From the NCBI GenBank assembly GCA_019359435.1, contig JAHHHI010000063.1:1-64000 (forward strand): DNA of 64,000 nt. Reading direction: 5' to 3'. The notes under the pieces are model-generated. The model saw only the letters and a list, made by a program, of their open reading frames with translations, searched no databases and was not told where the DNA came from. Source of the stretch: Kaiparowitsia implicata GSE-PSE-MK54-09C. GTDB taxonomy: Bacteria > Cyanobacteriota > Cyanobacteriia > Elainellales > Elainellaceae. The position numbers and the translations under genes are program-made. Every line of letters starts with the position of its first letter. Position 1 is the stretch's first letter. This document shows positions 1 to 64,000 of this stretch, in pieces.

Positions 1-7621: not shown

Positions 7622-7901
7622 GGAGTGCGATCGCACCTAAACTCATTCAACTCAAATGTTAGAAACCGAGGACAATCTCCACGGTTTCTCCACACTTTCA
7701 TCCCTAAAATTTCTACCGCTCAGCCCTAATCTAAGTCTCTAAGTTGTGTAGGCAAAAAAAGTAGAAATTGACTAAGACTTCGGCATTTCTGTATCGAATG
7801 ATGCAATCATAACTCAACTGCTGAAACTTATCAATCAAACCAACCGAAACTGCCTGATCTACCACAACTGCCAACATTGCTGAGAAGAGGTAGAGCCAAC
7901 C

Positions 7902-9320
7902 ATGAGTGACGATCAATTGCGACTAGAGATGGCGGGGGCGACAGCCCCAGTGATCGAAGAACCGCTCCCTTCATCCCTGTTTCCACCCGTAGATATGATC
8001 TACGGACTGCACGACAAACCACCCCTGGGGCAGGCCATTTCGGCGGCGCTCCAGCACGTGATGGCAGCGTTTGTGAATATCATCGCCCCAGCGTTGGTGG
8101 TGGGCAACGCTATCGGGTTAGAGGCCAGCGATATTAGTTTTTTGATCAGTTTATCGCTGCTCATGTCGGGGGTTTGTACCTTTATTCAGATTCACAAAGT
8201 TGGCCCGGTGGGCTCAGGGCTGCTGAGCATTCAGGGCACCAGTTTTGCCTTTGTGGGCACCTTGGTCACCGTGGGAACCAACGCCGTCGAGGGCGGCAGA
8301 ACACCACTGCAAACGCTGGCCTACCTGCTGACCATCTGCATGCTGGCCTCGTTTATTGAAATCGGCCTCAGCTTCTTTATTGAACCACTCAAAAAGGTGA
8401 TGACGCCCCTAGTCAGCGGCATCGTAGTGCTGATGATTGGCCTCAGTCTGATTCAGGTGGCCATGGTGGCCATGGCCGGTGGCCCCGCCGCTCGCGCTGA
8501 CGGCAGCTTTGCCAGTCTGCAAAACCTAGGCGTCTCCATGCTGGTGCTGACGGTGATTATGGTGCTGAATTTCACCGGCAGCTCGTTCTTGCGCATGTCG
8601 GCGATTCTCATCGGTCTGGTGGTGGGCTACCTGGTAGCCACGCCCTTGGGCATGCTCAACTTTGGCGGGCTATCGCAGCTGTCGCTGGTGACGATTCCCA
8701 TTCCTTTTCGCTACGGGTTTGACTTTGGTCTGGCGGACTTTATTCCCCTGGCGTTTTTGTTTGTAATCACCACCATTGAGTCGATTGGCGACTTAACGGC
8801 GACGTCGATGCTGGTGGGTGAGCCAATTGAGGGGCCGTTGTATCTGAAGCGGGTCAAGGGCGGCATTTTGGGTGACGGGGTCAACTCGCTAATCGCCGCA
8901 ATTTTTAACACCTTCCCCAACACGACCTTTAGCCAAAACAACGGCGTGATTCAGCTGACGGGGGTGGGCAGCCGCTACGTGGGCTATTTCATTGCGGGTA
9001 TGCTGGCGCTGCTGGGCCTGTTCCCGATTATTGGCGGGCTGTTTCAGGCGATGCCCCAGCCGGTGCTGGGGGGCGCGACCCTGCTGATGTTTGCCTCGGT
9101 GGTGGCCTCGGGCATCAAAATTCTCAGCGGCGTTAACCTCAACCGACGCAGCACGCTGATCTTGGTAGCCTCGCTGGGGCTGGGTATGGGAGTTGCCTTT
9201 GTGCCCGATGCGTTGGCCAACACCCCTTACCTGATTCGCGGTGTGTTTTCGTCGGGCATTGCCACTGGCGGCACCGTGGCGCTCCTGCTGAATATGATCG
9301 TTCCCGGCTCGCGCGAGTAG
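7902..9320 (+). CDS. NCS2-family xanthine/uracil permease
   Basis: A 472-residue polytopic membrane protein with about 12-14 hydrophobic helices. It carries the NCS2 (NAT) signature Q-N-N-G-V-I-Q-L-T-G near residue 345 and the glutamate helix (T-T-I-E-S-I-G-D) near 290, both involved in nucleobase binding and proton coupling. The long N-terminus and overall pattern are closer to purine (xanthine/uric acid) transporters than to uracil permeases, but the substrate cannot be fixed from sequence. GAGGTAGAG precedes the ATG. A terminator follows at 9367. Import of purines as a nitrogen source is the likely role. Confidence 0.88.
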   Translation: MSDDQLRLEMAGATAPVIEEPLPSSLFPPVDMIYGLHDKPPLGQAISAALQHVMAAFVNIIAPALVVGNAIGLEASDISFLISLSLLMSGVCTFIQIHKVGPVGSGLLSIQGTSFAFVGTLVTVGTNAVEGGRTPLQTLAYLLTICMLASFIEIGLSFFIEPLKKVMTPLVSGIVVLMIGLSLIQVAMVAMAGGPAARADGSFASLQNLGVSMLVLTVIMVLNFTGSSFLRMSAILIGLVVGYLVATPLGMLNFGGLSQLSLVTIPIPFRYGFDFGLADFIPLAFLFVITTIESIGDLTATSMLVGEPIEGPLYLKRVKGGILGDGVNSLIAAIFNTFPNTTFSQNNGVIQLTGVGSRYVGYFIAGMLALLGLFPIIGGLFQAMPQPVLGGATLLMFASVVASGIKILSGVNLNRRSTLILVASLGLGMGVAFVPDALANTPYLIRGVFSSGIATGGTVALLLNMIVPGSRE

Positions 9321-9366
9321 ATGGCCTAAAAATCCTAGATTCAGACATTAAGATGTTCCTCGAACG

Positions 9367-9401
9367 CAGGGGTCAGGGTTGCCTGACTCCTGTTTTATTT
9401 T
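9367..9401 (+). terminator. Rho-independent terminator after the NCS2 permease
   Basis: CAGGGGTCAGG pairs with CCTGACTCCTG (one G-T wobble) across a four-base loop, and TTTTATTTT follows. It ends the permease transcript facing the convergent histidine kinase gene. Confidence 0.75.
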
Positions 9402-9428
9402 GGATTTTGGCTTGGGGATTGGGCGGGT

Positions 9429-9498
9429 GAGAACCTCGGTTTCTTTGTCACCGATTTAGCGGCATGACTGTGGGGATGGGCGAGAAACCGGGGTTCTT
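9429..9498. repeat. Paired GAAACC/GGTTTC repeat, copy 2
   Basis: GAGAACCTCGGTTTCTT (9429-9445) and GAGAAACCGGGGTTCTT (9482-9498) lie 53 bases apart, as in copies 1 and 3. It sits between two convergent genes. Confidence 0.55.
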
Positions 9499-9740
9499 CC
9501 GTCCCAGCGCTAGGGTGCTGCAGAAATAGCTTGCAAGAACTGGCGAATGGCTGCCCCAACGTCGGTTTCGACCATCAAATGCATCGTTTGAGCTGGTCTA
9601 GGTCAAGATCCCTCAAACCCTCTAACTCGCTGCGATCGCCCGCTCGTAGCCCTGCGATCGCCGTTGATAGACCATCGGCACACCATCTTGCCAGAGTCAC
9701 GTTTCAAAGGGTTGTTCTTATACCAAATTCAGGATTCAGG

Positions 9741-11477
9741 TTACTCCAACGGCAACTGCACCGTGACGGTGGTGCCCTGCCCCTCGGTGCTGACGATGTG
9801 CCAACTGCCTCGGTGTTGGGTGACAACCGTGTGAACAATCGCCAGCCCTAACCCGCTGCCAGGGCGATCGCCCACATTGCTGCCTCGCTGAAACGCCTCG
9901 CGAATAGAGGCTAGGTCAGCAGCAGGAATGCCCCGGCCCCAATCCTGCACGGCCAGCGTTGCCGATTGCCCATCGCTGCTGAGCGAAACCTGAATAGGGC
10001 TGCTGCTGAGGGAATAGTTGCTGGCGTTAAGCAGCAGGTTGGTGAGCAGCGATCGCACCAGCCGTCGATCCCAAAAGGCGGTAATCGGGTGATCTGATCC
10101 ACTAACGCTAATCGACTGGTTCACCTGCAACTGCACCTCATCGATCACCTCCTGGCACAACGTCACCGCATTCAGCAGCACCGGGTGAAACTCCAGCTTG
10201 CCCGCCTCAGCGCGCGTGAGGGTGAGCAGGTCGGAGATCTGCTGCTCCATATGCTGGGCAGTGACCAAAATGCGATGGATCTTGGGCTGCGCCGCACCCA
10301 GCGGTTGCACATCCCCCCGCAGCGACTCTGCCGACAGCAAAATAGTGCTCAACGGCGTGCGCAGCTCGTGGGAAGCCATCGAGAAAAATTTGAGCTTCAT
10401 GTCGCCCAGGATGCGGGTTCGGGCCAGCTCGGTGTGCAAATTGTGCAAAAATAGCGCCAAACTGCCCGTCAGCAGCAGCCCCGTTAGCAGCGTCAGCGGT
10501 GCGCCGTACCCCCGACTCACCCCATAGGTGGCGGCGGGAGCAAACAGCACCTGCCACTGGCGCTGGCCTAGGGTGAGCAGACGGGTGCAGTCTTCGGCGC
10601 GAGGGCACACCACCGCCGGGGGGTGAATTGGTGTTTCTGTGGCAACTACTGTGGCGATCGCCGCCTCATACTGGCCTAAAAACTGTCGTTCTACCCCAGC
10701 ATCTTGGTCATAGAGGGCAAAGTCGATGTCAGCGCTGAGGTCTTGCAGGGCCTCTTCAACCACATCGGCCACGCGAAACACCCCCAGCAAAATGCCCTCA
10801 AACTGCGCTTCGCGAGTAGCCTGATCGGAGGGAATGTCGCCATTGGGATAGAGCGGCAGCACCACCAAAAAACCAAACTGGTCGCGCTGCTCTTGCACTA
10901 GGCGAATGCGCTCGGTGGCTATAATTCTGCCGCTGGCGCGGGCGGGGGCAATGGCGGCGGCGCGGGTGGCGTCAGAGCTAAGGTCGTAGCCCAAGGCCGC
11001 CTCGTTGTTGAGAAAGGGGGCGACGTAGGTGACGGGCACATACTCGGCCCTTTCTCCAGCCCGCTGGAGCTGATTGTCTGGAGAAAGTTCGGTGATTTCA
11101 AAGGTGGGATAGTCTTCGGCCTGGATGCTGGCCTCAAAGGTAGCGCGATCGCCCAGTCGCACCAGCGGTGCCCATTCCAGCGCTTGAATGCCGGGATAGG
11201 TCGCGAGCGATCGCGCCACATACTCGGCAAAGGACTGCCTTGAGACCGGCTCCTCTGATACCCGGTAGTAGTCGTGCAAAAAGGTCAGCACATCGGTATA
11301 GCGGTTGAGGCTGCGCTGCAGGGCCGTGGCTAGGTTCTCAATCTGCTGCTGAAACTGGGTCTGCCGCCGGGTTGCCTCCCACTGGCCCACAAACCAAGCA
11401 GCTCCTACCGACAGCCCCACGCCTAGCCCCAGAGTTAGCCCCATAATGATTGGGTGGCGCAGCGACGGCTTGGTCAT
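9741..11477 (-). CDS. CHASE-domain sensor histidine kinase
   Basis: The 578-residue protein has a transmembrane helix at about 11-30, an extracytoplasmic CHASE domain (about 70-290, with Y-P-G-I-Q-A-L-E-W-A-P typical of the family), a second transmembrane helix at about 328-347, and a kinase core. The H-box S-H-E-L-R-T-P-L puts the phosphorylated histidine at 370. N (L-L-L-N-A-S-N-Y), G1 (W-G-R-G-I-P) and G2 (G-S-G-L-G-L-A-I-V) boxes follow. CHASE domains sense small organic ligands such as cytokinin-like or amino-acid-derived compounds. The partner regulator is not adjacent; the OmpR-type regulator at 6944 is one candidate. Confidence 0.9.
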   Translation of the reverse strand: MTKPSLRHPIIMGLTLGLGVGLSVGAAWFVGQWEATRRQTQFQQQIENLATALQRSLNRYTDVLTFLHDYYRVSEEPVSRQSFAEYVARSLATYPGIQALEWAPLVRLGDRATFEASIQAEDYPTFEITELSPDNQLQRAGERAEYVPVTYVAPFLNNEAALGYDLSSDATRAAAIAPARASGRIIATERIRLVQEQRDQFGFLVVLPLYPNGDIPSDQATREAQFEGILLGVFRVADVVEEALQDLSADIDFALYDQDAGVERQFLGQYEAAIATVVATETPIHPPAVVCPRAEDCTRLLTLGQRQWQVLFAPAATYGVSRGYGAPLTLLTGLLLTGSLALFLHNLHTELARTRILGDMKLKFFSMASHELRTPLSTILLSAESLRGDVQPLGAAQPKIHRILVTAQHMEQQISDLLTLTRAEAGKLEFHPVLLNAVTLCQEVIDEVQLQVNQSISVSGSDHPITAFWDRRLVRSLLTNLLLNASNYSLSSSPIQVSLSSDGQSATLAVQDWGRGIPAADLASIREAFQRGSNVGDRPGSGLGLAIVHTVVTQHRGSWHIVSTEGQGTTVTVQLPLE

Positions 11478-12178
11478 ACAGCACCGAAAGAAAGACGATT
11501 TATGCTCCCCAATGCAGCTATTCTCAGCCTGCCGTTAAGGGTACGCCTAGCCTCGCCTACAGCCGCGTTGCTCGACAGATACGGGTACGGGCGAACGGGA
11601 TGCGATCGCCTGATTGTCATCCCGTTCCTAGATAGCGTGATCAACCCCTCCCAAGACATTCTTTCCAACCCTCTTACTCAATTCAAACTAACTCAATTCA
11701 AACTAAACCGTAGATACCGAACCACGTCCCGGCAATGTCCCGGCATGTCCCGGCAATAGAGATACTAAATTCTAGTCTATGTTTTTGTAGCCGAGGATGA
11801 CGGGGTGAGCTGTGGAGCGATTAGCTGACGGGCGATCGCCCCTATAAGCTGCCAAGGCAAAGGATGCGCTGACCCTTCGTCCTCGACAGCCGCAGCGGTC
11901 AAGTATCACTTTATACAATTAATCCCAATCTTGCCATGTGCGATACAGAAAAACTATTAGCCTGAAACGATATGTTTCGTTTTGTTAATAGCAGTAACTC
12001 AGCCTTTTTATGGGCCATAAATCAAACAATATCTTTCCTATGGGAGGCTCATAAATCAAAGATTAGATAATCTCTCTCCAATGGGAGGCTCATAAATAGA
12101 AAGTGATCGTATTAAATGATGAGTAAGCTTCAAACTTTAAGCCATCGTTTAAATACTAGTTAATTGTGGAGATTTGTT
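11478..12178. other. Gene-free stretch between kinase and glycosyltransferase
   Basis: This region of 700 bases contains no convincing gene. The left part holds the divergent upstream region of the kinase. The right part carries the ATGGGAGGCTCATAAAT repeats listed separately and becomes AT-rich before the glycosyltransferase. Confidence 0.5.
12010..12103 (+). promoter_or_regulatory. Three spaced repeats upstream of the glycosyltransferase
   Basis: ATGGGAGGCTCATAAAT occurs at 12040 and 12081, and a shorter form (ATGGGCCATAAATCA) at 12010. The starts are 30 and 41 bases apart, close to whole helical turns. They end about 75 bases before the ATG at 12179, so a multi-site operator or activator region is likely. 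Confidence 0.4.
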
Positions 12179-13297
12179 ATGCGGATCGCCCAGATTGCTC
12201 CTCTTTGGGAAAGAGTGCCGCCCCCTGCCTATGGCGGTACAGAACTTGTCGTGGGATTGCTGACAGACGAACTGGTTCGAAGAGGTCACGACGTTACGCT
12301 GTTCGCATCAGGTGATTCTGTTACATTAGCTAAGCTAAAATCTATTCATCCTAGAGCTTTGCGCCTTGATCCATCAGTTCAAGAAGGCACCATTTATGAC
12401 ATGCTGCATTTGAGTACAGCCTATGGAGAAGCGAGTGAATTTGATGTTATTCATTCTCACATGGGTTGTCTTGCACTCCCTTATGCCAAGCTCGTAAAAA
12501 CACCAACAGTTCACACCCTGCATGGTATTTTTACACCTGACAATCACAAAATGTTTTTCCATGCTAGAGACCTCAACTATGTCAGCATTTCAAATTCTCA
12601 GCGAGAACCTGCTCCATACTTGAATTACGTAGCCACGGTATATAACGGTATTGAAGTCAACAATCACAAATTCTTTCCAACACCAGATGAGCCACCCTAT
12701 TTAGCTTTTTTGGCGCGGATCTCTCCTGAAAAAGGCCCGCAACATGCAATCTCTATTGCTCGTGAGACGGGAATACCTCTTAAGATGGCAGGTAAGATTG
12801 ATGCCGTAGATGTAGAGTTTTTTGAGAATGAAATTAAGCCTCAAATTGATGGCCAACACATTCAATTCTTAGGTGAATTTAACCATGAACAAAAGAATGA
12901 ACTGATGGGGCGGGCGATCGCAACACTCTTGCCGATCACGTGGCGCGAGCCATTTGGCCTGGTTATGGTTGAGTCAATGGCCGCTGGAACCCCAGTCATA
13001 GCAATGCATCTAGGGTCAACCCCAGAAGTAGTGGAACCTGGTGTATCTGGCTTTTTGTGCGATACGGTTGCAGACTGCATAGAAGCTGTAGGCCGCATTC
13101 AAACCATTGACCGCACTGAATGCCGCAATTATGTCTCTCGCCGTTTTGATGTTAGCCAAATGATAGACGGGTATGAGGCAGTTTATCAGCAAGTGGTTGC
13201 AGCGCGGCATGATTATAGCGAATCGGTTTTTCTTGAACTAAGCAACGGGTTAAACAACACTGGGTTAAACAACTCTGAAATTTCGATTTCAGTTTGA
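12179..13297 (+). CDS. Glycosyltransferase family 4
   Basis: The 372-residue protein is a GT-B-fold retaining glycosyltransferase. It begins M-R-I-A-Q-I-A-P-L-W with the glycine-rich Y-G-G-T-E loop. The C-terminal domain has R-I-S-P-E-K-G, the E-x7-E-type motif around E-P-F-G-L-V-M-V-E-S-M-A, and G-T-P-V-I-A. I chose the ATG at 12179 because the conserved fold starts there; a GTG at 12164 is also in frame. The last 40 residues are a serine/asparagine-rich tail with repeated G-L-N-N. It precedes an amylo-alpha-1,6-glucosidase gene, suggesting a joint role in glucan or compatible-solute metabolism. Donor and acceptor are unknown. Confidence 0.85.
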   Translation: MRIAQIAPLWERVPPPAYGGTELVVGLLTDELVRRGHDVTLFASGDSVTLAKLKSIHPRALRLDPSVQEGTIYDMLHLSTAYGEASEFDVIHSHMGCLALPYAKLVKTPTVHTLHGIFTPDNHKMFFHARDLNYVSISNSQREPAPYLNYVATVYNGIEVNNHKFFPTPDEPPYLAFLARISPEKGPQHAISIARETGIPLKMAGKIDAVDVEFFENEIKPQIDGQHIQFLGEFNHEQKNELMGRAIATLLPITWREPFGLVMVESMAAGTPVIAMHLGSTPEVVEPGVSGFLCDTVADCIEAVGRIQTIDRTECRNYVSRRFDVSQMIDGYEAVYQQVVAARHDYSESVFLELSNGLNNTGLNNSEISISV

Positions 13298-13467
13298 GAG
13301 AGCTAGCGAATGAAATCCGAAATTTAAGCATTAGAGGCATAAAAAATTACTTTAATAGCTAAGTTTTGGATTTTTATGAGTTCACTAGCTTCAAGGTCTA
13401 ATCCTGATTGACTGATATGTCTTTTCTACAGATTAGGTTTAACAACGGAGAAATCAATCTCTAGCTC

Positions 13468-13514
13468 TCTCTCATAGGGTGCGGTTACACTTAGTCGACC
13501 CAACCTATGAGAGA
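13468..13514. repeat. 11-bp inverted repeat between the two glucan genes
   Basis: TCTCTCATAGG (13468-13478) and CCTATGAGAGA (13504-13514) are perfect inverted copies 25 bases apart. GGGT/ACCC pairs extend the match inwards. It lies 80 bases before the glucosidase start and could be an operator or a small mobile-element relic. Confidence 0.4.
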
Positions 13515-13596
13515 ATCACAGCGTCAGGAGTTTTATCGGCTGAGCAGGGTTTGACTTTTGCTGAGTGTTGTTTAGTGATTATCTTAGGTGCATATT

Positions 13597-15942
13597 ATGT
13601 CAGCTTCTCCAGATATTATTGAACTAGACGGCAAAATCTATATTCCTGCCAATCAGCTACAAATTCCTGAGTGGGGCTGCGTTAGCACTCGCGACACGCA
13701 AGAAACGACGTTAACTTTAAAGGACGATGACTTATTCTTGATTACCGATACGCTAGGCAATATTTCTGGTTGCCTTGGGGATGGTGAAATCGGCAGTATG
13801 GGGCTATTTTGTCGCGATACTCGGTTTTTGAGCCGCCTAGAGCTGCAAATTGAAGGGCGGGTTCCTATTTTATTAAATAGCGATGCAAAAAAAGGGTTTT
13901 CCCTTTCTGTGCTTTGCGCTAATCCCACTATTGATAATCACCGCATTCCAGCTGAAACAATCAGCATTGCACGCGAAATCGTTTTAAACGGAGGCCTATT
14001 TGAAGAGCTGACGCTAACGAACTATAGCCAAGAGCCCGTCACGTTTGAGTTGAGTCTGAGTTTTGATGCGGATTTTATGGATTTATTCGAAATTCGAGGT
14101 GTCAAGCGCAACCAGCGTGGGCGCTTGTTGCGGCGGGTTTTGGCTAGTAATGAGCGATCGCACCCCACCAGCGATTCTAAAACTACCGCTGCTAAAGACG
14201 AGTCAAGCAATCCTTCTCCGTCTGATCTAAGTTCGTATGATCTCTATACCTCAACCTCAGATTTAGCGCTTACCTATGAAGGGTTAGATGGCGCGATGAT
14301 GGAATCACAGATACAGTTTTTGCATCGATTACCCGATTCGTTTAAAGGCTATACCGCGATTTGGCAGCTAGAGCTTGCGCCTCATGCGACAGAGCGCTTG
14401 GGCTATCGGCTCACGATGCTAGAAAACAATCATCCCGTTTCGATTGTGAGCGTGCCAACGACGCTAACTCAAGCAAAAGCAGCAGAGCTTTTAGAGGAGC
14501 TTGAATGGCACACTTCGATCACACAAATCCGTACAGACAATCGCGCATTTAATCAAATCATCAAACAAGCTGAGCGAGATATTTACTTGCTGCGGCAGAC
14601 CTTTGCTCAAGGCCAAATCTTGTCAGCCGGGGTGCCTTGGTTTTGTACCCTATTTGGCAGAGACTCCATCATCGCGGCGTCCCAGACGCTGATTCTCGAT
14701 CCTGTAATCGCAAGAGAAACGCTAACTGTATTAGCCCGCTATCAAGGCAAAGCTACGAATGATTGGACAGAGGAAGAGCCAGGGAAGATATTGCATGAGA
14801 TGCGACTAGGCGAAATGGCGCGCTGCAATGAAGTGCCTCATACGCCGTATTACGGCACCATTGATGCAACGCCGCTCTGGCTGATGCTCTACGCCGAGTA
14901 CTACGCTTGGACCCACGACCAAGAAACCTTAGACAAGCTTTGGGAACCCGCCTTAGCCGCAATGGCATGGATTGATCAGGCCTGTAAAGAAACGGGTTAT
15001 CTTAGCTACAACCGACGGTCTAAGCGAGGTCTTGCCAATCAAGGGTGGAAAGATTCAGATAATTGCATTGTGAATCGATATGGAGAACAGGCTAAAGGGG
15101 CGATCGCCCTTTGTGAAGTCCAAGCCTATGTCTACGCTGCGAAACATCGCATGAGCGAAATTGCCACTCTGAAAAAACGCGTTGACTTGGCTGAGCGCTG
15201 GCAAGAAGAGGCCAGAGCACTCAAAACTCGATTCAATCGCGACTTTTGGATACCGGATCTAGACTATTGCGCCTTGGCACTAGACGGAGAAGGCAAACCC
15301 GTAGACAGCATCACGTCTAACCCAGGGCATTGCCTGAATGTGGGCATTTTGTCGCCAGAGCGCGCCCAGAGTGTTGCAGAACGCCTGAAAGCGCCTGATA
15401 TGTTTAGCGGGTGGGGCATTCGGACTCTGAGCAGCTTGTCGCCTGCGTATAACCCCATGGGGTATCACCTTGGCTCAGTGTGGCCCCACGACAATAGCCT
15501 AATTGCCTTGGGTCTGCGATCGCTCGGTGAAGTTGATCAAGCGTTGGAGGTAGCTCAGGGGCTATTTGATATGACCATGCGGCAACCCTACCATCGCCCA
15601 CCGGAATTATTCTGTGGTCATGAACGCAGTGGTGAAGGAGAACCGATTCGGTACCCGGTCGCCTGTACGCCGCAAGCCTGGGCAACAGGCACCATTTTTC
15701 AACTCATTCAAATGATGGTTAATTTGGTGCCCGATGCGCCAGGCAATCATTTGAGGATTATTGACCCGGCATTGCCTGACTTGATTCACCATGTGTCATT
15801 AAAAAACCTCCGCGTCGGTTCTACGCTGTTGGATGTAGAATTTTCGCGAGAAGGGGATTCTCGCCCTGAGCATTCCGATGATGTGACAGCTTGTCGGGTG
15901 ATTCGCAAGCGGGGCAACCTCCGCGTTGTGATTGAAGCATAA
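13597..15942 (+). CDS. Amylo-alpha-1,6-glucosidase (glycogen-debranching type)
   Basis: The 781-residue protein has the N-terminal beta-sandwich of bacterial debranching-type enzymes (L-F-C-R-D-T-R-F-L-S near residue 70) and a C-terminal (alpha/alpha)6 glycoside hydrolase barrel from about residue 310. The barrel holds the conserved G-V-P-W-F-x-x-L-F-G-R-D-S stretch and W-K-D-S near 485-490. It should hydrolyse alpha-1,6 branches or related alpha-glucosides. The start is taken at the ATG at 13597; a GTG three codons earlier is also possible. It follows a GT4 gene in the same direction, an arrangement I recall from other cyanobacteria. A MITE-like element begins 16 bases after the stop. Confidence 0.85.
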   Translation: MSASPDIIELDGKIYIPANQLQIPEWGCVSTRDTQETTLTLKDDDLFLITDTLGNISGCLGDGEIGSMGLFCRDTRFLSRLELQIEGRVPILLNSDAKKGFSLSVLCANPTIDNHRIPAETISIAREIVLNGGLFEELTLTNYSQEPVTFELSLSFDADFMDLFEIRGVKRNQRGRLLRRVLASNERSHPTSDSKTTAAKDESSNPSPSDLSSYDLYTSTSDLALTYEGLDGAMMESQIQFLHRLPDSFKGYTAIWQLELAPHATERLGYRLTMLENNHPVSIVSVPTTLTQAKAAELLEELEWHTSITQIRTDNRAFNQIIKQAERDIYLLRQTFAQGQILSAGVPWFCTLFGRDSIIAASQTLILDPVIARETLTVLARYQGKATNDWTEEEPGKILHEMRLGEMARCNEVPHTPYYGTIDATPLWLMLYAEYYAWTHDQETLDKLWEPALAAMAWIDQACKETGYLSYNRRSKRGLANQGWKDSDNCIVNRYGEQAKGAIALCEVQAYVYAAKHRMSEIATLKKRVDLAERWQEEARALKTRFNRDFWIPDLDYCALALDGEGKPVDSITSNPGHCLNVGILSPERAQSVAERLKAPDMFSGWGIRTLSSLSPAYNPMGYHLGSVWPHDNSLIALGLRSLGEVDQALEVAQGLFDMTMRQPYHRPPELFCGHERSGEGEPIRYPVACTPQAWATGTIFQLIQMMVNLVPDAPGNHLRIIDPALPDLIHHVSLKNLRVGSTLLDVEFSREGDSRPEHSDDVTACRVIRKRGNLRVVIEA

Positions 15943-15957
15943 GCCCCGTCCAGGCAG

Positions 15958-16067
15958 TTTCGGCGTTGCTGAATACGAGTATGAATTCAAGCATTAATGG
16001 ATCTGCGTACGGGCGCATGGCTGTGCGCCCGTACGCAGATCCATGCTGTCATTCAACAATGCCGAAA
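15958..16067. mobile_element. MITE-like element with a perfect 21-bp stem
   Basis: An inner stem of 21 perfect base pairs (15997-16017 with 16024-16044) closes a six-base loop. Outer arms TTTCGGCGTTGCTGAAT (15958-15974) and ATTCAACAATGCCGAAA (16051-16067) are inverted copies with two mismatches. There is no coding sequence. The structure suggests a non-autonomous element or the remains of an insertion sequence. Confidence 0.55.
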
Positions 16068-16094
16068 ATTCTTTGCCAGAGATGCCCTCAGTAG

Positions 16095-16150
16095 CCTGAG
16101 TTCGGGATAAGCGCAAACCCTATTAACCCGAACTGAAGTTAAGTATGATG
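16095..16150. repeat. CCTGAGTTCGGGATA inverted repeat
   Basis: CCTGAGTTCGGGATAAG is followed by TTAACCCGAACTGAAGTT, an imperfect inverted copy. The same 15-mer occurs on the other strand at 45653-45667, so this is a dispersed repeat. It lies directly after the MITE-like element. Confidence 0.5.
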
Positions 16151-16219
16151 CACACGCTGCCGCCTTGACTCTCAACGCTAATCAGGCATACTAAGTGCAA
16201 GAGACCGAGGACAAGAGTG

Positions 16220-17269
16220 ATGGCATCTCCAACAAAGTCTGAAACCGTGCCTAAGGCAATGCAGAGCACCTACGACAGCATTGTGTTGATAACCAATGCC
16301 TTTGCCAAAGAGCATCTGAATGATGAGTATGCTCAGATGATTCGCTATGCTACCGCAGCACTCTGCCGCAAGCGCCTCTCGCCGTTAGCCTCAGGGCGAG
16401 CTAAAACCTGGGCCTGCGGCATTACTCATGCCATTGGCATGGTCAACTTCCTCTATGACTCGTCTCAGCAACCTCACATTAGCGCGGGCGATTTGTATAA
16501 AGCCTTTGGAGTGAGTGCCAGCTCTGGCGGAGCTAAGTCTAAGCTGGTGCGGGATGTGCTGGATATGCACCAGATGGATCCCGATTGGACTGTGCCCAGC
16601 AAGATGAGCGGCAATCTAATGGCGTGGATGATTATGGTCAACGGCATGATTGTAGATGCTCGAACTGCACCCCGCCCAATTCAAGAAATCGCCTATGCGC
16701 AGGGGGCGATTCCCTATATTCCAGATGAGAAAGGCAACCCCCTCGACGTCGCTCAACTCGACGCGCCCATGGCCGCACCACCCGCAGAACCGGCATCGCC
16801 CAATACTTTGTATCGGCTAACAGCATATTTGATTGGTGGCCCCGTCTCTGAAGCGTTTATTAAAGAAAATCCGACTATATCCCGCTGTATTGCCATTAAA
16901 GGCAACAACACGCTGGCCGATCTGCATCGTATTTTGTTTGAAGCGTACGACCGGGAAGAAGAACACCTCTACGAGTTTCAGATTGGGGGAACGGGGCCAT
17001 CGGACCCAGCCGCTAGGCGCTATCAGCCAAAGATGCCAGGCTCTCGGCTAGAGAAGGGAGTGAAAGATGCAGCCAAGGCGGCGATCGCCACACTAGGGCT
17101 CACAGAAGGTCAACCCTTTGGGTACACCTTTGACTTTGGGGATGATTGGTGGCATCAGATTGATGTAGATGCGATCGCCCCCGATGCTCCCAAAGGCACC
17201 TATCCTCAGATCACTGAACGGGTCGGCAACAGCCCACCCCAGTATGCTGATCTTGAAACATCGATCTAA
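16220..17269 (+). CDS. DUF6398 and pRiA4b ORF-3-like fusion protein
   Basis: The 349-residue protein has two parts. Residues 10-130 form an alpha-helical domain found with this family (A-x-x-L-C-R-K-R-L-S-P-L-x-x-G-R), including K-A-F-G-V-S near 92. Residues 190-349 match the plasmid pRiA4b ORF-3-like domain, with the signature Y-E-F-x-I-G-G, then Y-T-F-D-F-G-D-D-W-W-H near 310. These proteins are widespread on plasmids and in accessory DNA but have no proven function. GTG at 16217 is directly before the ATG chosen here. It is convergent with acs. Confidence 0.75.
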   Translation: MASPTKSETVPKAMQSTYDSIVLITNAFAKEHLNDEYAQMIRYATAALCRKRLSPLASGRAKTWACGITHAIGMVNFLYDSSQQPHISAGDLYKAFGVSASSGGAKSKLVRDVLDMHQMDPDWTVPSKMSGNLMAWMIMVNGMIVDARTAPRPIQEIAYAQGAIPYIPDEKGNPLDVAQLDAPMAAPPAEPASPNTLYRLTAYLIGGPVSEAFIKENPTISRCIAIKGNNTLADLHRILFEAYDREEEHLYEFQIGGTGPSDPAARRYQPKMPGSRLEKGVKDAAKAAIATLGLTEGQPFGYTFDFGDDWWHQIDVDAIAPDAPKGTYPQITERVGNSPPQYADLETSI

Positions 17270-17334
17270 TCACCCTCAGTTCGAGTTAAGAGGTTTTTAG
17301 CATCGCTGCCCGAAACGCGGGCAATACGGCTTAA

Positions 17335-17371
17335 CGTTGTTTCAGCCTCGCAATGCAGGGCTGAAACAACG
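17335..17371. repeat. GGCGTTGTTT hairpin repeat, copy 2
   Basis: CGTTGTTTCAGCCT pairs with AGGGCTGAAACAACG around an eight-base loop. It is the same family as 3332-3372. It lies between the convergent pRiA4b-like gene and acs, where it may also act as a transcription barrier. Confidence 0.55.
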
Positions 17372-17424
17372 CCGTCGGGCTCACGTTGATTTGATGTCGA
17401 TTTAATAAAAGCGCCGCTGTGGAT

Positions 17425-19395
17425 TTAGCCGCCCGTACGCAGCTTATCTAATACAGAGCGGTCTTCTAGTGTAGAAGTATCACCAGAGACATCTTCGCCT
17501 GCGGCGATCGCCCGCAACAGTCGCCGCATGATTTTGCCCGAACGCGTCTTCGGCAAGGCATCGCTAAAGCGAATCTCACCTGGACGCGCCAGCGCGCCAA
17601 TCTCAGTCACCACATGCTGCTTCAGCGTTTTGATGAGGTCGTCGCTGGGGGCGATCGCCCCTTCTAGGGTGACAAAGGCCACCACCTCTTCTCCCTTGAG
17701 ATCATCCGGTCTACCCACGACGGCGGCTTCCGCCACAGCTGGATGTGACACCAGTGCCGACTCAATCTCCATGGTGCCGAGGCGATGGCCCGAGACGCTA
17801 ATTACGTCATCCACGCGTCCCATGATCCAGAAATATCCGTCTTCATCTTTGCGCGCGCCATCGCCTGCAAAATAGAGAGATTGACCATCCACCGGGGCAA
17901 TGTGCTCCCAATAGGTGCGGCGAAAGCGGTCGGGGTCGCCATAGACCGTGCGCATCATCCCCGGCCAAGGGTGACGCACCACCAGGTAGCCGCCTTCATG
18001 ATCGCTGACGGGGTTACCTTCTAAATCCACCACATCCGCCAGAATGCCAGGAAACGGTAGAGTCGCAGATCCGGGTTTTGTTGGCACTGCGCCGGGGAGT
18101 GAGGTAATCATGTGGCCGCCCGTTTCTGTCTGCCACCAGGTATCCACAATGGGGCAGCGATCGCCCCCAATCACCTTCTGATACCACATCCACGATTCGG
18201 GGTTGATGGGTTCGCCCACAGTGCCCAGCAGCCGCAGCGACGACAGATCTCGCGCTTGGGGATGCTGATCGCCCATCTTAATAAAGGCGCGAATAGCCGT
18301 CGGAGCGGTGTAAAACACCGTCACGCCATACTTTTCCACTACATCCCAAAAGCAGCCAGGGTTAGACGCTCGGGGAGCCCCCTCATACATCAGCGTCGTC
18401 GCCCCGTTCGAGAGTGGGCCATAGACGATATAACTGTGGCCCGTGATCCAACCCACATCTGCCGTGCACCAATACACATCAGTTTCTTGCAGGTCAAACA
18501 CCCACTTGGTGGTGATGTGGGTATAGAGGTTATAGCCGCCCGTGGTATGCACCACGCCCTTGGGTTTGCCAGTGCTGCCCGACGTATAGAGGATGAACAA
18601 CATGTCTTCGCTGTCCATCGGTTCGGCAGGGCAGTGGGCAGACACCGTTGGCTGCACCTCGTGCCACCAGTGGTCGCGTCCCGGCTCCATCGTCACGCCT
18701 TGTTTGGTGCGCTCAACCACCAACACATGTTGCACCGTGGGTGCAGCACCGTCTGCCAGGGCCTTGTCCACCTGCTCTTTGAGCGGCACGATGGCGTCTT
18801 TGCGCCAGCCGCCATCAGCGGTGATGATGAGCTTCGCGTTACCGTCGTTGAGGCGATCGCGCAACGCCTCGGCACTAAAGCCGCCAAACACCACGGTATG
18901 AGCCGCCCCAATGCGAGCACAGGCCAACATGGCGATCGCCGCCTCAGGAATCATCGGCATATACACCCCCACGACATCGCCCTTCTGCACACCCAAGTGC
19001 TTCAGCGCATTGGCAAACTGACACACTTCTCGGTGCAGTTGCGCATAGGTGAGCGTGCGAGAGTCTCCCGGCTCGCCTTCCCAGATCAACGCCGCCTTAT
19101 TTTTGCGCCAGGTGGTGAGGTGGCGATCCAAGCAATTATAGGAAATGTTGATCTTGCCGCCGTCAAACCAGCGCGCGTTGGGCGGTTGCCAATCCAGCAC
19201 GGTATGCCATTTCTCAAACCAGTGCAGCTCTTTAATCGCCAATTCTTCCCAAAATTTAGCTGGATTAGCTTTGGCGCGATCGTAGAGCTGCTGATATTCG
19301 TCTAGGCTTTTGATGTGGGCCTGCTGGGCAAAGTCGGCGGGCGGTGTGAACACGCGGCGCTCGTGCAGAATCGATTCGATGGTGGGTTGCGACAT
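17425..19395 (-). CDS. acs: Acetyl-CoA synthetase, AMP-forming
   Basis: The 656-residue length fits acetyl-CoA synthetase. The N-terminal cap domain (A-x-F-W-E-E-L-A, L-x-W-F) is followed by the P-loop [11 protein letters not shown] near 275, the W-W-Q-T-E-T-G-G motif near 420 that lines the acetyl pocket, and the C-terminal domain with R-V-D-D-V-I-x-V-S-G-H. The invariant lysine is in T-R-S-G-K-I-M-R-R near 620, the site that protein acetylation inactivates. It activates acetate to acetyl-CoA using ATP. The gene stands alone; both neighbours are on the other strand. Confidence 0.95.
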
Positions 19396-19876
19396 GGCGT
19401 TGGGTCAAGCGTGGAGTCTATGAAGGTCTATGAAGAAGTCTGAAGTCGGGTCAGCAGTAACGAGAGTTCCCCTTTCAAAACCATACGGGTTCTCGGCATA
19501 CCACCGCTAGGGCAGTAGCTTTTCTTTAACTTTTTGGCAGCGCCGTTGCTAGCGCCCCAAGCGCCATCCACTAAACCTCATCGCCCCCTATCGCGCGCGG
19601 CAAGCCCAGCCCAACCGGATGCACCTGCAATCCGAGGCAATTCGACCCTGGGCTGATGCAACCATCTGGCTAGATTCAACGCAGCGATCCGGCGCGGTAA
19701 TCGTCAATCCGGCCACTTAATATCGTCCTGTTGTGGACTCATGCAGTAGGCATCTGAACAAAACTTCATTAAGATGTTTAGGGGTATGCTGCTGTAGATC
19801 GGGCTCACATTCAGACCGGGTGAATGGATGGCAATTCAGCAGCCTGGATGATGAAACCAACGTGGGAGATCCGAAC
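19396..19876. other. Intergenic region between acs and the ABC-F gene
   Basis: This is the divergent promoter region of two opposed genes. No gene, repeat or RNA could be recognised. An in-frame extension of the ABC-F gene to 19733 exists but its residues do not match the family. Confidence 0.4.
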
Positions 19877-21586
19877 ATGCTGCGACTCGAGCACATCAGC
19901 AAAATTTATCCCACTGGCGAAGTCTTGAAGGACGTGAACTGGGAAGTGAAGCCGGGCGATCGCATTGGACTGGTGGGGGTCAACGGCGCAGGCAAGTCTA
20001 CCCAGCTCAAGATTATTGCTGGAGAAATGGAGCCTACGGCAGGTGAGGTGATTCGCCCTGCCAGCCTGCACATTGCCTATCTCACCCAAGAATTTGAAGT
20101 AGAACCCACGCGCACGGTGCGCGAAGAGTTCTGGACTGTCTTTGTCGAAGCTAACGCCGTGCAGCAAGCTCTGCACCGCATTCCCCAAGATATGGAATCT
20201 GCCGATCCCGAAGAGCTGGATCGGTTGATCCACGAGCTAGATCACAACCAGCGGCGGTTTGAAGCGCTCGATGGCTATGGGCTAGAGTCGCGCATTGAGA
20301 AGATGTTGCCGGAGCTGGGGTTTGAGCCTGAAGATGGCGATCGCCTGGTGAGCGCCTTTAGCGGCGGTTGGCAAATGCGCATGAGCTTGGGCAAAATTTT
20401 GCTGCAAAAGCCCGACATCCTCTTGCTAGATGAGCCGACCAACCATTTAGATCTAGAAACCATTGAGTGGTTAGAGATTTACCTCAAGGGACTGACCACC
20501 CCCATGGTGATTGTGTCTCATGACCGGGAGTTTCTTGATCGCCTCTGCAATCAAATCGTCGAGACTGAGCGAGGCGTTTCGACCACCTACCTCGGCAACT
20601 ACTCCGCCTATCTAGAGCAAAAAGAGCTGAATCGTGAGGCGCAAATGAGTGCCTATGAGCGCCAGCAAAAAGAACTCGACAAGCAGCAAGAATTTGTCGA
20701 TCGGTTCCGCGCGAGTGCAACCCGCAGCACCCAGGCCAAGAGCCGTGAGCGCCAGCTCGACAAAGTAGAGCGGATTAATGCGCCGGTCGGCACCATGCGC
20801 ACTCTTAAGTTCCAGTTTCCGCCTGCGCCGCGCAGCGGGCGAGAAGTCGTGGAGATTGCAGACCTGAGTCATAGCTACGGCGATAAGATTCTGTTTTTGG
20901 GGGCAGAGCTGTTGGTCGAGCGGGGCGATCGCATTGCCTTTTTGGGGCCTAATGGAGCAGGCAAATCCACGCTGCTGCGGATGATTATGGGCATGGAGCC
21001 CCATGACGAAGGCACAGTAGAACTGGGCCAGCATAACGTCATCCCCGGTTACTTTGAGCAAAACCAGGCAGAAGCGCTGGATCTCAGCAAAACCGTGATG
21101 GACACCATCCACGACGAAGTGCCCGATTGGAACAACGAAGAAGTGCGCACATTGTTAGGGCGCTTTTTGTTCAGCAGCGACACGGTATTCAAACCCGTGG
21201 CCTCGCTCAGCGGCGGCGAGAAGGCCCGGCTGGCATTGGCTAAAATGCTGCTGCAACCCGCGAATCTCCTCATTTTGGATGAGCCGACCAACCACCTCGA
21301 CATACCGGCGAAGGAGATGCTCGAAGAAGCGCTCAAGGCCTATGACGGCACAGTGCTGATCGTGTCGCACGATCGGTACTTCATCTCTCAAGTCGCCAAT
21401 AAAATTGTCGAAGTGCGGGATGGGGAATTGGTGGCCTATCAGGGCGACTACCACTATTACCTCGATAAGCTAGACGAAGAGCGACAGCAGACGGCGGCAG
21501 CCCGCCTTGAGGCCGAAAAGGCGACGAAGGCTGCGGCAAAGCGTGAGAAAGAAAAAGCCAAGAAAGCGGCGAAGAAGGGAAGTTAG
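19877..21586 (+). CDS. ABC-F family ATPase (ribosome-associated)
   Basis: The 569-residue protein has two ABC domains and no membrane segment. Walker A motifs are G-V-N-G-A-G-K-S-T (near 35) and G-P-N-G-A-G-K-S-T (near 360). Each domain has its signature (F-S-G-G-W-Q-M-R and L-S-G-G-E-K-A-R-L) and Walker B (L-L-L-D-E-P-T-N-H-L-D and L-I-L-D-E-P-T-N-H-L-D). The charged linker between domains is typical of ABC-F proteins that act on the ribosome E site, closest to Uup or EttA types. The ATG at 19877 fits the family start. A lysine- and alanine-rich tail ends the protein. The lnt gene follows 57 bases on. Confidence 0.88.
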   Translation: MLRLEHISKIYPTGEVLKDVNWEVKPGDRIGLVGVNGAGKSTQLKIIAGEMEPTAGEVIRPASLHIAYLTQEFEVEPTRTVREEFWTVFVEANAVQQALHRIPQDMESADPEELDRLIHELDHNQRRFEALDGYGLESRIEKMLPELGFEPEDGDRLVSAFSGGWQMRMSLGKILLQKPDILLLDEPTNHLDLETIEWLEIYLKGLTTPMVIVSHDREFLDRLCNQIVETERGVSTTYLGNYSAYLEQKELNREAQMSAYERQQKELDKQQEFVDRFRASATRSTQAKSRERQLDKVERINAPVGTMRTLKFQFPPAPRSGREVVEIADLSHSYGDKILFLGAELLVERGDRIAFLGPNGAGKSTLLRMIMGMEPHDEGTVELGQHNVIPGYFEQNQAEALDLSKTVMDTIHDEVPDWNNEEVRTLLGRFLFSSDTVFKPVASLSGGEKARLALAKMLLQPANLLILDEPTNHLDIPAKEMLEEALKAYDGTVLIVSHDRYFISQVANKIVEVRDGELVAYQGDYHYYLDKLDEERQQTAAARLEAEKATKAAAKREKEKAKKAAKKGS

Positions 21587-21643
21587 GCGATCTGTTTCGC
21601 TGAATGCCCACTCCTCTTGCGATCGCCCGCCCCACTCTGGTGC

Positions 21644-23269
21644 ATGATGAAACGCCTCCAGCTCAATCTATTCAATCCCTGGCTGGGGCGGGGGGCGATC
21701 GCCCTATTCAGCGGGGTGCTGATGGGCCTAGCCCCAGCGCCGTTCCATCTGTGGCTGCTGCCGTGGGGGGCGATCGCCCCATTGTGGATTTTAGTAACCG
21801 CGTCTGCCACAAGCCGACCGCTGCTCCGCTATCCCCTGCTGTGGGGCATTGGCTATTACGGGCTGGCCCTATCGTGGATAGTAGACTTGCATCCTCTGAC
21901 CTGGATGGGCATCCCCTGGTTGGGCAGCGTGGCGATCGCCCTGTTCGCGTGGGGCTTTATCACCCTATGGGGCGCTGCTATCCCTACCGTCTGGTGTGTG
22001 CTGCTGCACTATGCCCTGCGCCCGCTGGCCAGCAGAGGGCTGGGATTGGGGCGCTTGGCCGCGCTGCGGATTGTGCTAGGTACGGGGCTGTGGTGTGCAC
22101 TAGAACAACTTTGGAGCTATGGGCCGCTGGATTGGACCTTTGTGGCCTACACCCAAAGTCCAATCAATCTGCCGCTGTTGCACCTTGGGCAACTGTCGGG
22201 GCCACTCACCGGATCAGCAGTGCTTGTGGCGGTCAATGGCTGTTTGGCAGAAGCCTGGCACGCGTGGTCAACTCCCGCCTCTCAACGGTCGACTCCCCCA
22301 CTGCGACGCCCGCACCCGTCCCGTTCTTTTCTCCTAACCGCAGCAGGCCTAGTGCTAGTGGCACATCTGGTCGGTTGGGGCTTAGCCTCGCAGCCGTTGC
22401 GCGACACCCCTGCGGACGCGCTGACGGTAGGCTTGGTGCAGGGCAATGTGCCCACTCGCATCAAGCTGTTTGAAGAAGGCTACCAAATGGCGATCGCCCA
22501 CTATACCCAAGGCTATGAAGCCCTAGCCGCTCAGGGAGTTGATGTGGTGCTCATGCCAGAGGGAGCGTTTCCCTGGCAGTGGGTGGGCACGGCGCGCCAA
22601 GCGCAAAACCCCCTACACCAAGCGATCGTGGCGGCGGGCGTGCCTGCCTGGGTGGGCACGGTGGGTCGCCAGAACGGGCGCTACACCCAAACGCTGTTTA
22701 CGCTGTTGGGCGATGGCTCGGTTTACAGCCAATACAACAAAGTGAAGCTGGTGCCATTGGGGGAATATGTTCCCCTAGAGCAAACCTTGGGTCAGGTTAT
22801 AGGACGCTTGTCTCTCGATAGAACCTCAATGGTGCCGGGCAACCCCAACCAAGTGTTGGACACACCCTTTGGTCGGGCGATCGCCGCGATTTGCTATGAA
22901 TCGGCGTTTCCCTGGCTGTTTCGGCAGCAGGCCGCGCAGGGGGGCGAGTTTATTATCACCGCGTCCAACAATGATCCCTACCGGATGGGCATGATGGCCC
23001 AGCACCATGCCCATGATCTGATGCGCGCCATCGAGACCAACCGCTATGCCCTGCGAGCAACCAATACAGGGCTGTCGGGCGTGGTCGATCCCCACGGGCG
23101 CACGCTATGGCTATCGGAGTATCAAACCTTGCAAATCCACGTGGCGACGATTTATCGCCGTCGCGCCCAAACGCCCTATAGCCGCTGGGGCAACTGGTTC
23201 ACCCCGCTTTTGATAGTCTTGGGAATCACACTTTGGTTGTGGCAGTGGCGACAGACCAGACTAGTCTGA
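21644..23269 (+). CDS. lnt: Apolipoprotein N-acyltransferase
   Basis: The 541-residue protein has about six to seven N-terminal transmembrane helices (residues 15-260) and a nitrilase-type catalytic domain (about 262-500). The triad is visible: Glu306 in L-M-P-E-G-A-F-P-W, a lysine in Y-N-K-V-K-L-V-P-L-G-E near 366, and Cys417 in I-C-Y-E-S. A last transmembrane helix ends the chain. It transfers the third fatty acid onto the N-terminal cysteine of lipoproteins at the inner membrane. The start is the ATG pair at 21644/21647; an upstream TTG is in frame but unlikely. Lipoproteins encoded in the window would be substrates. Confidence 0.92.
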   Translation: MMKRLQLNLFNPWLGRGAIALFSGVLMGLAPAPFHLWLLPWGAIAPLWILVTASATSRPLLRYPLLWGIGYYGLALSWIVDLHPLTWMGIPWLGSVAIALFAWGFITLWGAAIPTVWCVLLHYALRPLASRGLGLGRLAALRIVLGTGLWCALEQLWSYGPLDWTFVAYTQSPINLPLLHLGQLSGPLTGSAVLVAVNGCLAEAWHAWSTPASQRSTPPLRRPHPSRSFLLTAAGLVLVAHLVGWGLASQPLRDTPADALTVGLVQGNVPTRIKLFEEGYQMAIAHYTQGYEALAAQGVDVVLMPEGAFPWQWVGTARQAQNPLHQAIVAAGVPAWVGTVGRQNGRYTQTLFTLLGDGSVYSQYNKVKLVPLGEYVPLEQTLGQVIGRLSLDRTSMVPGNPNQVLDTPFGRAIAAICYESAFPWLFRQQAAQGGEFIITASNNDPYRMGMMAQHHAHDLMRAIETNRYALRATNTGLSGVVDPHGRTLWLSEYQTLQIHVATIYRRRAQTPYSRWGNWFTPLLIVLGITLWLWQWRQTRLV

Positions 23270-23374
23270 ACTGAATTACTCCTCAAACTCACGTTTGTTT
23301 AGAGTGCAGCATACAATTGCAGTTTAAACAACCCGTCAACAGACAGCCCAGCGCTTTACAGTAAAGGGTTGGCC

Positions 23375-23794
23375 CTACATCCGTGCAGCATCGTAAATCC
23401 AAAACCGGGTGAACGCGCCTACCGTTTTTACCCGATAGGCAGGGATCACGCCGCTGGGCAAAAACGGTTGCAGTTCTGCGGGCAATAGATCTTGTGGGCG
23501 TAAGTCTGTGGTGTAGTGACTAAGCACCGTAAAATCTTGCCGCTCGGTATTGCTAGTGATGAGCTGGCGCAACTGTGACTGGTTATCTACGATGGCTTGG
23601 TTGCACTGGGTTTCGAGACTATTGCCCAAAAAGGTAGGCAAGTCTGGACATACATTTTCTTGCAGGTAGGCAGTGAGCTGCTGGGTGGCGTAGGTGTCGT
23701 ACTCGGGCTGCTCAGGGTTTGTCATGGCTAGGGCGATCGCCCCACCCACCAACGCCGCCCCCAAAACTCCTGCACTCACTTGCCAACCGTTCAT
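23375..23794 (-). CDS. DUF4359 protein with membrane anchor
   Basis: The 139-residue protein has one N-terminal hydrophobic segment (about residues 5-25, a signal anchor) and a small soluble domain. It matches the cyanobacterial DUF4359 pattern: T-N-P-x-x-x-x-Y, L-x-x-Y-L-x-x-x-V-C near 45, C-N-Q near 63 and the closing hydrophobic stretch F-T-R-F-W-I-Y. Two cysteines in the domain could form a disulfide in the periplasm. Function is unknown. A CRP-type site lies 115 bases upstream of its start. Confidence 0.75.
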   Translation of the reverse strand: MNGWQVSAGVLGAALVGGAIALAMTNPEQPEYDTYATQQLTAYLQENVCPDLPTFLGNSLETQCNQAIVDNQSQLRQLITSNTERQDFTVLSHYTTDLRPQDLLPAELQPFLPSGVIPAYRVKTVGAFTRFWIYDAARM

Positions 23795-23909
23795 GCGATC
23801 GCCCTATCTTGCTTTGGTACATTTCTATACTGTCAGGACTCGAGGCTCACCGGGTTAAATCCATGTAAAAAATTGGGTTCACTGAATGTGAGCTTGCTTA
23901 GCACATTTA

Positions 23910-23952
23910 TGTGAGCTTGGTCACAGGTAAATTACGGGGATTACCGTATAGT
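23910..23952 (+). promoter_or_regulatory. Perfect CRP-type site with a class II spaced promoter
   Basis: TGTGAGCTTGGTCACA (23910-23925) fits TGTGA-N6-TCACA without mismatch. A TATAGT box follows at 23947-23952. A start about seven bases after the box would put the site centre at -41.5, the class II activator position. An extra TGTGAGCTTG half is at 23887. The predicted transcript runs towards the glycosyltransferase with a leader of about 385 bases. Confidence 0.5.
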
Positions 23953-24344
23953 TATATGTACTTTGCTGATCAAAGTGAGCCATTTACACGCGACTTACGC
24001 GTTGGTGGTGCCTTCAACTGTCCTAAAGGTAGACGGTGTTATCGGTCGCATAGAGTTTACTAGTAGTATCGGCTCGCTGTTTCGATAGCTTAGAGGGAGC
24101 CAGAAAAGCTACATTGCTGCCTGGCTAGTTGCTCCTGGGGGGCATTTCCGTAGAAGCCTGACTCGGTGCATCACCTTGAAGGCATCATGACTTGGATTGG
24201 TCTTTAGATTGTCTTGATGGTATCTAACAGTCATTTATTCTCCTGAATCGTCACTCACCCAAATGTTGTTCTAAACCATCCGCTCTATGCGGGTTGGTCT
24301 AGCCCCCGCTGATCAGCGTTGGGTATCTACTTCTGAGTTGCAAT
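23953..24344 (+). other. Long leader or intergenic region before the glycosyltransferase
   Basis: No protein-coding frame of note. If the CRP-type promoter is real, this would be a 385-base untranslated leader or contain a small RNA. Several short hairpins are possible (for example GGCTC / GAGCC near 24065-24100). I see no known riboswitch or terminator. Confidence 0.3.
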
Positions 24345-25337
24345 ATGGCACCCACCGTATCCATCATCATGCCCGCTTACAATGCTGAGCGGTATATCGG
24401 GCGAGCGATCGCCTCGGCCTTAGACCAAACCTTCGAAGACTTTGAGCTATTAATCGTTGATGACGCCTCCACCGATGGCACGATAGAGGTGATTCGCAGT
24501 TTTGGCGATCGCCGCATCAAGCTTTTTGTCAACAGTGAAAACATGGGCGCTGCCGTCGCCCGCAACTGTGCACTCGAAGCAGCGGCCGGCACCTGGATCG
24601 CCGTCCTTGACTCAGATGACTGGTATGACCCCGCCCGATTAGAAACACTGCTCTCGATTGCAGAACTTGATAAAGCAGACATGATAGCCGACGACCTGCA
24701 CTATGTGCTAGCCGGTACCGAGCAGACCAAAGGGACATTGATCAGCCAAAGCGGCTACCACTTTAAAGACGTTACGCTAATTGACCCTGTCTTTTTTGTG
24801 CGAACTGATGTGTTTGCCCAAAAGGGCCTGCATCTAGGCTATTGCAAACCTATGATTCGCCGCAGTTTTCTTGAGCAGCAATCGATTCGCTACAATCCTG
24901 AATTGCGCTTGGGGCAGGACTATTGGCTCTACCTCGATTGCTTAGTCAACGGCGCGAGCTACTACCTTGTGCCCGAAGCCTACTACTTTTATCGGCTGCG
25001 CAGCGATTCTCTGGTGAGCCATAGCAAAATCAGCCGATTAAAGGGGTACTGCAAAGTCGCTCAAGCATTCTTGGCACGACCTTCGGTTCAGGCTGATTCA
25101 GAATTAAGCGATAGCATCCAGGCCAGCTTAGATGTGTACCGGAAAAATATTTCTTACTATCGGGTTCTAGAACCGCTAAGACGCAAGAAATGGGCGAGAG
25201 CGCTGGGGGCAATGCCGCGCAACCCTTATTTCTTTATATTGGCGATGCAGCGCGCCCAGCAGGTCTTTCATCGCTACTGGACAGCCTACGTGACTAAAGA
25301 TAAGCAGAATAGTGAGGCTCGGCTCTTTAATCACTAG
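24345..25337 (+). CDS. Glycosyltransferase family 2
   Basis: The 330-residue protein has a GT-A fold: V-S-I-I-M-P-A-Y-N-A at the start, V-D-D-A-S-T-D-G-T near 40, and D-S-D-D-W-Y-D near 89 as the metal-binding DXD motif. An R-x-x-S-L-V-S-H segment lies near 223. It should transfer a sugar from a nucleotide donor to a cell-surface polysaccharide or a lipid carrier. It is not in a sugar operon. The end of the gene is part of a 15-bp tandem duplication, and a small MITE follows directly, so the stop region was remodelled by insertion. Confidence 0.85.
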   Translation: MAPTVSIIMPAYNAERYIGRAIASALDQTFEDFELLIVDDASTDGTIEVIRSFGDRRIKLFVNSENMGAAVARNCALEAAAGTWIAVLDSDDWYDPARLETLLSIAELDKADMIADDLHYVLAGTEQTKGTLISQSGYHFKDVTLIDPVFFVRTDVFAQKGLHLGYCKPMIRRSFLEQQSIRYNPELRLGQDYWLYLDCLVNGASYYLVPEAYYFYRLRSDSLVSHSKISRLKGYCKVAQAFLARPSVQADSELSDSIQASLDVYRKNISYYRVLEPLRRKKWARALGAMPRNPYFFILAMQRAQQVFHRYWTAYVTKDKQNSEARLFNH

Positions 25338-25352
25338 CTCTTTAATCACTAG
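25323..25352 (+). repeat. 15-bp tandem duplication at the end of the glycosyltransferase
   Basis: CTCTTTAATCACTAG occurs twice in direct succession. The first copy ends with the stop codon, the second abuts the MITE-like element. Confidence 0.7.
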
Positions 25353-25476
25353 GGCGTGTCATCAATTCCAACCAAACGCCTGATGCTATGAGCGTTGCAA
25401 CGCCCGACCCAAAAACCAGGCTAGGGGCTGTGACGGTTGATTTCTGGGATATCAGAGGCTAATTGATGACAGCCCC
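25352..25476. mobile_element. 125-bp MITE-like element with TA-type target
   Basis: The ends GGGCGTGTCATCAATT and AATTGATGACAGCCCC are inverted copies matching in 14 of 16 positions. Both ends are flanked by TA within CTAG, fitting a TA-target transposase (IS630 or the IS427 group of IS5). There is no transposase inside, so it is a non-autonomous derivative. Confidence 0.6.
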
Positions 25477-26018
25477 TAGAGAATGGCTCGTACTAGATTT
25501 CTGAAATCCTTTGTCGCATTTAGCGTTAAGCAATGGCACATACCTGATCTCGACTAAGCCTCAATTAGGCTAGGTCGGAGTTTTTGATGGGGGCTGAAGG
25601 GATATCGGTTAGCGCCAAGTGGGTGGGGTAAGCGTGGCATGTTATCTATTGCACTAAATCTAAAGATAATCTCGGGCAGTTTGTGGTTATAGTCCGGGTG
25701 GATTCCTAAGAAATAGCTAAACTTCCGTAGATTCTGGGTTCCGTTACTAAAGTGGTAGCTAAGGTAGAGCTAGGGACTGAGATTGATAGCGCTAAAAGGC
25801 TTGCATTAGAACCTGAGTAGCAGATCGAGCTAGAGTAAAGGGCGATCGCCCTTGCAACGTAATCTCATTCCCGATCTAACTCAACTCTTAGCCTCTATCT
25901 ATTTCACAGCGGGTAACGATAAGGCTCTAGTGAATATGCCAATGAATGTATCGCACTAGAATCTCGTTCCAACAGCCCTCACCCATCCACGTTGACAGCA
26001 GACAGAGGACGTACGGTT
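25477..26018. other. Upstream region of ctaA
   Basis: This gap of 540 bases has no convincing gene. A hairpin (CGACTAAGCCT / AGGCTAGGTCG, with TTTTT soon after) lies near 25551-25585 and may be a terminator. The rest is AT-rich and should hold the ctaA promoter. Confidence 0.35.
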
Positions 26019-27020
26019 ATGACTGATTCGACGGTGGCGGTTTCACCCCATACCCCCAACGCGGCCCAGATGCTTTCGGCTCAGCAAGATGCTGTGCGGG
26101 CAGTGAGTCGAGTGCGGTGGCTGGTTTGGAAGCTGGCGATCGCCACTTGGCTCTTGATGGCCGTCGGCAGCGCCACTCGTGTCATGAACGCTGGCCTTGC
26201 CTGCCCTGACTGGCCCCTGTGCTATGGCACCCTATTCCCGGGGCAGCAGATGAATTTGCAGGTGTTTTTAGAATGGTTCCACCGCCTGGATGCGGCCCTG
26301 ATTGGCGGACTCACGCTCGTATTGCTGGGGATGACGCTGTGGCTGCGCCGTTATCTGCCCCCATGGACGACTGGCGTGGCAGCTCTCGCGTTAGGGCTCA
26401 TCTTAGTGCAGGGCTTACTGGGCGGGCTCACCGTCACAGAAATGCTGCGGTTTGATATTGTCACCGCACATTTGGGAACGGCTCTATTGTTCTTCACCAC
26501 GCTGCTGATCATGGGCATGCTGCTGGTGCCTTACACAGGGACGGGGACAGCAGGCAAACTACCCTGGGTAAGCCTAGCCGCCGCAGTGCTGGTGTATTTT
26601 CAAAGCTTGTCGGGAGGGCTGGTCGGCTCTCGCTGGGCGCTGCATCAGTGCCTGGGTGGGGCACAGCTTTGCCAGGTGATGAATCTGCACCTGCTGGGGG
26701 TGGTGCCTGCCACGTTGGCTGTGTTGGCCTTGGTCGTGTTAGCCTGGCGCACCCCAGCGTTGCATCCGTTACTGCGGCGGTTAACCAGCGGGGCATTGGG
26801 GCTATTGGTGTTGCAGATTATTCTGGGTATGGCAACCTACCGCTTGCACCTGCAAGTTGAGCCTCTGACGGTGTCGCATCAGATGATCGGCGCGTGCTTG
26901 TTTGGGGTGCTGGTGTGCTTTACGGTCGTGGGCTGGCGCGATCGCCGTGCCGTTCTCAGCCCGGTCACTCCAGATGCAGTCGATACCGGGCGATCGCCCT
27001 CTGGGGCAGTGCCCATCTAA
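26019..27020 (+). CDS. ctaA: Heme A synthase (CtaA/COX15 family)
   Basis: The 333-residue protein has eight predicted transmembrane helices in two homologous halves. Conserved histidines that hold the heme groups are in E-W-F-H-R-L-D-A, T-A-H-L-G, N-L-H-L-L-G and S-H-Q-M-I-G. The cyanobacterial loop with paired cysteines (A-G-L-A-C-P-D-W-P-L-C-Y) is present. It oxidises the methyl group of heme O to form heme A for cytochrome c oxidase. The ATG at 26019 fits the family better than an upstream TTG at 25992. It is followed by ctaB, which makes its substrate. Confidence 0.93.
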   Translation: MTDSTVAVSPHTPNAAQMLSAQQDAVRAVSRVRWLVWKLAIATWLLMAVGSATRVMNAGLACPDWPLCYGTLFPGQQMNLQVFLEWFHRLDAALIGGLTLVLLGMTLWLRRYLPPWTTGVAALALGLILVQGLLGGLTVTEMLRFDIVTAHLGTALLFFTTLLIMGMLLVPYTGTGTAGKLPWVSLAAAVLVYFQSLSGGLVGSRWALHQCLGGAQLCQVMNLHLLGVVPATLAVLALVVLAWRTPALHPLLRRLTSGALGLLVLQIILGMATYRLHLQVEPLTVSHQMIGACLFGVLVCFTVVGWRDRRAVLSPVTPDAVDTGRSPSGAVPI

Positions 27021-27143
27021 GCTAGGTCTATCGCCTGACCCCAGTTCATCTATTGACTATTCACAGATTAACTCGATCGCTTTGAGTTCCCTACGGCAAC
27101 TCACCCCGGTTGACTCATACTGTTTTTTTAGGAAGCCCTCGTA

Positions 27144-28115
27144 ATGACTGAATCGATGTATCCTACCGGACGCCGCCACCATGACAATGCGTGGCAGGTT
27201 GTTCAAAGCTACTGGCAACTCACCAAACCTCGCATCATTATTCTGTTGGTGATTACCACGGCGGGCAGCATGTGGATTGCAGCGCACGGTCAGGTTGATC
27301 CGGTGCTGCTGCTGGTCACGCTGGTCGCTGGCTGGTTGGCAGCCTCCTCCGCCAACACCATCAACTGCCTCTATGACCGCGACATTGACTATGACATGGA
27401 GCGCACCCGCCACCGTCCCTTACCCTCTGGACGCGTGCAGCCTAGAGATGCACTCATTTTCGCCATCCTGCTGGCGCTGATCTCCTTTAGTCTGCTGACC
27501 GCATTTGCAAACCTGCTCAGCGCATGTCTGGCGATGTCGGGCATTGTCACCTATGTGTTGGTCTACACCCACTGGCTTAAGCGCCACAGCACGCAAAATA
27601 TTGTGATTGGTGGTGCGGCTGGGGCGATTCCCCCGTTGGTGGGCTGGGCTGCGGTCACTGGCGAGTTGAGTTGGGCAGCCTGGGTGCTATTTGCTATCGT
27701 CTTTTTCTGGACACCGCCTCACTTCTGGGCGCTGGCGCTAATGATTCGCCGCGACTATGCCAAGGTCAACATTCCAATGCTGCCCGTGATCGCGGGGGAA
27801 GTCGTAACAGCGAAGCAGATCTGGCTTTACACGCTGATTTTGATTCCTCTGACGCTGGTGCTGGTGTTTCCGCTGCATGTGATGGGGCTGCTGTATACTC
27901 TAGTGGCGCTGGGGCTGGGCGGCTTGTTTTTGGCAAAGGCTTGGGCCTTGCTAGAAAATCCGGCGGATATGGGTGCAGCGCGATCGCTCTTTAAGTACTC
28001 CATCCTTTATATGATGTTGCTCTGTGCTGGCATGGCGCTCGACAGTCTGCCTGCAACCCAGCGGCTGACCGCCAACTTGGTGCACACTGTCACAACAGCC
28101 TTGAGCCTGGCCTAA
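27144..28115 (+). CDS. ctaB: Protoheme IX farnesyltransferase (heme O synthase)
   Basis: The 323-residue UbiA-family protein has about nine transmembrane helices. The prenyl-diphosphate motif N-C-L-Y-D-R-D-I-D lies near residue 72, followed by [10 protein letters not shown], and the second aspartate-type loop [13 protein letters not shown] lies near 197. It adds farnesyl to protoheme to make heme O, the substrate of CtaA. The gene lies 123 bases after ctaA in the same direction, so both steps of heme A synthesis are likely co-transcribed. The oxidase structural genes are not in the window. Confidence 0.94.
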
Positions 28116-28187
28116 CGCCAGAGTTGCCCCACGGCCGACAATCTTCGACAAACTCAAGCAACGTGCTATGCAAATAGTAGCTGCACT

Positions 28188-28196
28188 TGCTAGAAT
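28188..28196 (+). promoter_or_regulatory. Extended -10 element before rpsN
   Basis: TGCTAGAAT fits an extended -10 box (TGN-TANAAT type). It is 26 bases upstream of the rpsN ATG. No good -35 box was seen. The assignment is tentative. Confidence 0.3.
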
Positions 28197-28221
28197 AGAG
28201 AACGCTGTATTGAGTCTAAAA

Positions 28222-28524
28222 ATGGCAAAGAAAAGCATGATTGAGCGCGAGAAGCGCCGTGAAAAATTAATGACCAAGCACCTTGAAAAGCGGCGCGCGC
28301 TAAAGGTAGAGTTCGCTAAAGCCGAAACTCAAGAAGAGAAGTTAGAAATTCATCGTCAAATTCAGCGGTTGCCCCGCAATAGTGCCCCAAGTCGCAAGCG
28401 CAATCGCTGCTGGCTTACGGGTCGTCCTCGTGGCTACTATCGTGACTTTGGTCTATGCCGTCATGCCATTCGTGAAATGGCTCACGAGGGGTTGCTGCCG
28501 GGCGTGGTCAAGTCAAGCTGGTAG
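28222..28524 (+). CDS. rpsN: 30S ribosomal protein S14
   Basis: The 100-residue protein starts [13 protein letters not shown]. It has the S14 core [14 protein letters not shown] near 62-75 and ends P-G-V-V-K-S-S-W. It is the long form without the two CXXC zinc motifs, as usual in cyanobacteria. It binds 16S rRNA in the head of the small subunit. The gene is outside the main ribosomal operons, as in other cyanobacteria and in chloroplast genomes. An in-frame GTG/ATG-like extension upstream does not match the family. A terminator follows at 28674. Confidence 0.97.
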
Positions 28525-28673
28525 GGCTAGTTCTGTTGAGCTGGTGCAAAAATTAGACTCAATCGCGGATGCTGCGGTGAATGAATCAGTGATTAGGAGA
28601 AAAGAACTGTGGGCGATCGCCCTCCTCTAGTCACGTTTGATAATTCATTCAAGCATCCAAATACATTGCGTAT

Positions 28674-28707
28674 CCCCCATTGGTGAGCTTTCGCCAGTGG
28701 GGGTTTT
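28674..28707 (+). terminator. Rho-independent terminator after rpsN
   Basis: CCCCCATTGGTG pairs with CGCCAGTGGGGG (two G-T wobbles), followed by TTTT. It lies 150 bases after the rpsN stop. Confidence 0.7.
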
Positions 28708-28999
28708 GCTGTAGCGATCCGGCTGTAGCGATCCGTTGAAAGCGATACAAACCCCGGTTTCGCGTAGGTCTGGCAGGGGCGATCGCCCCAACTTCCACCG
28801 AAACTCTATAAATTCGCTATAAATTCACTGTAACGTTCGCCCCATTTATCGAGCTAGCGGCCCCATTTGCAGTTTGGGTGACATTTCCGGACAGGGTCTT
28901 TACGCTTAGATAGGTGAAGTAGTGTGAACAAGTCTTGCTCATTGGGGCAGGCGATCGCAGCTATGCAGCAGTAGTTTTAGCAAATAGAGGGAAACGACT

Positions 29000-30349
29000 A
29001 TGGCAGACGCCGCCACCAAGCATCGTGTTGTGATTGTAGGGGGCGGCTTTGGCGGGCTATATGCCGCCAAAGCGTTAGGGTCGAGTGCAGTGGATGTGAC
29101 GCTGATCGATAAGCGCAACTTCCATCTCTTTCAGCCGCTGCTATATCAAGTCGCGACGGGGACACTCTCGCCTGCCGACATTTCTTCGCCACTGCGCTCG
29201 GTTCTCAGCCGCCACAAAAATGTGCATGTGCTGATGGAAGAAGTCGCCGATGTTGACCCCGCGCAGCAAACCGTCGTCACCACGTCAGGCGACATCCCCT
29301 ACGACACCTTGGTGGTTGCCACCGGGGTGAGCCACCACTATTTCGGCAATGATCAATGGAAAGACGCGGCTCCTGGCCTCAAGACAGTAGAAGACGCACT
29401 GGAAATTCGGCGACGTATTTTCATGGCGTTTGAAGCTGCAGAGAAAGAGCCCGATTTAGAAAAGCGCAAAGCCTGGCTTACCTTTGTCGTCGTAGGGGGT
29501 GGCCCAACGGGAGTAGAACTGGCTGGGGCGATCGCCGAACTGGCCTTTCACACGCTGACGCAAGATTTTCGTCTGATTGACACCCGTGAAGCCCAAGTGC
29601 TGCTGCTAGAAGGGCTAGATCGGGTGTTGCCGCCCTATGACCCGTCGCTTTCTGCCCATGCGAAAGAGGCTCTGCAGCGGCTGGGAGTAACGGTCACAAC
29701 CAGCGCCATGGTAACCAATATTGACGGCACCACCGTCACCATTAAGCAGGGAGACAGCCTCAGCACTGTAGAGTCGCACACCATCCTTTGGGCTGCAGGA
29801 GTCAAAGCATCAAGTATGGGGCAAACTCTGGCTGACTGCACAGGGGCACTGCTCGACCGAGCCGGACGAGTCATGGTAGAACCTGATCTCAGCATTCCTA
29901 ACCATCCCAATATTTTTGTCATTGGTGACTTGGCTCATTTTGCTCATCAGGGCGATCGCCCCCTGCCTGGCGTTGCGCCTGTCGCCGTGCAGCAAGGGGA
30001 ATACATGGCTCGCACCATCAAACAGCGGCTCAAAGGCATCGCGCCCGCGCCGTTTGTCTATAAAGACAAAGGCAGCCTGGCGGTAATTGGGCAAAATGCC
30101 GCCGTGGTGGATCTGGGTTTTGTCAAACTTACGGGCACTCTAGCCTGGCTCACCTGGGTGTTTGCCCACATCTATTACCTGATTGAATACGACAACAAAC
30201 TGGTGGTGATGGTGCAGTGGGCCTGGAACTATATCACCCGTAATCGAGGCGCTCGCCTAATCACTGGAGAGTCAACACTGATGGCGGTAGAAATTGACAA
30301 GAATGGCGACTATCAACGGCCCAAACCTACAGCCCCTGTCGAGGTGTAA
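29000..30349 (+). CDS. Type II NADH dehydrogenase (NDH-2)
   Basis: The 449-residue flavoprotein has two dinucleotide folds: G-G-G-F-G-G-L-Y-A-A near 14-23 for FAD and G-G-G-P-T-G-V-E-L-A-G-A near 167-178 for NAD(P)H. The quinone-site region A-P-V-A-V-Q-Q-G-E-Y near 325 is typical of NDH-2, and hydrophobic helices near the C-terminus (L-A-W-L-T-W-V-F-A-H) attach it to the membrane. It passes electrons from NADH to plastoquinone without pumping protons. In cyanobacteria several paralogues (ndbA/B/C) exist; I cannot tell which one this is. GAGGGAAACGACT precedes the start. Confidence 0.92.
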   Translation: MADAATKHRVVIVGGGFGGLYAAKALGSSAVDVTLIDKRNFHLFQPLLYQVATGTLSPADISSPLRSVLSRHKNVHVLMEEVADVDPAQQTVVTTSGDIPYDTLVVATGVSHHYFGNDQWKDAAPGLKTVEDALEIRRRIFMAFEAAEKEPDLEKRKAWLTFVVVGGGPTGVELAGAIAELAFHTLTQDFRLIDTREAQVLLLEGLDRVLPPYDPSLSAHAKEALQRLGVTVTTSAMVTNIDGTTVTIKQGDSLSTVESHTILWAAGVKASSMGQTLADCTGALLDRAGRVMVEPDLSIPNHPNIFVIGDLAHFAHQGDRPLPGVAPVAVQQGEYMARTIKQRLKGIAPAPFVYKDKGSLAVIGQNAAVVDLGFVKLTGTLAWLTWVFAHIYYLIEYDNKLVVMVQWAWNYITRNRGARLITGESTLMAVEIDKNGDYQRPKPTAPVEV

Positions 30350-30438
30350 CGCGCTGCGCGTTAACGCGTTAGAGCCGGGGCGTTGGTTTCTAAAGTCAGC
30401 GCCCTCGTGTTGAATGCTGAGTTTCCCAGCCATAACTC

Positions 30439-30762
30439 CTACCCCTCCATAAAGTGGTTCAGCAAAATCACCCCCGTGAGGATAATCGCCGTGCTGCCCA
30501 CCATGCCCCAGTTCATGGTTTCGCGAAATACAATGGCTCCAATCAGCACAGTGCCAACGATGCCCACCCCCGACCACGTGGCATAGGCAACACTGAGGGG
30601 AATGTGCTTCAGGCTGAGGGCAAATAGGTAGAACGCGAGCGGGTAGCCTAAGAGCACGATGATGCTGAATCCCAGTCGGGTAAACCCCTGGGACGCTTTG
30701 AGGGCGGTAGAGGCAATCACTTCAGAGGCGATCGCCAAGAATAGCAGCAGAAGAGGGGACAT
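30439..30762 (-). CDS. Small multidrug resistance (SMR) transporter
   Basis: The 107-residue protein has four transmembrane helices, the standard SMR size. The essential membrane glutamate is E14 in A-S-E-V. The motif Y-A-T-W-S-G-V-G near 60-67 and the final helix fit the EmrE/SugE group. It exports quaternary ammonium, guanidinium-like or other small cations using protons; SMR subtype is not certain. It is convergent with the NDH-2 gene and stands alone. Confidence 0.9.
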   Translation of the reverse strand: MSPLLLLFLAIASEVIASTALKASQGFTRLGFSIIVLLGYPLAFYLFALSLKHIPLSVAYATWSGVGIVGTVLIGAIVFRETMNWGMVGSTAIILTGVILLNHFMEG

Positions 30763-30885
30763 AGTGCGGTTTGGATATTTTAAAGACTAAATAATGGCGA
30801 TCGCAGACAAGCCTCTGCAACCGCACAGCAGCGGCTTGTGATTGCAAGCGGCGTGGGAAAGTCCCTCAGATGATACATTGTCAGA

Positions 30886-31260
30886 ATGATGACCGTAAGT
30901 GCTGACGAATTGGAGACCTGGCGCACGCAGTTTGCCGATCATGAGGCGGCATTGCGGGCGCTAATCGTGATTGAAGATTGTGAAGGAGAACTGGAAGATG
31001 CGGCGATCGCCCTAGCCTTGCGAGTGGGGCAAGAGCCCACCACATCGGGCGACTGGCTAGAGGGGTTTGCCAAGCGCTGGCGGGTGCAGGTGTGCCAAAG
31101 TGAGGTGCGATCGCACCTCCAAGACAATGCCCTCCCCGACGCTCTAGAAGCGCTGATGGCAGCAACCGAAGTTCCGACCAGTCTGGCTGTGCCGCTGCTG
31201 ATGTATCTACACAACGTCGGCATGGCAGATTTCTGTGCGCCGCTTAAGGAAAAACTCTAG
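30886..31260 (+). CDS. Conserved acidic protein of unknown function
   Basis: A 124-residue soluble, acidic, mostly helical protein with no signal peptide or catalytic motif. Features include E-D-C-E-G-E-L-E-D-A near 28-37 and a conserved-looking hydrophobic helix (S-L-A-V-P-L-L-M-Y-L). It resembles small hypothetical proteins I have seen in cyanobacteria, but I cannot assign a family. The stop is 13 bases before the SDR gene start, so the two genes are probably co-transcribed. A second ATG directly follows the first. Confidence 0.65.
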   Translation: MMTVSADELETWRTQFADHEAALRALIVIEDCEGELEDAAIALALRVGQEPTTSGDWLEGFAKRWRVQVCQSEVRSHLQDNALPDALEALMAATEVPTSLAVPLLMYLHNVGMADFCAPLKEKL

Positions 31261-31273
31261 GGAGATCTGCACC

Positions 31274-31972
31274 ATGCGAGGCAAGCACGTCTTACTCACG
31301 GGCGGCACGGGTGGACTGGGGCTAGGCGTGACGCCTACAGTGCTACAGCAGGGCGCGGCATCGGTGACGCTGCCCTATCACAAGCCAGAAGACATTGAGC
31401 GGCTCAAGGGGCGGCTCGCTCCGGCAGATGTGGCCCGGCTGCGGTTTGTCGCGGCAGATTTAACCGATGAAATGTCTGTGCAGCAGGTAATTGACGGCAT
31501 GGATCGAGTGGATGCAACGATTCATCTAGTCGGCGGTTTCTCAATGGGCAAAACCCATGAATATACGCTGGCACAATGGCAGAAAGATTTTCGGTTAAAT
31601 CTGGAAACTACATTTTTGGTTTGTAAGCACAGCCTGCGGCGCATGCTAGAGCAGGACTATGGCCGGATTGTGACCGTCGGATCGCGCGGGGTAGAACAGC
31701 CCGGTGGGCAACTAGCCGCCTACTGTGCCTCTAAGGCTGGAGTGGTGGCACTCACTCGGGCGATCGCCGACGAAACCAAGGGCACCAACATCACAGCCAA
31801 TGTCGTCCTGCCCAGCGTCATCGACACCCCAGCTAATCGAGCCGCCATGGGGGCCGAAAATGCAACACAATGGGTCAAACCCGAGTCCTTAGGTGCGGTG
31901 ATCAGCTTCCTCGCCTCCGAAGCCGCACAGGATATGCGGGGCGCAATTGTGCCTGTCTATGGCAACACCTGA
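31274..31972 (+). CDS. SDR-family oxidoreductase
   Basis: The 232-residue protein is a classical short-chain dehydrogenase. The cofactor motif T-G-G-T-G-G-L-G is at residues 9-16, a D-L-T strand end near 57, and the catalytic Y-C-A-S-K near 148-152 with the preceding serine in V-G-S-R-G. The glycine-rich loop lacks a clear acidic residue after strand 2, so NADPH use is possible. The substrate is unknown. The start is placed at the ATG at 31274, just after GGGAGATCTGC; the in-frame upstream extension belongs to the previous gene. Confidence 0.85.
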   Translation: MRGKHVLLTGGTGGLGLGVTPTVLQQGAASVTLPYHKPEDIERLKGRLAPADVARLRFVAADLTDEMSVQQVIDGMDRVDATIHLVGGFSMGKTHEYTLAQWQKDFRLNLETTFLVCKHSLRRMLEQDYGRIVTVGSRGVEQPGGQLAAYCASKAGVVALTRAIADETKGTNITANVVLPSVIDTPANRAAMGAENATQWVKPESLGAVISFLASEAAQDMRGAIVPVYGNT

Positions 31973-32091
31973 TTTCAACCCTGCTACCCGTTCTGGCAAT
32001 GGCGCTATAAGTATGGAATGGGTGGATGAGTGGACGAGTGGCGGTTGTTCAGCAGCAGACGTTGGTTCTGAGGGGATTAAGACAGGGTTGG

Positions 32092-32943
32092 CTAGCGGGT
32101 CGTCGTTAGGACATGCCGCTTGTAGAGGTCGTAGCGATCGCCATGACTCAGCACATGCACCCGCATATTGTGAACGCTGATAGGGTCATTGGTACCCACA
32201 TCTCGCTGGTTCGTATGGCTGACCTCGCTCGGGTCTACGATTGTCACGGTGCCTTTGCCAATCACCTGAAACGACCCATCCGCTTCAAACATGGCACAGG
32301 TGTCTTCATCAATGCCCACACCGAGCCGATCAGGATAGGCGGCGATCGCACTAATCAGTCGCGCCATGCGATTGCGATTGTGGAAGTGCTGATCCACAAT
32401 AACTTCTGGAATAATGTTTAAGCCCGCCGTCAAATCTACCAAAGACCGATTCGGCGACTCGCCACTACCGCCGCCCGCAATCATATGCTGTCCCATCACG
32501 GCAGCCCCAGCGCTGGTTCCTGCCAACGTAATTTCGCCGAGCTGAGCCCGCAGTCGAATCTTCTCCATCACAGGCGTATCAGCCAGCAGCCCGCACAGCC
32601 GCAGTTGATCCCCCCCGGTGAGAAACACACCCGTGCATGTTTCTAGAAACTCCATCCATGTTTTGTCATAGCCTTGGTCCCGCTCTTGGATGTCGATGAC
32701 TTCAATCGTCGTCGCCCCCATCTCTGTAAAAATGTCATGGTACCGCTTGCCGATCATGGCAGGTTCCCGAGATGCAGACGGCACAATTGCAATGCGTGCA
32801 TCAGTGCCCTTTGATCGGCTAAAAAAGGTATGGAGAATCAACCGTCCATGCACCTTATCTTCTGCGCCGCCAATGACTAAAACTGCAGCATTTGTAAGTT
32901 GAGACATCCCCTGGAGTTGGGATTGAGGTTCCGTTTGTAGCAT
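32092..32943 (-). CDS. cphB: Cyanophycinase
   Basis: The 283-residue protein is a serine peptidase of family S51. The nucleophile is Ser144 in G-T-S-A-G-A, with the oxyanion strand L-T-G-G-D-Q near 108-113 and Q-H-F-H-N-R near 190. It cleaves cyanophycin into beta-Asp-Arg dipeptides, releasing stored nitrogen. I chose the ATG at 32943 since the family starts shortly before the V-I-G-G-A-E-D-K strand; the frame is open to 33087. Usually cphA, the synthetase, is the next gene, but here there is none: trmD lies on the other side on the opposite strand. Confidence 0.9.
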   Translation of the reverse strand: MLQTEPQSQLQGMSQLTNAAVLVIGGAEDKVHGRLILHTFFSRSKGTDARIAIVPSASREPAMIGKRYHDIFTEMGATTIEVIDIQERDQGYDKTWMEFLETCTGVFLTGGDQLRLCGLLADTPVMEKIRLRAQLGEITLAGTSAGAAVMGQHMIAGGGSGESPNRSLVDLTAGLNIIPEVIVDQHFHNRNRMARLISAIAAYPDRLGVGIDEDTCAMFEADGSFQVIGKGTVTIVDPSEVSHTNQRDVGTNDPISVHNMRVHVLSHGDRYDLYKRHVLTTTR

Positions 32944-33562
32944 CGTGCTCTTATTGAATAGCCCGGGCAATACCCGTTCTAACAGCTTTGTGACATCATA
33001 ACTACGCTTACGCATGGAACAACCAGTTGCAGCAAATGTCTGGAATTTGAAACAAACCATCAGACTTGCCAAACCTAGACAATCCAAGGCTTAGCAGCGA
33101 CCCTCAGCGTAGTCAAGAAGGAGTCAGCGCGGCAGAAGGACACACTCTAGCACTCATCGAACGCGTTCTTCTACAAGAACCTACAGGATACATCTATAGA
33201 TCCAACTATTTAATCATAATTACTCAATTCTCGATAAAATTCATAGGACTTACACCTGGATGCGGCGTCTTGGAACTGTGAAGGTGGCTTGCAAGCAGAA
33301 AACCAACGCAAAACTCTTCCATTGCATCAATCCGGGTTCATGGCAAACCACAGGAGAATAATGGGTTTGATCCCACAACAGCCGCATTGCTTCAGCTCTA
33401 GCGTCAGACCTATCAGACCTATATTAATAGAGCCTCAAATTGGGTATTGCCACAAAGCAGGCACGCCCAAGGACAGCAGGATCGATTTTGACGCTCTTGC
33501 CGTGAGCCAGACCTCCAATAGTGCGGCTTACGCAACGGAAACTGGATGGCATCCTGGGCGGT
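32944..33562. other. Divergent region between cphB and trmD
   Basis: About 620 bases without a convincing gene. It is moderately AT-rich in its middle (33180-33250) and should hold the promoters of cphB and trmD. No palindrome, tRNA or repeat was recognised. Confidence 0.4.
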
Positions 33563-34270
33563 ATGATGCAGTTTGATATCGTCACGTTGTTTCCTGATTT
33601 TTTTGCATCCCCCTTGGCTTCTGGGCTACTGGGGCGGGCGCTGGCTAACCAGATTGCCCAGGTTAACTTGATCAATCCCCGCGACTTTACCACTGACAAA
33701 CATCGCAAAGTGGATGATGAGCCCTATGGCGGCGGGGTTGGCATGTTGATGAAGCCAGAGCCTATTTTCGCGGCAGTAGAGTCGCTGCCTGTGCTGCCCC
33801 GGCGAGAAGTGTTGCTGATGACGCCCCAGGGAGAGTCGATGACTCAACCGCTCTTCCAAACCTTGGCGCAGCAGTATGACCAGCTCGTCATTATCTGTGG
33901 CCATTATGAAGGGGTTGATGATCGGGTATTGAGCCTGGTGACGCGAGAGGTGTCTCTGGGAGATTTTGTGCTGACCTGTGGGGAGATTCCGGCGCTGGCG
34001 CTGCTCAATGGCGTGATTCGGCTGCGCCCTGGGACGGTGGCTAAAGCCGACTCGCTAAAGTACGAAAGTTTTGAGGATGGCCTGCTGGACTATCCCCAAT
34101 ACACGCGCCCGGCTGAGTTTCGGGGAATGGCGGTGCCGGAGGTGTTGCGTTCGGGCAATCATGAGGCGATCGCCCGTTGGCGCTATGAACAACAGCTCTC
34201 TCGCACACGTCAGCGCCGACCTGATCTATGGCAAGCCTGGGTGCAACGCCAGCCGCCACCAGCGACCTAG
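33563..34270 (+). CDS. trmD: tRNA (guanine37-N1)-methyltransferase
   Basis: The 235-residue protein begins M-M-Q-F-D-I-V-T-L-F-P-D-F-F, the standard TrmD start. It has the deep trefoil knot region with G-G-G-V-G-M-L-M-K-P-E-P near 57-68, C-G-H-Y-E-G-V-D-D-R near 110-119, and L-G-D-F-V-L-T-C-G-E near 132. It methylates G37 of tRNAs with proline, leucine and arginine anticodons, preventing frameshifts. The start is one of two adjacent ATGs (33563/33566). It is not next to rimM, rpsP or rplS, as it would be in proteobacteria. Confidence 0.95.
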   Translation: MMQFDIVTLFPDFFASPLASGLLGRALANQIAQVNLINPRDFTTDKHRKVDDEPYGGGVGMLMKPEPIFAAVESLPVLPRREVLLMTPQGESMTQPLFQTLAQQYDQLVIICGHYEGVDDRVLSLVTREVSLGDFVLTCGEIPALALLNGVIRLRPGTVAKADSLKYESFEDGLLDYPQYTRPAEFRGMAVPEVLRSGNHEAIARWRYEQQLSRTRQRRPDLWQAWVQRQPPPAT

Positions 34271-34339
34271 CACAGCCCTAGACTTGCAGCGGCAGGCAAG
34301 CAATTCACGAGTAGGCATCCACTACACAGCAGGCATCCA

Positions 34340-35173
34340 TTACTGCGTGAACCGAATGCGGCGCGTGACGGTAGTCATGCCATCTTCCCGAATGATGATG
34401 CCAGAGATCCAGCGGCTATCCGAGAGGGCAGGGGCTCGACCTGTTTTGAAGAGTCCCCCGGCGTTGAGCAATTCTAGACGGGGTCTGGGGCTGCTGAGAT
34501 ACGTATCTGGCGTGATGGGTTCTTCCATCGCAGTGCCCAGCAGTTGGCGATCGCCCAAGGGTTCTGGCACAATCACGTCGAACGCAAAGTTGCGCGTTGT
34601 CGGCACCGAGTCTGGTGCTTGCACCTGCAAATCAGGTGGATTCGTCCCCGACGAGAGGCGATTGTCTTCTGTCAAGGTTTCCTGTTGCACCAGCAGGCCA
34701 TTGCGATACGTTTGGCGGCTGGTCACCGTGGCTAGAAGTTGAAAGTCTCGCACGTCTGTGCGCTGGAGGCCTGCAATTTCGGTTGTGGTCTCTGCCACAA
34801 TTCCATCTTCACTCTGTTGCCAAGAATCCAAGGTGGTGGTGTAGGTTAGCTCGTCGTAGCGCTCCCACAAGCCTTCTAGGGCTTGCTGCAACCTGTCGCG
34901 GGTTAAGCCATCGGCATGCATAAAATCTTCATCGATTAGAGCCATGACTTGCTCCACATCTTGGCGACTGGCAGCTTCATCCATAGCGGCGATCGCCCCT
35001 GTGAGTTCTGCCGGAGCCGCTGAATCTAGGCCATTCAGCGTCTGAGCCTGCACACTGGCCGCCAGGCTGAGCAGCATCCCTGCTAGGAGCGCGGGCAATG
35101 CTCCCCGACGACTGCGGAACGAAAACCAACGGATCGCAGGTGCTAAACGTTGAGCGGGGAGCAATTTACGCAT
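34340..35173 (-). CDS. Secreted NTF2-like (SnoaL-type) protein
   Basis: The 277-residue product begins with a basic region and a hydrophobic signal peptide (about residues 25-44) ending A-S-V-Q-A-Q, so it should be exported. Residues 55-155 form an NTF2-like fold, with A-I-A-A-M-D-E-A-A-S-R-Q-D-V-E-Q and D-G-L-T-R-D. A beta-rich C-terminal part follows. Such domains bind small molecules or act as adaptors; no catalytic residues are evident. The ATG at 35173 is the best start. It is divergent from murG. Confidence 0.65.
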   Translation of the reverse strand: MRKLLPAQRLAPAIRWFSFRSRRGALPALLAGMLLSLAASVQAQTLNGLDSAAPAELTGAIAAMDEAASRQDVEQVMALIDEDFMHADGLTRDRLQQALEGLWERYDELTYTTTLDSWQQSEDGIVAETTTEIAGLQRTDVRDFQLLATVTSRQTYRNGLLVQQETLTEDNRLSSGTNPPDLQVQAPDSVPTTRNFAFDVIVPEPLGDRQLLGTAMEEPITPDTYLSSPRPRLELLNAGGLFKTGRAPALSDSRWISGIIIREDGMTTVTRRIRFTQ

Positions 35174-35287
35174 AGGATGATAGGTTGAAACGCAATGGAG
35201 GACAAATCGTATGCCAGATTTCAGAGTGTGGAATGGATGCTCCACCCACATGTTTCATCTAGCGTAGCGGATCACGAGTAAACGGCA

Positions 35288-36367
35288 ATGCCCAATCAGG
35301 CAAAACTATTGATTGCTGCCAGCGGGACGGGCGGCCATTTGTTTCCGGCGATCGCCACCGCAGAGCAGCTCTCCCAAGTCGAGATTGAGTGGTTGGGCGT
35401 GCCCGATCGCTTAGAAACACGGCTGGTGCCCGACTGCTATCCTCTTCATACCATCGCAGTGGAAGGGTTTCAGCAACGATTTGGGCTGAGTACGCTGCGC
35501 ATTTTTGGGCGATTGGTGCACAGCATCTGGCAGGTGCGGCAGTTGCTGCAACGGGGGCAGTTTCAGGGCGTCTTCACCACGGGCGGCTACATTGCTGCAC
35601 CCGCCATTTTAGCGGCGCGATCGCTCGGGCTGCCTGCTATTTTGCATGAATCCAACGCCTTTCCGGGTAAGGTGACGCGGCTGCTGAGTCCCTTCTGCAA
35701 TACGGTTGCCCTTGGTTTTGAAGCGGCTGCCGATCGGTTGCCCAAAGCCCAGACCCAGTGGGTAGGAACTCCGGTGCGATCGCCCTTTTTGCAACCCGTC
35801 GCAGATCTTCCCGCGCTGAGCTTGCCGGTTCCCGATAACGTGCCGCTGATTGTGGTGGTGGGCGGCAGTCAAGGCGCAGTCGCGGTGAATCAATTGGTGC
35901 GACAATCTGCCCCAGTCTGGCTTGAGCAGGGTGCATGGATCGTGCACCTAACGGGCGACAATGATCCAAATACTAAAGAGTTGGTGCACCCCCAATATCT
36001 AGCCTTGCCGTTTTTTGAGAATATGGCGGGGTTGCTGCGGCGCGCTACCCTTGCCGTCAGTCGCTCTGGGGCTGGCACGCTCACAGAACTGGCGATCGCC
36101 CGCTTGCCTTCCATTCTGATCCCATATCCCTACGCCGCCGACGACCATCAGACCTTTAATGCTCAGGTCTTTGCCGCAGCGGGGGCGGCACACCTCTATC
36201 AGCAAGCAGATCTCACCGCAGACATCCTCCAACACCAGGTGAGTGAGCTGCTGCAACACCCCGAACGCCTTCAGCAGATGGCAGAGGCCGCCAGTCAGTT
36301 GGCGATCGCCGACAGCGCACAGCAGCTCGCCATTGTCATCGAGCGATCGCTCCTGCTCCGCAGCTAA
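35288..36367 (+). CDS. murG: UDP-GlcNAc:lipid I N-acetylglucosaminyltransferase MurG
   Basis: The 359-residue GT-B enzyme has the N-terminal glycine loop G-T-G-G-H-L-F-P-A at residues 13-21, H-E-S-N-A-F-P-G near 122, and the donor-site motifs G-G-S-Q-G-A near 195 and S-R-S-G-A-G-T-L-T-E-L near 257-267. It adds GlcNAc to lipid I on the cytoplasmic face of the membrane, giving lipid II for peptidoglycan. The gene stands apart from other mur genes, as is common in cyanobacteria. Confidence 0.95.
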   Translation: MPNQAKLLIAASGTGGHLFPAIATAEQLSQVEIEWLGVPDRLETRLVPDCYPLHTIAVEGFQQRFGLSTLRIFGRLVHSIWQVRQLLQRGQFQGVFTTGGYIAAPAILAARSLGLPAILHESNAFPGKVTRLLSPFCNTVALGFEAAADRLPKAQTQWVGTPVRSPFLQPVADLPALSLPVPDNVPLIVVVGGSQGAVAVNQLVRQSAPVWLEQGAWIVHLTGDNDPNTKELVHPQYLALPFFENMAGLLRRATLAVSRSGAGTLTELAIARLPSILIPYPYAADDHQTFNAQVFAAAGAAHLYQQADLTADILQHQVSELLQHPERLQQMAEAASQLAIADSAQQLAIVIERSLLLRS

Positions 36368-36692
36368 TCCAACAGCCTGTGAACCAATGCCCTAGCATGT
36401 TGCTTTCAGGCAAGCAGCTAAGCCCAAGTTATAAAAACCTACAGATGGCCCACCTGTAAAGAATGGTAGCAACAACAACAAAATATTCCTAAGGCCCCGT
36501 ATTATTGAGATGGAGGCAACGCCTCTCAATCGCCTCAATTCAGCGTCTACTCACTCCTTTTACGGAAACCCTGCTTCCCATCATCAGCAGGTTGCCCCAA
36601 GACGTTAGCTCAGGCATGCGTCATCCCTAAAACGGTGACACAGCAGATTGGTATCGCGCAATGCTCTTCATCCCTTACGCGAGGTCAACTCT
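36368..36692. other. Intergenic region after murG
   Basis: About 325 bases with no gene. A partial hairpin TTGAGATGGAGGC / GCCTCTCAA lies near 36506-36530. No T-run follows, so it is not a clear terminator. Confidence 0.35.
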
Positions 36693-36842
36693 ATGAATTT
36701 GTTCAAACTGGTGGGAAATGCCATCCGCTATCTGTATGATGGCGCAATTGAAATCTTTAGCCCCAGCCCCGATCAATACCCCAAAACGGGCGTACAGCCA
36801 TTTGATGGCGATCCTCATACTGAATGGATCGATCGGTCGTAG
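36693..36842 (+). CDS. Small conserved-looking 49-residue protein
   Basis: The product starts M-N-L-F-K-L-V-G-N-A-I-R-Y-L-Y-D, an amphipathic N-terminal helix, and ends in a polar tail with P-x-x-G-V-Q-P-F-x-G-D-P. I have the impression of similar small proteins in other cyanobacteria, but no function is known to me. The ATG at 36693 has GAGGTCAACTCT before it; an upstream start at 36648 is possible. A 52-bp palindrome follows 50 bases after the stop. Confidence 0.6.
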   Translation: MNLFKLVGNAIRYLYDGAIEIFSPSPDQYPKTGVQPFDGDPHTEWIDRS

Positions 36843-36891
36843 GGCGATCGCAGGTCTGGTTTACCTCAGCGAAAATGCTATCGAGTTAAGT

Positions 36892-36943
36892 TCCTAAACG
36901 ATTAAAGTCGCTGCGCATGCGCAGCGACTTTAATCGTTTAGGA
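36892..36943. repeat. 52-bp perfect palindrome
   Basis: The sequence is identical to its reverse complement over 52 bases, with the centre at 36917/36918 and no loop. It lies between two convergent genes. The end AATCGTTTAGGAGG is then repeated in tandem (36932-36945 and 36946-36959). It could act as a two-way terminator or be a mobile-element end. Confidence 0.75.
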
Positions 36944-37007
36944 GGAATCGTTTAGGAGGCTAAGTGATGCGCTTTTGAGGTGCCGTGATACGCGCGACTG
37001 CGGCTGT

Positions 37008-37829
37008 CTAATCTTGTCGTTGAGACGGTTGCAGCGGCAGTTGCCAAAAACGGGTTCGCTCTATGAGCCAGCCGTCCTCTTGCCACTGGGCGATCGCCCC
37101 ATTGACCGCCTGCCGCAGTGAGCGAAACTGCTGACCTCGAGGCATCGCAACCGCTAGCGGCTCACCCGACAGCAACTCTGGCAACAGCCGATAGCGCGAC
37201 GACTGCAAAACCCACCCGGTTAGAACACTCGCATCAGCAGCAAAGGCTTGCACCTCGCCAGCATCCAACAGTTGTTGGCCAGCTTGATAGGATGGCACGC
37301 TCACTAACTGAGCCTGAGGCAGACGCGATCGCACCACCGCAACGGTACTAGATCCTTGGAGGACGGCGATCGCCCCACGCCGCATATCCACCAAGCGCTG
37401 AATCTGAGGCCTATCAGCCCGCGTGATCAGCGCCGTGCTATCGAGATAATAGGCGGAACTAAAATCTACCAACCGCGCCCGCGCATCAGTTATGGTGAGT
37501 CGGGCAATCACCAGATCGACCTCATCTGCCAGCAGCAGCGGAATGCGCTCTTGATTGAGGACTGGACGCAGAACGATAGCATTAGGATCACCCAAGATCT
37601 GCTCGGCTAAGCGTCGGGCGATCTCAATTTCGAAACCATCCAGAGTTGTGGCGCTAAGGGAAAAGCCCAACGGCGGCAGATTGTCTTTGACCGCCACAAC
37701 CAAAAACCCTCGCTGCCGAATCTCTGAGAGTTCAGCAGCGAGGACAGTGGGAGTAATGTTGAACGACAAAAGTAATGATGCGGCGATCGCCCATCCCATT
37801 TCTTGGGAACGCATCCACCGCATACGCAA
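37008..37829 (-). CDS. Periplasmic amino-acid-type substrate-binding protein
   Basis: The 273-residue protein has an N-terminal signal (hydrophobic residues 13-31, ending V-L-A-A) and the family 3 solute-binding fold: L-V-V-A-V-K-D-N-L-P-P-L-G-F near 43-56, D-G-F-E-I-E-I-A-R near 64, and D-L-V-I-A-R-L-T-I-T near 107. It should bind a small charged or polar molecule in the periplasm. No permease or ATPase is nearby. Its start is only 3 bases after the rplT stop, so it is probably read from the ribosomal transcript, which is unusual. Confidence 0.82.
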   Translation of the reverse strand: MRMRWMRSQEMGWAIAASLLLSFNITPTVLAAELSEIRQRGFLVVAVKDNLPPLGFSLSATTLDGFEIEIARRLAEQILGDPNAIVLRPVLNQERIPLLLADEVDLVIARLTITDARARLVDFSSAYYLDSTALITRADRPQIQRLVDMRRGAIAVLQGSSTVAVVRSRLPQAQLVSVPSYQAGQQLLDAGEVQAFAADASVLTGWVLQSSRYRLLPELLSGEPLAVAMPRGQQFRSLRQAVNGAIAQWQEDGWLIERTRFWQLPLQPSQRQD

Positions 37830-37832
37830 GCC

Positions 37833-38189
37833 CTACCCTTTCACTTGGCTAGCGATTTCGGCCACTTTGCCAAAGCTGGTCGGATCAAGCACTGCCATTT
37901 GGGCCAGCATCTTGCGGTTAATTTGCACGTTAGCTTTATTCAGATTGCCGATCAACTGGCTATAGCTCAGGCCATGCATCCGCGAAGCTGCATTGATTCG
38001 AGTAATCCACAAGCGACGAAAATCACGCTTCCGCTTGCGGCGATCGCGATAGGCATTCCGCAGCGCCTTCATCACTTGCTGGTTTGCAGTACGAAATAAC
38101 TTGGAGTGAGAACCCCGAAACCCTTTCGCCAGCTTTAAGATTTTCTTGCGGCGCTTACGAGCCACATTACCGCGCTTTACCCGTGTCAT
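37833..38189 (-). CDS. rplT: 50S ribosomal protein L20
   Basis: The 118-residue basic protein starts [16 protein letters not shown] and continues with the L20 signature [10 protein letters not shown] and [21 protein letters not shown]. It organises 23S rRNA early in large subunit assembly. It follows rpmI by 88 bases, the conserved order; infC is not upstream here. The solute-binding protein gene is attached downstream. Confidence 0.97.
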
Positions 38190-38277
38190 CGTTCAACGTC
38201 CCCTTTTCAGTTCTCTCGTCAGATTTCTAGATTTGTCTAGGTGGCTTCCCAACCGATATCCCTAAATGGCCTGCGTT

Positions 38278-38475
38278 TTAGAGATAAGGCAGCATTAGTT
38301 CTACGTTCTCGGCATCACGCTCATTCACAATAGCTACCTGCGAAAGCCGCCGCTTACGCAACGAACTCTTGTGCTGCAACAGGTGGTTTTTAAACGCTTT
38401 GCGCCGAGCAATTTTGCCGCTGCCCGTTTTGCGGAAGCGCTTTGCAGCAGCTCTACGAGTCTTTAACTTGGGCAT
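38278..38475 (-). CDS. rpmI: 50S ribosomal protein L35
   Basis: The 65-residue basic protein begins [21 protein letters not shown], the conserved L35 start, and has K-N-H-L-L-Q-H-K-S near 28-36. It is the first gene of the rpmI-rplT unit. AAGGCAGG-type sequence precedes the start in the minus direction (AGGATTAAAG). Confidence 0.97.
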
Positions 38476-38698
38476 TTCTTTAATCCTGCTCTTTCACACA
38501 GTCTTCCATGTTACTACCATCATTAGGGCGAACGCAACCCCCCTCACAAAGTTAATGCGTGAGCCAACCGTGGAAGCCTCAGTATGGCTAAAACGATCCT
38601 GATGTTGAGGCTTTTGATGACATCGCACACTACTTATCTATTGTGCGGCCGGGCTCTATTGTGCGGCTGGGCAGGTGCCAACCCAGATCGGGCTGGGC

Positions 38699-39109
38699 TC
38701 AAGATTCAGCCTCTGACGAATCACCGCTTGACTCATCAGTGCACAGCTGGATGTAGGGAACCCCACGATAGGTCAGTCGCACCACTGAGCGAGGCGTTTG
38801 ATTGGTAGGTATGGATTGGATGGGGGCAGACTCGTCAGGATGCAGCCCTAGGTCTGTTAGCTCCAGATCGGTTAGCTCCGCTGATTCTAGCTTAGAAGGA
38901 GAGAGTGGCTGAGGAGCATAGGGCACACCCCGATAGCTGAGCTGAGACAACATATTCCGCTGGGGAGAGCCGATCTGGTCAAGAATTTTGGAGAGTTCCC
39001 GCTCTTGACTGGGAGGACGATGCAGCAGCCAATTCGTAGCAGCGCAGACTGCAAAAAAGGCGATCGCAATCAGAGCTTCAACCACCCCTACTTCTAACAT
39101 CTCAGTCAT
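38699..39109 (-). CDS. Membrane protein with two DUF4278 motifs
   Basis: The 136-residue protein has one N-terminal transmembrane helix (about residues 6-27) and two copies of the DUF4278 motif, L-S-Y-R-G-V-P-Y and L-T-Y-R-G-V-P-Y. Low-complexity Ser/Glu/Leu-rich linkers lie between them. This motif is almost restricted to cyanobacteria and has no known role. The ATG at 39109 fits best; GTG/ATG codons up to 39145 are in frame. The gene is upstream of rpmI on the same strand with a 220-base gap, so a separate promoter for rpmI is likely. Confidence 0.72.
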   Translation of the reverse strand: MTEMLEVGVVEALIAIAFFAVCAATNWLLHRPPSQERELSKILDQIGSPQRNMLSQLSYRGVPYAPQPLSPSKLESAELTDLELTDLGLHPDESAPIQSIPTNQTPRSVVRLTYRGVPYIQLCTDESSGDSSEAES

Positions 39110-39560
39110 GGCAGTCCCCATTAATTTTTCAACTGCGTGGTACAACTCTCGCAGTCTCTAGACGGCAGATCTGGCAAAGTTAATCGTGCAAGTTATATGC
39201 AGCCTAAACCATTCTGTAGAAGATGCGAGGAAATAGAAGCGACTTGGTTCCCCTTGATTCGCGGCATTTGCAGTGCAACAAAGTTGCTTTATCGCCGTTG
39301 TATCATTAGCTCTGTGAGGCTCGGCACCTGTCACACAGCATTTTAGAAATTTAACATCCCCGATTATTTTATAGTGCAGATGGATCAAATAAGCCTATCC
39401 TTTTCCGTACTCCTTGTTATTTGTCAAGGTTCTGCTATTGAGATTTTTATTATGGCGGATTCGCTTCTATAGAAGAACGGTCTAAACTGTGCAAAGACCA
39501 AAAAACCTCTCATCAGAGAACATCAATTCCCCGTCCAGGGTTATCACGCACCTACCCATC
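39110..39560. other. Divergent promoter region before oligopeptidase B
   Basis: About 450 AT-rich bases between divergent genes. No repeat, RNA or gene recognised. A GTG at 39489 opens the peptidase frame earlier, but the family sequence starts later. Confidence 0.35.
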
Positions 39561-41636
39561 ATGAATAAGCCTACTGTTCCTGTTGAATCAGCCCCTGTCG
39601 TCACCCCGCCCATTGCCGAAAAGCGACCCCATGTTCACAGACTGCATGGCGATGAGCGTCCTGACCCCTATTTTTGGATGCGCGATCGCACTGATCCAGC
39701 CGTAATGTCCTACCTGGAAGTGGAGAACGCCTATACCGAATCGATGATGCGCTCTACTGAAGGGCTACAGCATACGCTCTACAGTGAAATGCTGGCGCGC
39801 ATTCAAGAAACTGATCTGTCGGTGCCCTATCGCAAAGACGCCTATTGGTACTATTCCCGGACGGAAGAGGGGCTCGATTACCCCATTTATTGCCGCAAGT
39901 GGGGCAGCCTTGAGGCCGAGGAAGAGGTGCTGCTTGACCAGAATAAGTTGGCTGATGGGCATGATTACTTTGATGTCGGGGTGTTGCAGGTTAGCCCCGA
40001 TCACCAGATTCTCGCCTACTCTGTAGACACCTCTGGGGCAGAGCTGTTTACCCTGTATTTTCTGGATTTAGGCACCCGACAGCTCTATGGCGAAACCATT
40101 CCCGAGACCTATTATTCGTTCGCCTGGGGCAATGACAACCGCACCATCTTCTACACCCAGGTTGATGAGGCCCATCGTCCCTATCGACTCCTGCGGCACC
40201 AGTTAGGCACGTCTGTCGAGCAAGATGCACTGGTCTACCACGAAGCTGATGAGGCCTTCTTTCTTAGCATCGGTAAAACCCGAAGTGACGCGTATCTGCT
40301 GATGAGCCTTCAAAGTAAGGTGACATCGGAGGTGCATTACCTAGATGCTAACCAGCCGACGGCAGAGTTTCAGCTCATTCAGCGGCGATCGCCCTCAGTA
40401 GAATACGATGTCACCCACCACAGTGACGGCTTCTACATCACGACCAATGATGATGCCGTTAACTTTAAGCTGATGTGGGCTCCCGTCCACAGTCCCGGAC
40501 GGGAGCATTGGCAGACGGTGATTCCTCACCGCGATACGGTGCTGCTAGAAGGCGTCAGCGCTTTTGCCGATCACCTGGTGATCTTTGAGCGCGAAGCCGG
40601 AGTGCCGCAAGTGCGAGTGCGTCAGCTTTCTACCCAGACTGAGCATACGATTGAGTTTCCTGAACCCATCTATGAAGTCTCTGCCAGCGCTAACCCAGAA
40701 TTTGAAACGGCGACACTGCGCTTTGCCTATACCTCGCTGCTCACCCCAAGTTCGATTTATGACTACGACCTGAATACGCGCGATCGCCAGTTGCTCAAAG
40801 AAACTCCGGTGCTCGGCGGCTATGACAAGCAGCAGTATGGGAGCGAGTGGCTGATGGCAACCGCACCCGACGGCACAGCCGTACCCATCTCTTTGGTATA
40901 TCGCCGAGACGTGATGCAAGACGGCTCCAATCCCTTGCTGCTAAACGGATACGGCTCCTATGGTGCCAGCTATCCGGTCTATTTTTCGTCCACACGGCTG
41001 TCTTTATTAAATCGCGGGGTGGTGGTGGCCTTTGCTCACATTCGCGGCGGCTCAGAAATGGGGCGCAACTGGTACGAGCAGGGCAAGTTTTTAAACAAAA
41101 AAAACACGTTTACTGACTTTGTTGCCTGTGCCGACTATTTGATTCAAGAGCAATGGACGGCGAGCGATCGCCTATCGATTTCTGGCGGCAGTGCAGGCGG
41201 GCTGCTCATGGGAGCTGTCATTAACCTGCGCCCCGACTTGTTCAACGCCGTGATTGCACAAGTGCCCTTTGTAGACGTAGTCACCACTATCCTTGACACC
41301 TCGCTGCCCCTGTCCGCAATGGAGTGGGAAGAGTGGGGGAATCCCAACGACCAAGCCTACTACGAGTATATGAAGTCCTATTCTCCCTACGATAACGTCA
41401 CGCCCAAAGACTATCCCGCCATGTTGGTTACGGCTGGTTTAAATGACCCTCGCGTATCCTATTGGGAGCCCGCTAAGTGGACCGCTAAGTTACGAGACCT
41501 TAAAACCGACAATAATCTTCTGTTATTGAAAACCAATATGGGGGCTGGGCATGGCGGCGCGTCAGGTCGCTATGAGCAACTAAAGGAGATTGCCTTTGAA
41601 TACGCTTTTTTGCTGGCTCAGTGGGGATTGACGTAA
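39561..41636 (+). CDS. ptrB: Oligopeptidase B (S9A prolyl oligopeptidase family)
   Basis: The 691-residue protein has an N-terminal region and a seven-bladed propeller (about 70-400), then an alpha/beta hydrolase domain. It begins with the family motif H-G-D-E-R-x-D-P-Y-F-W-M near 30-41. The catalytic serine is in S-G-G-S-A-G-G-L-L near 540, the aspartate in A-G-L-N-D-P-R-V near 625, and the histidine in G-A-G-H-G-G-A-S-G-R near 660. It cleaves short peptides after basic residues in the cytoplasm; there is no signal peptide. It borders the accessory region that follows. Confidence 0.93.
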   Translation: MNKPTVPVESAPVVTPPIAEKRPHVHRLHGDERPDPYFWMRDRTDPAVMSYLEVENAYTESMMRSTEGLQHTLYSEMLARIQETDLSVPYRKDAYWYYSRTEEGLDYPIYCRKWGSLEAEEEVLLDQNKLADGHDYFDVGVLQVSPDHQILAYSVDTSGAELFTLYFLDLGTRQLYGETIPETYYSFAWGNDNRTIFYTQVDEAHRPYRLLRHQLGTSVEQDALVYHEADEAFFLSIGKTRSDAYLLMSLQSKVTSEVHYLDANQPTAEFQLIQRRSPSVEYDVTHHSDGFYITTNDDAVNFKLMWAPVHSPGREHWQTVIPHRDTVLLEGVSAFADHLVIFEREAGVPQVRVRQLSTQTEHTIEFPEPIYEVSASANPEFETATLRFAYTSLLTPSSIYDYDLNTRDRQLLKETPVLGGYDKQQYGSEWLMATAPDGTAVPISLVYRRDVMQDGSNPLLLNGYGSYGASYPVYFSSTRLSLLNRGVVVAFAHIRGGSEMGRNWYEQGKFLNKKNTFTDFVACADYLIQEQWTASDRLSISGGSAGGLLMGAVINLRPDLFNAVIAQVPFVDVVTTILDTSLPLSAMEWEEWGNPNDQAYYEYMKSYSPYDNVTPKDYPAMLVTAGLNDPRVSYWEPAKWTAKLRDLKTDNNLLLLKTNMGAGHGGASGRYEQLKEIAFEYAFLLAQWGLT

Positions 41637-41640
41637 ATTT

Positions 41641-42036
41641 GAGCCTGCTAGACTTCACATCTACACGGTGACGGTGGACGAGGAGTATCAGAAAGACAAG
41701 GGCATCGACACCAACGCTGATGCCTGCCGCCGGGTGGAAGCCCAGAAAATCGCCGACCTAGTGGAGGACATGCTGTCGGCGAAGCTGCCAGTCCACGACA
41801 AGCCCAGTGGGCAATTGCGAGATATTCAGCCCAAGGACATCGCCATTTTGTCGCGCACCTGGGGGCCGCTGGAGCTGTACAGCAATGCGATCGCCGCTCG
41901 CGACATCCCCATTTTGCAGGCCGGGGGTGGCAACCTGCTCGACACCCGTGAAGCCAAGGATGCCGGGGCGCTGCTGCGGTTTTTGGCTGACCCCACCGAT
42001 AGTTTGGCCCTAGCGGCCGGTGCAGGTGTCGATTGA
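41641..42036 (+). pseudogene. Fragment of a UvrD/AddA-type helicase
   Basis: The frame of about 120 residues matches the interior of superfamily I helicases: Q-P-K-D-I-A-I-L-S-R-T-W, then A-I-A-A-R-D-I-P-I-L-Q-A-G-G-G, L-L-D-T-R-E-A-K-D-A and L-R-F-L-A-D-P-T-D-S-L-A-L. In the family this is motif IV-V territory of a protein of over 700 residues. Neither the Walker A nor the nuclease domain is present, and the frame ends in unrelated sequence. It is a relic that marks the left border of the accessory region. Confidence 0.65.
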
Positions 42037-42092
42037 GAATGATGGGCCGGTCACCCTGATGTTGGAGCGTTGAGGGGACTGGTGCTGAGGGG

Positions 42093-42163
42093 TGAAGAAA
42101 CCCTGTTTCTGGGGTTGGGTTAGCAAACCCTGGGCTTCGCTGATAGAAGAAACCGGGTTTCTG
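42093..42163. repeat. Paired GAAACC/GGTTTC repeat, copy 3
   Basis: AGAAACCCTGTTTCTGG and AGAAACCGGGTTTCTGG lie 54 bases apart in the gap between the helicase relic and the NB-ARC/TPR gene. Confidence 0.55.
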
Positions 42164-42183
42164 GCCTGTCCCTGTTCCCTACT

Positions 42184-44451
42184 TCACTTCAACCCTTCTA
42201 TGGATTGCTGAATGATGCCCAAATTTTCCCGCCCTGTGACGGTGTTGGGATGCTCAGGGTCAAGGATTTCCTCAAAGATATCCACTACCCCCGCCATCAT
42301 TGCCGCTGCCTCGGGGAAACGATTCATGGCGTAGTACAGCCCTGCCAAGTTATTCAGACCTTGGGCGGTGTCGGGGTGGCGATCGCCCAGTTCTGCTTTA
42401 CAGATTTCCAGCGCTTCGGTGAAGAGGGGTTCGGCTTCCCCATAGCGGCCCATCGACCGATACAGCGATGCCAAGTTATTCAGACTGGCGGCGGTGGAGG
42501 GATGGCGATCGCCCAGTTCTGCTTTCCAGATTTTCAGCGCTTCGGTGTAGAAGGGTTCGGCTTCCCCATAGCGACCCATCGACTGGTATAGCGCTGCCAA
42601 GTTATTCAGACTGGTGGCGGTGTCGGGGTGGCGATCGCCCAGTTTTGCTTTCCAGATTTTCAGCGCTTCGGTGTAGAGAGGTTCGGCTTCGCCATAGCGG
42701 CCCATCGACTGGTATAGCGCTGCCAAGTTATTCAGACCTCGGGCGGTGGAGGGATGTCGATCGCCCAGTTCTGCTTTCCAGATTTCCAGCGCTTTGGTGT
42801 AGAGGGGTTCGGCTTCCCCATAGCGACCCATCGACCGATACAGCTCTGCCAAGTTATTCAGACTGGTGGCGGTGGAGGGATGTCGATCGCCCAGCTTTGC
42901 TTTCCTGATTTCCAGCGCTTCGGTGTAGAAGGGTTCGGCTTCCCCATAGCGGCCCATGGAATAGTACAGCAATGCCAAGTTATTCAGACCTTGGGCGGTG
43001 TCGGGATGTCGATCGCCCAGTTCTGCTCTCCTGATTTCCAGCGCTTCGGTGAAGAGGGGTTCGGCTTCCACATAGCGGCCCATCGACCGATACAGCTCTG
43101 CCAAGTTATTCAGACTGGTGGCGGTGTCGGGATGGCGGGGGCCGAGTTGGGTTTGGCTGATGGTGAGCGATCGCAAACAGCACCGCTCTGCATCGCGCCA
43201 CTGGTTCAAACTCTGGTAAAACCAGGCTAGTCGAACAGCACAGGTGATTTTGTCATATTCCCCCAGCACCTCCGACCACTGGGCTGCTACTGTCTCCCAA
43301 TGGGGCACGGCCTCTGTTATTTGCGATCGCACCTCCAACGTGACTGCATAGGGCACCGTCTCAGCAATCTGCACCATCGCCTGAGCAAAGCCCTGGGGCA
43401 GGGAAGCGGCGGCGTCAAGTTCGGGGCGCTTGGCAGCGAAGAATTCCCGCACTAGGGGATGCACCTGGTAACGGGTAGCGGTTCCCATGCCGCTAACTTG
43501 CAGGAAATGCACTCGCAGCAGTTCCGCTTGGGCATCTTCCAGGGTTTCTTCGTCCCAGCCCTCATCTTCCTGTCCCGTCAGCGTCTCCTCCACCCATCGC
43601 CACCTAATCGGAGCCGCTGCAAACAGCCCTAAGGCTGCCGCCACTAACTTCGCTTCTGCCGACAGCGGCTCCCAACTCAACTCAAAGGCCGCTGCCACCC
43701 CTAGTTCTGCCGTCATCGCTGGATAGGTGTCTACCAAGGCTTTCGCTGTTAGCTGTTTAGCCGCTAACCGCTCCAACAGCCGCTCAATCGTCAGCTCAGG
43801 CCGCAGGCTGAGGTAATACCCTACCAACTCCAACCCCAAAGGCAACCGCCCCACCCATTCACACAGGGCTTCCGCTTCTGACAACTCCGCCGCAATCCGC
43901 TCGGGCCCTACGAGCGATCGCAGCAAATCCAGCGCCGCTCCTGGCACCAGCACCTCCAACGCCAACCGCTGCCCCGGCGGCAAAATCCCCTGCCGGGTCG
44001 TCAACAGCACCCGAAAGCGGGGATTCCCCGGCAGCAGCGGCTTCAGTGCCCCATAATCCTGCACATCATCCACCACCATCAGCACTGGCTCATTCCCTGG
44101 CCACCGTTGACAGCACCAGGCCAAGGGGTTCTCCACCTCTTCCGGTACCGTCAGGCCCAGATGGATCTGGGCAAAGTCCACCATCTGCGGTGCCAGGGGC
44201 AGACGCCCATCTAGCCAACAAACCCCGCCAGGGAACCCATCCCCGGCACGCAGGGCATACTGCAACGCCAGCTCTGTCTTGCCCACACCGCCCATCCCGA
44301 CTGCTGCCGCAATATTCACTCGCTGATTCGCCCGCAGCAGGGCATCCACCGCCACCAAGTCTTCATCCCGACCGACAAAGGCCGTGACGGTGCTGGCTTT
44401 CAGGTTGTTAGGGGTGCTTAACTCTGGCGGTGCCCCTCCCGCCGACTGTAG
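42184..44451 (-). CDS. NB-ARC/TPR STAND protein, main part after an in-frame TGA
   Basis: This encodes a STAND NTPase: F-V-G-R-D-E-D-L leading into NB-ARC, Walker A G-M-G-G-V-G-K-T, Walker B L-M-V-V-D-D-V and G-L-P-L-G-L-type helix (here R-L-P-L-G-L-E-L). About seven TPRs of 42 residues follow (N-N-L-A-x-L-Y-x-S-M-G-R-Y-x-E-A-E-P). Such proteins oligomerise on a trigger and activate an N-terminal effector, often in defence. The frame is open from 44451, but a start codon is lacking before a TTG at 44358, which would cut the conserved F-V-G-R-D motif. The gene at 44452-44826 is in the same frame and separated by one TGA. Confidence 0.78.
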   Translation of the reverse strand, partial: LQSAGGAPPELSTPNNLKASTVTAFVGRDEDLVAVDALLRANQRVNIAAAVGMGGVGKTELALQYALRAGDGFPGGVCWLDGRLPLAPQMVDFAQIHLGLTVPEEVENPLAWCCQRWPGNEPVLMVVDDVQDYGALKPLLPGNPRFRVLLTTRQGILPPGQRLALEVLVPGAALDLLRSLVGPERIAAELSEAEALCEWVGRLPLGLELVGYYLSLRPELTIERLLERLAAKQLTAKALVDTYPAMTAELGVAAAFELSWEPLSAEAKLVAAALGLFAAAPIRWRWVEETLTGQEDEGWDEETLEDAQAELLRVHFLQVSGMGTATRYQVHPLVREFFAAKRPELDAAASLPQGFAQAMVQIAETVPYAVTLEVRSQITEAVPHWETVAAQWSEVLGEYDKITCAVRLAWFYQSLNQWRDAERCCLRSLTISQTQLGPRHPDTATSLNNLAELYRSMGRYVEAEPLFTEALEIRRAELGDRHPDTAQGLNNLALLYYSMGRYGEAEPFYTEALEIRKAKLGDRHPSTATSLNNLAELYRSMGRYGEAEPLYTKALEIWKAELGDRHPSTARGLNNLAALYQSMGRYGEAEPLYTEALKIWKAKLGDRHPDTATSLNNLAALYQSMGRYGEAEPFYTEALKIWKAELGDRHPSTAASLNNLASLYRSMGRYGEAEPLFTEALEICKAELGDRHPDTAQGLNNLAGLYYAMNRFPEAAAMMAGVVDIFEEILDPEHPNTVTGRENLGIIQQSIEGLK
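42344..43142 (-). repeat. Near-identical 126-bp repeats encoding TPRs
   Basis: The string GCCAAGTTATTCAGAC recurs at 42344, 42470, 42596, 42722, 42848, 42974 and 43100, exactly 126 bases apart. Each unit encodes one 42-residue TPR. The high identity at DNA level suggests recent expansion or gene conversion. Confidence 0.85.
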
Positions 44452-44826
44452 TCATATGTTGATATTGTTCGTCTGGTTCTCGACCTTGCCGAGGTTCACC
44501 ACCCCAATCTTGTCCGCCAGCTTGATCAAATTCTGCAAGTCCAGACCATTCGCCTGAGCCGCTGCCCTTGTAGCCGCTGCCGCCTCGGCCACCTCCAGCT
44601 CTTGCTCCGCCACCCGGCGCACTTCCTCGATTATCTCGGCCTCAATTACATCGGGGCTTTCGGCTGCCTCAAGCCGCTTGGCCGTGTCAGGCGCTTTGCG
44701 TCGCAGCAGGTTCAAAAATCCCTGCGCCGCTGCCACGGTGCCCTCCCCCAGTTTTCCCCCCACCTTCTTTATCGCCTCTGTGCCCAGCAAGGCCACCGCC
44801 GCCAATGCGATCGTGATTGGATCCAT
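44452..44826 (-). CDS. N-terminal domain of the NB-ARC/TPR protein, ended by TGA
   Basis: The 124-residue product begins M-D-P-I-T-I-A-L-A-A-V-A-L-L-G-T-E-A-I-K-K, a hydrophobic helix, followed by G-G-K-L-G-E-G, charged alpha-helices rich in Glu and Ala (65-100), and a strand-like end K-V-E-N-Q-T-N-N-I-N-I. I recall similar N-termini fused to NB-ARC/TPR proteins in cyanobacteria. The TGA is in frame with the NB-ARC part, with 31 open codons between them and no ATG or GTG there. So the likely original state is one fused protein of about 880 residues. It could be a membrane-active or adaptor effector domain. Confidence 0.65.
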   Translation of the reverse strand: MDPITIALAAVALLGTEAIKKVGGKLGEGTVAAAQGFLNLLRRKAPDTAKRLEAAESPDVIEAEIIEEVRRVAEQELEVAEAAAATRAAAQANGLDLQNLIKLADKIGVVNLGKVENQTNNINI

Positions 44827-45285
44827 GGGGTTTGTCGCTAATAAAATTCCTTATCCGCTAGTATACCAACCCCTTTTCTGGGCACTGGTCTGTCTGGTCT
44901 CTTGAGAGGAAATGAACCTCTACGGCTCTTACACAGCTACGGCGTGAGCCAATTCGCCCCAGGATTTTGAAAGTGCTTGTCCAGCAAAGCTTTCAGCCAT
45001 CTATCTCCTGTTAGCGAACCCGTGCCGACCCATCGCGACCAACTGAGGGCGGTTACCGGGTCGAAGTGGGCTGAGGGGCTGAAGTGACTTGCCGTTGCCG
45101 ATGCTGCAAAAATTCCGCCCAGTTTCTTGGAAACGGAGATTGGATCGAAAGATTGATTCGATCCAATCTCAAACCAAAATGGCCAAGAGTAGTCTTGCTG
45201 AGTTCCTGACATCAGGAACTCAGCAATGATTTGAATCACTGTGTTGCTGAGCGATATAACCCTTGGCCTATATGGTTTAAGAGAA

Positions 45286-45327
45286 TGGAGAATAGGGGAT
45301 TCGAACCCCTGACCTCTGCGGTGCGAT
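45286..45327 (-). tRNA. tRNA 3' fragment (T arm and acceptor end only)
   Basis: On the minus strand the bases form a perfect T arm (AGGGG-TTCGAAT-CCCCT) followed by ATTCTCC and a discriminator A. A variable loop AGGTC precedes it. The 5' half (matching GGAGAAT acceptor strand and D arm) is absent. Such 3' relics typically mark the attachment site of an integrated element or its former end. Confidence 0.6.
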
Positions 45328-45544
45328 GGTAGATGTCTAGATCCTGGAGACTTTATTTTTAAAGGTTTACAGGCTTTATGAAAAAATCTTCGATCCACTT
45401 TCGATCTAAAATTGCTCAATGCTGGCCGGAAACTCACCACTGGAAGACAGTCCTTGAGGTCAATGCTCTCTTTTTGTACGGACTTTCACTGCTGTCCTCT
45501 CTGTTTCTTTGTCCTTCCCACACCCCCTGCGTTGGAGGCTCAGG

Positions 45545-45669
45545 TTAACCTTAATTCGGGTTAAGAGGGTTTGGTGGCACTACGTGTCGTTCAATGCCCC
45601 AAACCATTGATTTGCAATGCGCCACGCGCACTGCAAATCAATGGTTTAAGCCTATCCCGAACTCAGGTT
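45545..45669. mobile_element. MITE-like nested inverted repeat
   Basis: An inner stem of 22 bp with one mismatch (45601-45622 with 45626-45647) closes a three-base loop. Outer arms TTAACCTTAATTCGGGTTAAG and CCTATCCCGAACTCAGGTTGA are imperfect inverted copies. The right arm shares the 15-mer CCTGAGTTCGGGATA (reverse strand) with 16095-16109. It lies 25 bases after the caspase gene. Confidence 0.55.
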
Positions 45670-45694
45670 GATTGGGAAAGTGAGGGCTGAGATG

Positions 45695-48007
45695 TTACTC
45701 CACAATTTCGATCACAGTGGAGAAGGCGGCGATCGCATCGGGAGCCACTGCCGTATCTTCAGTGCTGACCATCTCCACTTCAACAGAACCAGAGCTCCGA
45801 GACATCCCATCGACATCGCTGAGCAAGTCGTCGATTAAGCTCAGGGGGTTGCCTTCAGTAAAGCCCACTGGGCCACGGGTGTCGCCTCGGCCTTGGGCGA
45901 TTGCTTGCAGATTGCGCAATATACCCCTCAGCGGCTGTCGGCTGACGATGGTTAACACTTCCACAAAGCCCGTATCCCGCAGCCGAAACTGGAAGCCATC
46001 CTCGGGCCGCGGTACAACTAGGGTTTCATTGGCGTCGATGCGGGCCGCCTCGTCCGGGGCATTCCAGGTGTTAGGATAGAGAGCAATGGTATTGCCCTGG
46101 CTATCGATCACCAGACAGCTCAGGTAGACATCTGTGGCCTCCTCGTTGTTGACCCGCAGCTGAATAACATCGCCGGAGGGATAGGTAGCTGTTGTCACCT
46201 GGGTTCGCAGGCGCGATAGGTCGCCCTGGGCCGCTTCACCGGCGATCGGCACCGTTGGCCCCTGGCCGCTGGTGCTAAAGATTTCACCCCCCACGCGCAG
46301 GCTGGTGGGAGTACCCGCCAGCTGCTGCAAGGCCCGAGCCACCAATAGCGCCCGAAATCGGGGCCGCAAGCGGTTGACCGCTGCTGAGGCCGATTCATTC
46401 ACGGGGCCAGCGGTGTTGGGCACGAGCACGCTAAGGTCGGCGGCATACAACCCCACAGAGCCAATGGGTGGCGGACTGGTCGCCCCGGCAGTGCGTAGGT
46501 CTGCCTGCATGGTCTCGCTGGTGCGAGCCAGCACAAACTCTACATCCGCCTGTTGATCGACGGGCAGCACGGTAATGCGGTTGACGGCCTGGCCGCTAGT
46601 GGTGGTCGTGGTGCCCAGCGCCGCATTCAGGGCGGTTTCTGCCACAACTCGCTCGGTCGATAGAGATGAATCGATTCCAATGCGCAGGGAAGGGACCGCC
46701 AAAGCCGCTACCTTTTCTCGCAGTAAAAGCCCTGGCTTGACGCTAGTGGTTTGGCCCTCTGTCAGCTTGCCGTAGGCCAATAGCCCATTGCGCGACTCCA
46801 ACTCCACATCGCCCAAGGTATTGCCCGTCGCCGGATCGATCAGCGAATAGACGGTACCTACCCGAGCCGTTTTAAGGGTTTGGGGCGACAGCCCTCCCAG
46901 CCAAAACTCAATCTGGGAGTCGGTTACGGTTCTCACCACCGCATCGGCAAAGGGAGCCAGAGACGAGGTGAAGTAGAGGGGCTGGCCCAGGCTGTTGCTG
47001 TCAGGGGCCGCTTCAAAAATAGGCACCTGAGGCTGGCGGCTTTCGGTAGCGGCGGTGATACGAGTGCTGCGCACCAAATTTACCTGGGTGGTGCTGGCGG
47101 CTTCGGCCCCTGGCACTTGCCACAGATAGCTCGTCAGCAGGTAGGTGAAAATGCCTGAGCTTTCGCCATTGTCAAAGGGCATTTCCCAGGCCTCTTGGTC
47201 ACAACTGGCAGAGCCCAGAGCTACCCCTTTGGCTATGCCCAGGGAGCGTCGCCGATGGAATTCGACCTCATCCAGGCTGAGATCCTTCATCCAGCGCTCT
47301 TGCTGTTCAATTTCATCGGGAATAGGCTTGAGAACTACATCGGGGTTGCCCGATATCCGAGCGCTGGTGGCCGATCGCACCCTGGCATTACCCCGCGTGC
47401 CTGCCCCAGAATGGCAACTATCCAGTACTAGGGTGACATTGTCGGTGTCTAGGCGTTGGCTGAGCAAAAATAGGGTGCGACCCATGATGTCAGCCACTTC
47501 AATTTCGTTCTGACCTTGGGTTCTGACACGCCCCGCATCGCGAGTCACTAGGGTGCCATTGCGACCGTATTCGTCGGCACCGCCACACTGGGCCACTGTA
47601 ATAGGCTGGGGGTCTTCCACTCGCGAGCCATGTCCAGAGTAGTGGAAGACAACGATGTCGCCCGGTTTGACCTGCTGAATCAGGTGTTCTTCAAAGGCCT
47701 GGAGAATGTTAGCGCGGGTGGGCAAAATACCGGAGTCATCCGTGACGCGGAGGATATCAGCCTCTTTGAACCCGAAGCGATGTTTGAGCAGCTCGTACTG
47801 CATGTTGACATCGTTGAGGCAGCCGTAGAGCTCTGGAACACTGGGGCCGGGGTATTGGTTCACCCCCACCAGCAGGGCCAGTTTGCGGGGCGTACCCTGG
47901 GCCAGGGCTTTGCCGTAGTGGTTGGCCTGGCGCAAAAAGTTGGTCTGGCTCAGGCCGATAGCGGCCAGGCTAGACCCAGCAGCTTGCAAAAAGTGGCGAC
48001 GTTTCAT
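45695..48007 (-). CDS. Exported caspase-family peptidase (orthocaspase)
   Basis: The 770-residue protein begins M-K-R-R-H-F-L-Q-A-A-G, a Tat-type twin-arginine signal, so it is probably exported folded. The p20-like C14 domain follows, with the catalytic histidine H126 in F-H-Y-S-G-H-G-S and cysteine C198 in L-D-S-C-H-S-G-A-G. The long C-terminal half (about 350-770) includes a DUF4384-like beta region (L-R-V-N-N-E-E-A-T-D-V-Y-L). Orthocaspases cut after Arg or Lys. I chose the ATG at 48007 since the Tat motif starts there; other starts at 48016 and 48130 are in frame. A trypsin gene ends close upstream. Confidence 0.88.
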   Translation of the reverse strand: MKRRHFLQAAGSSLAAIGLSQTNFLRQANHYGKALAQGTPRKLALLVGVNQYPGPSVPELYGCLNDVNMQYELLKHRFGFKEADILRVTDDSGILPTRANILQAFEEHLIQQVKPGDIVVFHYSGHGSRVEDPQPITVAQCGGADEYGRNGTLVTRDAGRVRTQGQNEIEVADIMGRTLFLLSQRLDTDNVTLVLDSCHSGAGTRGNARVRSATSARISGNPDVVLKPIPDEIEQQERWMKDLSLDEVEFHRRRSLGIAKGVALGSASCDQEAWEMPFDNGESSGIFTYLLTSYLWQVPGAEAASTTQVNLVRSTRITAATESRQPQVPIFEAAPDSNSLGQPLYFTSSLAPFADAVVRTVTDSQIEFWLGGLSPQTLKTARVGTVYSLIDPATGNTLGDVELESRNGLLAYGKLTEGQTTSVKPGLLLREKVAALAVPSLRIGIDSSLSTERVVAETALNAALGTTTTTSGQAVNRITVLPVDQQADVEFVLARTSETMQADLRTAGATSPPPIGSVGLYAADLSVLVPNTAGPVNESASAAVNRLRPRFRALLVARALQQLAGTPTSLRVGGEIFSTSGQGPTVPIAGEAAQGDLSRLRTQVTTATYPSGDVIQLRVNNEEATDVYLSCLVIDSQGNTIALYPNTWNAPDEAARIDANETLVVPRPEDGFQFRLRDTGFVEVLTIVSRQPLRGILRNLQAIAQGRGDTRGPVGFTEGNPLSLIDDLLSDVDGMSRSSGSVEVEMVSTEDTAVAPDAIAAFSTVIEIVE

Positions 48008-48133
48008 TGAGGGCATGGTGAATCTCCAAAAGGCAGGGTCAATTGTTGAGTTGGCTGAGACCTTGCTCAGGCCGCGAGGGCGTTCACGCGGTGGCTCCAA
48101 AGGGGGCAAGTCACCGGAGTAAGCCAGCACCAG

Positions 48134-49108
48134 TTAGAAAGCTTGGCGGATGAAGCTGACAATCGGGTCAATTTTGACCCCGTAGTTGACAATGCCTTGG
48201 CTCTGAATGGTTTCTCCGGTGCTGGCGTTGACTTGCCGATCTGTACGTTCAGCGGAGTTGAGCCCTACAATGCGAAATTCACCGTCAATGACGGCCAGCA
48301 TTGGCCCCCCAGAAGAACCGCCGTGGGTGTCGCAGTCATGAATCAAGCTATCTTCCACTTCACCCAGCACGTTGCAGCCCTGATGCACCCCAGCGGTGCG
48401 GCCCGGTGCGTGGGCTGGGAAATCGCCCGAGTAGCCCACGGTGGTTAACCCCCCTCGATGGTTGCGGACTAGCTCAGATACTGAGAGCGATGACCAAGCC
48501 AGGGTGCCATAGGTATTGCCCAGGGGGCGATCGAGCTTGACAAAAGCCCAGTCGTTGGGGTGAGGGAAGCTAGACTCGTCGCTGAAGTTGGTACCGTAGA
48601 TAATATCGACCACGTTGGCGATATGGTCAGCCTCTCTAACCCGGCCATTGACCATGTTGGGATGAAAGGTAATGTTAGTTTTGACCTGGTGGGTTTCAGG
48701 ATTCACCACACAGTGGGCGTTGGTGAGCACCACGTCGGGGGCAACCAGACTACCGGTGCAGAGATCGATATATCTCTCCCCGGCTGGGCTTTGTAGACGG
48801 CCAATGGCCGACCACGGATAATGGCTGCTGGTCACTTGGGTGCGATCATCGCGGAGACCAATGACACCCCGGCCTCCTCTAGGGTCACTCGACTGGCTGA
48901 GCCCAGCCGGAATGTAGGGCTCGGGGTTGGGGGTGAGGCCAAAGGCCAAAACTTTTTCAGCAGCAGTGCGCTGTACCTGGCGAAGGGATTGCCCGACGAC
49001 AGATTGGGCTTGGGCTGATAGGTTAGCCAGCATGCCCAGGGCTAGCATGGCGGCCCCAGCACTTGCTAGCACAAGCCTGGCGGAGCGACGCGAGGAAATA
49101 AATCTCAT
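48134..49108 (-). CDS. Secreted trypsin-like serine peptidase (V8/glutamyl-type)
   Basis: The 324-residue protein has a Sec signal peptide (basic residues, then hydrophobic 12-33, ending S-A-Q-A). The chymotrypsin-fold triad is complete: H132 in L-T-N-A-H-C, D186 in H-P-N-D-W-A-F-V and S266 in H-G-G-S-S-G-G-P. The H-G-G-S pattern resembles the V8/glutamyl endopeptidase group, but the specificity is unproven. A propeptide-like segment (35-80) may keep it inactive until cut. It is 126 bases upstream of the caspase gene and paralogous to the interrupted trypsin at 52866-53813. An activating cleavage of the caspase is a tempting idea without proof. Confidence 0.88.
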   Translation of the reverse strand: MRFISSRRSARLVLASAGAAMLALGMLANLSAQAQSVVGQSLRQVQRTAAEKVLAFGLTPNPEPYIPAGLSQSSDPRGGRGVIGLRDDRTQVTSSHYPWSAIGRLQSPAGERYIDLCTGSLVAPDVVLTNAHCVVNPETHQVKTNITFHPNMVNGRVREADHIANVVDIIYGTNFSDESSFPHPNDWAFVKLDRPLGNTYGTLAWSSLSVSELVRNHRGGLTTVGYSGDFPAHAPGRTAGVHQGCNVLGEVEDSLIHDCDTHGGSSGGPMLAVIDGEFRIVGLNSAERTDRQVNASTGETIQSQGIVNYGVKIDPIVSFIRQAF

Positions 49109-49248
49109 GATTAGTATTTTTGGCTGAATGCGGTGACATCTTTACCTATATCTGGCGGCAGGGAACTTATACAGATAGGTTTTAGTGTTTCATAGCTGGG
49201 CGAATCCTAGTTTTTTATTTCTGTAAAAATGAAGACGCCCAGAGTTCA

Positions 49249-52200
49249 CTAATCGGCGGAGCCAATCAGGGTGAAGGCGGCCCACAGGCGGGGGTCGGGG
49301 TGTTGCGCCATGGTGGTGAGCATGGCCTGGCGCAGGGCCTGGGCTTTGTCGCCGCTCTGTTGCCAGTTGTCGTAGAAGGCGACCATGAGATCGGCGGTGG
49401 CGGCATCATCCACGGCCCACAGCGACACAATGATGCTGGGCACCCCTGCCGCGACAAAGGCGCGGGAAAGCCCCACCACCCCATCGCCGGTGATGCGCCC
49501 CCGCCCGGTGTCACAGGCGCTGAGGATGGCTAGGTTGGCCTGTAAGTCCATCGCCAAGATCTCAGCAGAGGTGAGCAGGCCGTTGTCACCGCTGCCGGGG
49601 GCGAGGGCAATGGCACCGGGCAGGTCGCGGGTGCCGGTTTCACGGGGGTCACCGTACTCCAGCAGGCCGTGGGTGGCCAGATGAATCACATCGGCTCCGG
49701 CCATGCGCTGCTGCACCGCCACCTTGGTGGCGGCACTGCCCAACAGTGCCGGGGTTTGCAGAAAGCCGGAAATCGCCTCGGCCTCCCGCTGGGCACCGGG
49801 CAGGGGGCTGAGCCGCATATCCTGGAAGGTGCCGCTCTCGCTGAGGAAGGTGACGGTGGGCATGGTGGGGTTGCCGACGATTAGGGCGTTGTCGGTAGAA
49901 AAGAGCGAACCGCCGTTTGCGGTGGCAGCGGCAGATCTGGCCTCGGTCGCCAGGCCGAAGACCTGGATGGAGGGGGCAGTGAGGATGGTGTGATTCTCGA
50001 TCAGGTAGCTGCCGTCGGGGGCTTTGAGGGCGGCGAAGGGCACTAGAAATAGCTCTTCCTGGGGCATGAAGACCACAGGCTGCTTGGGGTCGGCGGGCAG
50101 CAGGTCGGCGATGGGAGCAATCAGCAGATCGTAGAGCTGGCGGAGGTTGGCCTCGGTGCGGGCCTGCTGCTGGGCAAGGTATTCGGGAGTAGGCTCGGGA
50201 ACAATGGTGGCTCGATCGCCCCGTACGCCAATGGCGTCGCGGGCGGTGATGACGAGGTCTTGCAGGCGCACACCAGTTGAGGGTTGGGTCCGAAGTTCGA
50301 TGTTTCCAGCCTCGGTTTCCACGGCAATATTCCTCTCCGATGCCAGGGCCACCGACTCAAAGGCAATTTCCCCCGTGGGCTGCACAACCCAGATATACAG
50401 CCTGTCTGCTTCCTGCGGTCTGGAGTAGCTGACGAGGGTGACGTTTTGCTGTTGGGCGATGCGCCGAATCTGTGACAGGTTGGGAACCGTATCTAAAAGG
50501 TCTTGCTCCGCTGAGGTAGAGATATGGTTGGCCAGCGTTTCCACCAGCACCCTAGCGCGTCCCCGTTCTGAGGCCACCAAAGCGTCCTCAATCCTTCCCT
50601 GCTCAATGAGGGTGCGCTGTAGGGTGGCATAGCCCCCTCGCTGGATTTCAAACAGGGCTAGCTTATCGGTGTCGTTGAGGTCGCCCTCGCGTAGCCTGTC
50701 TGAAATGTCTAGGGCACTGAGCAAATACTGTTCGGCTTGGGTATGTTGCCCCAGATTCATGTGAATGAGGGCGAGACCATAGAGGCTCTCTTGCTCCCCA
50801 GCTTGGTTGCCCCGTTCGCGATGGATAGCCAAGCTTTGCTCGTAGGCCGCGACGGCGTCCTGGGCAATGGCTTCCTGGGGAAGGAAGGAATGCATACTAC
50901 GGTAAACACTGCCCAAGTTGATGAGAATAGTCGCTTCTTCGGCCCGCAGGCTACGCTGCTGGGCGAGGGTGAGCGCTCGCTGATATAATCCCAAGATTTC
51001 TGGATATCTCCAATCAACACGTAACGCTCCCTCTGATACCCCCAGTGTTCTGGGGTTGGCAAGGTACCACCTGCCTATGTCAACCCAGGCTCGGATTAGA
51101 GCTAAAGGTTCATCTAAGCCGTTGGCAATCTCAATACTTTGATTCAGCAGTTCAATTCGGCGAAAATAGTTTGGGTGAACTGCCGCCAAATTTCTCAAGG
51201 CCATGGCCTCGCTAGAGCGATCCTGCAGCTCACGGGCGAGATTCAAACTTTGTTCATACAGTTCAAAGGCTTGCTCGTCTCGACCCAGGGTTTGGTACAA
51301 GAACCCGAGGTTATTGGTCGTGCGTCTGACGCCAGAGTTGTCATTGGCCTCGCGGGCTAGAGTCAGCGCTTGTTGATAGGATCCTATCGCCCGCTGATAC
51401 TGTCCCAGGGCAAACTGGGAAATGGCAATACTGTCAAAGGCGTTGCTTTGGCCATTAATATCGTTGATCTCAGTATAAATCTCCAGGGCTTGATAGTGCC
51501 AGTTGAGGGCCTGACTCGGGTTGCCGAAGGCTCTGTAGGATACACCTAGGTTGCCTAAAGCCGCTGCCTCCTGGGTGCGATCAGGAATAGCACGGGCAAC
51601 GGTTAGGGACTGCTGATGAAAGTCAATGGCTTGGGGATAGTTGCTGAGGGTGCGGTGGGCGATGCCAAGATACCGCAAAATCTCCGCTTCCCCGCTGCGA
51701 TCGTCGTTTGCCCGTTTGATCGCCAAAGATTGCTCAAACACATCGATAGCGCTTTGAATTTGGCTGGTAACGCTGTAGAGGCTTCCCAGTCGATCTAACA
51801 GGTGTTCTGTCTCTGCTCTATTGTCTAAGACTTGCCAAATCTCCAGGGCTTCTTCATAGGCCGCAATGGCCTCTTCACGATTTTGCTGACGACTATGGGT
51901 GTTGCCGAGAGCCGTAAGGGCGGTGGCAACACCAGACTGATCTTGAAGCTGGCGTCTGAGGGCGATGGCTTGCTGTTGCAAGTCGATGGCCTGATCGTAG
52001 TCGCCTAGGGCCTCGTGAGTATTGCCAGTCATTAGGAGTATCCTGGCCTCTTCTCGACGACTGATCGCGAGCAGCGTTTCGGGCACGGCCCCACCGTCTG
52101 TAAATCCAAAAGCTTGTTTGCGGATCAAGGCTTGCCTGTAGGTCTGTAGCGCTGCTGCAAAATCCCCGGTGCTGTACTGTTCTCCTCCCCGCTGCGATAG

Positions 52201-52755
52201 GGTAACGGCATCAGAAATGAAGATTTCTGCCTCCGTTGAATTGGCGACCCTCATCTGATAAGAACCCTGACCATTCTCGTTGTGGGTGGTCACACGAATG
52301 CTATAGGTTCCATCCGCTGGTAGGCTGGCTACCAGCCACGCATCCTCTGCAGAAATCAGGGTGACCAGGCCAGAACCCACCAGCGTATTGGTCGATGCAT
52401 GGGTCACAAGAATCCAGGGCGCAAAATCACGACTTTTGACCTGAATGGTAATCGTTTGGCCTGCCTTGCCTTCAAACTGGTGCGTGTTAACCAGTCGCAC
52501 TGAGTCAGGGCCATCATCACCCTGTCGCAGAGTAATATTTCCACTGCGTTCATCCAATTGATGGGTGGCGCCAAACGCATCTGAGGCTCCTTCTTTTGCC
52601 CGAATACTCAGCTGAAATGGTTCGGTGGCCTCGACCCTGGGGGCTTCAAACTCTTGAGCCAAAGCCGCAGCTGTGAGCAGGGCTGGGATCTCGGCAAAAG
52701 GCGCCATCGCAACTGTAACCGCAACCAAACCAAACCACTTCGCTGCGTAACGCAT
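49249..52755 (-). CDS. Exported PPC-TPR-CHAT protease
   Basis: The 1168-residue protein has an N-terminal signal (hydrophobic 6-34). A pre-peptidase C-terminal (PPC) type beta domain lies at about 60-185, with F-x-G-x-A-G-Q-T-I-T-I-Q-V and P-A-D-G-T-Y-S-I-R-V. About ten TPRs follow (200-640), then a CHAT domain (about 800-1168). The caspase-like dyad is H1029 in H-L-A-T-H-G and C1081 in L-S-A-C-D-T-G. CHAT-TPR proteins are caspase-related proteases, known in other bacteria as partners of gasdermins or CRISPR effectors. I took ATG 52755 as the start. It lies between two trypsin genes. Confidence 0.9.
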   Translation of the reverse strand: MRYAAKWFGLVAVTVAMAPFAEIPALLTAAALAQEFEAPRVEATEPFQLSIRAKEGASDAFGATHQLDERSGNITLRQGDDGPDSVRLVNTHQFEGKAGQTITIQVKSRDFAPWILVTHASTNTLVGSGLVTLISAEDAWLVASLPADGTYSIRVTTHNENGQGSYQMRVANSTEAEIFISDAVTLSQRGGEQYSTGDFAAALQTYRQALIRKQAFGFTDGGAVPETLLAISRREEARILLMTGNTHEALGDYDQAIDLQQQAIALRRQLQDQSGVATALTALGNTHSRQQNREEAIAAYEEALEIWQVLDNRAETEHLLDRLGSLYSVTSQIQSAIDVFEQSLAIKRANDDRSGEAEILRYLGIAHRTLSNYPQAIDFHQQSLTVARAIPDRTQEAAALGNLGVSYRAFGNPSQALNWHYQALEIYTEINDINGQSNAFDSIAISQFALGQYQRAIGSYQQALTLAREANDNSGVRRTTNNLGFLYQTLGRDEQAFELYEQSLNLARELQDRSSEAMALRNLAAVHPNYFRRIELLNQSIEIANGLDEPLALIRAWVDIGRWYLANPRTLGVSEGALRVDWRYPEILGLYQRALTLAQQRSLRAEEATILINLGSVYRSMHSFLPQEAIAQDAVAAYEQSLAIHRERGNQAGEQESLYGLALIHMNLGQHTQAEQYLLSALDISDRLREGDLNDTDKLALFEIQRGGYATLQRTLIEQGRIEDALVASERGRARVLVETLANHISTSAEQDLLDTVPNLSQIRRIAQQQNVTLVSYSRPQEADRLYIWVVQPTGEIAFESVALASERNIAVETEAGNIELRTQPSTGVRLQDLVITARDAIGVRGDRATIVPEPTPEYLAQQQARTEANLRQLYDLLIAPIADLLPADPKQPVVFMPQEELFLVPFAALKAPDGSYLIENHTILTAPSIQVFGLATEARSAAATANGGSLFSTDNALIVGNPTMPTVTFLSESGTFQDMRLSPLPGAQREAEAISGFLQTPALLGSAATKVAVQQRMAGADVIHLATHGLLEYGDPRETGTRDLPGAIALAPGSGDNGLLTSAEILAMDLQANLAILSACDTGRGRITGDGVVGLSRAFVAAGVPSIIVSLWAVDDAATADLMVAFYDNWQQSGDKAQALRQAMLTTMAQHPDPRLWAAFTLIGSAD

Positions 52756-52865
52756 GAGGGCAATGCTCCATTTTTGAGGTGATATCAAGATGTAGGTCTG
52801 ACCCCGAAGAGCTTATTCAGCTTCAGGTCAGTTTCCTTCCTTTTACACAGCCATCAGGCTGTAAC

Positions 52866-53183
52866 TTAGGGCGCTTCCGTCTGAAGCTGGCGCACAATGC
52901 GGGGAATCTTGACGGCAAAGTTGACGATTCCTTCTCCGGTATCGCGACGGGATGCCCCCGATGCGTGGAGCGCCACGATGCGGTACTGGTCATCGACCAT
53001 GGCCAAAATTGGCCCCCCCGATGCACCGCCTGTGGTGTCGCACAGGTGCAGCACCAACGAAAGATCCTCCGCTACAATGCTGCATCCCTTGTGGGCGCTG
53101 GCGGTCTGCCCCGGATTGTCGGCGGGGAAGTCGCCGGAGTAGCCCACCATAATCAAATTCTCGGCAAAGTCGTTAATTAATAC
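52866..53183 (-). pseudogene. C-terminal part of the interrupted trypsin
   Basis: Directly after the TAA at 53186-53184 the same frame continues V-L-I-N-D-F-A-E-N-L-I-M-V-G-Y-S-G-D-F-P and holds the catalytic serine in T-T-G-G-A-S-G-G-P (position 265 of the read-through protein). The part aligns closely with the intact paralogue at 48134-49108 (G-Y-S-G-D-F-P-A, then H-x-G-C). An ATG at 53156 could restart translation but without signal peptide or the other catalytic residues. One base change restores the gene. Confidence 0.75.
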
Positions 53184-53813
53184 TTATGAAGGCAGCGGGC
53201 TGAAGCCAATGGTGCCGTAGGTCTGGCCCAGGGGTTTGTCGAGCCTGACCAGCGCCCAGTCGTCAGGACTGGGTTCATCGGGGTTCCACCCGACAAAGTC
53301 GGTGCCCAATAGCCATCCAGTCACCTCAGCGACATCGTCCTCGTGGGTCACAAGACCATTGACCAAGTTGGGGTGGAACTCAATGCGTTGACTGTGCTGT
53401 CTTGTGCGAGGATTCACCACGCAGTGGGCGTTCGTGAGGACGATATTATCGGTCACCAGAGTACCTGTGCAGGTGTAGCCACTGCCGTTGGACATAAAAC
53501 CGACAATTTGGCCCATTGCCGACCAGGGGTAGGCTTTGCTGTACACAGGCTGGCGATTGTCAGGGCCAATGATGACGCGCCCGCCTTCCGAAGGGTTGTC
53601 TGACTGGCTCAACCCCTCAGGAATAAAGGAGCGGCTAGCCTCTATATCAAACTCCAGTTCTGAGAGGTTGGTCAGGCTAGGAAGCTGGGTTTCTGCCGTA
53701 GTTTGTTCAGTGGCCTGTGCCTGCCAGGACAGACTCGCCTGGGTTAAAGGCACTGCAGCTAGGGCAAACCCCACCGACGCCATGCCCAGAGTCAAAAAAC
53801 GATTCATAGCCAA
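53184..53813 (-). CDS. Secreted trypsin-like peptidase, cut before the catalytic serine
   Basis: The 209-residue product has a signal peptide (residues 1-27) and the first two triad residues, H130 in L-T-N-A-H-C and D185 in P-D-D-W-A-L-V. It stops at a TAA after I-G-F-S-P-L-P-S, before the strand that carries the serine. In the paralogue at 48134 the sequence runs on without interruption. The truncated product cannot be a protease but could still bind substrates. Alternatively the TAA is a sequencing error or a recent mutation (TCA, CAA or GAA to TAA). Confidence 0.75.
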   Translation of the reverse strand: MAMNRFLTLGMASVGFALAAVPLTQASLSWQAQATEQTTAETQLPSLTNLSELEFDIEASRSFIPEGLSQSDNPSEGGRVIIGPDNRQPVYSKAYPWSAMGQIVGFMSNGSGYTCTGTLVTDNIVLTNAHCVVNPRTRQHSQRIEFHPNLVNGLVTHEDDVAEVTGWLLGTDFVGWNPDEPSPDDWALVRLDKPLGQTYGTIGFSPLPS

Positions 53814-53928
53814 AAGTCCTCAACATGAATGACAAAAGCGCGATGCCCCCAGCTTCTCTGGTACCTGCTCCTCACCAGTCGGAAGCTGCCCAGAGAAACC
53901 AGGAACAAGAAGAAGGATCAGGGGCTGA

Positions 53929-54861
53929 CTAAAAGCCAAAGAAGCGGCGGACGCGGTTGACGGTGTCGAGCAGCTGGTTAACGTTGCCTAGCATGTTGTC
54001 AAAGCTGACGCGATCGCTGGCAGTGGGTTGGTGGGTATAATCGCTGGCTCTGGTCACCGCTCCAGATGCGGGCAACTGGGGTGGTGAGAACACCACATCG
54101 TAGGGGAAGTTGAGCCCCGCCTGGGAGGCCCGACCCAAAAAGGTGGTTACAGGAATGCCGTAATTAAACCCGGTGCCTTGAGCTAATCCTTGGGCTGTTT
54201 CCAAAGGAACGTTGAGCCTTTGCGAAATCCGTCTAGCATCTTCTAGGGTGCCAATGCCGTGAATCCCTATCAGTCGCCCCGCTTCGTCAAGCACCTGTCC
54301 CCCGGACATGCCGCTGCGGGTGACATTGGTATAGCCCACCTGATACCCTCTCCAGGGCGTATCTAACACCGTTGAAATAGACCCGCCGGTAAACTGTCGA
54401 ACCCATTCACCTGTAGGGGAGCCCTCCCCAGGCCAGCCAGATAGGTATACATTTTGCCCCGGAGAAAGCTGATAGGTCGCGATGGTAATCGGCTCGTAAT
54501 TTTGTGGGCACTCGAAAGTCAACACAGCCAGGTCTTCGTTGGTGAATGCCCGAGTGTTAGTGACCTGATGCACCGCTTGATCAAAGGTTCTGACAACAAA
54601 CGTAGCCCCAGGCACATCAGTGACATGGGCATTAGTGACACCCACGCAAGTATTCCCGTCTCTAGCAACCAATGAGCCTGAGCCACGGCTGATAGGTTGT
54701 CGGTTGTTATCTAATGCCACAATCAATAGCGTGGTGCGCTGGGAGATTTCGTTGATTTCGGGGCCAGATTTAATGGTGTCGCTGATGCGGGCTTGGAGCG
54801 GCATCTGCGCGGCGAGTACCAGCACCGCAGAGCACAGCGCTGGCAGTGTAGCTTGTTTCAT
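53929..54861 (-). CDS. Secreted trypsin-fold serine protease
   Basis: The 310-residue protein has a signal peptide (hydrophobic 8-24) and a chymotrypsin-fold domain with H79 in V-T-N-A-H-V, D110 in T-N-E-D-L-A-V-L and S186 in R-S-G-M-S-G-G-Q. The pattern is that of the trypsin-like proteases often found near CHAT and TPR proteins in cyanobacteria, and differs from the V8-like pair in this cluster. A helical tail (residues 255-310) ends R-R-F-F-G-F. ATG 54861 is preferred; 54897 is also open. No PDZ domain is present. It is likely periplasmic or outer-membrane linked. Confidence 0.85.
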   Translation of the reverse strand: MKQATLPALCSAVLVLAAQMPLQARISDTIKSGPEINEISQRTTLLIVALDNNRQPISRGSGSLVARDGNTCVGVTNAHVTDVPGATFVVRTFDQAVHQVTNTRAFTNEDLAVLTFECPQNYEPITIATYQLSPGQNVYLSGWPGEGSPTGEWVRQFTGGSISTVLDTPWRGYQVGYTNVTRSGMSGGQVLDEAGRLIGIHGIGTLEDARRISQRLNVPLETAQGLAQGTGFNYGIPVTTFLGRASQAGLNFPYDVVFSPPQLPASGAVTRASDYTHQPTASDRVSFDNMLGNVNQLLDTVNRVRRFFGF

Positions 54862-55214
54862 AGGTGAATGTTCCAAGATAGATAGGGAGCCGCTCAAGCA
54901 ACCAGAGCGGCTGTAGGTAAGGAGACGGGGCCAGGTTAAGACCGCTGGGGCACCAAATCAGCGATTTCGACACACAACAGAGAAACTTGACTGTTTCCTC
55001 TATTAAAAGGGAAATTACTCAAGCAGGCTGTAATGCTTTAGTAAAGAAATCAGGGTCTTTACATAGAGCTGATAGTTGCTCTCCATAGGTCGTTGTTGCT
55101 CTCTGGACTAGTTGGGCTAAGTTTTACAGGTGGCCCTAAGTTGACGTAGGCCTGAAATTTTCCCTCTCCCCTTTCCCTTCGGCTTTGCTCAGGGAAGGGG
55201 GAGAGTGCATAGAC
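54862..55214. other. Intergenic region within the protease cluster
   Basis: About 350 bases holding the putative promoter of the trypsin gene and a palindromic repeat at 55164-55205. No gene is evident. Confidence 0.4.
55164..55205. repeat. TTCGGCTTTGCTCAGGG-type palindromic repeat
   Basis: CTCTCCCCTTTCCCT pairs with AGGGAAGGGGGAGAG with one wobble, around TCGGCTTTGCTC. It belongs to the widespread CTTCGACT..GCTCAGGG palindrome family, also present at 59653-59688. Here it lies just after the small PPC gene and could end its transcript. Confidence 0.6.
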
Positions 55215-55673
55215 TTAGTTTTGGGGCACCACAGCCAATCGATAGTCACCCTGTCCTTCAAGCTCGAAAGAGGTAACCAGCAGCATGTAGCGCTCTGTGG
55301 CGGGCAAGGCGATGTCAATGCGAGAGTTGGTGTTTGTTGGGCTGATGTCGTCGTTGAATGCAACCCGTTCGCCTTTGGAGTTGATGAGCATCAAGATGGT
55401 ATCGAAGTCGTTGCTTTCTAGGGTGATGCTGACTGCCTGACCCGCTGTGCCATTGAAATGGTGGTAGGAGGCGAAACGGTTGCCCTCTTCAAACTCCACC
55501 ACTTGCTTGTGGGGGCCGAGGCGGTCTTGCACCTGCAACAGGGGTGCGGAGGCCACGGCCTGGGCGATGCTAAGAGTGGGGGCACTCTGGGGTGCATAGC
55601 GCACCGTCAATGGAGCTGCTACAGAAATGACAAGAGTGGCGAGGGAAAGACCAACAGTGTTGAGAAGTTTCAT
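55215..55673 (-). CDS. Small secreted PPC-domain protein
   Basis: The 152-residue protein has a signal peptide (residues 1-21) and a single pre-peptidase C-terminal domain: F-A-S-Y-H-H-F-N-G-T-A-G-Q-A-V-S-I-T-L near 68-86, S-N-D-F-D-T-I-L-M-L near 88, a D-D-I strand end and a closing G-D-Y-R-L-A-V. PPC domains usually flank secreted proteases and are removed in maturation. As a free-standing domain next to proteases with related PPC domains, it could be a substrate, an inhibitor-like decoy or a localisation factor. This role is inferred. Confidence 0.8.
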   Translation of the reverse strand: MKLLNTVGLSLATLVISVAAPLTVRYAPQSAPTLSIAQAVASAPLLQVQDRLGPHKQVVEFEEGNRFASYHHFNGTAGQAVSITLESNDFDTILMLINSKGERVAFNDDISPTNTNSRIDIALPATERYMLLVTSFELEGQGDYRLAVVPQN

Positions 55674-55760
55674 GGAAGTAAGTCCTTACGAAAGGGGTTT
55701 GTTGCTGTCGTAGGTACTTACTTCTGAGCGATTATGACTTATTCAGTTCTGGGAGATTTT

Positions 55761-56471
55761 CTATGGCGAAGGCTGTAAGTCTTGCTCACAGATTGTTTTG
55801 ACAATCGCCTGGCGGGTCTCAACCAACTCTGCCGAGGGAGCGTCTACCGAGAACAGGGCTTGCAAAGCATCGGCAGACAGGTTGTGATCAAAGAAAAATT
55901 CTGCCTTGGCAACGGCGATCGCCTCAGCATCTTCCCTAGCCTCAGCCAACTCAGCTTCTAGCTGCGCTAAATTGGCCTCAATCTGGTCGCGCTCTTGACC
56001 TTCAGGCATGACCTGAAAGACATAGCGGCGGCTTGGCTGCATGCTAAAATCGAGCCCTAATACTTGCACCTGCTGTTCGTAGATGGTACCGGGTTGTAGA
56101 GGGTCGCCGTCGTAGGACAGCTTAGCTATGAAGTCATCGGTAAGGGCAATGGGGAAACTCCAAAAGGGCTCTTCGCTATTGGCGACGTATAGGGCCGTGC
56201 TTTGCAGGTTGCCCTGGAGCAGCAGCAATGGCTCTACCGTCCAGACCACTTCGCCCTGACCGGGGTTGATCAGGCATAGGCCCCGGCCCCGCGAGCCACC
56301 GTCACGGCCTCGATTGCTATCTTGGAGCGGGCGGCCGCTGAGAAAGGAGCGAATGCGGCCAAAGCCGAGCCAGGAGCTGGGGGTTTCGGCGGCAGAGAGC
56401 GTCATGGGGGAGATGGTCGCTGCGATCGCAACACCACCAATTGCTGCTGCTATCCACTTAACTGGATTCAT
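55761..56471 (-). CDS. Exported DUF928 protein
   Basis: The 236-residue protein has a signal peptide (residues 1-28, ending S-A-A-E). It matches DUF928: a Gly/Arg-rich segment (R-G-R-D-G-G-S-R-G-R-G) with a conserved cysteine, P-L-L-L-L-Q-G-N, then beta strands with A-L-T-D-D-F and P-G-T-I-Y-E-Q-Q-V, and a helical end. DUF928 genes commonly accompany CHASE2-CHAT genes in cyanobacteria; the function is unknown. Its start overlaps the end of the upstream CHASE2-CHAT gene by 14 bases, so the two are translationally coupled. Confidence 0.8.
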   Translation of the reverse strand: MNPVKWIAAAIGGVAIAATISPMTLSAAETPSSWLGFGRIRSFLSGRPLQDSNRGRDGGSRGRGLCLINPGQGEVVWTVEPLLLLQGNLQSTALYVANSEEPFWSFPIALTDDFIAKLSYDGDPLQPGTIYEQQVQVLGLDFSMQPSRRYVFQVMPEGQERDQIEANLAQLEAELAEAREDAEAIAVAKAEFFFDHNLSADALQALFSVDAPSAELVETRQAIVKTICEQDLQPSP

Positions 56472-58854
56472 GAGAAGCCTCCTTGAGCTTGGGTAAACTA
56501 TACAACCACAGGGTGAGCGACGGCAGCAGCCAGGGCAGCAGCACCGCCGCAGTAATGTAAATTTGCAACGCCAACACCCCGTAACCCACAGTGGCCGCCG
56601 TTAAACAGGCCGCCAGAGTAAGGCGACGGGGAGAATGCTGGCTCAGGTAAAGCGTCAGCGCCTTGCCCACTGCCGCCGCCGCCAGCACCAGCCACAGGTC
56701 GGGGATGGGAATCACCAGGCGATCGCGGATCAGGTGGTGGGTGATATAGGCGTGGGTTTCGCCACCGGTAAAGTCGAGCAGGCGCTGGCCCGTGCGATCG
56801 CGCCAGTAGCCAATGGCGCGCGGCTGGGGAAAGTTATCGTCGCCCTCGCGGCCAATGCCCGCTGCATCGTAGTAGCCCGGCACGATCATCACCAGGGTCT
56901 GGTCGAGGCTGGTCAGGGGCAGCAGGGCCGTATCGGGGTCGTCCAGCAGTTGCCAGGCGGGCACCGTGCGGTAGACCTGCGACGGCGGCATGGAAAAGTC
57001 AATCAGCGGTTGCAGCCAGTGCTGGCCAAACCGGGTGGAGATCTGCGTCAGGGGGTGCACCTCCGCCCAGGGCGACAGGCCCAGGCTATGGTCTCGCTGG
57101 TAGGCCTGCACCTGGGTTTCGAGGGGTGGCCCGCTGAGGCGGGGGCGGGGCACGTCGGCATCGCCAGCCCGAGCCTTTTGGTGCAGTGTCCAGGCGGTGG
57201 CCAACTGGTAGCTAAACGGGGTTTTGGCTTCGGGCCAAGGTTCGCGGGGCAGCACATGGCGAAAGGGTACGAAGGCATTGCCCTGCAAAATCCAGTCGGG
57301 GTTGACGACGGTGGGGTAAGGGTTGGTCCAGGAAAAGTCGCGGTTGCGAATGCTGATCAAGACTGGCCAGGTTTGGGTTTGCTCGATGGCCTGGCGCAGA
57401 GCCTGGTTGAAAGTGGGGTCATGGTCGGTCTGGGGCATATCGAGCAAGTAGTCGAGACCGATGACGGCGGCCTGGCGCTCATGCAGTCGGGTGATCAGGT
57501 CGGCCAAGAGAGAACGGTCAATCGGTCTGGGATTGGCAATACCTTGACGATTGAAGGTCTCGGGGTCGATCTGCACCAGCAGAATCGGGGGTGGGTCGGT
57601 GGCTATCTGGCCGGTGCGATCGCGGTAGACCGCCTGAGCCCACACCCGCTGATCGAGCAGCCAGTTCTGCACAGCAGGCAACAGGCTGAGCAGGGCGATC
57701 GCCGTCACGGTAACAGCCTCATGCTTGGTCGGTCGCCAGCGCCGGGCCAGGGCACGCCAGCCCACCGGCTGAATGCGGTAGGGCACCGAGTCGGGATGGC
57801 GAAACAGTGAGGGCACCAGGTAGGCCGACGGGTAGGTGAATTTGTGCTTGGCATCTAAGAACTCGCAGGCTCCTCGTAGGGCTTCCTGCACATCCTCAAA
57901 CTGGGCCAAACGCTGGAGCAACTGCACCAAAAACGTTTGGGCCACCTCGTTGTGAATGGGCTCTCGCATGATGGCCACCTGGCTCAGACCCAAGCTGATC
58001 AGAGCCTGGGCGATATCCAGGCCGCTGCACGAGTTGAACAGGGCAAACTGTAGGCCGTGGCGCTGGGCCTCCCGCAAGGCGGGGGTGAGTTCTTTAATGG
58101 AAAGGGCGGTGTTGGGGGCGATCGCCACCTGACCATCCAGCAGGGCCGCTTCGTTGCTGTGACCGGCAAAAAACAGCACGTCCCACCCCTGGGGGTCGGC
58201 AATGGTGCGGCAAATGCGCTGCTTTAGGGCGTTGGTATCTTCCCCCGGCTGCCAGCCTAGATAGTGAATCTCCAGCAGCTTTTTTTGGGCATTGAGGGCG
58301 TTGCGCTCGCCGGTAAAGTTGAGCCCGGTTTCGTCGCCGAGAATGGCCAGCACCCTGGCTTTACCCCGCCGAAACGACTGGCGATCGCCCGTGGCGGCGC
58401 GGATATTGGGGGGCGATCGCACGATCTGCACCTGCTGCCCCAGCTCCCAGGTCTCCCAGGGCAAGCGGGCAATTTCGATCGGGTCGCAGGTGATAAACAG
58501 CTCGGTCTTGGCATGGTCACGTTCTGCCGCTGGGGATGCCGAGGTCAACTCGGCCCGTAGGTCAAACAGTTCGCCATCCTTCAGCCAGGTGTGCAACTCC
58601 GACAGCAGTCGAGCCTCAGCCTGCTTGAGCTGACTATGCCAATCGACCTCGGCAGCCACCACCTGCCCGGTGGCCCCGACTCGGCCCCGCAGCGCCTGCT
58701 TGTAGTAGCCCAGGTAGGCCCGCCGCCAGGCATCGTACAGCCCTAGTAGTGCTGGAGGAAAAGCCAGGCGCGTAGATAGCTGCTGCCCCTTGCCCCAGGT
58801 GAGGTCAAATAGGCAGCTCTGGTCTATTTTGCGAATGGTCAGGCGGTAGGGCAT
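56458..58854 (-). CDS. CHAT-CHASE2 membrane protein
   Basis: The 798-residue protein has an N-terminal CHAT-type peptidase domain (about 100-350) with dyad H232 in F-F-A-G-H-S and C276 in F-N-S-C-S-G. A transmembrane helix follows at about 368-385, then an extracytoplasmic CHASE2 sensor domain (about 400-700, with I-L-L-V-Q-I-D-P-E-T-F and D-x-L-L-D-M-P), and three C-terminal transmembrane helices (710-790). This layout suggests an external signal switches an internal caspase-like protease. I chose ATG 58854, where the conserved M-P-Y-R-L-T-I starts; the frame is open to 58950. It overlaps DUF928. Confidence 0.88.
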   Translation of the reverse strand: MPYRLTIRKIDQSCLFDLTWGKGQQLSTRLAFPPALLGLYDAWRRAYLGYYKQALRGRVGATGQVVAAEVDWHSQLKQAEARLLSELHTWLKDGELFDLRAELTSASPAAERDHAKTELFITCDPIEIARLPWETWELGQQVQIVRSPPNIRAATGDRQSFRRGKARVLAILGDETGLNFTGERNALNAQKKLLEIHYLGWQPGEDTNALKQRICRTIADPQGWDVLFFAGHSNEAALLDGQVAIAPNTALSIKELTPALREAQRHGLQFALFNSCSGLDIAQALISLGLSQVAIMREPIHNEVAQTFLVQLLQRLAQFEDVQEALRGACEFLDAKHKFTYPSAYLVPSLFRHPDSVPYRIQPVGWRALARRWRPTKHEAVTVTAIALLSLLPAVQNWLLDQRVWAQAVYRDRTGQIATDPPPILLVQIDPETFNRQGIANPRPIDRSLLADLITRLHERQAAVIGLDYLLDMPQTDHDPTFNQALRQAIEQTQTWPVLISIRNRDFSWTNPYPTVVNPDWILQGNAFVPFRHVLPREPWPEAKTPFSYQLATAWTLHQKARAGDADVPRPRLSGPPLETQVQAYQRDHSLGLSPWAEVHPLTQISTRFGQHWLQPLIDFSMPPSQVYRTVPAWQLLDDPDTALLPLTSLDQTLVMIVPGYYDAAGIGREGDDNFPQPRAIGYWRDRTGQRLLDFTGGETHAYITHHLIRDRLVIPIPDLWLVLAAAAVGKALTLYLSQHSPRRLTLAACLTAATVGYGVLALQIYITAAVLLPWLLPSLTLWLYSLPKLKEASHESS

Positions 58855-58925
58855 GGGGGGTGGGGAGTGGATGGGTGGGGAGTGGATGGGGTAGGGGCAG
58901 ACCCGTGTGTCTGCCCCCCGGGGGA

Positions 58926-61922
58926 TTAGAAATCGCTCATAGGGCTCCACTCTCCAGAAAACAAAAACGACGCCCAGTAGTAGGGGTGCTGGTAGGCGGG
59001 GGCCTCGATAAATTCGAGCTGCACCTGGCGCAGGGCTTCACTGCGGCCTTCGCCGTTTTGCAGCCGCTGGTAGTAGTGCTGCATCAGCTCGGCGGTGCCA
59101 AAGTCGTCTACTTTCCACAGGCTCATGAGCTGGCTTTCGGCTCCGGCCATGACAAAGGCGCGGCGCAGACCGTAGACCCCTTCGCCATTGGCGACCTGGC
59201 CGACGCCGGTTTCGCAGGCGCTCAGCACCACCAGGCGGGTGCCGCGCAGGTTTAGCCCGGTGGCCTCCAGGGCAGTGAGGACGCCGTCTTCGCCTGCACT
59301 GTCGCGGGGGTTGAACCCGGCCAGGGCCAGGCCAGAGCGCAGCAGCGGGTTTTCAGTGCTGGTGGGGCGGGTGGGTGGGGGTGCCTGCCCGGTGGTGATG
59401 ATGTCGATAGAAGCGCGATCGCCCCGCGTAGCCCCAGGGGGCGGCACAAACTCCACATCTTCGAGAAAGAATCCGTGGGTGGCGATATGCAGAATGCTGG
59501 GGGCCTGGACTTGTTTGAGGGCATTTTCGGTGGCGTTGGCCTCGGTGAGGATGATGGCGTTGTCTGGAAGCAGGGGGGTAATGGCATCGACTTCTTGCTG
59601 GGTGCCGGGGAGGGGGCCAAAGCGCAGGTCGGCGATGTCGCCAGAGCGAGTCCTCCCGTTCCCTTCGACTCCGCTCAGGGAACGGGAGCCTGGGCGAGGG
59701 GAGGTGGAAGCGGCGGCGATGAGTTGGGTGCCGCTGGGGTCGGCGGTGTCGTAGTTGGGGTTGGCAAAGAGGATGGGGGGCTGCTGGCTGGGGGCAGGGT
59801 TTTGCAGGCGCAGCAGGTCGCGCCCGGTGGTGAGGTGGGTGAGGGTGTAGGTTTCGACCAGGTAGCGGTCTTGCTCATTGAGCAGGGCGGCGAAGGGGAC
59901 GAGGTTGAGCTGGCTGTCGGGGGAGAGCAGCAGGTGGGTGGCCTCGCCGAGGAGGGGGCGGATGGGGGCCATAACCAACTCGTCGAGGGCGCGGGCGGTG
60001 GTGCGGGCCTGGGAGAGGGAGTTGGGGGTGCGGGTGGCGGCGAGGAAAGCGCGGGCGGCGGTGTCGATGGTTTCGGCATCACCGAGATCGACCCATTGGG
60101 GGTCGCCAGTGCTGTGGAGGATGTAGGCGGCGTAGCGGGGGGTGCCGAAGCGCTCAGATTGGCTGGCGGTGGGGTCGGAGGGGCGATACTGCACCAGTTC
60201 TACCAGGGCAGCATCGGCGGGAATCAGTGCTTGGACGGCCTCGATTTCCACAGGCTCGGTTTCCACCCGAAACTCATCACTGCGGCGGGATAGTTCATTT
60301 TCCAGGCGGTTGGCTTCTTGGCGGAGGTTGTCGATGCGATCGCGGTAGACTTCCGGGTCTTGGTCGCCTAGGCCGCCGTAGAGTTGGGTGGCAAGCTGGG
60401 TTTGCACGGTGGTGTACTCGTCCAGCAGAGGGGCGAGGTCGGGGCTGAGGTTTTGGCGTAGGAGTTGTTGGGTGTCGGTGACAGCATCAAGGACGCGCCC
60501 TTTGCGGCGCAGCACGATGGTGAGGGCCAGGCGGGCAGCGGCGGGGTTGGTGGTGGCATCTTGTAGGTGGAGGGAGATGGCAAGGTCGGTAGTGCTGGAT
60601 ATGGTGGCGATGTAGTCCAGCTTGCGATCGTCGGAGCCGATGGCCAGGTTGAGGCTGAGGTTGGTCTCCTCTACCGCCAGCCCCTGCTGCAACCATGTCA
60701 AAGCAGTATTCATTTCTCCTTGCGCCCAGTACAGCCCAGCTAGGTTGTTAAGGCTGGTGGCAATATTGGGGTGGCGATCACCCAACTGCTCGTGCCAAAT
60801 GTCCAGCGACTCCCGGAAAAGGGGAGCGGTCTCTCCATAACGCCCTTGCGCCTGGTATAGCAAGGCCAGATTATTGAGGCTGGTGGCGACCAAGGGGTGG
60901 CGATCGCCCAACTCCTCACGATAAATATTCAGCGCTTCCTGAAAGAGGGGTTCGGCCTCCCCATAGCGTCCTTGATTCTGATACAGCAGAGCCAGGCTAC
61001 TGAGGCTTTGGGCGACTGCGGGATGGCGATCGCCCAACTGCTCACGATCAATTGACAGCGACTCCTGTAAGAGAGGTTCTGCTTCCCCAAAACGTCCTTG
61101 TGCTTGATATAGCGAGGCTAGGTTGTCGAGGCTGATGGCAACCAATAGGTGGCGATCACCCAACTGCTCACGGCTAATATCTAGTGACTCTTGATAAAGA
61201 GATTCAGCCTCCTCAAAGCGGCCTTGCGCCCGGTACAGCAAGGCTAGGTTGTTGAGGCTGATGGTCACATCAGGATGGCGATCTCCCAACTGCTCACGAC
61301 GAAGAGCTAGCACTTCCTGGAGGAGGGGGGCGGACTCTTCGTAGCGACCTGCCTGGTACAACTCGATTCCCTGATCATTGAGGCGGTTTGCTTCGGTTAG
61401 TGAACCTACCCGTTCTACATCAGCCGCTGTCCCCGGTTGCACAGTCAATTGGTAATTGCCAGTTTCACCAGCAGCAAACGAGTTGGCTAGGATGCTATAC
61501 GTCCCCGCAGTTGGCAACGTCAGTGTGATGCGAGCATTTATCCCACCGCCCCCATCATCATCCAAAGCTATGAGAACATCGTCTGGGCTACGAAGTAGTA
61601 GAGAGGCATCAAAATCATTACTGACCAGGTCAATAACAACGATTTGACCCGCTAGCCCCTCAAATGGGTGGACATTAAAAAAGCTGCCATCATCCAAAAC
61701 CTCGCTATTCTCATCCAGCACCCCCACAATGGTCAGCGGCTCAAACTCTGGAACCGACTGGGCTACCCTCATCGCCTCAGCCTGGGCCGGGGGCCGCGAC
61801 CAGACGCTGGGGCTTTGGCCCACCAGCAGCGCCGCCAGCAGCGCTAGACTCACCATGCGGGTGATTCGTCCATTCTGCATAACCCAAACCAACCTGCGGA
61901 TATGCTGTGGTAGCGATGTCAT
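58926..61922 (-). CDS. Exported PPC-TPR-CHAT protease, second copy
   Basis: The 998-residue protein has a signal peptide in its first 50 residues, a PPC domain (about 75-165: F-E-G-L-A-G-Q-I-V-V-I-D-L, then T-A-G-T-Y-S-I-L-A-N-S-F), about six TPRs in 42-residue units (190-440), and a CHAT domain (about 600-998). The dyad is H816 in H-I-A-T-H-G-F and C903 in V-L-S-A-C-E-T-G. A palindromic repeat is inserted in frame in the CHAT domain (59653-59688). It is 72 bases upstream of the CHAT-CHASE2 gene. Domain order equals that of the 49249 gene, but sequence differs considerably. Confidence 0.9.
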   Translation of the reverse strand: MTSLPQHIRRLVWVMQNGRITRMVSLALLAALLVGQSPSVWSRPPAQAEAMRVAQSVPEFEPLTIVGVLDENSEVLDDGSFFNVHPFEGLAGQIVVIDLVSNDFDASLLLRSPDDVLIALDDDGGGGINARITLTLPTAGTYSILANSFAAGETGNYQLTVQPGTAADVERVGSLTEANRLNDQGIELYQAGRYEESAPLLQEVLALRREQLGDRHPDVTISLNNLALLYRAQGRFEEAESLYQESLDISREQLGDRHLLVAISLDNLASLYQAQGRFGEAEPLLQESLSIDREQLGDRHPAVAQSLSSLALLYQNQGRYGEAEPLFQEALNIYREELGDRHPLVATSLNNLALLYQAQGRYGETAPLFRESLDIWHEQLGDRHPNIATSLNNLAGLYWAQGEMNTALTWLQQGLAVEETNLSLNLAIGSDDRKLDYIATISSTTDLAISLHLQDATTNPAAARLALTIVLRRKGRVLDAVTDTQQLLRQNLSPDLAPLLDEYTTVQTQLATQLYGGLGDQDPEVYRDRIDNLRQEANRLENELSRRSDEFRVETEPVEIEAVQALIPADAALVELVQYRPSDPTASQSERFGTPRYAAYILHSTGDPQWVDLGDAETIDTAARAFLAATRTPNSLSQARTTARALDELVMAPIRPLLGEATHLLLSPDSQLNLVPFAALLNEQDRYLVETYTLTHLTTGRDLLRLQNPAPSQQPPILFANPNYDTADPSGTQLIAAASTSPRPGSRSLSGVEGNGRTRSGDIADLRFGPLPGTQQEVDAITPLLPDNAIILTEANATENALKQVQAPSILHIATHGFFLEDVEFVPPPGATRGDRASIDIITTGQAPPPTRPTSTENPLLRSGLALAGFNPRDSAGEDGVLTALEATGLNLRGTRLVVLSACETGVGQVANGEGVYGLRRAFVMAGAESQLMSLWKVDDFGTAELMQHYYQRLQNGEGRSEALRQVQLEFIEAPAYQHPYYWASFLFSGEWSPMSDF
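59653..59688. repeat. TTCGACTCCGCTCAGGG palindrome inside the CHAT coding region
   Basis: CTCCCGTTCCCT and AGGGAACGGGAG form a perfect 12-bp stem around TCGACTCCGCTC. It is read in frame as part of a Ser/Arg/Gly-rich loop (R-S-L-S-G-V-E-G) between conserved CHAT strands. This repeat family is usually intergenic. Confidence 0.7.
60720..61340 (-). repeat. 126-bp repeats encoding TPRs of the second CHAT gene
   Basis: Five to six tandem units, each with CAA[CG]T[GC]CTC[AG]CG-type and AGG[CT]TG[AT]TGGC-type blocks, encode 42-residue TPRs. They are more diverged than those at 42344-43142. Confidence 0.6.
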
Positions 61923-61996
61923 AGCGGCCTCTTAGGAGTAGACTCTGGCAAATAGGGGGCTTCATTCCATCATTCATATTCCTGGCCGCACCAAAC

Positions 61997-62119
61997 TTAT
62001 TCAGCCTTGCCCAGATAGTCTTTAGCTTCAGCCAGGCGGCAGTGATCTTCGACAGCCTGCTGGATAAAGCCGATATTTTGGTCGAAGGTGCGGCTCGTTT
62101 GCTGGGCAAGTAAGCCTGC
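61997..62119 (-). other. Open in-frame extension after the DUF1822 stop
   Basis: After the TGA of DUF1822, the same frame stays open for 40 codons to TAA at 61997. It reads like protein: Q-Q-T-S-R-T-F-D-Q-N-I-G-F-I-Q-Q-A-V-E-D and then C-R-L-A-E-A-K-D-Y-L-G-K-A-E. There is no start codon of its own. It is either a relic of another gene or part of a longer original protein. Confidence 0.35.
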
Positions 62120-63307
62120 TCACACCTCGGGCCGAAACACAAACGGAGGCCAGTTCAGGGTCGTACCATTGGGCAGCTCCACCATGGCGGTAAACTGCTC
62201 ATCCCAGGTGCCAATCACCTGGGCATATAGGTAGGCGGCATCGAGATCTGGGCTCAGAGTTTGCTCCGCCAAAATCGCCTCGGTATCGCGCACAATCAGC
62301 CGGGTGCCGGGCGGCAGCTGTTCCCCAGGCACCGGCCCCAAAAAGAGAAACAGCGACCATTCCGGCGGGCGAGGTTCAAACATCGTCCAGGTGAGGGCAT
62401 AGAGCCGAAACGGTAGGCCAAACTGCTGGAGGTCGGTGTAGGCTCCCCTGGCGGTACTGGGAATCGAGCCCCCCGCTGGTTCTAAATCTCGCAAAACGGC
62501 CTCCAGCTCTTCAGCCGGGGTGCTGGTCGACATCATGGCGTGGGCTGGGGCCAGGGGTGGCAGCAGCGTCCAGGCCAACCCATCGGCCACGGTGTCGAGT
62601 TGGTCGCGCAGCCAGCGGCCCGCGTTGATCAAGTCGCCCGCCCGCTGAGTGAGTAAGGATGGTCGTGCTGGAGCCGATGCCGCTGCGGGGCTGGCCGCCG
62701 CCAGCTGCTCCGGGTTGAGGCAGGTCAGGTAGAGCAAGATATCTTCGGGGGAGCTATCGAAGTACTGCACGGGCAAAGTATAGGTGCCATCGGCCTGGGC
62801 GACAAGTTCCCCCTGGCGCAGGTGGGCCAGCAGGCGATCGCGCCGTAGTCCCGCCAAAATAGTCACCTGGTCGGCTTCTTCTTGCACCTCGGCCAGCACG
62901 TAGAGGTGGGCAAAATTGGCGGCATCGTCCACCGCGCTCTGGGGAATCGTCACCACCTCGTCGCTGAGGCTACCCTGGGCCACCACCGCCAGGCGAAAGT
63001 CGTTGACCCGGCAGGTAACCGTTGGATTGGGGGGGCGATTGCGATCGTAATAGATGGCGATATCTTGAGCCCCGGCCTCTAACCACTGTTGCAGCCCCTG
63101 CACCGCCATGGCCCGCAGAAACGTCGGCCACTGCTGGGCCACATCGGGCTCTTGCTGGCAGATCTGCACCGCCCAGTCGATCGCAGCGGCAGACAGAGTC
63201 ACCATAGATGAGCGCCAGGGCTCAAACTCAAACTCAGCAGACTCGGCAGAATAGCTCATAGGAGGTAGATGGGGAAATGGGTAGGCGGCGAAAGAGAGCA
63301 ATATCAT
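62120..63307 (-). CDS. DUF1822 family protein
   Basis: The 395-residue protein is soluble, without signal peptide. It matches DUF1822: an N-terminal helical part with W-A-x-x-x-C-Q, I-A-I-Y-Y-D-R near 85, L-Y-V-L-A-E-V-Q-E near 135, Y-L-T-C-L-N near 188, and a C-terminal beta part ending L-N-W-P-P-F-V-F. The family is cyanobacterial and usually follows a sigma-like gene upstream of CHAT and CHASE2 genes. Its role is unknown; a regulator or anti-sigma-like partner is a guess. The ATG at 63307 overlaps the previous stop (ATGA), so translation is coupled. Confidence 0.8.
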   Translation of the reverse strand: MILLSFAAYPFPHLPPMSYSAESAEFEFEPWRSSMVTLSAAAIDWAVQICQQEPDVAQQWPTFLRAMAVQGLQQWLEAGAQDIAIYYDRNRPPNPTVTCRVNDFRLAVVAQGSLSDEVVTIPQSAVDDAANFAHLYVLAEVQEEADQVTILAGLRRDRLLAHLRQGELVAQADGTYTLPVQYFDSSPEDILLYLTCLNPEQLAAASPAAASAPARPSLLTQRAGDLINAGRWLRDQLDTVADGLAWTLLPPLAPAHAMMSTSTPAEELEAVLRDLEPAGGSIPSTARGAYTDLQQFGLPFRLYALTWTMFEPRPPEWSLFLFLGPVPGEQLPPGTRLIVRDTEAILAEQTLSPDLDAAYLYAQVIGTWDEQFTAMVELPNGTTLNWPPFVFRPEV

Positions 63308-64000
63308 GACTCAGTACCCGGCATAAAGGGATGAATGGTGGTGCAGAGCTGATGGGCAAACAGGCTTTTAGCGGTGCGGCCCTTTGGCTGTTGAGCTTCA
63401 GCGGCGGCGGTGGCCAGCATCTCGTCTACCTCCTCGGCCAGCAGGGCCTCTAGGGTCTGGTCGAGGGCCTTAAGGCGATCGGCAGACACGTAGGCAAGGG
63501 CCTGGCGGCGCACGGTTTCGTAGAGCTGGGGTAGCAGCCGATGGCGCACATCCGATCGCAGGCGTTTCAGATTCAGCAATCGATTCACCTGCACCTGAGA
63601 GCTGAGGCCAATGTCGGGGGCCAGCTTGCCCATGCCCAGCCCTTTGCAATGGAACAGATGCAGCCCCTGCACGTAGGCCTGATCTTGAGGCGGCTTACGG
63701 CCCCGCAACCGATCAATGTTGGCCTGAATGACGGCGGCGATCGCCCCATCCAGCTCCTGCACCATGGCCTGGCGGTAGGCCTGCAAAAACTCGTCCTGGT
63801 CATCGCCAGTATCGGGGGGCGGGCTGGCCTGGGCATCGGCCACTTTTTCCCAGTCGAGGCTGTCAGATTGATAGGCCAGGGCTGGGCCGCCCCGCACATG
63901 CACTCGGTACTGACGCAGTTGCCCGGCTAGCTGCCGCAGCTGGGCCAGTACCTCTTTGGGCGGCAGGTCGGGGGCAATCGCCCGCAGTTGTTCGGTGGTG
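63304..64000 (-). CDS. Sigma-70-like factor of the DUF1822 cluster (partial)
   Basis: The frame runs off the right edge; 232 residues are visible. The C-terminal part has the pattern of a cyanobacterial sigma-like family that accompanies DUF1822: Q-A-Y-V-Q-G-L-H-L-F-H-C-K-G-L-G-M-G followed by L-A-P-x-I-G-L-x-x-Q-V-Q-V-N-R-L-L-N-L-K, a helix-turn-helix that should contact the -35 element, then a helical tail ending K-S-L-F-A-H-Q-L-C. The N-terminal region 2 is outside. If it is a real sigma factor, it may direct the following protease genes. The GTG at 63903 is not the start. Confidence 0.65.
   Translation of the reverse strand, partial: TTEQLRAIAPDLPPKEVLAQLRQLAGQLRQYRVHVRGGPALAYQSDSLDWEKVADAQASPPPDTGDDQDEFLQAYRQAMVQELDGAIAAVIQANIDRLRGRKPPQDQAYVQGLHLFHCKGLGMGKLAPDIGLSSQVQVNRLLNLKRLRSDVRHRLLPQLYETVRRQALAYVSADRLKALDQTLEALLAEEVDEMLATAAAEAQQPKGRTAKSLFAHQLCTTIHPFMPGTES

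Follow-up and report, generated by a model that had tools for sequence, protein, structure and literature searches.

A promoter-like motif links predicted exported CHAT, caspase and trypsin-fold protease genes to a putative diverged sigma factor in cyanobacteria

The question raised by this locus is what holds together a run of co-directional genes encoding predicted exported proteases. No role has so far been assigned to exported CHAT and caspase proteins in cyanobacteria. We analyzed the window, which is a stretch of 64,000 nucleotides at the beginning of a contig (C65) of Kaiparowitsia implicata, together with the continuation of this contig and other genomes. The initial annotation had viewed the gene set as an envelope proteolytic cascade. 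We prefer, with a probability of about two in three, to read the set as the regulon of an alternative sigma factor that is coupled to a receptor, with the predicted exported proteases as the regulon's output.

The genes of the cluster in the window lie on the minus strand, and the original gene calls and their order were upheld by Pfam and by re-examination. The cluster is headed by a sigma-like gene, SIG (445 aa; 63304..64000 in the window, full gene C65:63304-64641 with its start outside the window), which overlaps by 4 bp the gene of a 395-aa DUF1822 protein (62120..63307; Pfam DUF1822, E=1.2e-26), whose position after SIG is conserved. These are followed by a predicted exported PPC-TPR-CHAT protease (58926..61922; Pfam CHAT, E=1.3e-87, and TPR, with PPC at E=1.4e-4 just under its cut-off), a predicted membrane sensor-protease with CHAT and CHASE2 domains (56458..58950, probable start 58854; CHASE2, E=8e-19; CHAT, E=1e-8; transmembrane segments), a predicted exported DUF928-like protein (55761..56471), whose gene overlaps that of CHAT-CHASE2 by 14 bp and is the conserved fourth core gene, and a free PPC protein of 152 aa, also predicted to be exported (55215..55673; PPC, E=1e-5). 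Further downstream are a Trypsin_2 or HtrA-like protease (53929..54897; Trypsin_2, E=8e-15), a V8-type trypsin gene (52866..53813), a TPR-CHAT protease (49249..52788; CHAT, E=1.6e-72), a second V8-type trypsin (48134..49108; Trypsin, E=1e-11, with triad motifs), which ends 3 bp before the caspase ORF, and a caspase of the orthocaspase type with a Tat signal and DUF4384 (45695..48130; Peptidase_C14, E=5e-19). Export is predicted for the Trypsin_2, TPR-CHAT and second V8-type proteins as well; signal peptides were assigned by eye and by hydropathy.

The four Cys-protease dyads of the initial annotation proved correct once the start was moved to an internal Met: H126/C198 in the caspase, H1029/C1081 in the TPR-CHAT protease, H816/C903 in the PPC-TPR-CHAT protease and H232/C276 in CHAT-CHASE2. 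Pfam also finds a trypsin domain at all three predicted trypsin-fold proteases; the ORF at 53184-53813, however, is only the N-terminal half of its trypsin, and the frame goes on to 52866 past a single in-frame TAA (53184-53186), with the H, D and S motifs kept across both sides. The cluster extends past 64 kb, to about 92 kb on C65, which up to about 98 kb has more CHAT genes, a subtilase, an additional V8-type trypsin and a trypsin-NACHT-HEAT-TIR gene. No match came from scanning the window with Rfam and for tRNAs, scans for sigma70-consensus promoters and terminators gave counts not above those of shuffled sequences, PADLOC returned only generic caspase, TPR and trypsin matches for the cluster proteins, and NCBIfam gave nothing informative. 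A protein scan of genome contigs found three close relatives and no others.

The order SIG, DUF1822, CHAT-CHASE2 and DUF928-like forms a core operon, found in the same family, at about 20 loci, and in six further families (f3, f13, f16, f23, f24 and f32); this operon and the linkage of caspase with TPR-CHAT genes recur in at least seven cyanobacterial families. Confinement to this genome had been named as an outcome that would speak against a common system, and the neighborhood is in fact found in other genomes. No DNA-binding candidate other than SIG is conserved in the core operon. The DUF928 assignment stands only by way of orthologues, seven of 14 positional orthologues matching Pfam DUF928 remotely (best 1.3e-5); the window protein does not match at E<=1, and we dropped its assignment on its own as unsupported. 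Two gene fusions were also set aside as evidence, i.e. SIG-DUF1822 at locus L138, which is a frameshifted gene, and CHAT-CHASE2/DUF928 at L148, where a small indel could have joined two genes that normally overlap.

In the protein encoded at 56458-58950, Pfam places CHAT at residues 135-361, with about 100 residues ahead of it, and CHASE2 at 415-759; the dyad is H264/C308 in this frame, corresponding to H232/C276 from start 58854, and is invariant in 17 orthologues. The CHAT domain precedes the first transmembrane segment and is expected in the cytoplasm, next to SIG and DUF1822. CHAT-CHASE2, which had been counted among the members of the envelope cascade, is therefore probably something different, and more likely belongs to a signaling arm.

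The caspase belongs to a clade with a clear linkage to the other genes. Its SGHG and DSC motifs (H126/C198, in the p20 domain) and its RRxFLQ Tat signal are invariant in eight orthologues. Clade members lie within 10 kb of SIG at 22 of 92 loci (0.6 expected) and within 30 kb at 34 (1.8 expected); the two genes occur together in 67 genomes (p=2e-19), and 30 of 97 genomes have such a caspase without SIG. A CHAT, SIG, DUF928-like or V8-type trypsin gene is present within 1.5 kb in about 21 of 32 distinct clade loci, as against 0 of 21 for core orthocaspases.

An unbiased search for 8-mers enriched ahead of the module's genes (34/154 vs 9/415, p=1.6e-13) led to the motif TG(A/C)ATAAG-N10-(C/T)CAG-N3-TA, which carries about 25 bits (24.6). 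It is non-palindromic, start-proximal and strictly oriented (45 correct vs 4), and its spacing is exactly 10 in 42 cases, any other spacing occurring at most three times. All eight exact copies in the 6.7-Mb host genome, and 15 of 18 copies allowing one mismatch, are inside the cluster, where they lie 12-234 bp upstream of SIG itself, the TPR-CHATs, PPC, the V8-type trypsins and the subtilase. With a matrix trained without the host family, the stretch between 49 and 92 kb contains 15 sites scoring 22 bits or more, the reversed control reaching at most 15.3. Scored in this cross-validated manner, exact minus-strand copies in the window precede the PPC-TPR-CHAT gene (61977..62003; 29.1 bits), the PPC gene (55719..55745; 29.8 bits) and the TPR-CHAT gene (52793..52819; 30.9 bits), and a copy with one mismatch precedes the second V8-type trypsin and the caspase (49147..49173; 29.8 bits). 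In the window, each transcription unit that we infer for the set has this promoter-like element, and in the host as a whole a dozen genes of predicted exported death-type proteases stand behind it; the initial annotation had asked for signs of common expression and had regarded unrelated promoters as an objection to unity, and such an objection does not hold here.

Multiple copies of the motif are confined to genomes bearing SIG. Among 390 genomes, 122 of which have SIG orthologues, two or more sites were found in 28, all of them SIG-bearing, and in none of the 268 without SIG; sites numbered 156 in SIG genomes vs 13 in the others, with 8 for the reversed control. The motif lies upstream of SIG in 20 genomes, 10 of which are outside the discovery set, and sites remote from SIG precede secreted TPR-CHATs, a caspase, a subtilase, a V8-type trypsin, a TPS exoprotein and ShlB transporters. 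An exact match is lacking in 73 SIG genomes, indicating that motif variants or divergence exist. Seven of the cluster sites precede paralogous TPR-CHATs, to which a duplicated upstream region could be common.

The case for SIG as a sigma factor is built on weak matches in structure and profile comparisons and on the promoter data; no Pfam sigma family matched any of 18 orthologues. Weak segments resembling regions 2 and 4 can be recognized. The best Foldseek matches are sigma factors, sigma-S at the top, at a non-significant E of 0.08; hhalign gave E values of 0.003-0.01, with 0.007 against the host's own sigma factors at the FDP..LSTW segment, and a weak 0.11 against SigF region 4. Residues of the putative region 4 (HTH) covary with the -35-like base of the motif at p=5e-6, a value uncorrected for phylogeny, and this covariation may reflect a single evolutionary split.

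The motif could instead be an operator. It would then be read by a different activator or by a two-component regulator whose gene lies elsewhere, and SIG would be just one target that travels with the cluster. We consider this unlikely. A common response regulator could yield the same co-occurrence, some operators are equally specific, and SIG has no significant sigma-family match; the oriented, non-palindromic, fixed-spacing and start-proximal form of the motif is nevertheless that of a promoter, and neither the absence of multiple copies in all non-SIG genomes, nor the covariation with the HTH, nor the core operon with SIG as its sole conserved DNA-binding candidate is what this explanation would favor. 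A gathering of death-type proteases in a defense island, without functional unity, appears very improbable. The cluster is indeed flanked by an NB-ARC-TPR gene (42184-44358) and the trypsin-NACHT-HEAT-TIR gene (C65:93578-97975), and in-frame stops suggest turnover, but both of these flanking STAND genes lack the motif, the core gene order is kept over families, and in other genomes genes for the same protein types follow motif sites that lie apart from the cluster.

In the envelope-cascade reading, the trypsins would activate the CHAT proteins, or the reverse, and both would activate the caspase. This is somewhat less improbable than the operator, and we still regard it as doubtful. All members of the cascade are predicted to be exported and have the promoter element in common, and the host, genome G257 and three more genomes of the genus of G257 have TPR-CHAT, V8-type trypsin and caspase genes in one group. 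Co-regulation alone, however, accounts for this grouping, the sequences give no sign of cleavage between members, and many loci pair the caspase with TPR-CHAT without a V8-type trypsin, which is present in only eight of 36 family genomes. The cascade is compatible with the sigma-regulon reading as a downstream step.

The sigma-regulon reading starts from features established at the sequence level, namely the conserved operon, the linkage, the motif with its confinement to the regulon and its site before SIG, and the region-4 covariation. SIG, as a diverged sigma70-type factor, would bind the motif, a role that we consider highly probable, and would transcribe its own operon and the genes of exported TPR-CHAT, PPC, V8-type trypsin, caspase and subtilase proteins. 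The CHASE2 domain would sense an extracytoplasmic signal and activate the cytoplasmic CHAT protease, which would free SIG; that CHAT-CHASE2 gates SIG in this way, an idea drawn by analogy, has roughly even odds. SIG would most likely be freed by cutting of DUF1822 in an anti-sigma role, as in Csx29/Csx30/CASP-sigma, and this assignment of DUF1822 is tentative; a fold search with its model matched neither a known anti-sigma fold nor Csx30, and gave only partial matches to Ig-like sandwiches. The whole proposal, somewhat below even odds, is that SIG represents a new subfamily of sigma factors with a promoter code of its own; DUF1822 would hold it, and a CHAT protease gated by CHASE2 would set it free. 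As a non-CRISPR, receptor-driven counterpart of CASP-sigma, the system would switch on secreted proteases of the caspase-fold and serine types and, in some species, a two-partner-secretion system. The common promoter makes the list of proteases a defined, co-regulated set with a candidate regulator and receptor, and a regulon with a named candidate regulator opens its trigger and role, whether in cell death, defense, competition or envelope remodeling, to a single-gene test.

The module of EACC2, sigma and DUF1822 has already been published (Kaur et al., 2021; PMC8195603), and we found no description of the regulon in the literature. EACC2-caspase systems have the alpha+beta domain EACC2 at the N-terminus, an N-terminal caspase-superfamily domain, a variable C-terminal sensor including CHASE2, and ECF sigma and DUF1822 neighbors, the sigma being predicted to mediate transcriptional output; the host locus likewise has CHAT near the N-terminus, a C-terminal CHASE2 and a DUF1822 neighbor. 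It differs in SIG, which at about 450 aa is far from standard ECF sigmas, and, as far as the accessible parts of that paper go, in DUF928, which is unmentioned there, and in the exported protease arm and promoter, which we did not find there. In DegS/RseA/RpoE, an envelope signal leads to proteolysis and a freed sigma, as would be the case in the host (the analogy is drawn in PMC10028731), but the host protease is of another clan and no anti-sigma domain is recognizable. Cyanobacterial DUF4384 orthocaspases (PMC7475262, PMC8283722) share Peptidase_C14, DUF4384 and a true H/C dyad with the host caspase, whose clade is separate from the core orthocaspases (about one per genome) and is distinguished by the Tat signal and by TPR-CHAT and SIG neighbors. 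In type III-E CRISPR, Csx29 (TPR-CHAT) cleaves Csx30, the inhibitor of CASP-sigma (PMC10028731). This Craspase, which unites a CHAT protease with a third partner and with a sigma that autoregulates its own locus, resembles the host locus as read here; no Cas7-11 or CRISPR protein is among the host cluster proteins scanned, and DUF1822 has no detectable similarity to Csx30. The Craspase CHAT depends on a guide RNA, whereas that of the host is joined to a CHASE2 membrane sensor, with secreted proteases as the predicted output, and, if this is true, control of a sigma factor by a CHAT protease would extend beyond CRISPR.

Re-examined gene calls bore out the initial annotation of caspase, CHAT and trypsin genes behind a sigma-like gene (SIG; C65:63304-64641, minus strand, starting beyond the window, which is C65:1-64000), and all four His/Cys dyads quoted there were correct. 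The DUF928 label is supported via orthologues only, not by the window protein itself, and the cluster had been only partly captured: contig C65 extends it as far as about 92 kb, adding more CHAT genes (the majority with signal-peptide-like N-termini), an additional V8-type trypsin (C65:80429-81385) and a subtilase (C65:85250-87274). It contains 10 of the 23 CHAT matches in this 6.72-Mb genome, whose closest relatives found were Leptolyngbya- and Phormidium-like cyanobacteria. An NB-ARC-TPR gene (window 42184-44358) and, after the subtilase, a trypsin-NACHT-HEAT-TIR gene (C65:93578-97975; L010:13578-17975) flank the cluster without the promoter motif described below and are candidate defence genes. 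A V8-type trypsin gene (window 52866-53813) has one in-frame TAA (53184-53186) and a TPR-CHAT gene one in-frame TAG (C65:79559-79561; L009:18559-18561), the rest of each frame being intact; these stops may reflect either real decay or sequencing error. A CHAT protein with a signal peptide and without TPRs (C65:75083-76402; L009:14083-15402) is probably an inactive pseudo-protease, because Asn replaces the catalytic His (HLAANTW). Coverage of window 1-42000 consisted of RNA and motif scans and a listing of ORFs.

Orthologues of CHAT-CHASE2 in 36 genomes of the family (39-61% identity) almost always have a divergent DUF1822 gene before them, and the family neighbourhoods present a core operon in the order SIG, DUF1822, CHAT-CHASE2, DUF928-like; often a PPC-TPR-CHAT gene immediately precedes SIG and the Tat-caspase gene lies downstream. 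This layout was also found outside the family (e.g., loci L241, L242, L247, L248 and L249/L250): in L242, SIG, DUF1822, CHAT-CHASE2, DUF928-like, TPR-CHAT and caspase genes stand in a row, and L249/L250 include a V8-trypsin-type gene. As in the window, PPC-TPR-CHAT is placed within the core in L257/L264, whose genome keeps a TPR-CHAT, V8-type trypsin and caspase triplet at another place. RTX-like Gly-Asn-Asp repeat proteins adjoin trypsin/caspase genes at L154:4953-5939, L162:3902-4801 and L164:9895-10779, two of the three with a motif site. In the class (390 genomes), 97 genomes carry the caspase clade, 122 carry SIG and 67 carry both. In SIG genomes, the distance to SIG is at most 10 kb for 22 of 92 caspase loci (0.6 expected for random placement in a 5-Mb genome) and at most 30 kb for 34 of 92, from seven families (1.8 expected), counts that are lower bounds because of contig breaks. 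As an internal control, a module gene was present within 1.5 kb at about 21/32 loci of the caspase clade versus 0/21 for core orthocaspases.

An unbiased 8-mer comparison of sequences upstream of module genes with those upstream of non-module genes at these loci found TGAATAAG enriched (34/154 versus 9/415, p=1.6e-13), while 8-mers enriched in the control set reached p=0.03 at best. Aligned copies give TG(A/C)ATAAG(T/C)(T/C)-N8-(C/T)CAG-A-N-ATA (24.6 bits), oriented towards genes in 45 cases and opposite in 4, with a spacing of exactly N10 in 42 of 61. All eight exact copies in the present genome (full matches to TG(A/C)ATAAG-N10-(C/T)CAG-N3-TA), and 15 of 18 with one mismatch, lie in the cluster. 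When a matrix trained on other families only was applied to the first 120 kb of C65, 15 sites scored 22 bits or more, all at 49-92 kb; the reversed sequence gave at most 15.3 bits. Matrix and pattern scans place sites at window 49147-49173, 52793-52819, 55719-55745 and 61977-62003, and a site before SIG lies just beyond the window (C65:64711-64737). On the basis of site positions and gene gaps, these suggest five transcription units: SIG-DUF1822; PPC-TPR-CHAT/CHAT-CHASE2/DUF928-like; PPC/Trypsin_2/interrupted trypsin; TPR-CHAT; and V8-type trypsin/caspase. Two tandem copies, 24 bp apart, occur at C65:73230-73280, upstream of a TPR-CHAT gene (70716-73190).

Exact sites were present in 49/122 SIG genomes versus 13/268 others (p=2e-17), and two or more in 28 versus 0 (p=7e-16), the totals being 156 and 13 (8 for the reversed pattern). 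The motif precedes SIG itself by 58-217 bp in 20 genomes, half of them (10/20) outside the motif-discovery set. We also read the next gene in 20 regions of other genomes where a site does not adjoin SIG. In G176 it is a signal-peptide TPR-CHAT at six sites and a TPS-domain exoprotein at another, and in G351 the motif precedes a Tat caspase 4.4 Mb away from SIG. Elsewhere the following gene encodes a subtilase, a PPC protein, a PPC-TPR-CHAT, a CHAT fragment or a truncated TPR-CHAT with a V8-type trypsin gene behind it. In two genomes it encodes ShlB/FhaC-type TPS transporters, and the site, some 200 bp upstream, is conserved. Two cases are unclear, and the remaining sites stand before genes for a protein kinase, a small signal-peptide protein and a haem-oxygenase-like protein. 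The two-partner-secretion loci with the motif are L336, L340 and L343. Genome comparison shows a conserved operon and a promoter-like element that is common to the set, autoregulatory in position and confined to SIG genomes.

No Pfam sigma domain matched SIG in 18 orthologues. Its AlphaFold model (pLDDT 84) is nearly all-helical, its best PDB matches being sigma-S and other primary sigmas at a non-significant E of 0.08, and a PDB profile search gave SigF region 4 (E 0.11). By hhalign, FDP..LSTW of SIG matches region 2.3 in sigmas encoded by the same genome (E 0.007) as well as the sigma-like gene of a second, divergent module on its contig C75 (E 0.003). That module (L024, C75:78573-82859) comprises a 211-aa sigma-like gene, DUF1822 (E=1e-54) and CHAT-CHASE2, with no exported arm adjoining. 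The third motif base (A or C) covaries, across 25 SIG genes for which a site was scored, with residues of a putative region-4 helix, V versus Y/F/other after a conserved Q and R versus E/D/other in LKR (p=5e-6 each, phylogeny not corrected for). A diverged sigma factor is the best reading of SIG, because these weak profile and fold lines combine with the promoter data.

CHASE2 would sense signals outside the cell and the CHAT domain, whose dyad H264/C308 is invariant in orthologues, would act inside; the leading candidate for an inhibitor cut by CHAT is DUF1822, encoded by a gene that overlaps SIG. That two-partner-secretion genes carry the motif is a hint that the exported proteases act outside the cell; targeting to the thylakoid lumen may also occur. 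In our full-text search of open-licence papers, we found neither the regulon nor a secreted arm with SIG described. Orthocaspases with DUF4384 are already known, and the module is published in outline. An earlier prediction for EACC2/sigma/DUF1822 loci (PMC8195603) is in line with the proposed model, in which CHAT, DUF1822 and SIG would act after the template of Csx29, Csx30 and CASP-sigma (PMC10028731).
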